Below, one piece after another: positions 1 through 47,458 of a DNA stretch of 47,458 bases. How positions within the stretch are numbered: position 1 is the stretch's first letter; the number at the start of each line of letters is the position of its first letter. This stretch comes from Ignavibacteriota bacterium (lineage in GTDB: Bacteria > Bacteroidota > Ignavibacteria > Kapaibacteriales > UBA2268), in the NCBI GenBank assembly GCA_024636855.1, contig JAGXGG010000045.1:1-47458 (forward strand), read 5' to 3'. The translations under genes were made by a program, and so were the position numbers. The notes under the pieces were generated by a model that was given only the letters and a program-made list of their open reading frames with translations, was not told the DNA's origin and did no database searches.

Positions 1-214
1 AACTATCAACTAGTTCACCTGTTAGTGTTTGTCTTATCTGTATTTGGCTGCTCTCTCCTATACCTGCAAGAAGAATGAAAGTATCTTCCCCTTTCAGAAA
101 TTCCATATCCTGTATATCACCAGCACCTGATTCTTTGTGCCAGATTGGGATTATCTCAGCGCTTTGTAGTGCTGGGGTTATCAATAAAGCTATTGCTAGT
201 ATTATTATTTTCAT
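1..214 (-). CDS. secreted protein, N-terminal fragment cut by window edge
   Basis: An open minus-strand frame starts at an ATG at 212-214 and runs off the left edge without a stop (71 codons visible). It begins MKIIILAIALLITPALQSAE, a clear Sec signal peptide with a lysine, a hydrophobic core and a likely cleavage after QSA. The mature start, IPIWHKESGAGDIQDMEF followed by ILLAGIGESSQIQIRQT, reads like the first strands of a WD40-like or other beta-propeller secreted protein, but too little is visible to name a family. A plus-strand frame over 75-302 is its shadow. The 276-bp gap to the divergent SulP gene contains several inverted repeats upstream of this start. The gene itself is well supported; its function is unknown. 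Confidence 0.75.
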   Translation of the reverse strand, partial: MKIIILAIALLITPALQSAEIIPIWHKESGAGDIQDMEFLKGEDTFILLAGIGESSQIQIRQTLTGELVDS

Positions 215-233
215 GTTTATTTTCTTATTAATG

Positions 234-246
234 GGCTTGTCAAGCC
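234..246. repeat. perfect 6-bp inverted repeat overlapping a dispersed repeat
   Basis: GGCTTG T CAAGCC forms a perfect palindrome with a 1-nt centre. The adjoining 18 nt at 238-255 recur with one mismatch, in opposite orientation, at 42276-42293, so this is probably part of a dispersed palindromic element rather than an operator. Confidence 0.5.
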
Positions 247-291
247 ATAGGCATGAACTAAAGTCCCAAAGTGTTTCGAGCATTATTCTAT

Positions 292-311
292 CCGTCGGTT
301 AAAACCGGCGG
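292..311. repeat. 9-bp inverted repeat in divergent intergenic region
   Basis: Arms CCGTCGGTT (292-300) and AACCGGCGG (303-311) pair with one G.T wobble around a 2-nt centre. The site is GC-rich in an AT-rich gap and is followed by GGCAATA, a tail also found next to hairpins near 42.3 kb. No T-run follows, and the site lies upstream of both flanking genes, so it does not look like a terminator. Confidence 0.5.
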
Positions 312-408
312 CAATACATTCTATTTTTCTAACTTTCTAATATAATTAAACTAACGAATTAATTGTAATTCTAAAAATAACATATACTACATACAACTTC
401 AAAACTAA

Positions 409-421
409 AATGCGACGCATT
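409..421. repeat. short perfect inverted repeat upstream of sulP-type gene
   Basis: AATGCG A CGCATT is a perfect palindrome about 70 bp upstream of the SulP start codon at 491. It could be a regulator operator, but nothing beyond the symmetry supports that. Confidence 0.35.
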
Positions 422-490
422 ATATTGATTTAACCATATTTTTTCTGAACTTGCTGTCTTTTATTTGTCAAAAAACGATAATTACCTCAG

Positions 491-2029
491 ATGCAAACTC
501 TTATAAATTTCTTTACACCAACTGAAAAAATAGACTACAAAACGGAAGTCCTTTCTGGACTTACGGTAGCATTGGCTTTAGTACCAGAGGCAGTTGCCTT
601 CGCACTTATAGCAGGTTTGTCGCCTCTGACTGGACTATACGCTGCCTTTGTTATGGGATTGATAACGTCTATATTTGGTGGTCGCCCTGGTATGATATCT
701 GGAGCTACGGGTGCAATTGCTGTTGTAATAGTAGCCTTGGTTATTAGCCATGGTGTTGAGTACGTATTCGCAGCAGTAGTGCTAGCAGGTATATTCCAAG
801 TGTTGACTGGTGTACTGAAGCTAGGTAAGCTAATGCGACTGGTCCCACACCCCGTTATATTTGGGTTCGTGAATGGATTGGCAATTATCATATTCTCTTC
901 CCAACTCGACCAATTCAAGGACTCTTCTGGTAGTTGGATGGTTGGTGAACAGCTGTATATATTTATGGGCTTAGTGATACTCTCCATGCTTATTATATGG
1001 GGATTGCCTAAGCTAAGCAAGGCGATTCCAGCTTCTCTAGTAGCTATTCTTTCCATTTTTGGGATAGTAGTTGCATTTGGTATAGATACTCGAACAGTAG
1101 GCGATATAGCCTCTATTTCGGGTGGGTTCCCTCCTTTCCATATACCTTCTGTTCCTTTAGATATGGAGATGTTTATGACTATACTACCATACTCAGCGGT
1201 AATGGCAGCAGTAGGATTAATCGAAAGCTTACTTACTCTGAATATAATCGACGAAATAACAGAAACTCGTGGGCGTGGCAATAAAGAAGCCGTAGCACAA
1301 GGTGCGGCCAATATATTATCTGGCTTCTTCTCTGGTATGGGTGGTTGCGCTATGATTGGTCAGAGCTTGATAAATATCTCTTCTGGAGCAAGAGCTAGAC
1401 TATCGGGTATAGGAGCAGCTGTGATGCTTCTAGTTTTCATTATGTTCGGAGCTGAGCTAATAGAGCAATTGCCAATGGCGGCATTGACTGGTCTGATGAT
1501 AATGGTTTCAATCGGTACATTCGAATGGGCAAGTTTCAATACATTGCGCCGTATGCCGAAATCTGATATATTTGTAATGGTATTAGTTACTCTTGTCACG
1601 GCAGTGCTTCACAACCTAGCTATAGCAGTAATCGTGGGTGTTATCATAGCAGCACTTGTTTTCGCTTGGGACAGTGCAAAACGAATCAGAGCTAGAAAGT
1701 ATGTGGATGATAATGGTATTAAACACTATGAAATATATGGACCACTTTTCTTTGGTTCAGTAACAGTCTTCAATGAGAAATTCGATGTTTTGGGCGACCC
1801 CAATGAAGTCATTATAGATTTCGCAGAGAGCCGAGTAGTCGATATGTCCGCTATCGAAGCACTAAACAGACTAACAGAAAGATATAGCAAAGTAGGAAAG
1901 GTTGTCCATCTGCGTCACCTTAGTAGCGATTGCCGTAAATTACTGAAAGACGCTGAAGCTATTATCGACGTGAACGTAATAGAAGACCCAACTTACAGAT
2001 TGCCAGTTGATTTGGTAAATGGGAAGTAG
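491..2029 (+). CDS. SulP family inorganic anion transporter with STAS domain
   Basis: A 512-residue inner-membrane anion carrier of the SulP/SLC26 family. The N-terminal signature is visible as ALVPEAVAFALIAGLSPLTG near residues 30-50, followed by about ten to twelve hydrophobic segments up to about residue 395. A cytoplasmic STAS domain follows (about 410-505), with the typical strand-loop-helix EVIIDFAESRVVDMSAIEAL. The length matches compact bacterial SulP proteins. Family members carry sulfate, bicarbonate or other oxyanions; no sulfate-assimilation or carbonic-anhydrase gene lies beside it, so the substrate is open. The start ATG has no clear SD, as often in Bacteroidota. It converges on the PAP2 gene, leaving only 15 bp between stops. 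Confidence 0.93.
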   Translation: MQTLINFFTPTEKIDYKTEVLSGLTVALALVPEAVAFALIAGLSPLTGLYAAFVMGLITSIFGGRPGMISGATGAIAVVIVALVISHGVEYVFAAVVLAGIFQVLTGVLKLGKLMRLVPHPVIFGFVNGLAIIIFSSQLDQFKDSSGSWMVGEQLYIFMGLVILSMLIIWGLPKLSKAIPASLVAILSIFGIVVAFGIDTRTVGDIASISGGFPPFHIPSVPLDMEMFMTILPYSAVMAAVGLIESLLTLNIIDEITETRGRGNKEAVAQGAANILSGFFSGMGGCAMIGQSLINISSGARARLSGIGAAVMLLVFIMFGAELIEQLPMAALTGLMIMVSIGTFEWASFNTLRRMPKSDIFVMVLVTLVTAVLHNLAIAVIVGVIIAALVFAWDSAKRIRARKYVDDNGIKHYEIYGPLFFGSVTVFNEKFDVLGDPNEVIIDFAESRVVDMSAIEALNRLTERYSKVGKVVHLRHLSSDCRKLLKDAEAIIDVNVIEDPTYRLPVDLVNGK

Positions 2030-2044
2030 TTTGTTCTGATTCAC

Positions 2045-2875
2045 TTAGAATCTATATTGAAACTGAATACCTAGGGGTGAGATACCAAAATCATACTTCC
2101 TTTCTTTGGTTTCTTTTTTGTTTTTCTTCTCTATGCTATTCTCATAAGCTTTGATAACAGCTAATGCGCTTAGAACACCTATTGATGCACTTACAAATGT
2201 GTCAGAAGCCCAGTGTTCTGAAAAGTATAACCGGCTAGTCGTATTAAGTGCAGCAAGTGTGTAAAGCCCGGCGGTAGCCCACCATCTGTCTATTCTATTG
2301 GATAGTAGAGTTGCCAAGGCAAAGCTAACTGTTACATGCCCCGATGGGAATGAATGATAGAGGAAGTCGAAGGTAAAGGGTCTGAAAGTCCCATTTCCTA
2401 TTCTGTTATAAGGTCTAGACCGACCAATAATTATACGGGAACTAATAGTTATAAATCCCGAAAGTACTAATGATTCGACCATTAGCCGACCAGTAGTCCG
2501 TATATATTCGTCACCAAAAGTCAGCCCAACAAGATAAGTACCTACTGCTAATCCATCAGCAACTGGAATAGTTCCAAAATTATCTACTACTTCTAAGAAT
2601 TCCTCTTCATTTGATTCTTCAACTTTATTATTTTCGATATAGTTATAAAGTGGCTCATCGACAGGTATTAATGCAACGGTCCCAACTCCAATTGCTCCTA
2701 ACTTCAAGGCAGTATATGAATCAAAGTTTGAGATATCTCGATAAATAAAACCTACATCACCAAATGCACTGTTAAAATCATCACTGAGGATATCAATTAC
2801 ATTTTTATTCTCTTCACAAATCAAACTATTGGTTATCAAAAGAAAAAAAGCTATAAATATTATTATCCTATTCAC
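2045..2875 (-). CDS. PAP2 superfamily membrane-associated phosphatase
   Basis: A 276-residue protein with an N-terminal signal-like segment (MNRIIIFIAFFLLITNSLIC) and a PAP2 (type 2 phosphatidic acid phosphatase) domain in its second half. The three catalytic motifs are readable: C1 as RIIIGRSRP (the usual lysine is arginine), C2 as FPSGH, and C3 as TSRLYFSEHWASD with the nucleophilic histidine and the following aspartate. Relatives dephosphorylate lipid phosphates such as phosphatidate or undecaprenyl diphosphate at the membrane. The N-terminal 60-150 region is longer than in minimal PAP2 enzymes, as in outer-membrane-linked Bacteroidota homologues. The gene stands alone, converging on the SulP gene. 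Activity is likely; substrate is unknown. Confidence 0.88.
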   Translation of the reverse strand: MNRIIIFIAFFLLITNSLICEENKNVIDILSDDFNSAFGDVGFIYRDISNFDSYTALKLGAIGVGTVALIPVDEPLYNYIENNKVEESNEEEFLEVVDNFGTIPVADGLAVGTYLVGLTFGDEYIRTTGRLMVESLVLSGFITISSRIIIGRSRPYNRIGNGTFRPFTFDFLYHSFPSGHVTVSFALATLLSNRIDRWWATAGLYTLAALNTTSRLYFSEHWASDTFVSASIGVLSALAVIKAYENSIEKKNKKETKERKYDFGISPLGIQFQYRF

Positions 2876-2927
2876 ATTAAAATTATTAGTTTATTTGACA
2901 GTTAGCAGTATCAATATAACATAATTT

Positions 2928-3461
2928 TCAATTATTAGAAGATTGTTTCGACGTCTTTGTCTTTAATATAAATGAGCTAATAATAGTTATCAATAATGCT
3001 ATAGGAAATATTTCCATAATTGTAATTGCCATTCTATAAGGCATATTTCTATACGTTTCCATATTCTCATTCATTTCTTTGGTTGCTTTATCAATTGATT
3101 CTGGGCTTAATCCATTATCAACTAATTTTTGAATACTATTAGTAGAATATTCTGAAATGAATTGCTCACCATTAAAAGAAAAATAGATTTCCCATCCAAT
3201 TACATATATTAAAGAAGCAACAGCTGAAATACCAATACCAACAAAAAAAGCAGATTTGAAATCAATTATGTTATTGTTTTTCTTTTTATAATCCTTTATC
3301 CCAATAAATATCATAGATAAAGCAACTATCATAATTAGATATCCAAGCCACTCAGCTATGGAAAAACTACCAGATTCACCTACTAATATAATAGTAAAGA
3401 TGGCTGAAATAATAATAATTAATCCAGAGATTATCCCATATTTGAAAACAAACCTTTTCAT
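2928..3461 (-). CDS. DUF4199 family membrane protein
   Basis: A 177-residue protein with four hydrophobic segments (about 8-27, 39-55, 72-92 and 146-165) and an amphipathic stretch between the third and fourth containing the repeated Glu/Asn/Met-rich sequence DKATKEMNENMETYRN. This topology and the opening MKRFVFKYGIISGLIII match the Bacteroidota DUF4199 family, whose biochemical role is not known. The next gene upstream encodes a small membrane LuxR-type regulator, a pairing common in Bacteroidota that suggests a shared membrane-sensing task. The 89-bp gap before it may carry its own promoter, although a joint transcript is possible. Confidence 0.82.
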   Translation of the reverse strand: MKRFVFKYGIISGLIIIISAIFTIILVGESGSFSIAEWLGYLIMIVALSMIFIGIKDYKKKNNNIIDFKSAFFVGIGISAVASLIYVIGWEIYFSFNGEQFISEYSTNSIQKLVDNGLSPESIDKATKEMNENMETYRNMPYRMAITIMEIFPIALLITIISSFILKTKTSKQSSNN

Positions 3462-3550
3462 TTTTTTAAATCCTTGTCATTGATAAATAATAAAAGCAAA
3501 TCTATATAACAAATAAGATAAATACATCACCCAAAAGTATGAATTGAAGA

Positions 3551-3976
3551 CTAGTACTCAATAATTCCACTTTCCCTAGCCGCTTTTATTGTTTGAACTC
3601 TATTGTTAGTACCTAGTTTCGAATAAATACTTGATAAATGAGTTTTTGTGGTATTCAATGATATGAAAAGTAAATTTGATATTTCTTTATTTGTGAGTCC
3701 TTTTGAAAGTAAAAGTAGCACTTCCATCTCTCTTTTAGAAATTACGGAATTACTTTCAATTGGTATAGTAGTTAGATATGGAGATGATATTTTTCTTTCA
3801 GACAGCTTAGTTGAGTAGTAGATACCGATCAGAATTGAAATAATAGCAATTAAAAAGCTATAAGTATCTAAACTCATTATACTATTTAATAATAATAATT
3901 CTGAAATCTTGAAAGTAGATAACAATATAAAGATTATGACACCATATTTAATTATATTTTTTATATATGGTGTCAT
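3551..3976 (-). CDS. membrane-anchored LuxR-type HTH regulator
   Basis: A 141-residue protein with two N-terminal hydrophobic segments (about 8-27 and 37-54) and a C-terminal LuxR/GerE helix-turn-helix (about 76-135). The core reads ISKREMEVLLLLSKGLTNKE followed by ISNLLFISLNTTKTHLSSIY, which is the canonical fold signature including the KTH recognition-helix start. No receiver domain is present, so the membrane part probably senses or anchors. It sits directly upstream of the DUF4199 gene. The ATG (3974-3976) lies inside the outer arm of a perfect 15-bp inverted repeat spanning 3933-3979, so translation or transcription may be controlled there. No strong SD is visible. The next in-frame Met would delete the first membrane segment, so the upstream start is preferred. 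Confidence 0.88.
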   Translation of the reverse strand: MTPYIKNIIKYGVIIFILLSTFKISELLLLNSIMSLDTYSFLIAIISILIGIYYSTKLSERKISSPYLTTIPIESNSVISKREMEVLLLLSKGLTNKEISNLLFISLNTTKTHLSSIYSKLGTNNRVQTIKAARESGIIEY

Positions 3977-3979
3977 AAT
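3933..3979. promoter_or_regulatory. 15-bp perfect inverted repeat containing the luxR-type start codon
   Basis: The left arm ATTATGACACCATAT (3933-3947) and right arm ATATGGTGTCATAAT (3965-3979) are perfect reverse complements separated by 17 nt. On the minus strand the first arm contains the regulator's ATG and codons 2-4, and the second arm lies at codons 10-14. In mRNA this would fold into a hairpin hiding the start codon; as DNA it is a symmetric operator-like site. It begins 6 bp after the stop of the upstream cytochrome peroxidase gene, so it could also attenuate read-through. No U-run follows, arguing against a plain intrinsic terminator. Confidence 0.65.
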
Positions 3980-3985
3980 AATAAT

Positions 3986-5266
3986 CTATTTCGTAAATAC
4001 TGCCCCATTGAGAGGGAGCATTCCAGAAGGTACGGTAGCAGGTACTTCCAAAAGTTTTGGATCTAGTAGAGAGCCATTGTCTTCCAGAGCTTTCATGAAA
4101 TCAACTAACTGATCTACTTCTTCTTTTGTTAATCCTAGAGGATCTCTTAGAATTGGATGAAGCATATTGTCAGTCACTCTTGGGTGTCTAGGTCTAGAAG
4201 CGTTATTATAGAATTGTACTACTTCTTCTAAAGTTTCAAGAACTCCATCATGCATATAAGGAGCTGTAAGCGAAACATTTCTCAAAGTTGGTGTTCTGAA
4301 GGCAAATCTACCAGAAACTTGTTGTGTGAACTCTTCTCTTCCGAAATCCTCACCAGGTTCTAGTTTTTTACCAGGTCCTATTTGTGGTACACCTTGCACT
4401 ACGAATTTGTAGTCAGAGAAATTTGGTCCATTATGACAAGTATTACACTTAGCTTTTGTAAAGAATAGTCTTAGCCCTTTTTTCTGATTGTCTGTAAGTG
4501 CGTTATTATCTCCCATTACAAATCTGTCATAGGCTGTGTTTCTAGTTACTAGCTCTCGTTGGAATGCAGCTAAGGCTTTACCAAGCATTTGTTTAGAAAT
4601 CATAAATTCATCGCCCTTATCTTCGAATTCTTTAGCTTCTTTTGGAAATGCTTTTTTGAATAATCTCTTATACTCTTGAACGCCATCCATTTTATAACAT
4701 AATAAAGTAATCACATTATTAGGTGAATTAATATCACCTTTCATCTCGTCTCTTGATGTTGGAGGTTTAACTGCCTGTGATTCCAACCCTCTAGCTCTTC
4801 CATCCCAAAACATCATACCAAAAGCATTCAGCTCACCAGTTGAATCTAAATTGAAAGCCGTATTGAAGACGGTAGGTGAGTTCCTAGGTACATCACCAAT
4901 TGGTAAGTTAGTTGCCTTTGAGACTCCCAATTCTCTCTTTGGCCCTATGTGTAAAGAGTTGCTAACACCTGCAGGCAATTTACGACCATCTGCAAATCCA
5001 AGTCCTGGATGGTGACATGTTCCACATGTTGATGCGGTTTCCGCTGATAATATCGGATCATAGAATAATAATCTTCCAAGTTCTATTCTATCAGGATTAT
5101 ATTGGTTATCAGGTGGATATGGTATTTCTGGTAATGTTTCTAATCCGAACTCTTTAACCAAATCACCAGCTATCGGAGTAACTGATGGGTCATCTTCAGA
5201 ACATGAATTGAACAAAACTGTACTACTAAGTAGCATCAGTATTAATAATTTGTAAATAGTTTTCAT
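3986..5266 (-). CDS. di-haem cytochrome c peroxidase / MauG-like lipoprotein
   Basis: A 426-residue exported protein. The signal peptide ends in a lipobox (LLSSTVLFNSC at about residues 13-23), so the mature protein is probably a lipid-anchored periplasmic enzyme. Two c-type haem sites are visible, CGTCHH near residue 81 and CNTCHN near residue 275, the two-haem layout of the CcpA/MauG family. Members reduce hydrogen peroxide with electrons from cytochrome c or oxidise other substrates. Further conserved stretches such as FRTPTLRNVSLTAPYMHDG and ALAAFQRELVTRNTAYDRF fit the family. The gene lies between the GT117 glycosyltransferase (78 bp upstream) and the LuxR-type regulator (9 bp downstream). 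The exact substrate cannot be told from sequence. Confidence 0.92.
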   Translation of the reverse strand: MKTIYKLLILMLLSSTVLFNSCSEDDPSVTPIAGDLVKEFGLETLPEIPYPPDNQYNPDRIELGRLLFYDPILSAETASTCGTCHHPGLGFADGRKLPAGVSNSLHIGPKRELGVSKATNLPIGDVPRNSPTVFNTAFNLDSTGELNAFGMMFWDGRARGLESQAVKPPTSRDEMKGDINSPNNVITLLCYKMDGVQEYKRLFKKAFPKEAKEFEDKGDEFMISKQMLGKALAAFQRELVTRNTAYDRFVMGDNNALTDNQKKGLRLFFTKAKCNTCHNGPNFSDYKFVVQGVPQIGPGKKLEPGEDFGREEFTQQVSGRFAFRTPTLRNVSLTAPYMHDGVLETLEEVVQFYNNASRPRHPRVTDNMLHPILRDPLGLTKEEVDQLVDFMKALEDNGSLLDPKLLEVPATVPSGMLPLNGAVFTK

Positions 5267-5344
5267 CTGTTTTTATATTTTTTAATTTATAGTTACCATA
5301 ATAACAATATAACTTACAAAAAGTAACACGAAATATGAAAATTT

Positions 5345-7150
5345 TTATCTTATATTATTAAATTTTTCTATCTTTTGTAATAATATGTTTTTATTGAGAT
5401 TATCTTCTTTGTACTCAAAGTAATTCATGGCTGCTTTTAGGTTAAGAAGAGTTATATTTCGTGACATTTCGTGTAATTCGTCTTTCTTGTTTCTTGTAGA
5501 TTTTTCTAATAAATCTAAATCAAATTTTGTGTAATCTAGTTGGATATTATCCTCTGTTTTACTTAATCTAACTAAGAACCCTTCAGGTATTTTCACATAA
5601 TTTTTAGCTATATCTGGGTCAGTTTGTAAAATATCAAAAGTGAGATATATAGGTCTTTTACCATAATTTTGATCTATAAAACAGTTAATCATATTCACGA
5701 ATCTAGATTGTATCAATCTACCATCATAAGGTATATCAGCTTCAAATTTTTCTAATTGCTCCATATATAACTCTATCTCATCATTACATTGTTCCTGTAT
5801 ATCTGGATACCAGTTTTTTATAGAATTCACATACCAAGTTCTTCGTAGTAATTCTTTCTCGATAAGTGTAATATCTTGTCTTTTACCTTCTATCTTATCT
5901 TTGTACCAAAATGCCGAAACCCAAAAATCCCATTGAGCTGATATGATAATAGCATCCTTTTCAGCAGATTCAGTGACTAGTCTATAATATTCACTTACCG
6001 TTTTATCATTCGATAAATCATTAGTCTCATAGTGTGAGTATATGTTGAACAATGGAATAAAAGCAAATAGATAAACTAAATTTACTTGATAGTTCATTAG
6101 CTGTTTCGCCGCTAATCCTACAATAAGGAACAAAACAATATAAGCCGTTACGAAATATGAAGCTATATCATGAATAGAATAATTCATAGAGTACATCACG
6201 CAAAGCATAGCAGTAGAAATCAACGACCAGAAAATAATTTTACTACCTCTATAAAGAACATAAAATCCATAGAATAAGAATAACACTCCAATCCATGTTA
6301 GCTGTGAGGGTATCAGTTCAAAGAATAGTTTGAAATTCTCTTTTGAAGCTGCTGAATCACTGAACATCCATACTTGGTATTGCGCTCCAGTTACATGATA
6401 TATAAATTTATCAAATCTACGATGGACTTCTCCCCAATTGAACATAGGTGATTGTGCAGAGCGAATGGGCAAATACAAGTATAACAGTACTCCGAGCAAT
6501 GTAGCTCCAACCACGTATGCTAATAGTTTATAACGACTTTTAGGTTTTATATTTTTTGTTTTTGCAAAGAAAATTATAAGCCCTGCAGGTATGAGCATAA
6601 ACGAAGTTAGGTGATTAGCAACTCCTAATCCTAGCACAAATCCTGAAAGTATAAGATAAATATCCGACTTTTCAGATGAGTAATATGCTTTCAAAATTAT
6701 AAAAATAAAAGTATTAATCAGTAATAGTTGGAGTGAATAGACCTCCACAGAAGTAGCCTGTTGCCAAGTAGTAAGAGCAAATGAATAACCAAAAGAAATA
6801 AATAGTGCTAGTAAAAGATTTTTTAATTCGCTCGAATGTAATGCAACTTTTGAAATTAATTTGAATTCTGTGAAGAGCAAACTCAAACTAAGAAATAGCA
6901 TCATAGAAGAAGCAGCAGTAGCAAAAGCAGCCATCAGATTCAGGTTAAATATATGAGACCAAGGTAATAAATTACTCCACAAATATCCGACTAAAGTGAA
7001 TAGAGGATAACCCGTAGGGTGGGCTATACCCAAACTAGTAGCTACAGAGGCTAGCTCTCCACTATCAGTAAAGTATACATCGGGTGCTAAGGTTAACACA
7101 TAGACTATTAAAGGTATCAAAAATGATAAAGCAACAAATATTTTTTTCAT
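5345..7150 (-). CDS. DUF2723/GT117 polytopic membrane glycosyltransferase
   Basis: A 601-residue membrane protein with about ten or more transmembrane segments in the first 400 residues and a soluble C-terminal part. The diagnostic N-terminal block PDVYFTDSGELASVATSLGI and AHPTGYPLFTLVGYLW (residues about 24-60) marks the DUF2723 family, now CAZy GT117, a GT-C fold group related to protein O-mannosyltransferases. The acidic TDSGE loop is the expected catalytic region. The ATG follows the stop of the SBBP/T9SS gene with no gap (TAAATG), so the two are very likely co-translated. I infer that it glycosylates exported proteins, perhaps that neighbour; the acceptor is not shown by sequence. Confidence 0.85.
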   Translation of the reverse strand: MKKIFVALSFLIPLIVYVLTLAPDVYFTDSGELASVATSLGIAHPTGYPLFTLVGYLWSNLLPWSHIFNLNLMAAFATAASSMMLFLSLSLLFTEFKLISKVALHSSELKNLLLALFISFGYSFALTTWQQATSVEVYSLQLLLINTFIFIILKAYYSSEKSDIYLILSGFVLGLGVANHLTSFMLIPAGLIIFFAKTKNIKPKSRYKLLAYVVGATLLGVLLYLYLPIRSAQSPMFNWGEVHRRFDKFIYHVTGAQYQVWMFSDSAASKENFKLFFELIPSQLTWIGVLFLFYGFYVLYRGSKIIFWSLISTAMLCVMYSMNYSIHDIASYFVTAYIVLFLIVGLAAKQLMNYQVNLVYLFAFIPLFNIYSHYETNDLSNDKTVSEYYRLVTESAEKDAIIISAQWDFWVSAFWYKDKIEGKRQDITLIEKELLRRTWYVNSIKNWYPDIQEQCNDEIELYMEQLEKFEADIPYDGRLIQSRFVNMINCFIDQNYGKRPIYLTFDILQTDPDIAKNYVKIPEGFLVRLSKTEDNIQLDYTKFDLDLLEKSTRNKKDELHEMSRNITLLNLKAAMNYFEYKEDNLNKNILLQKIEKFNNIR

Positions 7151-10100
7151 TTACTCAACTACTATTTTTTTAGTTAGCAATTTATCATTGACCCAGATTT
7201 TTACAAAATATATCCCTGCATTTAGTTCAGAAATATTTATCTCTTCTTTCAATACATTATTAATTGTAAATACATTTTTACCTAATAAATTAATAATTGA
7301 CAATGTATTTATCAAAGTATTAGAATTAATTTTTAGAAAATTATCAGCTGGGTTAGGGTATAAATTAATACCAAACTCTTTAAAATCTTCAACTGAAGAA
7401 GTGGAATAAACAAATTCTTCAGACATTTCTGACCAACAAGAAGTGTTTTTGTATTGTGCTTTATATACACCTTCTTCAGGGTTTAATAGCTTATTATCAG
7501 TTTCCCCTTCTATTATTACACCATCCAAATACCATCTATGTAAGCCATCTTTACCAGAGTACATTACCATATTATCTGCAAATAGGATTGGTGCAGGAGG
7601 CGAAGGAGAAACTGTGATCTCAATTAATTTTGATGTACCACAATTTAATGAGTTTAATACATAAGCTTCGACGAAAAAGTCCTGAGTTTGAGTAACTATA
7701 TACATTTCCTTATAAACCTTACCTTCAATAACTAGCGATGCCACTTCCCCGGAATTCAAATCAAAATCTACAAATATGGTATCACCTGTACAAACAGATG
7801 AAGGCAGATTGTGGCTTATCTCATCAGGAAAAGCGTTAATATTAACGCTAATCTCAACAGAATCTTTATACACTAAGTCTTTTGATTGCTGTAGAAGTTT
7901 TACTTTACCAATACCAGCATCTCCCCATGTAATATCGATGGAGTTTTGTGTTTCGTTAGATACAACTCCACCAGACACAGTCCAAGTATTTAAAAGTTCG
8001 GTATTTGATTTTGTTGAATAAGTATATTTTTGATTTTCACATACAGTTTTCAAACCAGTAATTGAAGTTACAGGAGCATCTGTCAGATATATTATTTTAA
8101 TAGCTGTATCGCTACACTCATTATTATAGTTAGTTTTTATAAGTGATATGATTACCGAATCTACGTTTTCACTTGCTTTAAAATCGAGTTGAAATTCATA
8201 TTCTTTCACGATGCTTCCACCATTAACTAACCACTTAGCACTTCCTTCTGTTTGAGTGAAGACGCTCTCTATACATCCTTTACATGTAGAGTCAATACCA
8301 GTAATTGAAGCTATAGGCTTCTCTTTTACTTCGATTTCTAACATTTCTGTACTCATACAATCGCTACTTGTATCAGTAGCAACTACTATTACTTGCCCAA
8401 GCTTCGTTACATTATTCCATTCTATAATTGCAGTTCCATTTTCATTGATATCTATCACTTTTCCTACTACTGCGTTCCATGTATATACATAATCCTGTTT
8501 ATCGGATATAGTATAAACTTCCGTTGTAGAACCACAGACAGATGTATTACCAGTTACTGTTACTTTTGGAAGCTCTTTTACTGTGACTGTTTTTTCAGAT
8601 GTATCTATGCAAACAGGATTTTCAGCAATTAGTTGAACTTTATAAGTACCAGCACTTTCCCATCTTACATTATTAACAATATCAGAAGCATTTATTAATA
8701 CTCCTTCCTCAAATGACCATTTGTATGTAACATCAGGTATAGATTGTGCCGAAAAGACTCGGATAGTATTCACACATAGCGGATCTGACGAATTTATAAT
8801 CCTAGGTGAAGGATATACAGTGACAGAATCAATATTAACGACTCCTTCAAAAACAGGGTTTGTTGATCTGAGTCTAAATCTATAATTTTTGGAGTAATCC
8901 GAGAAATCAGGGATTCTGATTAGAATATTGACCTTACTAGAACTAGTCTTGCGTCCAACTATTACGGGTGCATCGAACTTTCCTAACTCATCTGACATTT
9001 CGATTATAAACTCATTATCAGGTGCGAAATTCATATTAGTATAATCTACAGAAAGTAAGTATTCTTTTTTAACACAGTATTTATCTTCTGTAACTAAAAG
9101 TTTCAATTCTGCTTCTGTCATTTCTCCGAACATAGCATCTAGCAGACCAGAGTGGTTATTCTGAAATCCGTTACTTCCTATATTGTTTGTACTATTAGTT
9201 AATCCCGCTACGTACAATTTATTTTTTGCAGAAACACTTTTCAGCTCATCTCTCCTACTACCACCATAGTAAGTACTCCATTCCATTTGTCCAGCAGTTA
9301 TATATTTTGCTAGAGTTCCGTCTGATGTACCTCCACCATAATTCTGTTGCCAACCCAAAAGATTTATCTTGCTGGTAGAACTCGTAGAGCCAGCCGTGAA
9401 TATATTATTACCTTTCACTGCAATTGAATTGATGAAATCATCACTTGAACCACCGTAATAAGTTCCCCAAAAAGGATTTTGGAAAGTATCATATTTCACA
9501 AGAAAGCCATCCCAGCCACCACCTAGATTATTCTGATATCCATTCAAATAAATACCATTAAAACTTTGAGTCTTACCTCCAAAGTATATATAATAGCCAT
9601 CAGAAGTTATGGTAGTCCCAACATCATTGCTTGAACCTCCGTAGTAAGTTCCCCATCTAATGAAGCCGTCAGTATCAAAGCTGGAAACAAATGCATCTAC
9701 TTGCCCTTGTCTATTGGGTACGTTCCCTTGTACTGATATCTGATTATCACTTTCGGTGCTGCCTACTATAAATACATTATCGTCTGTATCTAGGGTAATA
9801 CCATAGCCAAAATCATCGGAACCACCACCATAATATGTACCCCACATTCTCGCTCCTAGCGGATTGAACTTCACAACAAAGGCATCATTCATTCCACCTC
9901 TTTGTGGTTGGTATCCACTGTGGTATATATTATCATCACTATTAGTCTGACCAACTACATATATATTACCATCATTATCTGTTATGACTCCATTGATTTT
10001 ATCTATTTCCTGTCCACCATAGTAAGTAGCCCAAAGTAATTGCCCATTTGGAAGGAATTTCACTATATAACCATCAGAAGCATTTCCTCCATAAATTGGC

Positions 10101-11116
10101 TGGTGTGCATTAGGTGTTACTATATTAGTTTGAGAGCTAGTCTCACCTACTAATATTACATTTCCTTGTTTGTCAATACTGATTCCATTCCCCACTTCGA
10201 ATGACATACCACCGAAATAAGTTGACCAAACGCGTTTATTATTCTTATCAAATTTAGCTATATAAGCATCTACTAATCCACCATGGATTAATTGGTACCC
10301 CCCAACTGCAATATTAGTCGGACTTTCAGTGTATCCGGTCATATAGTAATTGCCTGAAGCATCTTCTTCTATATCGTTACCGACTTCATTCCCTTGACTC
10401 CCAAAATAAGAACCCATTACTCTTGCTATAGGGTCTATTATTAAAGTCTTTGTTCTATCGTATTCACCGATATTAAAAGAAACAATATCCCCTACCAGAT
10501 TATAAGATGAGTTGACAGTCTTTACATCATTGAGTAAACTTTGATATGAGTAAGGTGCATCAAGTTTTATACTTCCGAATTCGATTCCAATTTCTAGCTC
10601 ATTATTACCAGCTACTTTCGAAGATTTGCTATATTTTTGTAATAATCTGATATCATCTGGGTTAGCACCAACATTTATGATAAAATCGAATTCAAAATCA
10701 CCTTGCTTATTAAAATATGCGCGAAAGTCTATCCCATCGTATATGTTTTTATACAAGACTTCTTTCGTTTTCATTAATTCTAACGATATACCATCTACTA
10801 TTGTATATTTACTAGTATGATTATCTGAGGATAGAATCTGAGGATTATTTGACCCAATAAAATCAAAGTCAACACGATGAATTTCGAATGGAATTGAAGA
10901 TGGAGAAGTTAGCTTCGATGACTTACTATTATTGGCTGGTTGTTTGGCAACGAGAGAGAATCCATTATTTCTGAGATATACAGAAGAATGATTAGTATTG
11001 TAGGTAAACAATACATTATCTATTGCTTTAGGTAGTTTGGTAAAAGTATTGTCAGTACTTAATGCAGTCGATAAAACAACAAATGATGAAATAATATAAA
11101 TAAATAGCTTTTTCAT
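7151..11116 (-). CDS. large SBBP-repeat secreted protein with T9SS sorting domain
   Basis: A 1321-residue protein starting at the internal ATG 11114-11116, chosen because it opens a signal peptide (MKKLFIYIISSFVVLSTALS) and has a CGGAG SD 7 nt upstream. After the signal come an N-terminal domain typical of SBBP proteins (about 25-230), seven SBBP-type repeats (about 230-650; e.g. WGTYYGGGSDDFGYGITLD), several Ig/PKD-like domains (about 650-1230), and a C-terminal type IX sorting domain (INLYPNPADNFLKI to GIYFVKIWVNDKLLTKKIV). It should be exported by T9SS and attached to or released from the surface. The reading frame continues upstream without any stop into UDP-glucose dehydrogenase. The GT117 gene follows directly. 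Its role is probably adhesive or structural; no catalytic domain is seen. Confidence 0.88.
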   Translation of the reverse strand: MKKLFIYIISSFVVLSTALSTDNTFTKLPKAIDNVLFTYNTNHSSVYLRNNGFSLVAKQPANNSKSSKLTSPSSIPFEIHRVDFDFIGSNNPQILSSDNHTSKYTIVDGISLELMKTKEVLYKNIYDGIDFRAYFNKQGDFEFDFIINVGANPDDIRLLQKYSKSSKVAGNNELEIGIEFGSIKLDAPYSYQSLLNDVKTVNSSYNLVGDIVSFNIGEYDRTKTLIIDPIARVMGSYFGSQGNEVGNDIEEDASGNYYMTGYTESPTNIAVGGYQLIHGGLVDAYIAKFDKNNKRVWSTYFGGMSFEVGNGISIDKQGNVILVGETSSQTNIVTPNAHQPIYGGNASDGYIVKFLPNGQLLWATYYGGQEIDKINGVITDNDGNIYVVGQTNSDDNIYHSGYQPQRGGMNDAFVVKFNPLGARMWGTYYGGGSDDFGYGITLDTDDNVFIVGSTESDNQISVQGNVPNRQGQVDAFVSSFDTDGFIRWGTYYGGSSNDVGTTITSDGYYIYFGGKTQSFNGIYLNGYQNNLGGGWDGFLVKYDTFQNPFWGTYYGGSSDDFINSIAVKGNNIFTAGSTSSTSKINLLGWQQNYGGGTSDGTLAKYITAGQMEWSTYYGGSRRDELKSVSAKNKLYVAGLTNSTNNIGSNGFQNNHSGLLDAMFGEMTEAELKLLVTEDKYCVKKEYLLSVDYTNMNFAPDNEFIIEMSDELGKFDAPVIVGRKTSSSKVNILIRIPDFSDYSKNYRFRLRSTNPVFEGVVNIDSVTVYPSPRIINSSDPLCVNTIRVFSAQSIPDVTYKWSFEEGVLINASDIVNNVRWESAGTYKVQLIAENPVCIDTSEKTVTVKELPKVTVTGNTSVCGSTTEVYTISDKQDYVYTWNAVVGKVIDINENGTAIIEWNNVTKLGQVIVVATDTSSDCMSTEMLEIEVKEKPIASITGIDSTCKGCIESVFTQTEGSAKWLVNGGSIVKEYEFQLDFKASENVDSVIISLIKTNYNNECSDTAIKIIYLTDAPVTSITGLKTVCENQKYTYSTKSNTELLNTWTVSGGVVSNETQNSIDITWGDAGIGKVKLLQQSKDLVYKDSVEISVNINAFPDEISHNLPSSVCTGDTIFVDFDLNSGEVASLVIEGKVYKEMYIVTQTQDFFVEAYVLNSLNCGTSKLIEITVSPSPPAPILFADNMVMYSGKDGLHRWYLDGVIIEGETDNKLLNPEEGVYKAQYKNTSCWSEMSEEFVYSTSSVEDFKEFGINLYPNPADNFLKINSNTLINTLSIINLLGKNVFTINNVLKEEINISELNAGIYFVKIWVNDKLLTKKIVVE

Positions 11117-12529
11117 GACAACTCCGTTAATATTCATTGTTTTAATATAACAAACATTAACGGAAATAGTCACATTTTTATTGAAATTTTTTTTTTGATT
11201 TTGAGAAAATCCACGACCTACGGGGTAATGCTCAAATCCAATTTCAGCCATATCTTCAGGTTGGAATAAATTTCTACCATCGAAGACTATGTTGTTTTTC
11301 AATAATCCTTTAAGTTTATCGAAGTTCGGACTGCGGAACGAATTCCATTCAGTTACGATAACTAGTGCATCCTTGTCTTTGCAACAAGAGTACATATCCT
11401 CACAATATTCTAATTTATCACCAAATTCAAGCTTAGTATTCTCCATAGCTTCTTGGTCATAAACAGATATTTTAACACCTTCTTTGAGTAATTCCTTAAT
11501 AAGCACAAATGCCGGAGCTTCACGGACATCGTCAGTATTTGGCTTAAACGCAAGACCCCATATTGCTATACTAGTCTCACTAAGGTTATCAAATCTATTT
11601 TTTACTTTATCTACGAATCTTTGTATTTGTTCTGCGTTTATTCTTCTAGCAGCTTTTACTATATGCAACGGCGAACCAACTTGGTCTGCAGAGTATTCTA
11701 AGGCTTGTACGTCCTTAGGGAAGCATGAACCACCATACCCTACACCTGCAAATAGGAAACGTTTCCCAATCCTACTATCTGAACCAATACCAGCACGGAT
11801 TTGTTCTATATCTGCACCAACTTTCTCGCAGTAAGCAGATAGGTCATTCATAAATGAAATCTTTGTTGCTAGGAAAGAGTTAGCAGCATACTTAGTAACT
11901 TCAGCACTTTTCTCATCCATAATAAATATGGGATTGCCACTACGTACGAAAGGTTGGTAAAGGTCAGTCATTATCTCACCTGCCTCTTTAGACGAAGTTC
12001 CTATAACTACTCTTTCTGGTTTCATAGCATCTTCTACTGCGAATCCTTCACGAAGGAATTCTGGATTGGATACTACACTTACAATATTATTTTCTAATTT
12101 TGATTCAAATATAGCATTAACAGCAGCCGCTGTACCCACGGGCACTGTGCTTTTGTTCACTACTATTTTCTTATCAGTTATATTATTCTTGTTTATTAGG
12201 TCTGCTATATCATTTGCTACTTTTAGTACGTGTTGCAAATCAGCAGAACCATCCTCACTAGGAGGAGTAGGCAAACAAAGAAAGATTACTTGACTTTGTA
12301 AAACGGCTTGTTCCAAATCAGTAGAAAAGTTCAATCTACCTTCTTTTATATTACGAGCTAATAAGTGATCTAATCCCGGTTCATATATCGGAGATTTACC
12401 ACTTTTCATTATCTCAACTTTTTTCTCGTCGATGTCTATACAAAGTACATCATTGCCCGCTGCAGCAAAACTAGTCCCTGAAACTAGACCCACATAGCCA
12501 GTTCCAATTACTCCAATCTTAAAAGACAT
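11117..12529 (-). CDS. ugd: UDP-glucose 6-dehydrogenase, stop codon missing
   Basis: This enzyme oxidises UDP-glucose to UDP-glucuronate in the cytoplasm for polysaccharide synthesis. The ATG at 12527-12529 gives MSFKIGVIGTGYVGLVSGTS with the GxGYVG Rossmann motif. The catalytic cysteine motif GYGGSCFPKDVQAL lies near residue 260, and the C-terminal NAD/UDP domain reads IAIWGLAFKPNTDDVREAPA. Homologues end about where VFDGRNLFQPEDM...HYPVGR occurs here (near 11213), but the frame continues through 30-odd unrelated residues into the SBBP gene. An in-frame ATG-free extension to 12595 is not needed for the start. The gene is followed on the same strand by SBBP and GT117 genes. Either the stop was lost or the A10 run at 11187-11196 has a miscounted base. 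Confidence 0.88.
11187..11196. other. A10 homopolymer joining two reading frames
   Basis: Ten A's on the coding (minus) strand lie just after the expected end of UDP-glucose dehydrogenase. With ten A's the frame stays open into the SBBP protein. With nine it would end in ATG TGA six codons later, and with eleven in CAA TAA three codons later. The run is therefore either a sequencing/assembly length error or a polymerase slippage site. Confidence 0.7.
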
Positions 12530-12584
12530 AAAATTCTCATTTTTTAAATTCAATAGCTTCAAAAATAAACAAAGCTCTTTTGAG

Positions 12585-12758
12585 TTACAAGACAAACACG
12601 TCAGAAATGTAAATAACTATTGATATAATTATCAAAACTATAATCGAAAACTTCAATAATTTTTTAATTATCGTTATGAATAGCAATAAAACTAGTAAAA
12701 CTAATATAACTTGAATTAGAGTAGGTAACTCTAAAAAGAAATTAAATGCTTCTATCAT
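12585..12758 (-). CDS. 57-residue hydrophobic membrane peptide
   Basis: The ATG at 12756-12758 directly follows the stop of the TonB-like gene (TAAATG), and the frame ends with TAA at 12585-12587. The product begins MIEAFNFFLELPTLIQVILV, continues with LLVLLLFITIIKKLLKF and then IIVLIIISIVIYISDVFVL, giving two hydrophobic segments separated by a basic KKLLK turn. This hairpin topology, and the zero-gap coupling to the preceding gene, support a real small membrane protein. UDP-glucose dehydrogenase starts 55 bp downstream. No family is recognised; it could assist the TonB or SPOR envelope proteins encoded just upstream. Confidence 0.55.
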   Translation of the reverse strand: MIEAFNFFLELPTLIQVILVLLVLLLFITIIKKLLKFSIIVLIIISIVIYISDVFVL

Positions 12759-13523
12759 TTATCTAAGTATAAAAGTTAAAGGAATAGTGCCCCACATTTC
12801 TTTGTCTTCTTGTAGTGGGTTGAATCTCCATTGCTTTATTGCATTGATGGCAGCTTGCTCTAGAGCAGGGTCAGCTTTTTGGAGTGGAATAACTTGACTA
12901 ACAGAACCGTCAGCCAAGACTTTGAATCGTAATTCAATTCTAGCATTAGACTTAACACTCTTAGGGAATTGAGGTAATTTCTTACTCAGAAGTACTCTAT
13001 TTCCTCCACCACCCCAATCAATATCACCAAAGCCATCTCCAGCTCCTCTACCTGTACCTCGGTCTTTTAAACCAGTCCCAGCTATATCAGAGCCATCTTC
13101 TTTTCCAACACTTTTGTTGTCAGTACCAGTTAACTTTGTGTTATTATTGTCATTACTTTTTATATCATTAGAAGCGATAAACTTAGTTGCATCTTCTAAT
13201 TTAACTTCAGATTTACCTTTTGTGTTTGAGGCAATCTGAGCATCTTCTATATTTATCTCAGCTCTATTCCCTTTTACCGATTTACCTTCTTCTGTTAGAT
13301 TACCACTTTTTTTACCAGTACCATCTCCACTACCAAAGTTAAGTAACTCTATTGGAATAGAAGAACTAATTTCTCGAGGTACTGCTTTTTCAATTTTGAT
13401 AAAAGGAGAGATAATCCAAAACATAACCATGACGACCACGGCTATTGTAAAACCCTTAGCTGTGTTCGAATCCCAAGGAATTCTAATATTTAATCCCGGT
13501 TGTACATCTGGTTGTCTTATCAT
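12759..13523 (-). CDS. TonB-family energy transducer
   Basis: A 254-residue protein with a short cytoplasmic start, one membrane helix (about 25-42, FTIAVVVMVMFWIISPF), a long periplasmic Gly/Asn/Lys-rich linker (about 60-175), and a C-terminal TonB domain (about 180-254). The last part reads ELRFKVLADGSVSQVIPLQ and ends AAINAIKQWRFNPLQEDK...IPLTFILR, the usual TonB_C signature. TonB proteins pass proton-motive energy to outer-membrane receptors. The linker lacks the Pro-Lys/Glu repeats of classical TonB, so it could also be a TonB-like envelope component. Its ATG overlaps the SPOR gene's stop by 4 bp (ATGA). No ExbB/ExbD genes are in the window. Confidence 0.85.
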   Translation of the reverse strand: MIRQPDVQPGLNIRIPWDSNTAKGFTIAVVVMVMFWIISPFIKIEKAVPREISSSIPIELLNFGSGDGTGKKSGNLTEEGKSVKGNRAEINIEDAQIASNTKGKSEVKLEDATKFIASNDIKSNDNNNTKLTGTDNKSVGKEDGSDIAGTGLKDRGTGRGAGDGFGDIDWGGGGNRVLLSKKLPQFPKSVKSNARIELRFKVLADGSVSQVIPLQKADPALEQAAINAIKQWRFNPLQEDKEMWGTIPLTFILR

Positions 13524-14923
13524 TTCACTCTATCTATCCAAGATTGTGAGTAGCCTAGCTCTAAAGCAGACGTTCGTGCGGCTTCTTTTGTTTCAAATTT
13601 GCCGTACCTTACTCTATACCAAGTTCTGCCTCTAACTTCTTGCTCTGTTATCATAGCATTAGGTATTTGTTTGGCTTTTAATTGGCCCAACCAACTTTCT
13701 GCATCTTCTCTCGAAGGTGAAGAGTATATCTGTACCATAAAGAGTCCTTTCTCAGGAGCTGGTCCTTTAGGTTGCGGCATAGAGAACTCAGAGACATCTA
13801 TTTTGGTCGTGCTTTTTTTATTTTCTTTGGGCGCTACTGATGTATTAATATCATTCGAAGCAATATCTTCTTTTTTCTTTTTAGGTACATTTTCCTTTAT
13901 GTCTTTGACTTTAGGTACATCTTTTTTAGGTGAATCAGACTTATCTTTCGGTTTATCTTTTTTATGACCTTCGTCATCTAATTCATCTTCCAACCCAGCA
14001 AAAAACTCTTTATCTTCTTTAAATGTAAGCAATGTATCTTTTTTATCTATATCCACAGAATCTAGCCATTTCCTCTCTTCTTCACTGATAGTGTCAGCTA
14101 CTATTGCCTTCTTTTCTTGTTTTGGTTTGTGTTCTTCATGATTAGTAGCAACTTCTTTATTTTTATGCTCATCTATGTCATGTTTATCGTGGCTGTCTGT
14201 CATCATATACCAAATTAGGGCTACAGCTCCTAGTGTCACTATCAATGTAGCAACAGAAGAGTAAAGCATTAATATCCACACAGGAGTTTTCTTTTTCTTC
14301 TTTTCTTCTAATACCTCTTCTTCCAATTCTTCAGGTATATTGCCCTCAATTGGTGGCGGGGGTATATCCTCAGCAGATTTCACATTAGAAGGTCTATCAG
14401 CTTCTATATCTGTAATCATAACTACAGTATCAGCATCGTCGCCTATTTGCTTTGCTGGTTCAGAATTATTTGATTCATCAACCGGTTCTGCATTAGCTTC
14501 TCTTTTCGCTTTGCTTTTGTCTATATCGGCTTGTAATTTTTTCTTGAAGTCATCATCTAAGTCTAGTTCTTCTTCCTCTTCTAGGCTTGCCTCTTCTTCA
14601 ACTTCTTCTGGCTCTATCTCGTCTTCAATTTCTTCGGGTTCTATCTCGTCTTCAATTTCTTCAACAGGCGGAACCTTTTCAATCTCTTTTATTTCTTCGA
14701 TTGAATCTTCTTTTTCGGATTCTGGCTCACTAGTCCCATCTTCGGGTTCTACGGACGCAGTAACCCTAATAGTAGATGATGGTTCATCACTAAATTCGTC
14801 AGGAAGTTTAGCAGGGTAATCGTTTTCATCTTCTAACATGAACGATTCGTCATCGTTCTCGTCAGGTTCAAACCCACCGTACTCTTCTTCTTCCTTTTTT
14901 CTATCGTCGTTCAAATCTGCCAT
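13520..14923 (-). CDS. acidic membrane protein with C-terminal SPOR domain
   Basis: A 467-residue protein. The first 150 residues are extremely acidic with imperfect repeats (EIEPEEIEDEIEPEEVEEEA and neighbours). A single membrane helix (about 215-237, WILMLYSSVATLIVTLGAVALIW) is preceded by a KKKKK stop-transfer stretch, giving an inside N-terminus and a periplasmic remainder. A Lys/Asp/Glu-rich linker leads to a SPOR domain (about 392-467: GLFMVQIYSSPSREDAESWL to ARTSALELGYSQSWIDRVK). SPOR domains bind denuded peptidoglycan at division sites. It lies between the outer-membrane barrel gene (3 bp upstream) and the TonB gene (4-bp overlap), so it is part of one envelope operon, perhaps linking the barrel and TonB to the wall. 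Confidence 0.87.
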   Translation of the reverse strand: MADLNDDRKKEEEEYGGFEPDENDDESFMLEDENDYPAKLPDEFSDEPSSTIRVTASVEPEDGTSEPESEKEDSIEEIKEIEKVPPVEEIEDEIEPEEIEDEIEPEEVEEEASLEEEEELDLDDDFKKKLQADIDKSKAKREANAEPVDESNNSEPAKQIGDDADTVVMITDIEADRPSNVKSAEDIPPPPIEGNIPEELEEEVLEEKKKKKTPVWILMLYSSVATLIVTLGAVALIWYMMTDSHDKHDIDEHKNKEVATNHEEHKPKQEKKAIVADTISEEERKWLDSVDIDKKDTLLTFKEDKEFFAGLEDELDDEGHKKDKPKDKSDSPKKDVPKVKDIKENVPKKKKEDIASNDINTSVAPKENKKSTTKIDVSEFSMPQPKGPAPEKGLFMVQIYSSPSREDAESWLGQLKAKQIPNAMITEQEVRGRTWYRVRYGKFETKEAARTSALELGYSQSWIDRVK

Positions 14924-14926
14924 AAT

Positions 14927-16525
14927 CTAAAATGTATAAAGGACACCAAGTTGAGCAAATATTCCTCTTTGCTTGTATCCATTCCATATATATATTTCTT
15001 GGTTAAATATATTCTCTAAGTTAACAAAAGCTCCTAAACTTTCAGAGAAATAATACTCTGCACGGAAAGTTATATCAAAATAACCGTCCAATTCTATTGA
15101 ATTTGCAAAGTCTGCGTATCTATTCCCTATGTATTTAGCACCAATAATTGTGCCAAACTCCTTAGTGAAGTAGTGATGATAATTAGTCGCAAACTGCACA
15201 GTAGGAACGTAAGTAAGCTGTTTATCAGTAGAATCTTGTGTTGTTATGTTGAAATTCAAATCTGCTGTTATGCGTTGCAAATCATTTATATCCCAAAATA
15301 ATTGGGCAAATGCCTGTAGTCTATTCGAGCCAACATATTCTGGATTAAATCTGAATGTACTATCATTTGTGTAGCTAATATCATTCTCATTAATAGAGTA
15401 TGAAGCACCAAAAGTAGCACTAATGTATGTAAATGGATGATAATTAAATAGTACCTTACCCATGGCTATTGTGTGTTTGTAATCAATTACTGGTGAAGTA
15501 ACTACATAAGGGTTAATCCCGAACATATCCACGTATGAATTATTGTTCAAACCAGTATTAGCAATAGCATAGAAAGTAAAATCTTGACTCATAATTGCAG
15601 ATATATTTACATCAGCGTACAGAGCTAATTTGCTCTCACTTATAGTATTAGTAGCTAATTGAACACCCGGCGCAATTGTGAATGAAAAATCTCCTTTAGC
15701 AATAGGGAAAACTGCATTCGCTTTTATCATCGAATTGCCATTAGTATTAGTAGTTCTGAAATCTACTTCTGCATTCAATCCAAATTTGTCTGTCCCAAAT
15801 GGATTATGAAGGAATAGACCACCATTTATACCGAATTCAGAGCCATCATTCACGTTATCATTCAAACTGAAAATATTGAACCCAAGCTTTGAATCAAATC
15901 TAAAATCGTTATAATTTGATTCTGTACTAGTTCCTATAAATATTTTTGTAGTATTTATATTATCTGCTGTGTCGATTGCGTAAGTATTATAGTCCCAATT
16001 ATCGAATCTGAATTTCGTCCTTGTTTTACTACTACCGAAAAGCCAAAATTGCTCAGGTGCTATGTAATCTATATCTGCATTCGCTTGTATTTTTGTGTAA
16101 TCAGCATTTGTTACATGACCATCAGAACCTTCGAAGCCACCATTTATAAAAAAATCAAATTTATCTATATTGAAGTCTAAACCAGCCATGGCTTTTGGAG
16201 TTAGGAAGCTACCGAATGAACCTTCCAAATATCCGTTAGGGAAAGTCGGTACTTCGAAATTCGCTGGGATTTTTTCAGGAGGAAGCAGTAAGAATTTCTG
16301 TTTCTCATTATCATTCAGAGAGTCCAAAGATGCTTGATTCATTGGCTTAGGTTTATCTGGTAATTTCTTAGTACCACCACCCGTTTCCGGGTTATAGTTC
16401 CCTATGATAATAGCATTTGGGAAACTAGCTGGTTCAGTATTCTGAGGCTTCTGTGTTTCTTGTGCTTTAGCTGTATATAGTGACATAGCTAATGCACAAA
16501 GCAATATGTTTTTCAGTTTATTCAT
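14927..16525 (-). CDS. outer-membrane beta-barrel protein (TonB-receptor-like)
   Basis: A 532-residue exported protein with signal peptide MNKLKNILLCALAMSLYTAK ending in AQ. A short polar segment (about 25-95) is followed by regularly alternating strands typical of a beta-barrel, ending in aromatic phenylalanine (GVLYTF), the classic outer-membrane insertion signal. The last strands, FRAEYYFSESLGAFVNLENI followed by FNQEIYIW, resemble the C-terminus of TonB-dependent receptors, but the barrel is short and no plug domain is evident. It overlaps the TPR gene by 8 bp and precedes the SPOR and TonB genes, which suggests the four work as one envelope assembly. A more exact family name is not supportable. 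Confidence 0.78.
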   Translation of the reverse strand: MNKLKNILLCALAMSLYTAKAQETQKPQNTEPASFPNAIIIGNYNPETGGGTKKLPDKPKPMNQASLDSLNDNEKQKFLLLPPEKIPANFEVPTFPNGYLEGSFGSFLTPKAMAGLDFNIDKFDFFINGGFEGSDGHVTNADYTKIQANADIDYIAPEQFWLFGSSKTRTKFRFDNWDYNTYAIDTADNINTTKIFIGTSTESNYNDFRFDSKLGFNIFSLNDNVNDGSEFGINGGLFLHNPFGTDKFGLNAEVDFRTTNTNGNSMIKANAVFPIAKGDFSFTIAPGVQLATNTISESKLALYADVNISAIMSQDFTFYAIANTGLNNNSYVDMFGINPYVVTSPVIDYKHTIAMGKVLFNYHPFTYISATFGASYSINENDISYTNDSTFRFNPEYVGSNRLQAFAQLFWDINDLQRITADLNFNITTQDSTDKQLTYVPTVQFATNYHHYFTKEFGTIIGAKYIGNRYADFANSIELDGYFDITFRAEYYFSESLGAFVNLENIFNQEIYIWNGYKQRGIFAQLGVLYTF

Positions 16526-19500
16526 CTTTCTTTATTGCCTGATTTACTCTCTTTATTCTTGCTTTTGCAGTATTACCATAGTCATCGTCTGGACGAAGTT
16601 CTAATAGTGCTGAGTATATTTCCTTAGCTTTTAGATACTCTTTTCGTTGCTCATATATCTCGCCCAAATTCACTAACGAAAGTGAGAACCAATCTTCATA
16701 TCCAGAGTAGTTATTCTTTACTTCTAAGTAAGCTGCCTCGGCTTGTTCTAATTGCTTTTCTTTTTTCCATAGCTCGCCTATTCTGTAGTAAGATTCTGCT
16801 ACGAACTCGTTACTCTTACTATTGAGCGCTAATTTCAAGAAATATTCTCTTGCTTTAGCATTGCTATCTATACGCTTATAGTAACTAGCTAGGCGGTATG
16901 CTGATTCATCCGAATATTCATCACCTGGGTAATTCTGTACAGCATAATCGTACATGCTTAAGCCAAATATAGTATCTCCGAGTGTGAAATTGATTAATGC
17001 TCTTTCGAATACAGCTCGTGATGCTGTAGTTTCATTTGGATATAATTCTATTAGAGAAGCAAATAGTGAATCTGCTTTTTTACCATTAGCAATGCTTTTT
17101 TGCAAAAGTGCATTTTCCATAAGTGCTAAACTTGCATAGTCACTTTGAGGGTATGTCTTCTGAACTTTTATAAAAGCATTCTCAGCATCTAATTTCTTAT
17201 CCATACTAATATAGCTCTTCCCTATCCAATATAATATCTCTGCATTCTCAGGATTATTAGGGTCTGCTTTTATTATTTTTCCATACTCATCTATTGCTTT
17301 ATCGTATTTCTTCGAATCGAAAAGTATCCTAGCTCCATCAGAACGAAAACTACGAGTGAATGGCGAATCTTCGTTCTTCTCTACATAATCATTGATTATA
17401 CTAACGGCTTCGTCTTCTCTACCAAGTAATATCAAACATTGCTGAACACTACGCATAGCTTCGGGTGCTAATCCACTAGAGGGAAATTTGTCAACCACAG
17501 TTCTGTAAGATAACATAGCTTGCTCAAAATCGCTCTTATTATAGTAACAATCTGCAATTGCATAATATGCACGTGGTACGTAAGTACTACTAGGGTATCT
17601 TTCTATTAGGAAATTGAAATTAGCAACAGCTTCATCGTACTTTCTTTGTTGGAATTTGATCCAACCTACTAAGTACATCGCATTCGGAGCTAATGGGCTT
17701 CCACTATAGTTTTTGACGAATTGTTGTAGAGCTGAAAGTGATTGGTCGTAGTTACCTAATCTGTATAGTGCATCTGCTCTTTGGAAAGAAGCGTATCTTC
17801 CTTCGTCCGTTTTTGGTCCTAAATCGGCAGCTTTCTTGTAGTACTCGGCAGCTTTAGCATAAGACTTTATCATATGATAACCATCTGCTTGGCGGACTAG
17901 AACTTCTACTCCGTACTGCGTCTTAGGGAATTCACTTAACAATTGTTCGAATATTCTACTTGATTGCTTAAAGTTCTGTTTTCTGAAATATGACCAACCC
18001 AACGAGTAGAGTATATCCTCTCTTCTTGTGTGATAAGGATATTCCTTCAATAATTTTTCATAAGATTGAGCCGCATTAATAAGCAAATCACTTGTGTAAT
18101 TCGCCTCAGCTAGCCAGAATAGGGCTTCCTCCATTCTTGGGTCGCCTTTCTTAGCATCTGCTACGTAAGCCGAAAGTGAGGCTATCGCTTCATTACTTCG
18201 TTTATCCATTACTAACGAAACACCTTTTCTGAATCTCGCTTCTGACATATACCAATCTTTCTTTGGCATTAGCACATAGTCAGAATTTTTAATCGTTTGT
18301 ATAGCTTTATCGTAAGTATCAGTCGCAGAACTCCACTCAGAAAGCTCCATGTGAGTAGCTGCTAAGAGTAAATTAATTCGAGTAGCCGTAACTGGTGAAA
18401 GGGCAAATCTCTCAGCTCTTTGCAATACTATTTTCGCTTGACTATAATCTTTTTCTTTGTAGTAAATTTGTCCTAGCTCAAGCAATACCGCCCCTTTGAA
18501 TGGGAAAGAAGTACTTAAAGAAAGTGCATCCAATTCTGTTTTGGCAGTCTCTACATCACCTGACTTAACAAGCGTAACGGCTCTGTACAGCTGAGCATTG
18601 TATTTGACTTGTAGGTAATCATCACCAGAATTTTGAATAATGTCATCGAAGTAAGCCAATGCCTCTTTGTATCTCTCTAAATTCAGCAATGCCCAACCAG
18701 CACCCAACTTACTCTTATATTCTAGTGGCGAACCGAAGAAAGTATTTTGGAATGTCTCGAAATACATCAATGCTTGTTCGTAGTTACCAGCTAGATTGCT
18801 CGCTTCCCCACGTAAATAGAGTATAGCTTCTTGAGGATTCTCGAAATTAGTTTGCTTTTCGTATTGCTTACCCACCGAGTCTTGTTCCAATATGCTCAAG
18901 GCAGCGAAATTCGCACGTTCAAGTACTAATAGTGCGTCAGGGTACTTACGTAAAATCAGATAATTATTAGCTTCACGGATAAGAGACGCTATGTAAACAT
19001 TAGTTCTAGGGTATTCGATTCTTACTTTTTTGAATGCTGCAATAGCTTTTTCATTCTCGAATTCTTGTTCATAGAGTTGACCATAAGCATATATAGCATC
19101 ATCTGAGAATTCGCCTTCTGGGTATATCTCAGCACATTGCTCAAGAGTTTCCGTGGCTACTTTTTGTTTGTTGATTTGGCTTTCAGCTATCCCTTTCCAA
19201 TACAATGAGTGATGACCAATAGTATAATACTCATCATCGGGTCTGCTGTTCTTCTTTTCGTGGCGGCTATTGTAGTTCTCCGTAGCCGTCTCATAAGCAA
19301 AATTCAGATAGTAAGTTGCAGTTTCAAACTTCTCTTGTCTGAAATGCATCATACCAATACGGAAATAAGCAACCGGTACGAACGGGGAATTATTCCTAAC
19401 TTTTATGAAGTCAAGAAGCTTTGTTTCGGCTATGTGGAAATTGCCCTTGATTAAGTCCAGCTCAGTTTCGAACATCAGAGCTTTATCATTGGCAGGATTC

Positions 19501-19691
19501 TCAGGCATATTGCGAATAACGTCGCTAATTTTCCTTTCGCTCAGATTGATGAGCTTAGTATCATATAGTCTTATCGCTTTGTCTAACTCTTCTGCATTAT
19601 ATATATAGCTAGTCTCAGTTACTTGGGCTGAAGCCACAAAATATCCGAGGAAGAGAAAAACAAGATATAATTTTATCTTAGAATTCGTCAT
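16518..19691 (-). CDS. large periplasmic tetratricopeptide-repeat protein
   Basis: A 1057-residue exported protein. The N-terminus (KIKLYLVFLFLGYFVASAQ) is a signal peptide. Nearly the whole remainder consists of TPR-like helical pairs, about twenty or more, with readable units such as EEALFWLAEANYTSDLLINA and PLAPNAMYLVGWIKFQQRKY. Long arrays of this kind are seen in Bacteroidota envelope proteins related in style to BamD/YbgF outer-membrane assembly factors. The gene begins a tight operon: it overlaps the barrel gene by 8 bp, and SPOR and TonB genes follow. A TAnnTTTG element sits 68 bp upstream. I infer a scaffold for the barrel and cell-wall partners; no enzymatic motif is present. Confidence 0.85.
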   Translation of the reverse strand: MTNSKIKLYLVFLFLGYFVASAQVTETSYIYNAEELDKAIRLYDTKLINLSERKISDVIRNMPENPANDKALMFETELDLIKGNFHIAETKLLDFIKVRNNSPFVPVAYFRIGMMHFRQEKFETATYYLNFAYETATENYNSRHEKKNSRPDDEYYTIGHHSLYWKGIAESQINKQKVATETLEQCAEIYPEGEFSDDAIYAYGQLYEQEFENEKAIAAFKKVRIEYPRTNVYIASLIREANNYLILRKYPDALLVLERANFAALSILEQDSVGKQYEKQTNFENPQEAILYLRGEASNLAGNYEQALMYFETFQNTFFGSPLEYKSKLGAGWALLNLERYKEALAYFDDIIQNSGDDYLQVKYNAQLYRAVTLVKSGDVETAKTELDALSLSTSFPFKGAVLLELGQIYYKEKDYSQAKIVLQRAERFALSPVTATRINLLLAATHMELSEWSSATDTYDKAIQTIKNSDYVLMPKKDWYMSEARFRKGVSLVMDKRSNEAIASLSAYVADAKKGDPRMEEALFWLAEANYTSDLLINAAQSYEKLLKEYPYHTRREDILYSLGWSYFRKQNFKQSSRIFEQLLSEFPKTQYGVEVLVRQADGYHMIKSYAKAAEYYKKAADLGPKTDEGRYASFQRADALYRLGNYDQSLSALQQFVKNYSGSPLAPNAMYLVGWIKFQQRKYDEAVANFNFLIERYPSSTYVPRAYYAIADCYYNKSDFEQAMLSYRTVVDKFPSSGLAPEAMRSVQQCLILLGREDEAVSIINDYVEKNEDSPFTRSFRSDGARILFDSKKYDKAIDEYGKIIKADPNNPENAEILYWIGKSYISMDKKLDAENAFIKVQKTYPQSDYASLALMENALLQKSIANGKKADSLFASLIELYPNETTASRAVFERALINFTLGDTIFGLSMYDYAVQNYPGDEYSDESAYRLASYYKRIDSNAKAREYFLKLALNSKSNEFVAESYYRIGELWKKEKQLEQAEAAYLEVKNNYSGYEDWFSLSLVNLGEIYEQRKEYLKAKEIYSALLELRPDDDYGNTAKARIKRVNQAIKKDE

Positions 19692-19758
19692 TTTATACTG
19701 TGTTTTTAAGTAATATAGAGAGGACGAAATGGGAGTTTCGAAACCTTACCCTATGCTG

Positions 19759-19766
19759 CAAAAGTA
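19759..19766 (-). promoter_or_regulatory. candidate Bacteroidota -7 element for the TPR operon
   Basis: TACTTTTG on the minus strand matches TAnnTTTG exactly and lies 68 bp upstream of the TPR gene start in a 168-bp gap. A well-placed -33 TTTG is not obvious, so this remains a candidate. Confidence 0.4.
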
Positions 19767-19859
19767 AATTAGCAAATTTTCTTTAAATAACACAATAATT
19801 ACGATTTAGTTCAGGAAAAGTGGCAGAGTTTTAATTAATTATTTTAAGTAATTGGTGTT

Positions 19860-21530
19860 TTACTCCTTCACTATTTCTCTTGAAGATATTCTGTATAATG
19901 ACTTTCCTTTACCGTAATAATCAGCAAAGAAATATACATAGTCTCCTAATAATACTATTTCTAGATAGAATCCATGTTCTATTTGGACTATATTAGTTGC
20001 ACCCTCAGGCATAATTATAGCTGTTCCTTCATCGGTAAAATCTGTTCTCCAGAACCGTCTATTGTCATTATTTGACTGCTCATTAAAGTATAAATAATCG
20101 CCTATTCTCTTCGTATATATAGGAGAATGAAGGTCATCTAATTCTCTATGAAATTCATAAGTACCATCTTCTGTACCATCTGTCGCCCAAAGTGTGTGTT
20201 CTGCAAAGCCATCATTTTCAACTGCAAAAAGGATTTTTCCATCAAGCATATCACCTTCAAACCATAATCCACCTTCTTCAACACCATCAATTGTTTCCTT
20301 TACCATCCGAGTCCCTTCGGGGGTGCCATCTGAAAACCATAGCTCTTCTCCGTATTCTTCTGTGGATGCTGCAATATACATTGTACTTCCTTCTATTATA
20401 CATCTATAAAACTGTATATTGTTCAGCTCGGGTGGTGTTAGTCGGACTGTCCCTTTAGTTGTACCATCAGTGCACCACAAGCTCACAGAATCCTCGTAAG
20501 TATCGCTCATAAAAAACAGTTTTTCTATGAATGGCTCATTTCTATAAAATTTATCCAATTGTGATGAGCCACCCGGGGTAATTTCCTTTAGAAATCTAGT
20601 TTTCTCTTTTGTACCATCTGATAACCATAACTGATAGTTACGTTCTCCTATTGGAGAGGCTTCGAAAAACAAATTATTATTCAATATACCGAGAGGTTTT
20701 AATCTGTTTAACTTCAACGAATCAGAATCCCGATTATAAGGATAAGTGTTTTCAATTGTACCATCTGATATCCAGAGATTGTAGTTATTTGAGTCATTTA
20801 TAACAAAATATATCATTGATAAGTATATATTAAAATAAATAGGTTCTTCTTGAAGTTGCCCCCATATTTCATCACTTAAAAGCTTATGAGTTCCTGAGGT
20901 TGTACCGTCTGAGGCCCAAAGGCTTGCGTTCCAACTCTTTTCTTCAGAGGCAAATATTATCTTGTCATTCAAAGATTGTAAATTTATTACATTATTAATT
21001 TCAAGGAAATCTAAGTCCACAGCCAATTTAGTCCCTTCAGGTGTTCCATCAGTTGACCATAATGCAAAACTTCCTTTTTCATCTTTAGCTTTAATATAGA
21101 GTTTATCTTGAAGTCGAGTTATTGGAGATTTATATGAATGTAGCTTCCCACCATAACCATACTCCACTATTTCAAGATGCTTAAGAAGTCTAGTCCCACT
21201 TTCAGTACCATCGGTTGACCACAATCCCATTCCTATATCATCTGTCGCCATAAATAATAAATATGAATCTAAATGTTCACTCAATACTAAGGGATCGGAA
21301 TTTCCATTTGGGTTTATGTCTTTTAGCAATTTCAATTCATTTTCATCATCAAATACCCATAACTCCAATCCATTTACTCCATCATCACAGTTTACATAGC
21401 CTATTTCGTTATGCTCTGTAAATCTATACCATTCCTTGTTCGTTAAGTCAACTCTCGAATGTTTATCGGGAACAATAGTATTGAAACTACAAGAAGTGGT
21501 AGTGATTAGAATTGTAAATATGATTAGCAA
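19860..21530 (-). CDS. ELWxxDGT-repeat lipoprotein lacking the T9SS tail (array member 7)
   Basis: This is the last gene of the array, 556 residues from the TTG at 21528-21530. It has eleven ELWxxDGT-type units (e.g. MGLWSTDGTESGTRLLK, EELWFSDGTPEGTRMVKE). Unlike its paralogues, its leader ends in a lipobox-like ITTTSC, so it is probably lipid-anchored, and it ends right after the last unit with LYRISSREIVKE. The final GTG AAG GAG TAA still matches the tail of its sisters, so the sorting domain appears deleted in frame. An ATT three codons upstream (21537-21539) gives IKYLLIIFTILITTTSC, matching the MKYLL start of array member 4 and adding the charged n-region; the real start may be this ATT. 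The AAGGAG SD at 21544-21549 is closer to ATT. Confidence 0.8.
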   Translation of the reverse strand: MLIIFTILITTTSCSFNTIVPDKHSRVDLTNKEWYRFTEHNEIGYVNCDDGVNGLELWVFDDENELKLLKDINPNGNSDPLVLSEHLDSYLLFMATDDIGMGLWSTDGTESGTRLLKHLEIVEYGYGGKLHSYKSPITRLQDKLYIKAKDEKGSFALWSTDGTPEGTKLAVDLDFLEINNVINLQSLNDKIIFASEEKSWNASLWASDGTTSGTHKLLSDEIWGQLQEEPIYFNIYLSMIYFVINDSNNYNLWISDGTIENTYPYNRDSDSLKLNRLKPLGILNNNLFFEASPIGERNYQLWLSDGTKEKTRFLKEITPGGSSQLDKFYRNEPFIEKLFFMSDTYEDSVSLWCTDGTTKGTVRLTPPELNNIQFYRCIIEGSTMYIAASTEEYGEELWFSDGTPEGTRMVKETIDGVEEGGLWFEGDMLDGKILFAVENDGFAEHTLWATDGTEDGTYEFHRELDDLHSPIYTKRIGDYLYFNEQSNNDNRRFWRTDFTDEGTAIIMPEGATNIVQIEHGFYLEIVLLGDYVYFFADYYGKGKSLYRISSREIVKE

Positions 21531-21540
21531 ATATTTAATA

Positions 21541-21780
21541 TTACTCCTTCACAAATTTTGCTATGTTATTGCCCTGCTCATCCACTACGAAGTACACACC
21601 TGAGTGCAGCTCTGCCACGTTCAACTTGTCGTTCTCAACAATGCCGTAGTCTTTAACTAAAGCACCAGTGCTATTGACTACGCTAAGCTGAATAGGTTTA
21701 TCTAGCTCTAGCTGTATGTAGTCTTTCGCAGGGTTGGGGTAAACTGTCATAAGTTCTGGTTGTGGGGTATCTTCGACTGA
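21541..21780 (-). repeat. conserved 240-bp T9SS-tail repeat, copy in member 6
   Basis: This is one of five closely similar 3' segments encoding SVEDTPQPEL through KFVKE plus stop. The DNA is more GC-rich and far better conserved between genes than the coding sequence before it. Confidence 0.75.
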
Positions 21781-23442
21781 ACTAATAGTATTTGGTATTC
21801 GGTAGAGTTGTACTTCCTCACCATAATAATTTGCAAAAAAGTAAATATAGTTTTTGAAATAAATAACCTTCGTTTCAGGATGCAACTCTTCTCTTCTTTT
21901 TAATCTAGGTGGCAATATTTTTTCAGAAATCCCACTGATTAAATCTGTTTTATAAGATAAAATGTTAGACATATCGTTTATTACATTATAAAATTGAAAG
22001 AAGATCTGATTATCATATCTTTTAACATTTGTAGAATTTATATAATTAATATGGGATATTTCATTATTTAGAATCCGAGTCCCATTTTCTGTTAGGTCCG
22101 TTATCCAAGGAGTGTAAGTCCTGTCTTCTTCACTTTTATTGAACAGAAATTTATTTTCAATTGTAGCTACTGGAGAAGAAACAATTACTCCTCTTATTTT
22201 ATTAATTACTTCATCAGAATAACCGTAAGTCACATAAGTATCCCTATTGACTGAACTTGAAGTGCCTAAAGTATAGACTAGAGTATCATTATAACTGAAA
22301 CTTGGAAATAAAGTGTATTCCTTTTCTTCTGTAAATATTATTTTTGTTTCTTTTTTCGTCCCATCTGTGCACCACATACTTGTCAAGTAAGTATTTTTAT
22401 CAGTTGTAGTAAAATAATAGTATTTATTCGGTTTACCAGAGATTGTGACACTTCTAAGCTCACTAATATCATATAAATCAAAATCTAATAATTCATTAGT
22501 TCCATTTTTTGTACCATCACTAACCCATAATGAAGTACTATTATTTTTATTCTTTGCTAAGAAAAAATTAAATGTTCCGGATATAAACCAATCTTCTGAA
22601 ACTGAATATAAGTAATCATTTAAACTTTTAAACCTGTATGTCCCATTTGTTGTACCGTTTGTAAACCAATATTCATTATAAGAAGTCGGTATATAAATTC
22701 CGTGATCGAATATATTTAATCTACTTTCAACCGGGTAATTGATTACTATGATACTATCTAAACTATCAATTGAATCATTAGTTGACCAAACTTCGTAATT
22801 GTCTGATCGGTTAGTAAATGTTACTACCAACTTATCATCAACAATAATCATCTTATCTAAAAATTTATATACAAATTCTTGTAATTTTGAAGTTCCTTCT
22901 ATTGTTCCGTCAGTACTCCATAATTCTATTTTATCAGTAATATGCTCACGAGTATTAGTTATAAAATAGACCTTATCTTTGAAAAAAACAAAGCCCCTTT
23001 GTTTATCATTCAATTCTCCATCCTCAAAATTATAATAATCAAAAAAGCTGCTTATTATTTTTATAGTTTCATTACCATTTGTAGCCCAAAGACTGTTGTA
23101 TTCTTTTCTGTTTGTTTTGTCTGTTTCAGTACTATCATCTGCAATAAATAACATATAATCATCTAAAGCTACACTTACAACAATAGGTTCCGAGCTACTA
23201 TAAGGATTAATATCTTTAAGAATTCTAAATCCTTCGGAGCTTCCATCAAAAACCCAAAGTTCCTCACCATGTGTGGGTTCGTAAGCATTTACATATATCA
23301 GCCCATTATGCTCTGTAAATTCTCTTCTTCCCAAATTCTTGAAGTCCTGAGTCGAATAGAGTTCTGGAGTTAGTATTGGTAGTTCAGCAAATAAGCTGAA
23401 TGGCAATATTAGCATAACTATAATTCTTATTATCTTCTTCAT
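21541..23442 (-). CDS. ELWxxDGT-repeat T9SS cargo protein (array member 6)
   Basis: A 633-residue secreted protein. I chose the ATG at 23440-23442 over a GTG 9 nt upstream because it gives a clean signal peptide (MKKIIRIIVMLILPFSLFA) and correct spacing from the AAGGAG at 23451-23456. The body carries about ten recognisable units, several degraded (SLWATNGNETIKI, EVWSTNDSIDS), making it the most diverged body that still has the standard tail. The 79-residue C-terminal sorting domain (SVEDTPQPEL, VYPNPAKD, GVYFVVDEQGNNIAKFVKE) marks it for type IX export. ELWxxDGT proteins are probably beta-propeller-like surface proteins of unknown role. It follows the unrelated 557-residue gene and the tail remnant. 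Confidence 0.88.
   Translation of the reverse strand: MKKIIRIIVMLILPFSLFAELPILTPELYSTQDFKNLGRREFTEHNGLIYVNAYEPTHGEELWVFDGSSEGFRILKDINPYSSSEPIVVSVALDDYMLFIADDSTETDKTNRKEYNSLWATNGNETIKIISSFFDYYNFEDGELNDKQRGFVFFKDKVYFITNTREHITDKIELWSTDGTIEGTSKLQEFVYKFLDKMIIVDDKLVVTFTNRSDNYEVWSTNDSIDSLDSIIVINYPVESRLNIFDHGIYIPTSYNEYWFTNGTTNGTYRFKSLNDYLYSVSEDWFISGTFNFFLAKNKNNSTSLWVSDGTKNGTNELLDFDLYDISELRSVTISGKPNKYYYFTTTDKNTYLTSMWCTDGTKKETKIIFTEEKEYTLFPSFSYNDTLVYTLGTSSSVNRDTYVTYGYSDEVINKIRGVIVSSPVATIENKFLFNKSEEDRTYTPWITDLTENGTRILNNEISHINYINSTNVKRYDNQIFFQFYNVINDMSNILSYKTDLISGISEKILPPRLKRREELHPETKVIYFKNYIYFFANYYGEEVQLYRIPNTISSVEDTPQPELMTVYPNPAKDYIQLELDKPIQLSVVNSTGALVKDYGIVENDKLNVAELHSGVYFVVDEQGNNIAKFVKE
21544..21549 (-). 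promoter_or_regulatory. SD inside the terminal codons of member 6
   Basis: AAGGAG, formed by the last two codons (Lys-Glu), lies 4 nt before ATT (21539) and 13 nt before TTG (21530) of the next gene. The spacing favours the ATT as the start. Confidence 0.5.
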
Positions 23443-23447
23443 TTCCC

Positions 23448-23480
23448 TCACTCCTTCACAAATTTAGCTATGTTAGCTAC
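23448..23480 (-). pseudogene. vestigial T9SS tail after the stop of the 557-residue gene
   Basis: Immediately after that gene's TAA, in the same frame, the codons read V-A-N-I-A-K-F-V-K-E-stop. The last 27 nt differ by one base from the end of array member 5. This is a remnant of the conserved sorting-domain terminus, left outside any gene but still supplying the SD for member 6. Confidence 0.7.
23451..23456 (-). promoter_or_regulatory. SD for member 6 within the tail remnant
   Basis: AAGGAG lies 8 nt upstream of the ATG at 23442, inside the orphan tail remnant. This is a likely reason for the remnant's survival. Confidence 0.6.
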
Positions 23481-25154
23481 TTACTTATTCAGTTTATACT
23501 TAACAAAATAGTAGTCATCTAGATTTAGTATAGTCCCATATATATTCTGTCCCAAACTTATTTGTTGACCAGGAGTATATGATACATATCCATCATTATT
23601 AAATAGTGAGACTTCCTCTAATTTCTTACCATCTACTAAGCTGAATTTCACTTTCCGTATCTCATCTTCCGGTTCAGTTGTAGTATAAATAAAAGTGATG
23701 TCATTATCTGTTATTGTAGGTTTTAGATAAAGTTCTTCTGGTAAATTATTTGACATCATGTTCGGTATATCTGTAGGACCGACATCTTTTACCAAATCCC
23801 TATCCTCAATTTCAGATGACCAAAGAAGATTCATTTCATTATCAATCGAGAATAGGTTGATATTTCTAAAATAATATTTGGTGACGATCATTGGATATGA
23901 ACTACTTTTAAATTCTGATTTGCCTGTTCTTGGATTGGTCTCAAAACTAGACTTACTACCTGATTCCGGTTTCATACTGAAAAATGAGTTTTCAGCAAAT
24001 ATTACAAGTCGATTGTCTTTTTCTATTACATTATTGATATTATTGAGTACTAATTCCAAATCCTTCAATTCTGGTTTATTTTTTATACACTCTTCTATTG
24101 GCTTTACAGTCAATTCAAATTCTAGAGTATTGATATCAGCTTTTATTTTAGCTAAGTGAGACACTTCTTCTTGGCTATAAAACTCACTACCATATTCCTC
24201 ACCGTATCCAAATAATTCTAAACTACCTTTGTTCTTTCCTTCTATCTTTGCAAATTTCTGAAAACGATAGTCCACATCAAAAGGTATTTCCTTTACTTTC
24301 TGTGCTAATTTTCCATCCGTTGTTATCTTGTTCACAGAGATATAATTCTTTTCTGTATTGGGATTATACCAAGCTGCAAGGAAAAGAGCGTATTCTTTCT
24401 GATATTCAGAATAAAGGATTGTGAGATCCTCAGTATCATCTATCAAACCAAATTCTATTCCTTTCGTATTAGTAGCATTTTTTGACATAGAGGATATTAG
24501 GATTATTTTCTCATCTTCATCATCAGGATAGAAAGTAATCCCAGAAGCAAGTGGATTAGTGTTTTCAAATACGTATGGTGAAACATCCATAGCTATTGGA
24601 AAAGTACTAACTTCAACTCCTAAGTCTTCTATATACTTTTCAGCATCAACACGTACAACTGACGCATCAAGCTTGGTTAGTTCTAACTCATCTATTATCT
24701 CTTCATCATCTAATTTTGAAGTTTGGAAAAGGAAAAGTAATTCATTCTTTTCGATTTTCTCATTATTAATATCAAACACTAACTTTCTAGCATACGAATC
24801 TCCTTTGCTAAAAACTCCAAACCCAACAACACCAGTCATCACCATTACTAGCTTATTATTTTCAACATTGTGAGTTACCATTCTTTCTACCATACTAGTT
24901 TTTAACTCACCTATTTCATCGATCTCATTTGTTTTACTGTCATATACAAAGAGTCCTATTTCTTCTCGAGTTTTAGTACCTATTATCACTCTATTCTCAT
25001 CAATTTTTGAAATAAAAACGGGTGGGTCATCGAACTCATAAGAGAAAAGTATTTCAGCACTATTCTCTATAGGAGCAAAATCGTCAGGTATATCAATTGT
25101 GTAAGCACTACTAAAAGTTAAAGTTAACAATACCAAAATTATAATTGTTTTCAT
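23481..25154 (-). CDS. secreted protein of unknown family inside the ELWxxDGT array
   Basis: A 557-residue protein starting at ATG 25154 (GAGGA SD 4 nt upstream) with signal peptide MKTIIILVLLTLTFSSAYT. It has no ELWxxDGT units and no sorting domain; it ends YYFVKYKLNK. The body is rich in alternating short strands (ILFSYEFDDPPVFISKIDE, RVIIGTKTREEIGLFVYD), suggesting a beta-propeller or beta-rich fold, with many Asp/Glu and no catalytic motif seen. I do not recognise a family. Without a tail or lipobox it is probably periplasmic. It is out of place among the paralogues, is 49 bp downstream of member 5, and is followed in frame by a remnant of their tail, which suggests it replaced or invaded a former array member. 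Confidence 0.75.
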   Translation of the reverse strand: MKTIIILVLLTLTFSSAYTIDIPDDFAPIENSAEILFSYEFDDPPVFISKIDENRVIIGTKTREEIGLFVYDSKTNEIDEIGELKTSMVERMVTHNVENNKLVMVMTGVVGFGVFSKGDSYARKLVFDINNEKIEKNELLFLFQTSKLDDEEIIDELELTKLDASVVRVDAEKYIEDLGVEVSTFPIAMDVSPYVFENTNPLASGITFYPDDEDEKIILISSMSKNATNTKGIEFGLIDDTEDLTILYSEYQKEYALFLAAWYNPNTEKNYISVNKITTDGKLAQKVKEIPFDVDYRFQKFAKIEGKNKGSLELFGYGEEYGSEFYSQEEVSHLAKIKADINTLEFELTVKPIEECIKNKPELKDLELVLNNINNVIEKDNRLVIFAENSFFSMKPESGSKSSFETNPRTGKSEFKSSSYPMIVTKYYFRNINLFSIDNEMNLLWSSEIEDRDLVKDVGPTDIPNMMSNNLPEELYLKPTITDNDITFIYTTTEPEDEIRKVKFSLVDGKKLEEVSLFNNDGYVSYTPGQQISLGQNIYGTILNLDDYYFVKYKLNK

Positions 25155-25203
25155 AAATCCTCATTTTTTGATTTTTATAATATCTGAATATAATGAATAA
25201 TTC

Positions 25204-27090
25204 TCACTCCTTCACAAATTTTGCTATGTTAGTACCTTGCTCATCCACAATGAAGTAAACTCCAGGGTAGAGAGTAGATACGTTGATTCTACCATCAGCT
25301 ATTTTCAACTCAGTAAGTTTTGTACCTACACTGTTGTAGATAGTTACTAATTTGCATTGCTCAATGTTGATATTCACATAATTAACTACTGGGTTTGGAT
25401 ATAGTTTATAATCATAGGTTGCTAATGGCTCAGTTTTCGTCGTAGTGTCTCCCACTTGTATGCGCCATAATTGTTCACCAATATCAAAATAGTTGGCAAC
25501 GAAATAAAGATAACCATTCAGCTCTCCAACAATAGTCGCTCCAGTTTCAAGTACAAATTTGTTTGGTCTTGTAGCTCCTGATGGCTCTACTCTAGTCAAC
25601 TCATCTGCATTGTCCAACAAAAACATGTAATTTTCTTTTATCTGGTAGCTTGGTATTACTAGGAGATAATCCCCATATTGACCAATATGGGTAAGCCCAT
25701 AATTTTTGAAATTCTTTATAAATGAAAACTCTGCAACTTGTTTTGTACCAACTTCAGAACCATCTGTCATCCATAATTCGTTAGGATTAATCCCATCATA
25801 ATAACTGAAAACAACGTTCCCATCAAAACTATTCTTGAAATTGAAATATACTTTTTCATTGGCTTCATTCATTGTTTTTATTTTGTAAGTACCATCTTTA
25901 GTTCCGTCACTCGTCCAGATAGAAAACACTCCCTCATCTGCATAATCACTGAAGTATAACTTATTACCCATTATAAAGTATTCTTCGAAATATACTGGTT
26001 CATCTGTTAGTTCATTGATTTCGAAAGTCCCGTCTTTAGTTCCGTCACTTATAAAGTTCCCCTTATAATTCACTTGAAATAAGAGCTTATCATTCCAGTT
26101 AACAATATCTTGAAGTGCATCTTCGGTTTCTAATAATAGTACAGTACCTTTGTCTGTTCCATCGGTAACATATAATTCATTATTCCAACCACCAAATAAA
26201 CTGAAATAAACCTTATCTTTAATCTTTGTGAATTTAGTCGGGTAGCCAGCTATATTTTTATCTTGTCCAAGAATTGGTATAGTGCCATCGAGCGTTCCAT
26301 CAGTTATAGAAAGGAATGTATAACCTGTATTTGTGATCGGATCAGAAAATGAGTTGACTATCAGTAATTGTCCAGTTAAATCAATATCTATAATATCTGA
26401 TTGTGCATCATCACCTTGGTAAATTCGAGTGCAACTATTTTTACTCCCATCAGTTGACCAAATCACGGATCTGAATCCTACATTCTGATTAGTTGTGAAT
26501 ACGAATCTATCTCCAGCATTATTAAAGAACCATGGACTAGAACCACCATCAACACCCAAATCCTGTATCATATAAGTACCATTGGGAGTGCCATCTGTCA
26601 CCCAAGGTTCGGAGCCGTGAATTCCATCATCTCCCGAGAAAATAATATTACCGCAATGCTCATGTGACTCTTGTTCATTTAGATAAGGTCCATATCCAAC
26701 ATGGGCAAAAACATTAGCCAGAAGAATTGTACCGCTTTTAGTACCATCTGTAGCCCATAAACTACCTTTACCATTCTCATCTTTTACTGAAAAAACTAAT
26801 TTATCCAGATTTGCCTTGAATATAAATATTTCAGAATTACCGTTGGGGGTGCAATCTTTGAGCATATAAGTACCAATAGGAGTTCCGTCACTTACCCATA
26901 GCTCACTGCCATGAGTATCATCAGCACCCCAAAAATAAATTTTATCTTTAAATATATACTTCTGATCATGATAATTATTGAAATTACCTTTTATAAAAAC
27001 TTTTTCCGAGACGAGTTCCGGCTCTATTTCTTTAACTTGTCCAAAAATACTAAATGGAATTAATATCAATAGTATTATTAACTTTTTCAT
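25204..27090 (-). CDS. ELWxxDGT-repeat T9SS cargo protein (array member 5, diverged tail)
   Basis: A 628-residue secreted protein with signal peptide MKKLIILLILIPFSIFG and about eleven units (e.g. SELWVSDGTPIGTYMLKD, FSIWTSDGTKDGTYKIKT). Its sorting domain differs from the other five: YKLYPNPVVNYVNINIEQCK and VSTLYPGVYFIVDEQG, rejoining the common sequence only in the last residues, TNIAKFVKE. Thus only about the last 15 codons are shared with sister tails. The N-terminal domain also departs from the group (no GHNG...LELWVF block). The start is 4 bp after member 4's stop, with the SD lying in member 4's terminal codons. It is predicted to be a type IX-exported surface protein; its role is unknown. 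Confidence 0.88.
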   Translation of the reverse strand: MKKLIILLILIPFSIFGQVKEIEPELVSEKVFIKGNFNNYHDQKYIFKDKIYFWGADDTHGSELWVSDGTPIGTYMLKDCTPNGNSEIFIFKANLDKLVFSVKDENGKGSLWATDGTKSGTILLANVFAHVGYGPYLNEQESHEHCGNIIFSGDDGIHGSEPWVTDGTPNGTYMIQDLGVDGGSSPWFFNNAGDRFVFTTNQNVGFRSVIWSTDGSKNSCTRIYQGDDAQSDIIDIDLTGQLLIVNSFSDPITNTGYTFLSITDGTLDGTIPILGQDKNIAGYPTKFTKIKDKVYFSLFGGWNNELYVTDGTDKGTVLLLETEDALQDIVNWNDKLLFQVNYKGNFISDGTKDGTFEINELTDEPVYFEEYFIMGNKLYFSDYADEGVFSIWTSDGTKDGTYKIKTMNEANEKVYFNFKNSFDGNVVFSYYDGINPNELWMTDGSEVGTKQVAEFSFIKNFKNYGLTHIGQYGDYLLVIPSYQIKENYMFLLDNADELTRVEPSGATRPNKFVLETGATIVGELNGYLYFVANYFDIGEQLWRIQVGDTTTKTEPLATYDYKLYPNPVVNYVNINIEQCKLVTIYNSVGTKLTELKIADGRINVSTLYPGVYFIVDEQGTNIAKFVKE

Positions 27091-27094
27091 TTCC

Positions 27095-27334
27095 TCACTC
27101 CTTCACAAATTTTGCGATATTAATTCCCAGTTCATCAACTACGAAGTAGACGCCGGAGTGTAGTTCTGCCACGTTCAGCTTGCCGTTATCTACTATGCCG
27201 TAGTCTTTTACCTTTGCGCCTGTACTGTTTATTATACTTAGCTGCATTGGCGTGCTTAGCTCTAGCTGTATGTAGTCCTTCGCTGGGTTTGGATAAACTG
27301 TCAATAGTCCTGGTTGTGGTGTATCTTCGACGGA
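27095..27334 (-). repeat. conserved 240-bp T9SS-tail repeat, copy in member 4
   Basis: This copy is nearly identical over long stretches to the copy at 30982-31221, including a shared run encoding KVKDYGIVDNGKLNVAEL, although the bodies of the two genes are clearly diverged. Confidence 0.75.
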
Positions 27335-29005
27335 GGTCTTGGAGTCACTTAAGCGGTATAGTTGGTGTCCTTTTCCATAGTAATCGGCGAAGAAAAACAC
27401 ATTACCTCTTAGTTGTACCATAAATTTCTTGTAGTATATCTGTTTTTTATTAGTGGCATCTAATGGCTCTATGATCGCACTGCCTGCTTTAGTCATATCA
27501 CTCCTCCAAAGTCTAGGATTGACCTCTCGGTTTTTACTCTCAACAAAATACCCGACACCGTTAATTATTTCACTGTCACCAATCTCTTCTGTAAATCCAT
27601 TTAAACTTTCGTCTAGGTTGAAAGTTCCTTCTTCTGTGCCGTCTGACATCCAAATAGAGTAAATATCTTCTTGTTTTCTAGTGCTAAATATCGCACTTCC
27701 ATATAGAAGAATATCAGAAAACGCAATCACAGATGAGTTCTTTCCGGGTTCTATATCTTTTACCATATAAACTGAGTCTTTGATTAAGTCTGCTACCCAT
27801 AGCTCTTGTCCAGTTTCTGAAATATCATTTGCAAAATAGAACTTTTCATTATCAAGTAAGTAGTCATCATAATCTCTGACGTTATACTTTACAGTTGGAT
27901 TAACTACCCTAGTGTTTGTAGTGGTTCCATCTGACACATATACTTTATTACGGCCAAATTCATCTTCAGCCAAAAGAGTAAGTTTATCCGGCTTTTCGGA
28001 AGAATTTTGTAAATACTCTGGGTCAGAGTCACCATCTGGGTTTATATCTTTTAGCATATAAGTACCTTCGTCTGTACCATCGGTTACCCATGGTTCATTT
28101 CCAGAATTATTTTCTGACCCACAGAAATATAGTTTATCATTATAAACAATGTGACAATCACCACTAACAACGAACGATTCTTTATTTTTAACCAATTGTT
28201 TAGTGCCTTCTTTGGTTCCATCTGTAACCCACAATTGAATATCAGAAAACAATTCTTTTGAGTAAGGAAAAAATAATTTGTCCCCGATTATTACATCAAA
28301 AAATCTACCATTCAGTCCTATGGATCCTCTATCTGCAATTTTCATTGTCCCTTCGGTTCTACCATCAGTTGACCATAGCTCTGATTCTGAAAATCCACCT
28401 CTACCTTGAAAAAAGAAAGTAAGCTTTTCACCTAATAGTTGAAATCTATAAGGCTGATTCGAAAAATTTTTTTCAAATACATATATAACTTTAGTTCCTT
28501 CGGTTGTACCATCAGTTGACCATAGAGCAAGGTCAGAGAGAGTTTCAACTGGTTCAATGTAATAAACCCTATCTTTAAATTTTTTAATATTCTGAAAGTA
28601 TCGAGATGTTAATCCATTTGTACCACCTCTGAAATTTAATGTTCGTTTTATTAAAGTTGTCCCTTCTTCAGTTCCATCAGTTCTCCAAATCCCACTGCTT
28701 GTATCATCTTCGGCAGAGAATAATATAAAATCATCCATTTCAGTATTGATTATCATTGGATTCGAATCACCATTAGGGTTTATATCTTTTAGCATGTGCA
28801 TATCATCTGTCCTCCCATTGAACACCCATAACTCTCTACCATGAATGCCATCATCACAGCTAACATAAGCCAATCCATTATGAGTAACAAAATTATAATC
28901 GCCTTTATTACCATCAAATTTAAAATCATGATACAACTGGGGTTCCAAAGATTGAAGAGATATTACAGATAATATCATTATTGATAATGTTAATAGGTAT
29001 TTCAT
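27095..29005 (-). CDS. ELWxxDGT-repeat T9SS cargo protein (array member 4)
   Basis: A 636-residue secreted protein starting MKYLLTLSIMILSVISLQS, with its own AAAGGA SD 3 nt upstream because a 72-bp gap separates it from member 3. It has eleven units, among them GIWRTDGTEEGTTLIK, QLWVTDGTKEGTKQLVK and EPWVTDGTDEGTYMLKD. Two units are followed by an Asp/Asn-rich loop (DINPNGDSNP, DINPDGDSDP) that may bind calcium. It carries the standard 79-residue tail, here SVEDTPQPGLLTVYPNPAKD to GINIAKFVKE. It is intact and probably exported by T9SS to the cell surface. The gap upstream of it contains the 12-nt palindrome 29065-29076. Confidence 0.9.
   Translation of the reverse strand: MKYLLTLSIMILSVISLQSLEPQLYHDFKFDGNKGDYNFVTHNGLAYVSCDDGIHGRELWVFNGRTDDMHMLKDINPNGDSNPMIINTEMDDFILFSAEDDTSSGIWRTDGTEEGTTLIKRTLNFRGGTNGLTSRYFQNIKKFKDRVYYIEPVETLSDLALWSTDGTTEGTKVIYVFEKNFSNQPYRFQLLGEKLTFFFQGRGGFSESELWSTDGRTEGTMKIADRGSIGLNGRFFDVIIGDKLFFPYSKELFSDIQLWVTDGTKEGTKQLVKNKESFVVSGDCHIVYNDKLYFCGSENNSGNEPWVTDGTDEGTYMLKDINPDGDSDPEYLQNSSEKPDKLTLLAEDEFGRNKVYVSDGTTTNTRVVNPTVKYNVRDYDDYLLDNEKFYFANDISETGQELWVADLIKDSVYMVKDIEPGKNSSVIAFSDILLYGSAIFSTRKQEDIYSIWMSDGTEEGTFNLDESLNGFTEEIGDSEIINGVGYFVESKNREVNPRLWRSDMTKAGSAIIEPLDATNKKQIYYKKFMVQLRGNVFFFADYYGKGHQLYRLSDSKTSVEDTPQPGLLTVYPNPAKDYIQLELSTPMQLSIINSTGAKVKDYGIVDNGKLNVAELHSGVYFVVDELGINIAKFVKE
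27098..27103 (-). promoter_or_regulatory. SD inside the terminal codons of member 4
   Basis: AAGGAG (Lys-Glu codons) precedes TGA and then the ATG of member 5 at 27090, with 7 nt between SD and ATG. Confidence 0.6.
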
Positions 29006-29064
29006 AATCCTTTTCTCTTGATTAAAAATAATTCAACGGTTATTGTTTTATAAAGTTACTTTGC

Positions 29065-29076
29065 GGCACTAGTGCC
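29065..29076. repeat. 12-nt perfect palindrome between array members 3 and 4
   Basis: GGCACTAGTGCC lies 1 nt after the stop of member 3 in the only junction (72 bp) with a long gap between two ELWxxDGT genes. No T-run follows, so termination is doubtful; it could be an mRNA processing or protein-binding site. Confidence 0.45.
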
Positions 29077-29077
29077 C

Positions 29078-29317
29078 TCACTCCTTCAAGAATTTTGCTA
29101 TATTATTTCCCAGCTCATCAACTACGAAGTACACGCCGGAGTGTAGCTCTGCTACATTCAACTTACCGCCTGCTACCATTCCATAATCTTTTACCTTTGC
29201 GCCAGTGCTGTTGATTATGCTCAGCTGCATCGGCTTACTAAGCTCTAATTGAATATAGTCCTTCGCTGGGTTGGGATAAACCGTCATTAGTTCTGGTTGT
29301 GGTGTATCTTCGACTGA
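29078..29317 (-). repeat. conserved 240-bp T9SS-tail repeat, copy in member 3
   Basis: This is the same 79-codon module as in members 1, 2, 4 and 6, with the local variant KFLKE at the end. The similarity extends upstream into the shared QQLYRIPNTISS. Confidence 0.75.
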
Positions 29318-30976
29318 ACTGATAGTGTTCGGGATTCGGTAGAGTTGTTGCCCTTCGCCGTAGTAGTCTGCGAAGAAGTAGATGTTATTAAAGAGCTCTA
29401 TCTGAAAAAACTGAATTGGGTTGACATGATAACTGCTTGTTTGATTTTTTGGCATTATAATACTAGTTCCTTGCTTAGTCATGTTTGTTTGCCACATTCT
29501 CACAGTATCAGCTACACTCTCTTCAGCAAATAATAACATATTATTATACTGATTCGTGTAAAAAGACATATGTGTTAAATCATTCAACCCTGGGTTAAGT
29601 TTAAAAGTTCCATTCTCAGTGCCATCACTTATCCAAGTTGAAGCTACTCCGTTTTCATCATCAACATAGAAAAGAACTTTTCCTTCTATGATAATAGAAG
29701 AGAACCACAATCCTGAACCTTTAGTACCATCAACTATGTCTTTGACTAAATGAGTTCCTTGCTCTGTCCCATCTGATACCCATAGTTCATCGCCGTGCTC
29801 ATCATCTGTAGCTACAAAGAAGGTCTTTAAACCACTTTGAGCTGACATCCGAACGTTTATATTTTTTAAGGATTCTGCAATTTTCTTTGTATTTTTATCC
29901 GTTCCGTTAGATATCCAAAGGCTGTAATTACCTTCCTCTACTAAACTAAAATAAAGGTTCTGTTCTTCTGTTCCTTTATTTGACATCAAACTTAATTCAG
30001 AGTTAGGGTCTAAAGATATTGTATTAACTTGTCTTGTTCCATCAAGGCTGCCATCACTAACGAATAACCCCAATTCACCACTAGTAAATCTACCCGAGAA
30101 ATATAACTTACCTCCTAACAAAGAAGCAGGACTCAGGTTCAATTTTAATCCATCTGAATTATTTATCAATTGGATAGTACCCTCAATAGAACCATTGGTT
30201 GACCAAAGTACATTTTTCTGATTAGAAGTATCTATTATAAAAATATGTTCATGTACATCTTTAGAATAAAAAAAGCTGTTTGGAACTATAGTGGCGAAGT
30301 CGAGTAATTTAATTGTATTCTCCTTTGTTCCATCGGTTGACCATATATCTGGAGTATCATTGAGTCCATTAAAAACCTGAAAATATAATTTATCTTTTAG
30401 TAGTTGTAGATTATAGGGTCTAGAAGATTTATCTGTATATATATCTTTAATTAGTACCGTACCTTCGGGAGTTCCATCCGTTTTCCATAACTCTTCATCA
30501 AACATTTTTGGCTCACTAGCAGAGAAATACACTTCATTATTATATTTTATAAATTGTTTGTCACTCTCTTTAAGTACTCCATTCCAATTTGCTATTTCAA
30601 ATTGGAGTTCTTTTAATTTGACAGTTCCTTCGGGAGTTCCGTCAGTGGACCAAAGCGCAGTCCCATTTTCATCTTTTGCGATAAATAATAATTGATGGTC
30701 TAATTCATTACTTACGATTAATGGGTCAGAATCCCCATTAGGATTTATATCTTTAACCATTCGCATACTATTCATATTACGGTTGAACACCCAAAGCTCT
30801 AAGCCATGAACTCTATCATCAGCACTCACATAAACTTTTCCATTATGCCCCATAAAGTTTTTGCTTAAAGTATATTCGAAGTTTATGTCACTATGTAACT
30901 CCGGCTCTATCACATTAGTTTGACCATACATATAGAATGGAATTAATATCAATATTATTCTTATTAAGTTTTTCAT
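29078..30976 (-). CDS. ELWxxDGT-repeat T9SS cargo protein (array member 3)
   Basis: A 632-residue secreted protein. The ATG at 30974-30976 is preferred to a GTG 9 nt upstream because it starts the signal peptide MKNLIRIILILIPFYMYGQ and sits 8 nt from AAGGAG. It has eleven units (TALWSTDGTPEGTVKLK, EELWKTDGTPEGTVLIKD, DELWVSDGTEQGTHLVKD). It is closest to member 1: both share the order and wording of several units (WSTDGT.ENTI.LLDFA, NQKNV.WST). It carries the standard sorting tail ending NNIAKFLKE, with Leu for the usual Val. It is probably exported by T9SS. Confidence 0.9.
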   Translation of the reverse strand: MKNLIRIILILIPFYMYGQTNVIEPELHSDINFEYTLSKNFMGHNGKVYVSADDRVHGLELWVFNRNMNSMRMVKDINPNGDSDPLIVSNELDHQLLFIAKDENGTALWSTDGTPEGTVKLKELQFEIANWNGVLKESDKQFIKYNNEVYFSASEPKMFDEELWKTDGTPEGTVLIKDIYTDKSSRPYNLQLLKDKLYFQVFNGLNDTPDIWSTDGTKENTIKLLDFATIVPNSFFYSKDVHEHIFIIDTSNQKNVLWSTNGSIEGTIQLINNSDGLKLNLSPASLLGGKLYFSGRFTSGELGLFVSDGSLDGTRQVNTISLDPNSELSLMSNKGTEEQNLYFSLVEEGNYSLWISNGTDKNTKKIAESLKNINVRMSAQSGLKTFFVATDDEHGDELWVSDGTEQGTHLVKDIVDGTKGSGLWFSSIIIEGKVLFYVDDENGVASTWISDGTENGTFKLNPGLNDLTHMSFYTNQYNNMLLFAEESVADTVRMWQTNMTKQGTSIIMPKNQTSSYHVNPIQFFQIELFNNIYFFADYYGEGQQLYRIPNTISSVEDTPQPELMTVYPNPAKDYIQLELSKPMQLSIINSTGAKVKDYGMVAGGKLNVAELHSGVYFVVDELGNNIAKFLKE

Positions 30977-30981
30977 TTTCC

Positions 30982-31221
30982 TCACTCCTTTACGAATTTT
31001 GCTATGTTTTTATCTAGTTCATCTACTACGAAGTACACGCCGGAGCTTAGCTCTGCCACGTTCAGCTTGCCGTTATCTACTATGCCGTAGTCCTTTACCT
31101 TTGCGCCAGTGCTGTTGATTATACTCAGCTGCATAGGTTTTTCTAGCTCTAGCTGAATGAAATCCTTCGCGGGGTTGGGATAAACTGTCATTAGTTCTGG
31201 TTGTGGGTTTTCTTCGACTGA
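30982..31221 (-). repeat. conserved 240-bp T9SS-tail repeat, copy in member 2
   Basis: This copy shares long identical DNA stretches with the one at 27095-27334. Variants include EENPQ for EDTPQ and an AAA-TTC-GTA ending. Confidence 0.75.
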
Positions 31222-32865
31222 ACTGATAGTGTTCGGGATGCGGTAGAGTTTTCGCCCTTCGCCGTAGTAATCTGCGAAGAAGTAGATATTATCTTTGTAT
31301 TCGATTTGAAAAGAAAAATATTCATCTACATGAACATCATTTTTTTGGTCTTTGGGCATTATTTTATAAGTGCCTTCTTCTGTCATATCAGTTCGCCACA
31401 ATCTAAAAGTATTATCATTACCCATTTCTCTAAAGTAAAGTATATCATTTATTACATTTTCATGATAAAACATTCTATATAAGTTTCTCAGTTCAAAGTT
31501 CAATATATAAGTACCTGCTTCTGTACCATCAGTAATCCAGATTGATTTTACACCTTTGTCATTCTCATATAAAAATAGAACCTTATCGCTGACAACTTTG
31601 TCACTGAACTCGATTCGTGCTCTATCATTACCGACAGAAAGGTTCTTTACAAATTTTGTGCCTTCCGCGGTACCATCAGAGACCCAAAGATCTTCTCCTT
31701 TAACTTCATCGAAAGTAACAAAAAACAATTTATCTGAATTATCACTTTCGACAGAATTTGATGATATATAGTTTATTTCATTAGGTGAAATCTTAACTGT
31801 ACCTTTTTCTGTGCCATCGGTTACCCATAGACCATTATTTCTGTATAATCGAAAGAAGAGTTTTTGTCCACTCCCATTATTATTTGATAAAAAACCCAAC
31901 CCGTCATCTTGAGAGTCTTCGAAGAATTTTAACTCCTTTGTACCCTCATAAGTTCCATCGGTTACAAGTAACCCTTTATTATAATCCTTGGTAGTACCTT
32001 GCATATACATTTTATTTCCATTAAATCTGTAAGTTGGATAGCTTACATTGTAATCATTAAATTTATTAGTTAAGGGTGAAGTGCTTTCAATAGTTCCATC
32101 CGTTGACCACAGTACTTCAGTGTCTCCTAGACTTTCTATAAAGAAGTCATAAGAAGAGTTCCAACCTCTCAAATCATTAGAACTAAATTCTGGTCTATTA
32201 GTTATTTTTATCGTATTTTCTTCTGTGCCATCGGTTGACCATATATCCGACGGTCCCCTATTTGTATAAAACAAGAGTTTTCCATTTCTTATGTGAAAAC
32301 TAGAAGGTAATGATGATCCATTTGGATTCAAATCTTTAACTAGTACCGTACCTTTAGAAGTACCATCAGTTTTCCATAATTCATAATCTACATCTTCAAC
32401 CCCAGAGGCATAAAAATAAAACTCATCTTTATAGACCCTGTTCAGACTCCAGTAATTTCTTTCAACCGCCGAATGAGAATGTATTGGGTAAAAGTAATGC
32501 AATAATTTTGTTCCACTATCAGTACCGTCTGTTAACCATAGCCCCTTGCCCTTTTCGTCTATTGCGTAAAACAATAATCCAGCATTTAGTGTATTATTAA
32601 TAACAATTGGCCTCGAATCTCCATTTGGATTTATATCTTTTACCATTCTTAAACTATTGTACGTTTCATCAAAAACCCAGAGTTCCAAGCCATGCACTCC
32701 ATCATCGGCTATAGTATAGACTAGACCATTATGCTCAATAAAATCGTAAGTCGAATCACGTTTAGCAAACGTTATGTCACTGTGTCGTTCGGGTTCTAAG
32801 ATTTTCGCCTGTACAAACGAACTAAATAGTATTAGTAATAATAGTATTTTTATTAAGTTTTTCAT
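30982..32865 (-). CDS. ELWxxDGT-repeat T9SS cargo protein (array member 2)
   Basis: A 627-residue secreted protein with signal peptide MKNLIKILLLLILFSSFVQA. It has eleven units, such as KGLWLTDGTDSGTKLLHY, YELWKTDGTSKGTVLVKD and EDLWVSDGTAEGTKFVKN. Asp/Asn/Gly loops follow the first and third (DINPNGDSRP, DLNPNGSSLP). The terminal module reads SVEENPQPELMTVYPNPAKD to KNIAKFVKE. The start is 4 bp after member 1's stop, so translation is almost certainly coupled. Predicted type IX export to the surface; no enzymatic residues are recognised. Confidence 0.9.
   Translation of the reverse strand: MKNLIKILLLLILFSSFVQAKILEPERHSDITFAKRDSTYDFIEHNGLVYTIADDGVHGLELWVFDETYNSLRMVKDINPNGDSRPIVINNTLNAGLLFYAIDEKGKGLWLTDGTDSGTKLLHYFYPIHSHSAVERNYWSLNRVYKDEFYFYASGVEDVDYELWKTDGTSKGTVLVKDLNPNGSSLPSSFHIRNGKLLFYTNRGPSDIWSTDGTEENTIKITNRPEFSSNDLRGWNSSYDFFIESLGDTEVLWSTDGTIESTSPLTNKFNDYNVSYPTYRFNGNKMYMQGTTKDYNKGLLVTDGTYEGTKELKFFEDSQDDGLGFLSNNNGSGQKLFFRLYRNNGLWVTDGTEKGTVKISPNEINYISSNSVESDNSDKLFFVTFDEVKGEDLWVSDGTAEGTKFVKNLSVGNDRARIEFSDKVVSDKVLFLYENDKGVKSIWITDGTEAGTYILNFELRNLYRMFYHENVINDILYFREMGNDNTFRLWRTDMTEEGTYKIMPKDQKNDVHVDEYFSFQIEYKDNIYFFADYYGEGRKLYRIPNTISSVEENPQPELMTVYPNPAKDFIQLELEKPMQLSIINSTGAKVKDYGIVDNGKLNVAELSSGVYFVVDELDKNIAKFVKE
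30985..30990 (-). promoter_or_regulatory. SD inside the terminal codons of member 2
   Basis: AAGGAG precedes TGA and the ATG of member 3 at 30976, with 8 nt between SD and ATG. Confidence 0.6.
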
Positions 32866-32869
32866 GTCC

Positions 32870-33109
32870 TCACTCCTTCACGAATTTTGCTATGTTATTG
32901 CCCTGCTCATTCACTACGAAGTACACACCAGAGTGTAACTCTGCTACGTTCAGTTTTCCGTTCTTTACTAAGCCAAAGTCTCTTACTTTAGCACCAACGC
33001 TGTTGACTATGCTTAGCTGCATTGGCTTGCTAAGCTCTAACTGAATGAAGTCCTTCGCTGGGTTTGGATAAACTGTCATTAGTTCTGGTTGTTCACTTTC
33101 CTCTACTGA
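32870..33109 (-). repeat. conserved 240-bp T9SS-tail repeat, copy in member 1
   Basis: This copy encodes SVEESEQPELMTVYPNPAKD to NNIAKFVKE. It is slightly more diverged than the copies in members 2 and 4 (KVRDFGLVKN in the middle). Confidence 0.75.
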
Positions 33110-34765
33110 GCTGATAGTGTTAGGGATGCGGTAGAGTTGTTGTCCATTACCGTAATAATCTGCGAAGAAGTAGATGTTATCATCTAGTTCTGTATAAAAC
33201 ACATAAATATGAGCATGATTAGGGAGTATATAATCTGGAGGCATTACTAATTGAGTCCCCTCTGATGTAAAATCAGAATACCAAATTCTTGTTGTATCAG
33301 AAGTACTCATTTCTACGAAAAGTATGTTGTCTTTAGTCAGTTTATTTGTATTAAGATCAGTAGATAAATCTGTCAAACCCTCTTGTAAAATTTTAGTTCC
33401 TACCTCTGTACCATCTGTTACCCACTCTGTATAATTTTGGGGACTTGTTACTGTTGTGAATAGTGCTTTTCCCTCTTTCATATTTGGAAAAAACCAAATG
33501 TCAGAGCCAATAGGTCCCTCAACAATATCTTTTACAATGTGAGTCCCATCTTTTGTACCATCAGATACCCAAAGTTCTTTGCCATGTTCATCATCAGTAG
33601 CCACAAAATAAGCTGTTGTGCCATCTTCAATAAACTTCTCAGAATTTAAATATTTTAGTGATTCTGTAATTTTAATTGTACTCTCAGAAGTCCCAGAAGA
33701 TATCCAAAGCCATTGATTGTCATCCTCTACTATGCTGAAGAATAAATTCTGTTCTTCTTTATTGAAAGATGTAAATATACTCAATTCTGAATTAGAGTTT
33801 TCAGATAATACTTTTAGTTTTTTTGTCCCTGCTAATGTACCATCACTTGTAAATAATGCCAATTCACCATTTGGGAATCTACCTGAGAAATATAATCTAC
33901 TTCCTAAAAGAGCAATAGAATTCAGATCCAAATCAAATCCATCTAAATTATTAGTCAATGGAATAGTACCATCAGGAGAACCATCGGTCGACCAAAATAC
34001 ATTTTTCTGATTAGCAGTATCTAATATAAAAATATGCTTGTGAAATTCATTTAGAGAGTAATAATAACCGTGGGGTATTACCATAGCGAAATCGAGTAAT
34101 CTTATCGTATTTTCAACTGTACCGTCTGTTGACCATAATTCACTAGTATGATCATTATTATTTAAAACTTGGAAAAAAAGCTTATCATTTAACAGTAGTA
34201 AATTATATGGCTCAGAGGGATACTGAGTATCAATTTCCAAAAATAAAACTGTTCCCTCAGCAGTTCCATCAGTTTTCCAGAGATCATAGTTCCTTTCACC
34301 TGGAATTGATGCTGAGAAATAAACTTCCCCTTTATACATTACAAATTTATCAGAACTATTCGTTACTCCAAATCTACTACCAAAATCTAAGTCCAAATTC
34401 TTTAAGAGTTGTGTTCCTTCTGGTGTTCCCTCAGTAGTCCAAAGCCCATAACCAATTTCGTCTTTTGCTATAAAAAGTAAAAAATCCTCAAAACCGGTAT
34501 TTACGACTACTGGTTTATTAGTTATATGTTGATTTATATCTTTGAGCATAACAAAAGTATTGTTTTCCTTATTAAAAACCCATAGTTCTATTCCATGCTC
34601 ACCGTCATCTGAATTGAAATAGAGAAGTCCGTTGTGTTCTGTAAAATGGGATCCTCCTCTATTTAAAAAAGTCTTTGAGTTAATAAGCTCTGGTTCTAAT
34701 ACATTTGCTTGACCGAACAAACCGAATGGGATTAAAACTATTAGAATTACTATTATCTTTTTCAT
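32870..34765 (-). CDS. ELWxxDGT-repeat T9SS cargo protein (array member 1)
   Basis: This is the first repeat protein after the acetyltransferase, 631 residues, with signal peptide MKKIIVILIVLIPFGLFGQ. Eleven units are spaced about 50 residues apart from about residue 59 to 548 (IELWVFN, GLWTTEGTPEGTQLLK, KELWVSDGTKDGTHIVKD, then QQLYRIPN), followed by the sorting tail at 553-631. The start is preceded by GGAGGGAGGA, an unusually strong SD for a Bacteroidota-like genome. ELWxxDGT proteins are named for the repeat only; the fold is probably beta-propeller-like and the function is unknown. It is co-directional with the acetyltransferase gene, 15 bp away. Confidence 0.9.
   Translation of the reverse strand: MKKIIVILIVLIPFGLFGQANVLEPELINSKTFLNRGGSHFTEHNGLLYFNSDDGEHGIELWVFNKENNTFVMLKDINQHITNKPVVVNTGFEDFLLFIAKDEIGYGLWTTEGTPEGTQLLKNLDLDFGSRFGVTNSSDKFVMYKGEVYFSASIPGERNYDLWKTDGTAEGTVLFLEIDTQYPSEPYNLLLLNDKLFFQVLNNNDHTSELWSTDGTVENTIRLLDFAMVIPHGYYYSLNEFHKHIFILDTANQKNVFWSTDGSPDGTIPLTNNLDGFDLDLNSIALLGSRLYFSGRFPNGELALFTSDGTLAGTKKLKVLSENSNSELSIFTSFNKEEQNLFFSIVEDDNQWLWISSGTSESTIKITESLKYLNSEKFIEDGTTAYFVATDDEHGKELWVSDGTKDGTHIVKDIVEGPIGSDIWFFPNMKEGKALFTTVTSPQNYTEWVTDGTEVGTKILQEGLTDLSTDLNTNKLTKDNILFVEMSTSDTTRIWYSDFTSEGTQLVMPPDYILPNHAHIYVFYTELDDNIYFFADYYGNGQQLYRIPNTISSVEESEQPELMTVYPNPAKDFIQLELSKPMQLSIVNSVGAKVRDFGLVKNGKLNVAELHSGVYFVVNEQGNNIAKFVKE
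32873..32878 (-). promoter_or_regulatory. SD inside the terminal codons of member 1
   Basis: AAGGAG precedes TGA and the ATG of member 2 at 32865, with 7 nt between SD and ATG. Confidence 0.6.
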
Positions 34766-34780
34766 GTCCTCCCTCCTAAA

Positions 34781-35356
34781 TTATTTTTGTTGAATTTTCT
34801 CTTTTAATTGCTTTTCTAACTCTAGTAGGTTTCTGCTTCTTTCTTTTATTGGTTTTGCTGGGTTGCCAGAGTAAATCATAAATTCCACACAATCTCTATT
34901 TACCAAGCTGAGAGCACCTACCGCACATCCTATATGCAAAGTAACTCCAGGTAATATAACACACCCACTGCCGACTAAGGCATGTTTTTGTAAAGTAACT
35001 GGAGCCGAAGTCACATTTGTGAACTCAGATGGTACAGTAGGATTTGTCATATAATTCCCAAAATAGTCATCATTACTAGAGTAAACTGCCGTCCGCGATG
35101 AGATGCCACTGAAATCTTCTAGAGTTATCTTCCCGTCTCCTTGGAGCGAGACGAAGATGGCTAGATGAACGTAGTTACCTATCTCTATACCGCTTGCTCC
35201 TGCTGATAGGACACAATAATCATCTATCCTAACATTATTAGCAATTGATATCCTAGACACTCCGTAAAGGGAAGTCTTTCTGCTTATCAGTACATTCTTC
35301 CCTAATGATTTGAAGCCAATTGCTTTGAGTTCTTCTTCTGTATAAAATGATGTCAT
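34781..35356 (-). CDS. hexapeptide-repeat (left-handed beta-helix) acetyltransferase
   Basis: A 191-residue cytoplasmic enzyme of the LbetaH acyltransferase superfamily. Imperfect hexapeptide turns are visible from about residue 20 to 165 (NVRIDDYCVLSAGASGIEIG, NYVHLAIFVSLQGDGKITLE, HALVGSGCVILPGVTLHIGC), ending with the typical YSGNPAKPIKERSR. Members O- or N-acetylate sugars for polysaccharide or glycan synthesis; the loop SNDDYFGNYMTNPTVPSEF resembles sugar-acetyltransferase active-site insertions. It heads the ELWxxDGT array 15 bp before member 1 and has a TAnnTTTG element close upstream, so it is probably the first gene of that operon. It may modify a glycan carried by the exported proteins, but this is inferred from position only. 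Confidence 0.85.
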   Translation of the reverse strand: MTSFYTEEELKAIGFKSLGKNVLISRKTSLYGVSRISIANNVRIDDYCVLSAGASGIEIGNYVHLAIFVSLQGDGKITLEDFSGISSRTAVYSSNDDYFGNYMTNPTVPSEFTNVTSAPVTLQKHALVGSGCVILPGVTLHIGCAVGALSLVNRDCVEFMIYSGNPAKPIKERSRNLLELEKQLKEKIQQK

Positions 35357-35379
35357 ATTAGTCTCAGTTATTATTTGCT

Positions 35380-35387
35380 CAAATATA
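35380..35387 (-). promoter_or_regulatory. candidate Bacteroidota -7 element for the array operon
   Basis: TATATTTG on the minus strand matches TAnnTTTG exactly and ends 24 nt before the acetyltransferase ATG, so transcription would start about 15-20 nt upstream of the coding sequence. No perfect -33 element is seen. Confidence 0.45.
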
Positions 35388-35569
35388 CAAAAAGAAATTG
35401 AGATTATATGTCTATAACTGACTGACTTTGAAAGGAGTATATGACAAATGAGGTAAATTTAGATTATTTTGGGGTTATAGCAGTAAAAGTGTGTGAGAAA
35501 CACAACAGTTGGTATTCTAAATTCTTTAGTCACACCTGCTATCTTGGTTACTTTGATTATCTTTATTAA

Positions 35570-37168
35570 TCACTCTGGCTTATATGGTTCTACTAGAACT
35601 ACTTCTTCCCTTCGTACCACTACGGCACCGGGGTTTGCCCCCTTAGGTTTGCTTACATACTTCTTATATGTGTAGGCAACTGGGGCTAGATGTGAGGTTT
35701 TTGCTTTCGAGTAGAATGCTGCTATTGCTGCAGCCTCTTTTATTATTCCTTTGCTCGGCTCGCGACCGTCTACTCTTATTACACAGTGCGAACCACCTAC
35801 TCCTCTTGCGTGGAGCCATATATCATTGGGCTTGGCAAACTTCATAGTTAATTCGTCATTGTTCTTAGCATTTTTACCAACATAGAGTACAAAATTTTCG
35901 CTTAGCTCATATTTCTTAAACTTCTCTTCTCTTATCTCTGGGCCCTTTCGTTCCACTATATCACCTAAGATTTTTCTATTATCTACTAATATTTCTTCCA
36001 ATTTCTTTACGTCGTCTGTATTTTCGATTACTTCAAGTAATTGTTTTTTTTCCTCGAGACGAAGTTCCAATTCGGGTAGTTTAGCTTTAGCTATTGATCG
36101 TTCTTTGAGTACGTTCGATGATTTTTTGAAGTATTTTTGTGCATTGTCTATTAAACTTAGCTTTTCGTCTAGTGGTATTTTGAGTGTTTCCCCTCCCCAA
36201 TCTACGAGCTCTATTTCTTTGCCAGACTTTATTTTCGGATTCGGCTGGGAGATTAGCATCTCCGCAAAGTGACGGAGTTCTTCAGATTTTACTTCTCCAT
36301 CTTCCAACTTATTAATTCGTTGGATTGCCGTTTCATCTTTCTTTATTAGTTTTTCTAATTTACTAACTGATTTCTTTTTTAACTCAGTAATTCTCTTTTT
36401 ACTTACTTCACGAACGAATTTTGTTCTGATTCCTTCACTAATGGTATCACATTTCTTATGTAATTCATAGCCGTCCAGCTCTGTAAGTGATAATAGATAC
36501 TTATCATCACTCAATTTATATACATAGGATTCCTTTGCTCGGGCTAATTGATAGTAATATCTATCTACATTTTGCGCTTGCTCTTCTATATTTATATCTT
36601 TGAGTAAAGTTTTTTTATTGAAATTATATTTTTGTAAGTAATTCTCAGTATAGTATTTACCGAAATAATATTTACATTTCTTTAATGCATCTGAAAAAAA
36701 AGTGTCCCAATCGAAATCCGAAATGCTTTTTTGCTCGTTAGTATCTATAGAGATTTTGGTACCGATTTCATCCAAATTATTCAGACTATGTATTATCTTA
36801 TCTTTCTTAGTTGTAACTAGTAGATCAGATTTATTATGTCCGAACAGTACGAAATACAAATTGTGTGTTTGAGTTGAGATTACTAATATTCTATCTTCGT
36901 TTACTTGATTGATATTAGTTATGGTTTCACCGACCAGTACGCCAAATAAATCTTTGGTGTTAGCTTTAGCTCGGTTGTGCCTATTGCGCAGAAGCAACCT
37001 ATCATAAGGAGAGTTCGTTGAAAATTCTAAGTATAGAACCGATTTGCCATCAGAAATTTCTATTATAAGTAGGCCTTTGTCCTGCGTATATAATTGACTA
37101 AATTTGAAGCCAATGATTGATTGCAATTCGTCTGTAAGTGCTGATATGGTGGCTTTGTGATTAATCAT
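35570..37168 (-). CDS. rqcH: NFACT-family ribosome quality-control factor (RqcH-like)
   Basis: A 532-residue cytoplasmic protein. The N-terminal NFACT-N domain (about 1-190) includes LLLRNRHNRAKANTKDLFGV. Charged helical segments in the middle (about 240-395) form a coiled-coil arm (KRITELKKKSVSKLEKLIKK). The NFACT-R/DUF814 domain lies at about 410-515 (FVLYVGKNAKNNDELTMKFA, PNDIWLHARGVGGSHCVIRV). RqcH binds stalled 50S subunits with peptidyl-tRNA and adds C-terminal alanine tails marking the nascent chain for degradation. The length and domain order fit. The old name 'fibronectin-binding protein A' applies to some homologues and should not be taken literally. It is transcribed alone, divergent from the sigma factor. 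Confidence 0.9.
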   Translation of the reverse strand: MINHKATISALTDELQSIIGFKFSQLYTQDKGLLIIEISDGKSVLYLEFSTNSPYDRLLLRNRHNRAKANTKDLFGVLVGETITNINQVNEDRILVISTQTHNLYFVLFGHNKSDLLVTTKKDKIIHSLNNLDEIGTKISIDTNEQKSISDFDWDTFFSDALKKCKYYFGKYYTENYLQKYNFNKKTLLKDINIEEQAQNVDRYYYQLARAKESYVYKLSDDKYLLSLTELDGYELHKKCDTISEGIRTKFVREVSKKRITELKKKSVSKLEKLIKKDETAIQRINKLEDGEVKSEELRHFAEMLISQPNPKIKSGKEIELVDWGGETLKIPLDEKLSLIDNAQKYFKKSSNVLKERSIAKAKLPELELRLEEKKQLLEVIENTDDVKKLEEILVDNRKILGDIVERKGPEIREEKFKKYELSENFVLYVGKNAKNNDELTMKFAKPNDIWLHARGVGGSHCVIRVDGREPSKGIIKEAAAIAAFYSKAKTSHLAPVAYTYKKYVSKPKGANPGAVVVRREEVVLVEPYKPE

Positions 37169-37226
37169 ATATTTTTTGGCACGGAATTCTCATTATGTAT
37201 ATTATAGTTATTTGTATAAATTTATT

Positions 37227-37239
37227 TGACAATATGTCA
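37227..37239. repeat. short palindrome between rqcH-like gene and sigma factor
   Basis: TGACA ATA TGTCA is a perfect 5-bp inverted repeat in the 207-bp divergent gap. It is a possible operator with weak support. Confidence 0.3.
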
Positions 37240-37288
37240 GCAATTAAACAACTAACAAAGTTAAATTGAAAAATTATTGTAAGAAGTG

Positions 37289-37304
37289 AAACTTTTTAAA
37301 GTTT
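37289..37304. repeat. 7-bp inverted repeat upstream of sigma factor
   Basis: AAACTTT TT AAAGTTT is perfectly symmetric and lies about 72 bp before the sigma-factor ATG. It could be an operator; its AT richness makes chance symmetry plausible. Confidence 0.35.
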
Positions 37305-37375
37305 AAAGTGTTAATATAACTAAATAAGAGTACAATTGTCTTATTTTATTTTAAGTTGGAATCAAACAGAGGTAT

Positions 37376-37936
37376 ATGATGGATTTAGCAGTTCAAATAG
37401 AAGAGTTATTCAAAAATGATAGAAAGAAATTCCTAGGTTTTATCCGTAAAAGAGTAAGATCTCAGGAAGAAGCGGAAGATATATTACAAGACGTATTCAC
37501 AAATGTGCTTGCAGCATCTAGAAATGTACAAAAGCCAATTGAAAATATCGCATCTTGGGTATTTACTGCTGTAAGAAACAGAATTATTGACTCTTACAGA
37601 AAAAAAAGAGCAGAAGCATTTTCTGACCTTCAAACTCCTAAACAACAAGAAGAAGGAATGGACACTTTCGAGCATTTCATCGAGGATGTAGGGGAAGGAC
37701 CAGAGAGTGATTTACTAAGAAAAACTATATGGGAAGCAGTCCAAGATGGACTAAAAGAACTTCCAGATGAACAAAGAGATGTGTTTGTTAAAAATGAATT
37801 TGAAGGTATTTCGTTTAGAGAAATGTCAGAAGAAACAGGCGTAAATATAAATACTTTATTAGCAAGAAAAAGATACGCTGTTCTGCATTTACGGAAAAAA
37901 CTAAGCGGATTATATAATTCATTAAATGAAAGCTAA
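37376..37936 (+). CDS. ECF-type RNA polymerase sigma factor
   Basis: A 186-residue sigma-70 family protein without regions 1 and 3. Region 2 covers about residues 8-85 (EEAEDILQDVFTNVLAASRN, IASWVFTAVRNRIIDSYRKK), and region 4 about 118-180 (LKELPDEQRDVFVKNEFEGI, SFREMSEETGVNINTLLARK). It would direct transcription of a stress or envelope regulon. Two ATGs stand together at the start (37376 and 37379), with AGAGG a few bases upstream. The downstream gene overlaps it by 11 bp and encodes a small membrane protein rather than a recognisable zinc-type anti-sigma factor, so that product is the best candidate partner. Confidence 0.92.
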   Translation: MMDLAVQIEELFKNDRKKFLGFIRKRVRSQEEAEDILQDVFTNVLAASRNVQKPIENIASWVFTAVRNRIIDSYRKKRAEAFSDLQTPKQQEEGMDTFEHFIEDVGEGPESDLLRKTIWEAVQDGLKELPDEQRDVFVKNEFEGISFREMSEETGVNINTLLARKRYAVLHLRKKLSGLYNSLNES

Positions 37937-38216
37937 CAATCACGATATCAAATTTACAATTGAAAAAATTGCCCGCTCAATATTTTTTATAATATTTATT
38001 GGCGGGCTTTTTCTATTTATATCCTATACATTAGAAAACATCTGCAATCTAGTGATATTTGATACATTCAAAATACCATGTATAAATACTCTCGAAGCAG
38101 CTGGTATAGTTGGCTTTGCCTATATTATCATCTACGGCATTAATTTTGGTATAAAATCTATGCGTACAGAGATGACAAATCGGCATACGACAAACCGTCA
38201 GCATCCTGACAATTAG
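37926..38216 (+). CDS. small two-helix membrane protein coupled to the sigma factor
   Basis: A 96-residue protein whose ATG lies inside the sigma-factor gene (11-bp overlap), indicating coupled translation. Two hydrophobic segments (about 17-36 and 56-73) leave a short N-terminus, NNHDIKFTIEKIARS, and a polar Thr/Asn/Arg-rich C-terminus. No family is recognised. The arrangement is that of ECF sigma-membrane regulator pairs, but no anti-sigma domain is evident. Its TAG overlaps the TAA of the convergent EgtB gene (sequence TTAG), leaving no intergenic space. Confidence 0.75.
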   Translation: MKANNHDIKFTIEKIARSIFFIIFIGGLFLFISYTLENICNLVIFDTFKIPCINTLEAAGIVGFAYIIIYGINFGIKSMRTEMTNRHTTNRQHPDN

Positions 38217-39457
38217 TCATACTGTTTAGCTAACCTAATTCCAGAGAACATCCATCTAGCATCTGGACGATAAAAATTTCTATATGTATGTCTTATGTGA
38301 GTCAGCGGTGTAGCAAAGCTACCACCTTTCAGTACCATTTGATTTACCATGAACTTACCATTGTATTCGCCAAAGGCACCCTTTTCTTGTTTGTACATAG
38401 GATAAGGTAAATAAGAGCTTTCTGTATGCTCCCATAGATTACCTATGAATGAGGTATCTCCATCATTTCTAGGTAGAGCAAGAAAGTTATTGTCTTCTAG
38501 TAGATTTGATTTCTCACCAACATCGTAATGTAATTTTGACGCTACTTCCCACTCGAACTCTGTCGGCAACCTAAAACCTGCCCAACGTGCAAATGCATTG
38601 GCTTCATAGTAAGATATATGTGTAACTGGTGCTGCGGGATCTATTTTACGAAATCCATGCAATGTGAAATAATGCCAAAAACCATCCTTCTTTTTCCAAT
38701 AGAGAGGATTAGAAATTTTATTTTTCTCTTTCCATTCCCAACCATCTGCTAGCCAGAGTAATGGCTCGTCATATCCACCATCGTTGATAAACCCCTTGAA
38801 CTCACGATTAGTAATCAGTCTATCAGCAATTTTTGCATCATGTAAGTATTGTTTGTGTAGTCCTTTCTCATTGTCAAAACAAAATAAGTTAGAGTCATGT
38901 CCTATTTCATATACACCTTCATCGATTGAAAAGAAATTCTGTGGTTCTATATCATCGTTGAATTTAAAATCTTTTTCTATATAAGTTGGGTACAAGGGGC
39001 TACTACCAAAGTTATATTTTATATCTTGAAGTAGTAATTCCTGATGCTGTTGTTCATGATTTAGGCCTAAAACCAGTAATTTATTAATCGCTTCGTTAGG
39101 TCCCTCAAGTAGTTCAACTACATGTTTGTTTACATACTCTCTATATTCATAGATCTTATTAATCGAAGGTCTAGACAAAACTCCTCTTTCTGACTGAGTA
39201 AGTCTCTCACCTTTAGAAAAGTAATAACTATTGAATAAATACGAGAACTGTTCGTCAAATGGACGATAGTCTTTATAGTGTTTTTCAAGTATGAAACTTT
39301 CATAAAACCAAGTAGTGTGAGCAAGGTGCCATTTGGCTGGACTGGCAAACCGATCAACTTGTATAGAGTAATCCTCTATGTCTAATGGCTTACAAATAGC
39401 CTCTGACACATTTCTTACTTGATTAAATTGTAGTGTAAGTGGTATATGTTTGGTCAT
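38213..39457 (-). CDS. egtB: ergothioneine biosynthesis protein EgtB-like sulfoxide synthase
   Basis: A 414-residue enzyme with an N-terminal DinB-like domain and a C-terminal formylglycine-generating-enzyme-type domain. The non-haem iron ligands are visible: WHLAHTTWF (about residue 43-51) and LNHEQQHQELLLQDI (about residue 132-146, HxxxH). The C-terminal fold shows WAGFRLPTEFEWEVASKL and ends FYRPDARWMFSGIRLAKQ. EgtB joins a thiol donor to trimethylhistidine using oxygen. The histidine methyltransferase EgtD normally encoded nearby is not in this window; the two methyltransferases here belong to other families. The gene diverges from the UbiE/MenG gene with a 59-bp gap. Confidence 0.88.
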   Translation of the reverse strand: MTKHIPLTLQFNQVRNVSEAICKPLDIEDYSIQVDRFASPAKWHLAHTTWFYESFILEKHYKDYRPFDEQFSYLFNSYYFSKGERLTQSERGVLSRPSINKIYEYREYVNKHVVELLEGPNEAINKLLVLGLNHEQQHQELLLQDIKYNFGSSPLYPTYIEKDFKFNDDIEPQNFFSIDEGVYEIGHDSNLFCFDNEKGLHKQYLHDAKIADRLITNREFKGFINDGGYDEPLLWLADGWEWKEKNKISNPLYWKKKDGFWHYFTLHGFRKIDPAAPVTHISYYEANAFARWAGFRLPTEFEWEVASKLHYDVGEKSNLLEDNNFLALPRNDGDTSFIGNLWEHTESSYLPYPMYKQEKGAFGEYNGKFMVNQMVLKGGSFATPLTHIRHTYRNFYRPDARWMFSGIRLAKQYD

Positions 39458-39463
39458 AAATAC

Positions 39464-39471
39464 TATATTTG
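39464..39471 (+). promoter_or_regulatory. candidate -7 element for the menaquinone methyltransferase gene
   Basis: TATATTTG matches TAnnTTTG and lies 45 bp upstream of the ATG at 39517, in the short divergent gap with egtB. A correctly spaced -33 element is not obvious. Confidence 0.4.
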
Positions 39472-39516
39472 TAAGTGAAGAATAGGATTAAAATATAAAA
39501 TAAATTGGAATAAACA

Positions 39517-40203
39517 ATGAGTGAAGAGATAAAAAAAATGTTTTCTGGTATTTCGAAGAATTATGACTACATGAATAATGTAATGTCATTGGGTCTTCAC
39601 CATATATGGAGAAAACGATTAGTCAAGCTATCTGGGGCGAAACCCGGTGACACGATACTCGACACTGCATCAGGTACTGGAGACTTAGCTATAGAGTTTA
39701 AAAAAGTAGTAAAAGATGGACGAGTACTAGCAACTGATTTTTGTTCTGATATGCTTAAACACCTTCCAATGAAAGCAATTAAAAAGGATGTCGAAATAGA
39801 TGCTGAATTAGCAGACATACTTGATCTTCACTTTGAGAATAATAGTTTTGATATAGCCGGTATATCATTCGGAATAAGAAATGTTGATGATATGTACCGT
39901 GGAATAGCAGAGCTAGCAAGAGTTGTAAAACCCGGTGGTAGATTAATGATTTTAGAAACAGGCAAACCCAAAGGATTTCTGAAAAAAATATATGAATACT
40001 ACAGCAAAAATATAATGCCAAAACTAGGTCGTATGCTAATAGACGAAGAGGCCGCTTATACCTATTTACCTACTACAATTGAAGGTTTCCCGTATGGTCA
40101 AGAATTCGTTGACATTCTTTTAAATACTGATAGGTTTACTGAAGTAAAATGTTATCCTCAGTTCTTCGGAGTTTCATATATATACAAATGTACAGTTAAA
40201 TAG
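39517..40203 (+). CDS. menG: demethylmenaquinone methyltransferase (UbiE/MenG family)
   Basis: A 228-residue SAM-dependent methyltransferase performing the last step of menaquinone synthesis (C-methylation of demethylmenaquinone). The family opening FSGISKNYDYMNNVMSLGLH is intact. Motif I reads ILDTASGTGDLAIEF, and the signatures ISFGIRNVDD and VVKPGGRLMILETGKPKGF follow at the expected places. The ending YIYKCTVK matches UbiE/MenG length. Menaquinone is assumed because Bacteroidota use it, not because of a residue seen here. Its 3' end overlaps the convergent glycosyltransferase by 8 bp. Confidence 0.93.
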   Translation: MSEEIKKMFSGISKNYDYMNNVMSLGLHHIWRKRLVKLSGAKPGDTILDTASGTGDLAIEFKKVVKDGRVLATDFCSDMLKHLPMKAIKKDVEIDAELADILDLHFENNSFDIAGISFGIRNVDDMYRGIAELARVVKPGGRLMILETGKPKGFLKKIYEYYSKNIMPKLGRMLIDEEAAYTYLPTTIEGFPYGQEFVDILLNTDRFTEVKCYPQFFGVSYIYKCTVK

Positions 40204-41308
40204 AATGAGCAAACTCTATTACTTTCCATGCTAGGCTTTCCCATGATTGGTCTGCCAAAGCATTTTGTATATTCGATTTATAATCTACGTCAGATTTGAA
40301 GTAATCTTCTATAGCATTTTTGAAAAGATTTTCATCGGCTTTCTCTAGTACTACTCCTGCGTTCCATGGCTCTACCATTTCGCGCAATCCGCCAACATCA
40401 GAGACGATAACAGGAACATGAAAATTATATGATATCCCAACTATACCCGATTGAGTAGCAGTTCTGTATGGAAGTACACAAACATCAGAAGCAGAAAAGC
40501 AAAGTGCGGCTTCATCTTCAGAAGTATATTTGATTAGTTTTGATACTCGACTACTATCAACTGATTTGAGTTGCTCCTCGTATTTATCGAAACCGGAATA
40601 AGACTCCCCTGCTATAATAAGATGATATGACTCATCTAGCTTTTTGAAAGCTTCTATAAGTATATCCAATCCTTTGTAATCGCGAATAAACCCAAAGAAT
40701 ATTAGTACTTTCTTATCAGGATGGATTCCTAACTTCTCCCTAGCTATTTTCTGGTCTACTCTGTCTCCAAAGTGATCATAAGGAGGGTGATACCCCATAA
40801 TATATTTAGCATCTGGCTTTAATTTTAATAAATCATCTTTAACGGATTCAGCCATAGCTATGAAACCATCATTTCTATTCAGATAGTATTTCGTGAGAGC
40901 TTCATCACCGATTCTATGCTCATGAGGTATAACATTGCCAAGTACTGATATAGCTTTAACACCTTTTTTCTGCAATTTACCAGTTACATAACCAACAGAA
41001 GGAGCTAGAAATGGAATCCAAAGTTTACTCATCACTATATCAGGGTTGAATTTTTCAATTTCATTATAAGTATTTATCCAAGAGAGAGGATTAACTGAAT
41101 TAAGGGTGCGTTCCGATTCTATCACTATAGCTTTGTCTTCATCGTTCACATACTGGCTTTTCCCTGGGAAAAGAATCTTAGGGTATTGCTTACTATAGTT
41201 GAATGCCTTTACTTCGTGGTCTTTTGCAAGAGCCGTGTATAGTGAACCATTGAACTGAGCAATGCCACCTTTGTAAGGATAAAATGTAGATAGATAGGCG
41301 ATTTTCAT
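40196..41308 (-). CDS. GT4 family glycosyltransferase
   Basis: A 370-residue GT-B fold enzyme. The N-terminal domain starts MKIAYLSTFYPYKGGIAQFN with the glycine loop typical of family 4. The C-terminal nucleotide-sugar domain includes KVLIFFGFIRDYKGLDILIE and the acidic-plus-Pro region CFSASDVCVLPYRTATQSGI, then PVIVSDVGGLREMVE with the donor-binding glutamate. Such enzymes transfer a sugar from a nucleotide donor to glycans or lipids. The divergent class I methyltransferase (61-bp gap) could belong to the same glycan pathway. Donor and acceptor are unknown. Confidence 0.9.
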   Translation of the reverse strand: MKIAYLSTFYPYKGGIAQFNGSLYTALAKDHEVKAFNYSKQYPKILFPGKSQYVNDEDKAIVIESERTLNSVNPLSWINTYNEIEKFNPDIVMSKLWIPFLAPSVGYVTGKLQKKGVKAISVLGNVIPHEHRIGDEALTKYYLNRNDGFIAMAESVKDDLLKLKPDAKYIMGYHPPYDHFGDRVDQKIAREKLGIHPDKKVLIFFGFIRDYKGLDILIEAFKKLDESYHLIIAGESYSGFDKYEEQLKSVDSSRVSKLIKYTSEDEAALCFSASDVCVLPYRTATQSGIVGISYNFHVPVIVSDVGGLREMVEPWNAGVVLEKADENLFKNAIEDYFKSDVDYKSNIQNALADQSWESLAWKVIEFAHSI

Positions 41309-41369
41309 AAATTAATTTTTAAATTGCATACTTATAAAACATTAAGATAATCAATAAAGATAAACATAT

Positions 41370-42179
41370 ATGTCAAATTTAAGAGAAATAGTCAACAAAG
41401 ACGAGAAATTGACCTCACAAGACAAGTATTATTGGAACTATATGTACGATCTTGGAAGAGATTTCATTGTTCCCTATTTAACTGAGAAAGGCATATTCAA
41501 ATCTGGAAATCATGTAGCCGAAATAGGAAGTGCAGAAGGTGGTGTATTAGCTGCTTTTATGGATGCTGGAGCAAGCAAGGGGCTCGGAACTGACATTGCT
41601 GAAATAAGATTAGAAAAAGGCAAGTACATAGCTGGAATCGGCGGTATAGATTTGCAATACACAACTCATGATATTGTCAACCAAGAACCTTCAGATGAAT
41701 GGAAAGATGAATTCAATTTGGTTTTATTACGCGATGTTATAGAGCATCTGGATGACCCTACATCAGCTTTGAAAAATATTAAAATGGTCATGAAAGACGA
41801 TGGAAAGCTTTTCGTTACCTTTCCCCCATTTCACTCACCTTATGGTGGACACCAACACACAGTAAAGAGTACTGGTGGAAAGTTCCCATATATACATTTA
41901 TTACCGAAATCTACGTTCAATAAGTTTATTGAAAAAGGTGTGAAAGCGGATATAGGAGAAGCAAACCGAATATATGATTTGCGATTGACTATTCCCAAAT
42001 TCGAGAAAGCAGTAGCTGACGCTGGACTAAAAGTCGTGCTAAAAGAATGCTACTTCCTTCGCCCAGTATTCAAGATGAAGTTCGGTTTACCAAGCCTAAA
42101 AATCAATACACTAGCTAAGATACCTTTCATTAGAAAGTATCTTACTTTAGAGGCTTCTTATATTTTGGAGAAGGGGTAA
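41370..42179 (+). CDS. class I SAM-dependent methyltransferase
   Basis: A 269-residue protein with a Rossmann methyltransferase core. Motif I is AEIGSAEGGVLAAFMDAG (near residue 50-67), the acidic end of strand 2 is LGTDIAE, and motif IV is FNLVLLRDVIEHLDDPTSAL, as in Methyltransf_11/23 enzymes. A distinctive block after it, FPPFHSPYGGHQHTVKSTGG, is rich in His/Gly and occurs in glycan- or lipid-linked methyltransferases of unknown substrate. The neighbouring GT4 gene supports a glycan role, by inference. The protein is not EgtD-like. The last gene before the palindrome-rich gap. Confidence 0.85.
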   Translation: MSNLREIVNKDEKLTSQDKYYWNYMYDLGRDFIVPYLTEKGIFKSGNHVAEIGSAEGGVLAAFMDAGASKGLGTDIAEIRLEKGKYIAGIGGIDLQYTTHDIVNQEPSDEWKDEFNLVLLRDVIEHLDDPTSALKNIKMVMKDDGKLFVTFPPFHSPYGGHQHTVKSTGGKFPYIHLLPKSTFNKFIEKGVKADIGEANRIYDLRLTIPKFEKAVADAGLKVVLKECYFLRPVFKMKFGLPSLKINTLAKIPFIRKYLTLEASYILEKG

Positions 42180-42217
42180 AGTAATTCATTATTAGTTTAT
42201 AGTTTTCTTAATTTCAT

Positions 42218-42238
42218 TTTAGCCACAGAGTGGCTAAA
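42218..42238. repeat. 9-bp perfect hairpin, first of a palindrome cluster
   Basis: TTTAGCCAC AGA GTGGCTAAA forms a perfect 9-bp stem with a 3-nt loop, 39 bp after the methyltransferase stop. There is no T-run after it, though it could still act as a weak terminator. Confidence 0.55.
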
Positions 42239-42275
42239 TATCTGTAGTCAAGATTTAATAACACCAACAAAAACC

Positions 42276-42293
42276 CATGCCTTTGGCTTGACA
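42276..42293 (-). repeat. 18-nt dispersed repeat, second copy
   Basis: CATGCCTTTGGCTTGACA is the reverse complement, with one mismatch, of 238-255 (TGTCAAGCCATAGGCATG). Both copies lie in intergenic DNA among hairpins, which indicates a dispersed noncoding repeat family. Confidence 0.55.
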
Positions 42294-42320
42294 TGAAAGT
42301 AGTGGTTATATAATATACAA

Positions 42321-42332
42321 CCCCTAATGGGG
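42321..42332. repeat. CCCC/GGGG hairpin in palindrome cluster
   Basis: CCCC TAAT GGGG stands out in an AT-rich gap and is followed by CCAATATCATTTA, similar to the GGCAATACATTCTA that follows the hairpin at 292-311. Confidence 0.5.
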
Positions 42333-42370
42333 CCAATATCATTTATACTATTCCATATCTAAAGTTATAT

Positions 42371-42385
42371 TGCCTCTACGAGGCA
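42371..42385. repeat. 6-bp perfect hairpin in palindrome cluster
   Basis: TGCCTC TAC GAGGCA has a perfect stem with a 3-nt loop. Read on the minus strand it is followed by ATATAACTTTAG, so GGCAATAT adjoins this hairpin as well. The whole 42180-42428 gap (249 bp) contains no plausible gene. Confidence 0.5.
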
Positions 42386-42428
42386 CTAAGTTAAAACCTT
42401 CTAAGCCTTATTTCAAGAAAGTATAAGA

Positions 42429-43157
42429 CTATACCTTCTTTCTCATTTTAGTTTTCTTATTGGATCTGAATCTCATATTCAAAAGCTCAATTATAAACGA
42501 GAACATAACTGCAAAGTAAATATATCCTTTTGGTATCTCAAAGTGGAAAGCTTCGAGTATTAGCATAAATCCAATTAGAATCAAAAATGATAAGGCAAGT
42601 AATTGTAACGATGGATGTTGATTAATAAATTCACTTATTGAGTTAGCAAACACCATCATAACTATTAATGAGATAATAACAGCTATTACCATAATCATCA
42701 GATTATCTGATAATCCCACTGCCGTCAGAATAGAATCAAATGAAAATACTATATCAAGCATTACTATCTGGAAAATAGCATTTCCCATAGAGATTTTCTT
42801 TTTCTCATGTTCATCACTATGCTCTATTTGCTCTACTTTATGATGAATTTCTAGAGTACTTTTTACTAATAAGAAAAGTCCACCACCAAGTAGTATCAAG
42901 CCTTTACCGGTTATATCCATTTCGAAAAGAGTAAACAGTGCATTATTAAGTACTTGAAGTTGAGTAATAAGTGCAAGCAGAATAATTCGCATTAACATAG
43001 CTAAGAATAAGCCTAATACACGTGCAAATTTCTGTTTATCAATGGGCAGTTTTTCAGTAGTAATAGATATAAAAATGATATTATCTATACCTAGAACTAT
43101 TTCAAGGAATGTTAGTGTAAGGAGTGCTAATAGGTTGTCAACGGTTAATAATTCCAT
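42429..43157 (-). CDS. TerC family integral membrane protein
   Basis: A 242-residue protein with about seven membrane segments. The TerC signature is present twice: LEIVLGIDNIIFI (residues 18-30) and LDIVFSFDSILTAVG in the second half, each placing acidic residues inside the membrane. A charged cytoplasmic loop, HHKVEQIEHSDEHEKKK, separates the halves. TerC proteins are linked to tellurite resistance and to manganese or calcium export, including metallation of exported proteins; which applies here is unknown. It ends in a basic tail (RSNKKTKMRKK). Divergent from the histidine kinase with an 82-bp gap. Confidence 0.93.
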   Translation of the reverse strand: MELLTVDNLLALLTLTFLEIVLGIDNIIFISITTEKLPIDKQKFARVLGLFLAMLMRIILLALITQLQVLNNALFTLFEMDITGKGLILLGGGLFLLVKSTLEIHHKVEQIEHSDEHEKKKISMGNAIFQIVMLDIVFSFDSILTAVGLSDNLMIMVIAVIISLIVMMVFANSISEFINQHPSLQLLALSFLILIGFMLILEAFHFEIPKGYIYFAVMFSFIIELLNMRFRSNKKTKMRKKV

Positions 43158-43239
43158 AATTCTATACTTTTTTTACTTTGTTGTGTTAATTATTTTATAA
43201 CTTTCGTAATTAGTAATTCAAAATTAATAAATAAACTAT

Positions 43240-44289
43240 ATGAATACCTACGATAAACTATCTAAGATATCTTTTCTCAAAAAATATTCATTCAAATTCC
43301 TTTTTGTCGCTTTTATAGGTATTCACATACCACTCATTGGACTAATATTATACTTAGCATTCGGTGGAAACGAAGTACTAGACCCAATTTCTGTTTTCAT
43401 AGCAGTGCTTATATTTACTTTGGCAGCTACTGGAGCTACGCTATTTATACTTAACAAACTATTAGAACCAATTATATTTGCCAAAGAATCACTAAGTGAA
43501 TATATAGCAAATAAAAAAGTACCCCAATTACCAACTAACTACACGGATGAAGTTGGGATTTTATTGAAAGAGATTCAATTTTCAATCCAAACGTTGGACG
43601 AATTATTAGAAGAAAAGCAAGATATGATAGGACTAATGTCGCACGATTTGAAGAATCCATTAGCCGCTGTCATATCGTATTCGGAGCTAATACCTTCAGC
43701 GGATACTGATGAGAAAAAACAAAATCTAAGATTAAAAATAATACATGCTGCTGAAGTACAAAGAGATATAATAAACGCAGTACTCGAATTACTAGAAAGA
43801 GAGGAAATAGTAGTAACAGAAGCCATGATGAGTGAAATAAAATTAGAAGATCTTTTTGATGAGATGAAATCTAATTTCGAAGACTTACTTAATAATAAGA
43901 AATTGAATTTGAATGTAAACGTAAATGAAATGAATATAAATGCAAGAGAAGACTTGATGAAACAAGTATTCACAAATTTGATTAGTAATGCAGTCAAATT
44001 TACTCCAGAGGGAGGTACAATTTCTATAAGCGCTAATACTAATGCGAATAACACTGAAATAACAATAACTGACAACGGTATTGGTTTCCCTCCAAATAAG
44101 TCAAAAGCAATATTCGATAGATTTACAAAAGAGAAAAGGAAAGGAACTCAAGGCGAAAATACTACTGGATTAGGACTTTACCTCAGTAATAAGATAGTAT
44201 CAAGACACTCAGGTAAAATAGTGGCAAGTAGCCAAGGTGAGGGTCTAGGATCTACATTTGTTGTTTCATTACCGAAATTAATGAATTAG
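43240..44289 (+). CDS. membrane sensor histidine kinase
   Basis: A 349-residue kinase with two membrane helices (about 19-41 and 50-72) separated by only a few residues, so there is almost no periplasmic sensor; a HAMP-like linker follows (about 73-125). The phospho-acceptor is His135 in SHDLKNPLAAVISYSEL. The ATP-binding domain shows the N box (NLISNAVKFTPEGG), G1 (DNGIGFP), the F box (IFDRFTKEKRK) and G2 (TGLGLYLSNKIV). No response-regulator gene is adjacent; downstream are two lipoprotein genes. The signal is unknown, and membrane-state or cytoplasmic sensing is likely given the short loop. Confidence 0.93.
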   Translation: MNTYDKLSKISFLKKYSFKFLFVAFIGIHIPLIGLILYLAFGGNEVLDPISVFIAVLIFTLAATGATLFILNKLLEPIIFAKESLSEYIANKKVPQLPTNYTDEVGILLKEIQFSIQTLDELLEEKQDMIGLMSHDLKNPLAAVISYSELIPSADTDEKKQNLRLKIIHAAEVQRDIINAVLELLEREEIVVTEAMMSEIKLEDLFDEMKSNFEDLLNNKKLNLNVNVNEMNINAREDLMKQVFTNLISNAVKFTPEGGTISISANTNANNTEITITDNGIGFPPNKSKAIFDRFTKEKRKGTQGENTTGLGLYLSNKIVSRHSGKIVASSQGEGLGSTFVVSLPKLMN

Positions 44290-44369
44290 GAGATTATGTA
44301 AATTATTATTAAATTGAAAAGTAAGCAATTACGAAAACTAATAATAATTAATACTAAGGAGTCTTATAT

Positions 44370-44726
44370 ATGTATAAGTTTATTTTACTTTTTCTCTTAG
44401 CAATTATGCCATTTACTATGTCATCATGTAAGTTGAATCCGACTGACATTGATTCAAATTCAAAAATATCTGAAGAAGATAACGGCGATGACGAGGGTGA
44501 TGATGAAGGTGACGATGAAGGAGATGACGAGGGCGATGATGAAGGTGACGATGAAGGAGATGACGAAGGTGATGATGAAGGAGATGACGAGGGTGATGAT
44601 GAAGGAGATGACGAGGGTGACGATGAAGGCGATGATGAGAATGAAGATGAAGGAGATGACGAGAGTGATGATGAAGGAGATGACGAGGGTGATGACGAGA
44701 ATGAAGATGATAGTATAAAAGGATAA
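44370..44726 (+). CDS. lipoprotein with 19-unit acidic Gly-Asp-Asp-Glu repeat
   Basis: A 118-residue protein with an AAGGAG SD 8 nt upstream. The signal peptide ends in a lipobox with Cys20 (MPFTMSSC). After KLNPTDIDSNSKISEEDN, residues 39-114 consist of nineteen tetrapeptides, mostly GDDE with NEDE, SDDE and NEDD variants. The mature protein is therefore a lipid-anchored, very strongly negative, probably disordered chain that could bind calcium or other cations or form a charged surface. The DNA is an imperfect 12/24-nt tandem repeat, prone to length change. Its leader resembles that of the next lipoprotein. Followed by a strong terminator. A real gene despite low complexity, given SD, leader and terminator. 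Confidence 0.8.
   Translation: MYKFILLFLLAIMPFTMSSCKLNPTDIDSNSKISEEDNGDDEGDDEGDDEGDDEGDDEGDDEGDDEGDDEGDDEGDDEGDDEGDDEGDDENEDEGDDESDDEGDDEGDDENEDDSIKG
44484..44711 (+). repeat. 12-nt coding tandem repeat (GDDE), 19 units
   Basis: Units such as GATGACGAGGGT and GATGATGAAGGA alternate, giving a 24-nt higher-order period. Changes are almost all synonymous (GAT/GAC, GAG/GAA, GGT/GGA/GGC), so the peptide is conserved while the DNA drifts. Confidence 0.85.
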
Positions 44727-44758
44727 ATGGATAATAAAATATTTTTATTTATAAAAAG

Positions 44759-44787
44759 AGCTACTTTAATTTAAAGTAGCTTTTTTT
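44759..44787 (+). terminator. intrinsic terminator after the acidic-repeat lipoprotein
   Basis: AGCTACTTTAA T TTAAAGTAGCT is a perfect 11-bp stem followed by a run of seven T's at 44781-44787. It ends the transcript of the acidic lipoprotein gene 32 bp after its stop and separates it from the next lipoprotein. Confidence 0.85.
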
Positions 44788-44860
44788 GTTACCTTTTTTG
44801 AAGTCGTGTGTTATTCAATTAGAAAGACAAAATTTATCAATTTATTATAAAGGAACGATT

Positions 44861-45334
44861 ATGAAAAAAGTACTAATTCTCACATTCTTAGCAATTATGA
44901 CGCTATCATTAGCATCATGTGATTGGGACCCAACAGGAATAGGAACCGGTGGTGGAACTGGCGGCGGTCATGGAAATGACTCTACTAAAGTTGACAGAGA
45001 CCATGACAAAAAAGATAGAGACGGAATGATAGTAAGAGGTATGGAAGGCGACGCTATCAAGACACCTTGTGATTTTTACTTCACAGTAGAAAGTATAGTC
45101 GTAACAGAAAATTCAACAGATGTAGTAATAGACAGACATAATGAAAGAACTGTAGTTGTTACTATAGTTGTTACTAATGCAGACGGAACTACTGAGACTT
45201 ATACTCTGACTAAAGATGCACCAAGTGTAACTATAGGTGATTGCACTATACATCTGAAAGGTGTTAAACCTATCAAGTCTAGAGACACAGACGTACTTAA
45301 TCATGTAGCACACTTTGCTATAACTACTGGCTGA
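44861..45334 (+). CDS. small lipoprotein of unknown function
   Basis: A 157-residue protein. The ATG at 44861 is chosen over an in-frame start at 44786 because the latter lies within the upstream terminator, whereas 44861 has AAAGGA 5 nt before it and opens the signal peptide MKKVLILTFLAIMTLSLASC, with Cys20 in a lipobox. A glycine-rich and charged linker (about 21-55) precedes a beta-rich domain (IVVTENSTDVVIDRHNERTV, VVTIVVTNADGTTETYTL) with one further Cys pair (CDFYF, GDCTIH). The start LAIM...SCDWDPTGIG resembles the neighbouring lipoprotein's LAIM...SCKLNPTDID, so the two leaders share an origin. No family recognised. Confidence 0.78.
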   Translation: MKKVLILTFLAIMTLSLASCDWDPTGIGTGGGTGGGHGNDSTKVDRDHDKKDRDGMIVRGMEGDAIKTPCDFYFTVESIVVTENSTDVVIDRHNERTVVVTIVVTNADGTTETYTLTKDAPSVTIGDCTIHLKGVKPIKSRDTDVLNHVAHFAITTG

Positions 45335-45359
45335 TAATTACGTATTTAGAATTACCTTT

Positions 45360-45399
45360 GAAAGTCGTCTTCTTAATTGGGGCGGCTTTCTTAGTTTTT
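45360..45399 (+). terminator. intrinsic terminator after the second lipoprotein
   Basis: GAAAGTCGTC (45360-45369) pairs with GGCGGCTTTC (45381-45390) with two G.T wobbles; the downstream TTAGTTTTT is T-rich. It lies between the convergent lipoprotein and barrel genes, touching the latter's stop at 45391. Confidence 0.7.
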
Positions 45400-46158
45400 A
45401 GGTATTCTATAAGTCAAACCAATTTCGGCATTCCAATATGTTTGCGGTCCGAAATAAAATCGATTCACACAACGTTCTCCATAATTTATATCAATTAGCA
45501 TATTCTTATTATATTGATAAGACACTCCAAAATCCCAATTTATCTCTGAGTCTCTCTCAAGATTACCATACATTTCTGCAAGGAAACCAAAATCTTTATA
45601 ACTATATGAAAGGTAAGAAGTATATCGGAAATAATCATAGTTAAGAGCTAATTCAACTTCTGAAATTAGGTTACCCCCTATTCTCAGGTCTTTTACTAAT
45701 TTCTGGTCTATCGATAGTATAAAATTATAGAAACTACCAGTACTAACAAAGTAGTCACCTATATCAAAGAATACAGTGCCTTGGATTCCTATACCGGGTA
45801 TATAACCATCTGCTTGCAATATATTGTATCTTGCCCCTAAGTTGATATGAGTAGTTCCATATTGGTATCTACTTATTCTAGTCAGATTAGCAAAATCTTT
45901 ATCTAAATATTCGAATGCGCTATTATATCCTGCATTTATCTCAAATTTTTCATAAAAACCATATCTTATTAGAACATTAGAATTCACAGTATTGGGGTCA
46001 TAGTAGCTGATACCATATTGTAACTGCGAAACTCCTATACCAACTGTATGAGGATTAGTAGTTTGCCCCGGTCTATCAGTATTAATCGACTCTGTAGTTT
46101 GGGAGAAGGCAAATGAAATTGAAAATAGGAAAAGGAGAAGAATGGTTGTGGTTTTCAT
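45391..46158 (-). CDS. outer-membrane barrel protein of the phenol MetA-pathway type, copy 2
   Basis: A 255-residue exported protein: signal MKTTTILLLFLFSISFAFSQ, then TTESINTDRPGQTTNPHTVG. The TDRPG...NPHTVG opening followed by alternating amphipathic strands is typical of the Bacteroidota 'transporter' family annotated as Phenol_MetA_deg (Pfam PF13557), predicted outer-membrane barrels with no proven substrate. It ends GLTYRIPKN. It overlaps the upstream paralogue by 4 bp, so the two are co-translated. The family name should not be read as evidence for phenol degradation. Confidence 0.8.
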   Translation of the reverse strand: MKTTTILLLFLFSISFAFSQTTESINTDRPGQTTNPHTVGIGVSQLQYGISYYDPNTVNSNVLIRYGFYEKFEINAGYNSAFEYLDKDFANLTRISRYQYGTTHINLGARYNILQADGYIPGIGIQGTVFFDIGDYFVSTGSFYNFILSIDQKLVKDLRIGGNLISEVELALNYDYFRYTSYLSYSYKDFGFLAEMYGNLERDSEINWDFGVSYQYNKNMLIDINYGERCVNRFYFGPQTYWNAEIGLTYRIPKN

Positions 46159-46973
46159 AGTTGTTTATCTCCACCAAATCTAAATGAAACACCAAAATTG
46201 ACAAACAAACTTCCATCTACTAATCTATTATCATTACCAAATGAGAAATCGAGTAATAAATCATTATTTAGAAGATAGCCAATACCCGCATCGTAACTTA
46301 ATTCTTCTCTTTCTATTGGGTCATACAATAACCCCTCAGTATAGAGAGAACCAAATATTTCGATAAAAGCAGATAAATCTTTAGTGAAAATGTAAGAAGT
46401 ATTAATAGTATAAGGAGAGAAAAGACTTACTAAAGCAGGATTATCAAATATCCCAATATTACCAGTTACTGCCCATTCTTTCGTAATTGGTTGTTTGATA
46501 GAAATTGTACCTTTAAACCCATTATCTACCATATAATAAACATCTGTCTCTAAAGGGATTAAAAGCTGGGCACTAGCTGCTATTGCTGGAGTAAGTCCAT
46601 CATGATCTATTATATTGACCCTTGTACCAATGCTTAATTTCTCTGATCCGTTTCCCGTAAAATCTGGTCTTCCTGACTGTTCATATCTATCTATTCTATA
46701 TCCAATAGTTCCATTGATTTCTAGTTTATCTAATAAACCGTATCGTAAGTTGGTCTCGTTACTAAAAACATTATAACTTAATCGTGGTATATCCTTTGAG
46801 GAATTAAAATTACTAGTATAATCGAAGCCCGTCTGTATTTGTAATACGTTCTTACCGACCGTATGTGGGCTAATAGATTTACCCGGTCTATCGGAATCGA
46901 TTGTTTCTTGCTTCTGGGAAAAAGCAAGGGAGGTTGTGAGAAGTAGGAAGAGTAGCGTTGTTGTTATTTTCAT
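46155..46973 (-). CDS. outer-membrane barrel protein of the phenol MetA-pathway type, copy 1
   Basis: A 272-residue paralogue of the next gene: signal MKITTTLLFLLLTTSLAFSQ, then ETIDSDRPGKSISPHTVGKN. Strand repetition continues to LFVNFGVSFRFGGDKQL, where the aromatic strand SFRF is followed by a six-residue tail. Both copies share the TxSDRPG/TNTDRPG, PHTVG and LRYG...KFEINAGY/LEINGTIGY blocks, showing a local duplication. It is the first gene of the pair. The 106-bp gap upstream separates it from the divergent nucleotide-sugar dehydrogenase; no convincing promoter was found. Confidence 0.8.
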   Translation of the reverse strand: MKITTTLLFLLLTTSLAFSQKQETIDSDRPGKSISPHTVGKNVLQIQTGFDYTSNFNSSKDIPRLSYNVFSNETNLRYGLLDKLEINGTIGYRIDRYEQSGRPDFTGNGSEKLSIGTRVNIIDHDGLTPAIAASAQLLIPLETDVYYMVDNGFKGTISIKQPITKEWAVTGNIGIFDNPALVSLFSPYTINTSYIFTKDLSAFIEIFGSLYTEGLLYDPIEREELSYDAGIGYLLNNDLLLDFSFGNDNRLVDGSLFVNFGVSFRFGGDKQL

Positions 46974-47079
46974 AAATAGGTGTATTAGGTTTTAGATATT
47001 CCATAAAAATAACAAGAATATCCTATTTACCAAAATAATCCCTATTTTAGTAATCTGTTAAAAATGAAAATAAAGTATA

Positions 47080-47458
47080 ATGAAAATATCAGTTTTAGGA
47101 TTAGGCTATGTGGGTTTGCCACTAGCGGCAGCCATAGCAAAGTTAACTAATCACAATGTACAGGGCTATGATATAGATAGCGGCAAAATAGAAAGCATTA
47201 AGAAAGGCATCAGCCCCATAGATGATGAGCAATGTGCGAAAGACCTGAAGGAAATCACTCTTAATGTGAGTAATGAATCATCATCACTCGACAATACGGA
47301 CATATTCATAGTTTGTGTACCAACTCCTGTGCTTGACGATTATATGCCAGACCTAACACCTGTAATTGGTGCTGTAACTGAGGTTTGCAATCACTTGAAA
47401 AAGGGTAACGTTATAATAGTAGAATCTACTATCAACCCTGGCGTTTGCGATGAAGTAC
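47080..47458 (+). CDS. nucleotide-sugar dehydrogenase (UDP-ManNAc/GlcNAc type), N-terminal fragment
   Basis: An open frame of 126 codons from ATG 47080 runs off the right edge. It starts MKISVLGLGYVGLPLAAAIA (GxGYVG NAD-binding motif), continues YDIDSGKIESIKKGISPIDD, then DIFIVCVPTPVLDDYMPDLT and IIVESTINPGVCDEV, all typical of the UDP-glucose/UDP-ManNAc dehydrogenase family. The GLGYVGLPLA wording and the D-DYMPDLT loop favour the UDP-N-acetylhexosamine (WecC/TviB/WbpA-like) branch over the UDP-glucose dehydrogenase at 11.1-12.5 kb. It would make a uronic-acid sugar donor for surface polysaccharide. The catalytic cysteine lies beyond the window. Confidence 0.85.
   Translation, partial: MKISVLGLGYVGLPLAAAIAKLTNHNVQGYDIDSGKIESIKKGISPIDDEQCAKDLKEITLNVSNESSSLDNTDIFIVCVPTPVLDDYMPDLTPVIGAVTEVCNHLKKGNVIIVESTINPGVCDEV

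Follow-up and report, generated by a model that had tools for sequence, protein, structure and literature searches.

A tandem array of ELWxxDGT proteins with type IX sorting domains and a predicted propeller fold in an Ignavibacteriota bacterium

Seven genes for ELWxxDGT proteins lie on one strand of a 47,458-nucleotide stretch of DNA from an Ignavibacteriota bacterium (hereafter the window). On balance we lean, though not strongly, towards reading them as a tandem family of type IX secretion (T9SS) cargo, folded as 11-bladed propellers and probably cotranscribed, whose members turn over through the gene junctions while the flanks stay fixed. In what follows G000 is the window's own genome, G001, G002 and G003 are sister genomes, and C58, C18 and C56 are contigs of G000.

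Organization of the array

All seven open reading frames at 19860-34765 (minus strand) scored 92-219 bits against the ELWxxDGT family TIGR04534, above its curated whole-protein cut-off of 65 bits. The array begins with an acyltransferase gene, AT (34781..35356), followed on the same strand by E1 (32870..34765), E2 (30982..32865), E3 (29078..30985; likely ATG at 30976), E4 (27095..29005) and E5 (25204..27090). Next comes X (23481..25154), a non-ELW protein of 557 aa with a signal-peptide-like N-terminus, and then E6 (21541..23451) and E7 (19860..21530). The seven genes on one strand are as the earlier note described them, but they are not all adjacent, X standing between E5 and E6. Most gaps were said to be 3-15 bp; from AT to E7 they are 15, 4, -4, 72, 4, 49, 29 and 10 bp, so that five of the eight are 15 bp or less and the rest 29-72 bp. 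Counted from the likely ATG, the -4 gap becomes 5 bp and the 29 gap 38 bp. Near-constant length holds for six copies (627-636 aa), E7 being shorter at 556 aa.

Eleven repeat anchors were detected in each of E1, E2, E3 and E7, ten in E4 and nine in each of E5 and E6. The missing, degenerate units of E4-E6 fit double spacings (one in E4) or the room that remains ahead of the sorting domain, and all seven copies fit the figure of about eleven units proposed for them. Further ELW sequence in G000 lies on C58 and C18, whose ends share an exact 137-bp overlap; their ELW genes probably form one two-gene array. Three T9SS sorting domains occur within 3.6 kb on C56, elsewhere in the same genome. No tRNA or Rfam RNA was found in the window.

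Predicted fold

E3 was the one ELW protein of the array to be modelled. The AlphaFold model (pLDDT 85.6, pTM 0.76) sorts its strands into 11 sets of four, with one further, velcro-like strand at the N-terminus (residues 29-36), which predicts a beta-propeller with four-stranded blades; its fold matches are mostly propellers. The best solved structures found by Foldseek were SorLA (E 1.8e-11) and sortilin (E 2.4e-11), with TM values of 0.43-0.46, and alignment to sortilin with VIA-align gave Z 13.4 over 400 residues (rmsd 4.9), spanning model residues 26-558. The two-ring protein LRP6 reached nearly as good E-values, but a TM of only about 0.2. E3 is therefore probably one large 11-bladed propeller with a closed ring, closure being read from the strand order and from the full-length sortilin alignment, whose TM of about 0.45 is modest, and the other six would share this fold. 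Unrelated folds among the seven, which the earlier note had named as grounds for rejecting its proposal, are very unlikely because the proteins are 24-56% identical in pairs. The fixed unit number put forward in that note is upheld and probably has a structural reason in ring closure, given eleven blades with a closing strand and the match to the ten-bladed sortilin and SorLA.

The likeness to the Vps10p domains of sortilin and SorLA extends to a very large, probably closed ring, a match over the whole propeller and a conserved motif that sits in the C-D hairpin. The differences lie in blade number (10 as against 11 in the E3 model), in sequence identity (8-13%) and in the motif, which is S-x-D-x-G-x-T-W in the Asp-box hairpin, as set out in passages of PMC2716378. 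ELW units depart from the Asp-box type in both this motif and the ten blades, their profile being L-W-x-[ST]-D-G-T-x-x-G-T. Passages of PMC7618865 and PMC11701635 name single-chain 11-bladed propellers from predictions only. The 11-bladed architecture of TED / CATH v4.4 presented there is likewise predicted and agrees with E3 in blade number; those passages do not say that its cluster is an ELWxxDGT family. By analogy with sortilin, a wide ring would offer a surface for ligands, and ligand binding may be the function of these propellers.

Other searches gave less. The sole match below 0.001 of the ELW profile among PDB sequences was the lipase 7pzj (E 1.1e-4), matched at the sorting domain, and weaker matches (sorting-domain, LRRK2 and designed-trefoil) were set aside. 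Among the best 50 matches to E3, a viral fold library returned phage and fibre proteins for the most part, with lower TM values (0.13-0.39), and offered nothing that explains the fold better. The absence of a fold from a structural match list counts neither for nor against it.

Relatives outside the genus

The 79 loci compared place ELWxxDGT proteins in archaea as well as in several bacterial phyla; the word ELWxxDGT was not found in the literature searched. A T9SS-like tail, judged by a simple motif, is present in 24 of these 79 relatives. The TIGR04534 proteins have the same repeat as E1-E7, but the 20 of up to 700 aa have 8-10 detected units as against 11 in the array; of the 59 longer ones, one has 9 and the rest 14-35. 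Seven ELW genes stand at the present locus, compared with at most three within the flanking sequence covered at 74 loci outside the genus.

Export to the cell surface

A T9SS type A sorting domain (TIGR04183 or PF18962) scored above the NCBIfam and Pfam cut-offs in six of the seven ELW proteins. It is encoded at 32873-33112 in E1, 30985-31224 in E2, 29081-29320 in E3, 27098-27334 in E4 and 21544-21783 in E6, and is divergent in E5. The T9SS translocon SprA is above cut-off in all four genomes of the genus. Because of these two findings E1-E6 would be exported and then fixed at the cell surface through the sorting domain, and the surface system suggested in the earlier note gains support from both.

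No T9SS sorting domain was found by Pfam or NCBIfam in E7 or X. The lipobox formerly ascribed to E7 is weak: the protein has a TTG start, no charged n-region and the residues T-T-S-C with T at -3 (MLIIFTILITTTSC), whereas the consensus is L-[AS]-[GA]-C behind a charged n-region. E7, which has an incomplete G001 orthologue (87%) with the same C-terminus, is probably a lipoprotein or periplasmic. Judged by eye, the mature ends of four of the seven E-series proteins fit the signal peptidase Q-rule as worded in a passage of PMC5837995.

The acyltransferase and X

AT, an AntD-like acyltransferase of the left-handed beta-helix (hexapeptide) kind, matches the Hexapep family and resembles PDB 3vbi, which we take to be the AntD-type N-acyltransferase of Bacillus cereus (D-anthrose), at E 4e-51, with 87 of 182 aligned residues identical over residues 1-185 of 191. 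AT is homologous to this solved enzyme over nearly its full length. AntD-like enzymes presumably act on a dTDP-amino sugar. The substrate of AT would be an amino sugar bound to a nucleotide, which it would acylate for use in a surface glycan; it need not act on the propellers.

A hexapeptide enzyme does head the array, 15 bp upstream of E1, and the same adjacency and 15-bp gap recur in G003. These facts could also suit a dedicated operon for glycan display or binding, with AT supplying an acylated sugar as ligand or anchor of the propellers; the likeness of AT to nucleotide-amino-sugar acyltransferases, whose substrate we presume, would fit, as would Porphyromonas, where type A T9SS cargo is anchored to a lipopolysaccharide. 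We hold such an operon to be improbable. In G002 the AT orthologue lies elsewhere in the genome and no ELW match was found, while in G001 ELW genes are present and no AT orthologue was found (both assemblies break nearby), and the array holds no further known sugar-metabolism gene. The arrangement is borne out by G003 and not by G001 or G002, so that a dedicated role for the enzyme is not supported; its tie to the array appears loose.

X belongs to a family seen solely in this genus among 60 relatives. It has no known domain and no Pfam or NCBIfam match at E 0.01, its structure model from a two-row alignment has a pLDDT of 31, and PDB profile matches (E 0.0056 and above, partial cover) were rejected as a guide to its identity. 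Both AT and X would probably be guests captured at junctions.

Signals for transcription and translation

The hexanucleotide AAGGAG ends 15 of 18 ELW copies but encodes only 4 of 70 internal Lys-Glu pairs, a count whose test overstates its strength because the copies are related. In most copies the closing codons double as a Shine-Dalgarno-like sequence ahead of the gene that follows; we infer that copies could therefore come and go while expression is kept intact. Against this, Bacteroidota-type bacteria probably make little use of Shine-Dalgarno pairing. After X lies the relic of an ELW 3′-end (VANIAKFVKE and a stop; 23448..23480, minus strand), which supplies the ribosome-binding-like sequence of E6; G003 has a similar relic behind its X.

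Upstream of AT, a promoter scan and alignment with G003 point to a promoter-like site, TTCAAA-18-TATAAT (35403..35432, minus strand). Alignment with G003 extends some 130 nt upstream of AT and no further; the spacing of the hexamers is 18 in the window and 16 in G003. Promoter-like matches in the array region number 87, against 69.5 in shuffles (sd 9.4). With the promoter-like site before AT in a block shared with G003, and no minus-strand terminator-like site found in 19500-35800, a single transcription unit is plausible. The Bacteroidota promoter pattern TTTG-18..22-TAnnTTTG is enriched in the window (11 as against 1.8 in shuffles), but was rejected as the array promoter: its two minus-strand matches fall inside the coding sequences of E4 and E1, and none precedes AT.

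Recombination at the junctions

In sister genomes the core of E5 groups with its orthologue but the signal peptide with the neighbouring gene (p 3e-18 in G003, p 4e-10 in G001), and the sorting domains of two G001 copies group with paralogues (p 2e-10 and 7e-13); these p values come from 14 hand-picked, overlapping triplets, uncorrected for multiple tests. Six of nine signal-peptide tests were above p 0.05, and the sorting domain of G003_C shows no leaning to paralogues. Junction tracts are seen, such as one of 366 bp at 89% in G001, and some signal-peptide DNA is 95-96% identical (fourfold sites 6/6 and 6/7) beside cores of 43-44%. At 65% or more the private sorting domains have 8 matches, every one on ELW genes; among the sorting-domain matches E5 reaches 45% and the other 18 at most 42%. 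Recombination between paralogues at the junctions is thus supported in G003 and G001, and in the window's own genome the case for it is weak. The stretch shared at each junction, in which a sorting domain is followed by a short gap and then by the signal peptide of the next gene, would provide the homology for crossover or conversion.

Ordinary old paralogues, arisen by tandem duplication and divergence, with ends kept alike by purifying selection and junctions that are nothing special, are a less probable but serious account. In G000 the sorting domains are 81.3% identical in nucleotides (fourfold 0.57) within the genome and 79.2-79.7% (0.55-0.60) between genomes, and those of G003 are likewise hardly more alike within (79.4%, fourfold 0.60). 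E5, E7 and copies outside the arrays do not enter these means. Homogenization of sorting domains across G000 is accordingly not supported, and selection by itself could be enough to explain their likeness; the close-set sorting domains on C56 also suit old paralogy. What this account handles badly is the history of signal peptide and sorting domain that conflicts with the core in G001, and at the E5 signal peptide in G003, together with near-identical signal-peptide DNA beside divergent cores. The near-identical sorting domains of C58 and C18 would suggest that distant loci had exchanged sequence (p 3e-40), but they were dropped from the evidence, since the 137-bp overlap makes these contigs probable neighbours split by assembly.

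Surface proteins of Porphyromonas gingivalis, some of them T9SS-exported, are likewise diversified by recombination, as described in passages of PMC5266723. There it is domains and alleles that are rearranged or swapped from strain to strain, whereas here the junctions between genes of a single array would recombine.

Gene turnover between sister genomes

G003 keeps both flanks (AT 91%, TPR 96.5%) around an array of five ELW genes, of which E5 (81%) is the sole clear orthologue, with X (75%) besides; the other four have best window matches of only 39, 31, 57 and 42%. By the core tree, E5 is the only member of the array with a clear one-to-one orthologue in both G003 and G001. As G003 keeps both ends but holds mostly other genes, the array appears to hold a shifting repertoire of binding proteins for the cell surface, in which flanks would stay fixed while the set differs between species, the genes turning over by duplication, loss and recombination.

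Similar ends, variable cores, recombination at junctions in sister genomes and turnover between species might also recall switching or antigenic variation, in which junction recombination alters the propellers made within a population. This we regard as the most doubtful of the readings. All seven frames are open and run in one direction, which leaves no obvious silent copies; no recombinase family was found among the array genes (Pfam, NCBIfam), and no strong promoter-bounding inverted-repeat pair was found among the 25 of 57 pairs listed. A further, unlikely reading makes the locus a generator of repertoires. Its cassettes, each with unvarying export ends and carrying the ribosome-binding site for the next, would let recombination between junctions deal out new sets of receptors in the population within fixed locus borders, each receptor being a single-chain propeller of 11 blades whose tunnel is as wide as that of sortilin.

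What the array would mean

The confident E3 model gives ELWxxDGT proteins a predicted fold that accounts for their fixed repeat number. Provided that the ring closes, they would be a natural family for the 11-bladed propeller, so far named from predictions only in the passages of PMC7618865 and PMC11701635. The junctions of such cassettes would also suggest, in a form open to test, how surface proteins are renewed in bacteria that use type IX secretion.

Organization of the array

The genome (3.1 Mb, 110 contigs) carries on the minus strand, in this order, rqcH (encoding NFACT domains), an acyltransferase gene (AT), the ELWxxDGT repeat genes E1 to E5, a gene without the repeat (X, 23481-25154), the repeat genes E6 and E7, and a gene for a TPR protein of 1057 aa. 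All seven products of E1-E7 (19860-34765) exceed the ELWxxDGT cut-off, with pairwise identities of 24-56%. The earlier note had described seven adjacent paralogues; the seven-gene array exists, but X, between E5 and E6, was overlooked. The six type IX secretion (T9SS) sorting domains that it claimed are borne out, one being carried by each of E1-E6. No paper in the searched literature contains the term "ELWxxDGT", and other spellings turned up none on the repeat.

The X family (23481-25154; L137-L141) occurs in 4/60 relatives' genomes, all of this genus. Each has one or two copies, and no domain could be recognised in the family. Elsewhere, 7151-12595 (minus strand) is a single frame of 1814 aa in which a UDP-glucose dehydrogenase-like protein is directly followed by a signal peptide and then a repeat protein with a T9SS tail. 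In G003, a sister genome of the same genus, the dehydrogenase is a separate gene of 446 aa, and the next gene there matches that at 5345-7150 of the window. At the join in the long frame lies a run of ten A, which suggests a stop lost by slippage, or an assembly error. The gene at 5345-7150 (minus strand) encodes a TMEM260-like protein O-mannosyltransferase domain, and surface proteins of this organism may be glycosylated.

Acyltransferase and transcription

AT matches PDB 3vbi over 185 of its 191 residues (E 4e-51; 87/182 aligned residues identical). That entry is labelled galactoside O-acetyltransferase; we take it to be AntD, a Bacillus cereus N-acyltransferase of the D-anthrose pathway. 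Among 60 relatives, AT orthologues (86-91%) occur only in the sister genomes G002 and G003, and acyltransferase matches including weaker ones in 12 genomes in all. In G002, AT follows a methyltransferase gene, several genes from rqcH and at the extreme end of a contig; no ELW match was found in this genome, where the contig bearing the TPR gene is broken inside it. No AT orthologue was found in G001 (best match 34% over 62 residues), where the TPR contig is broken in the same way. With assemblies so broken, both absences may be only apparent.

No terminator-like site was found on the coding strand between 19500 and 35800, all seven detected (6.5 expected) lying on the opposite strand. Promoter-like sites in the region are somewhat more numerous than in shuffled sequence (87 versus 69.5, sd 9.4). 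Directly upstream of AT, in a block that can be aligned with G003, lies one of the strongest.

Predicted fold and repeat number

The AlphaFold model of E3, computed from an alignment of 34 sequences (seven from the window, ten from the genus and 17 others), has a mean pLDDT of 85.6 and a pTM of 0.76. Read from the strand list, its strands form eleven groups of four, and the N-terminal strand 29-36 completes the last blade, which is how propeller rings close. Foldseek against the PDB places SorLA (E 1.8e-11) and sortilin (2.4e-11) first, with TM scores of about 0.45 both ways; the two-ring LRP6 comes next with similar E-values but a TM of only about 0.2. VIA-align superposes model residues 26-558 on sortilin (Z 13.4, 400 residues, rmsd 4.9), with peptidase propellers among the rows that follow (Z at most 12.6, over shorter stretches). 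Sortilin is described as a ten-bladed ring (PMC2716378). The repeat HMM finds eleven anchors each in E1, E2, E3 and E7, ten in E4 and nine in E5 and E6, where gaps in the spacing fit undetected units. The predicted 11-bladed propeller would account for the fixed unit number of the array proteins. Such a propeller is listed as a new, hypothetical architecture in the Encyclopedia of Domains and CATH v4.4 (PMC7618865, PMC11701635), and a 12-bladed ring formed by oligomerisation is described as the largest known (PMC9218822).

Outside the genus, ELW proteins of up to 700 aa (n=20, three cut by contig ends) have eight anchors in 8 cases, nine in 10 and ten in 2, while longer ones (n=59) have 14-35, save one with nine. 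Eleven anchors were found in none of these 79 proteins with an HMM built from genus units, which may miss divergent ones; that it does so is seen at six further class loci, where proteins of 497-1052 aa yield only 4-10 anchors. At loci L059-L130, outside the genus, 17 or 18 units are detected in 38/59 of the longer proteins. This is roughly double the 8-9 of the smaller class, a hint of paired rings.

Mean pairwise identity across the seven paralogues is 0.57 in the DGTxxGT-bearing turn that links strands C and D, against 0.20-0.24 for the other loops; the strands score 0.36 (B), 0.48 (C), 0.24 (D) and 0.15 (inner A). The bottom of Asp-box propellers is conserved in structure, and function in the known structures is reported to use only the variable top (PMC2716378). 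The ELW pattern could reflect a conserved frame with variation in the tunnel and at the top. The A-B loops vary as well, however, although in a propeller they share a side with the conserved C-D turn.

Differences among genomes

G003 keeps the same order, its five ELW genes lying with AT (91%), an X orthologue (75-77%) and the TPR gene (96.5%). Its sole clear one-to-one ELW orthologue is that of E5 (81%), the other four matching the window at best at 39, 31, 57 and 42%. The ELW contig of G001 holds four such genes, of which two are cut and one is an E5 orthologue (79%); a cut E7 orthologue (87%) lies on a separate contig beside different genes. In the core tree, well-supported groupings join E5 of the three genomes, E7 with its G001 counterpart, C58 (a copy on another contig of the window's genome) with G001_C41, E2 with G001_z, and G003_C with G001_a; support is good on 9/20 inner branches, and several long branches are unsurely placed. 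Together, the orthologue matches and this tree indicate that each species keeps a partly different ELW set.

ELW matches (E 0.001) occur in 5/60 relatives, namely three of the four genus members (the window's genome, G001 and G003) and 2/56 others; class-wide, 19/294 sampled genomes have them at E 1e-5, the window's genome counted. A scan of a genome collection gave at least 488 relatives, of which the best 80 were kept as 79 loci. Of these, 74 are outside the genus, and at four of the 74 the flanks contain two or three ELW genes. The largest set among the loci so kept, within a flank limit of 10 kb, has seven.

In the window's genome, the left end of contig C58 and the right end of C18 carry ELW genes and overlap exactly over 137 bp within the sorting domain; they are probably a second array, of two genes, split by the assembler.

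Gene junctions and exchange at gene ends

The C-terminus is Lys-Glu in 18/23 genus copies; four of the remaining five are cut and one ends differently. Terminal codons are AAGGAG in 15 and AAGGAA in 3 of the 18, while only 4/70 internal Lys-Glu pairs use AAGGAG (p 2e-16, a figure that overstates the case since the copies are related). The stop follows directly, and at 9/11 ELW-to-ELW junctions the next start is 3-5 bp on. The last residues of E7, which lacks a sorting domain, are Val-Lys-Glu, again with AAGGAG, and the spacer from AT to the array has the junction-like AGGAG[GT]GAGGAC at its end in the window and G003. The DNA after X, just upstream of E6, still encodes VANIAKFVKE-stop, and in G003 AAVKAKFVKE-stop follows X ahead of the next ELW gene; these relics lend the junction pattern further support and are probably the retained end of an ELW gene that has been lost from, or replaced at, the site beside X. 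The relic lies where the start signal of E6 would sit, while in G003 the next start is further away. The E3-E4 gap (29006-29077), at 72 bp the longest in the array, has a perfect 12-bp palindrome (GGCACTAGTGCC) adjoining the E3 stop codon.

Exchange was assessed in 14 triplets chosen by hand. Each sets a copy against a paralogue of its own genome and against its core orthologue, or else the nearest core, from a different genome. In the signal peptide of E5 of G003, 17 sites match only the upstream neighbour and none only the orthologue (core 64 versus 710; p 3e-18); for E5 of G001 the counts are 11 and 0 (core 93 versus 613; p 4e-10). Nine signal-peptide tests had enough sites, with two strong, one at 0.03 and six above 0.05. 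The sorting domains of G001_z and G001_a favour G001 paralogues over core orthologues (e.g., 37 versus 10 and 37 versus 16 sites; p 2e-10, 7e-13). The shift is weaker in E2 of the window (28 versus 19 sites with E4, p 7e-6; 24 versus 18 with E3, p 0.02) and marginal or absent in E4 (p 0.04, 0.16). In the same test, proportions in the G003_C sorting domain differ from its core (p 2e-4 to 6e-4) yet paralogues are not favoured, and the sorting domain of E5 of G003 is still closer to its orthologue. The C58 row (p 3e-40) was discarded as evidence of exchange because of the C58/C18 assembly split.

With E5, E7 and copies outside arrays omitted from the means, only in G001 are sorting domains clearly more alike within the genome (90.5%) than between genomes (78-79%); no such excess is clear in the window's genome (81.3 versus 79.2-79.7) or G003 (79.4 versus 78.1-79.7). 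Shared tracts span sorting domain, gap and next signal peptide in G001 (366 bp at 89%) and the window (395 bp at 80%); that of G003 (86 bp at 92%) covers the starts of two genes. Among 27 sorting-domain matches at E 0.001 in the window's genome, eight ELW copies (two probably halves of one gene) reach at least 65%, E5 45% and the other 18 at most 42%; by this measure, only the ELW family has the array's sorting-domain type.

Role of the array proteins

T9SS surface display is the natural reading, because the genome encodes the translocon protein SprA and, with 150 of 246 candidates scored, has no fewer than 150 sorting-domain matches. The array is real, and what is chiefly new about it is the predicted fold, an 11-bladed propeller, and the cassette-like junctions; from fold and location we infer a role in binding.
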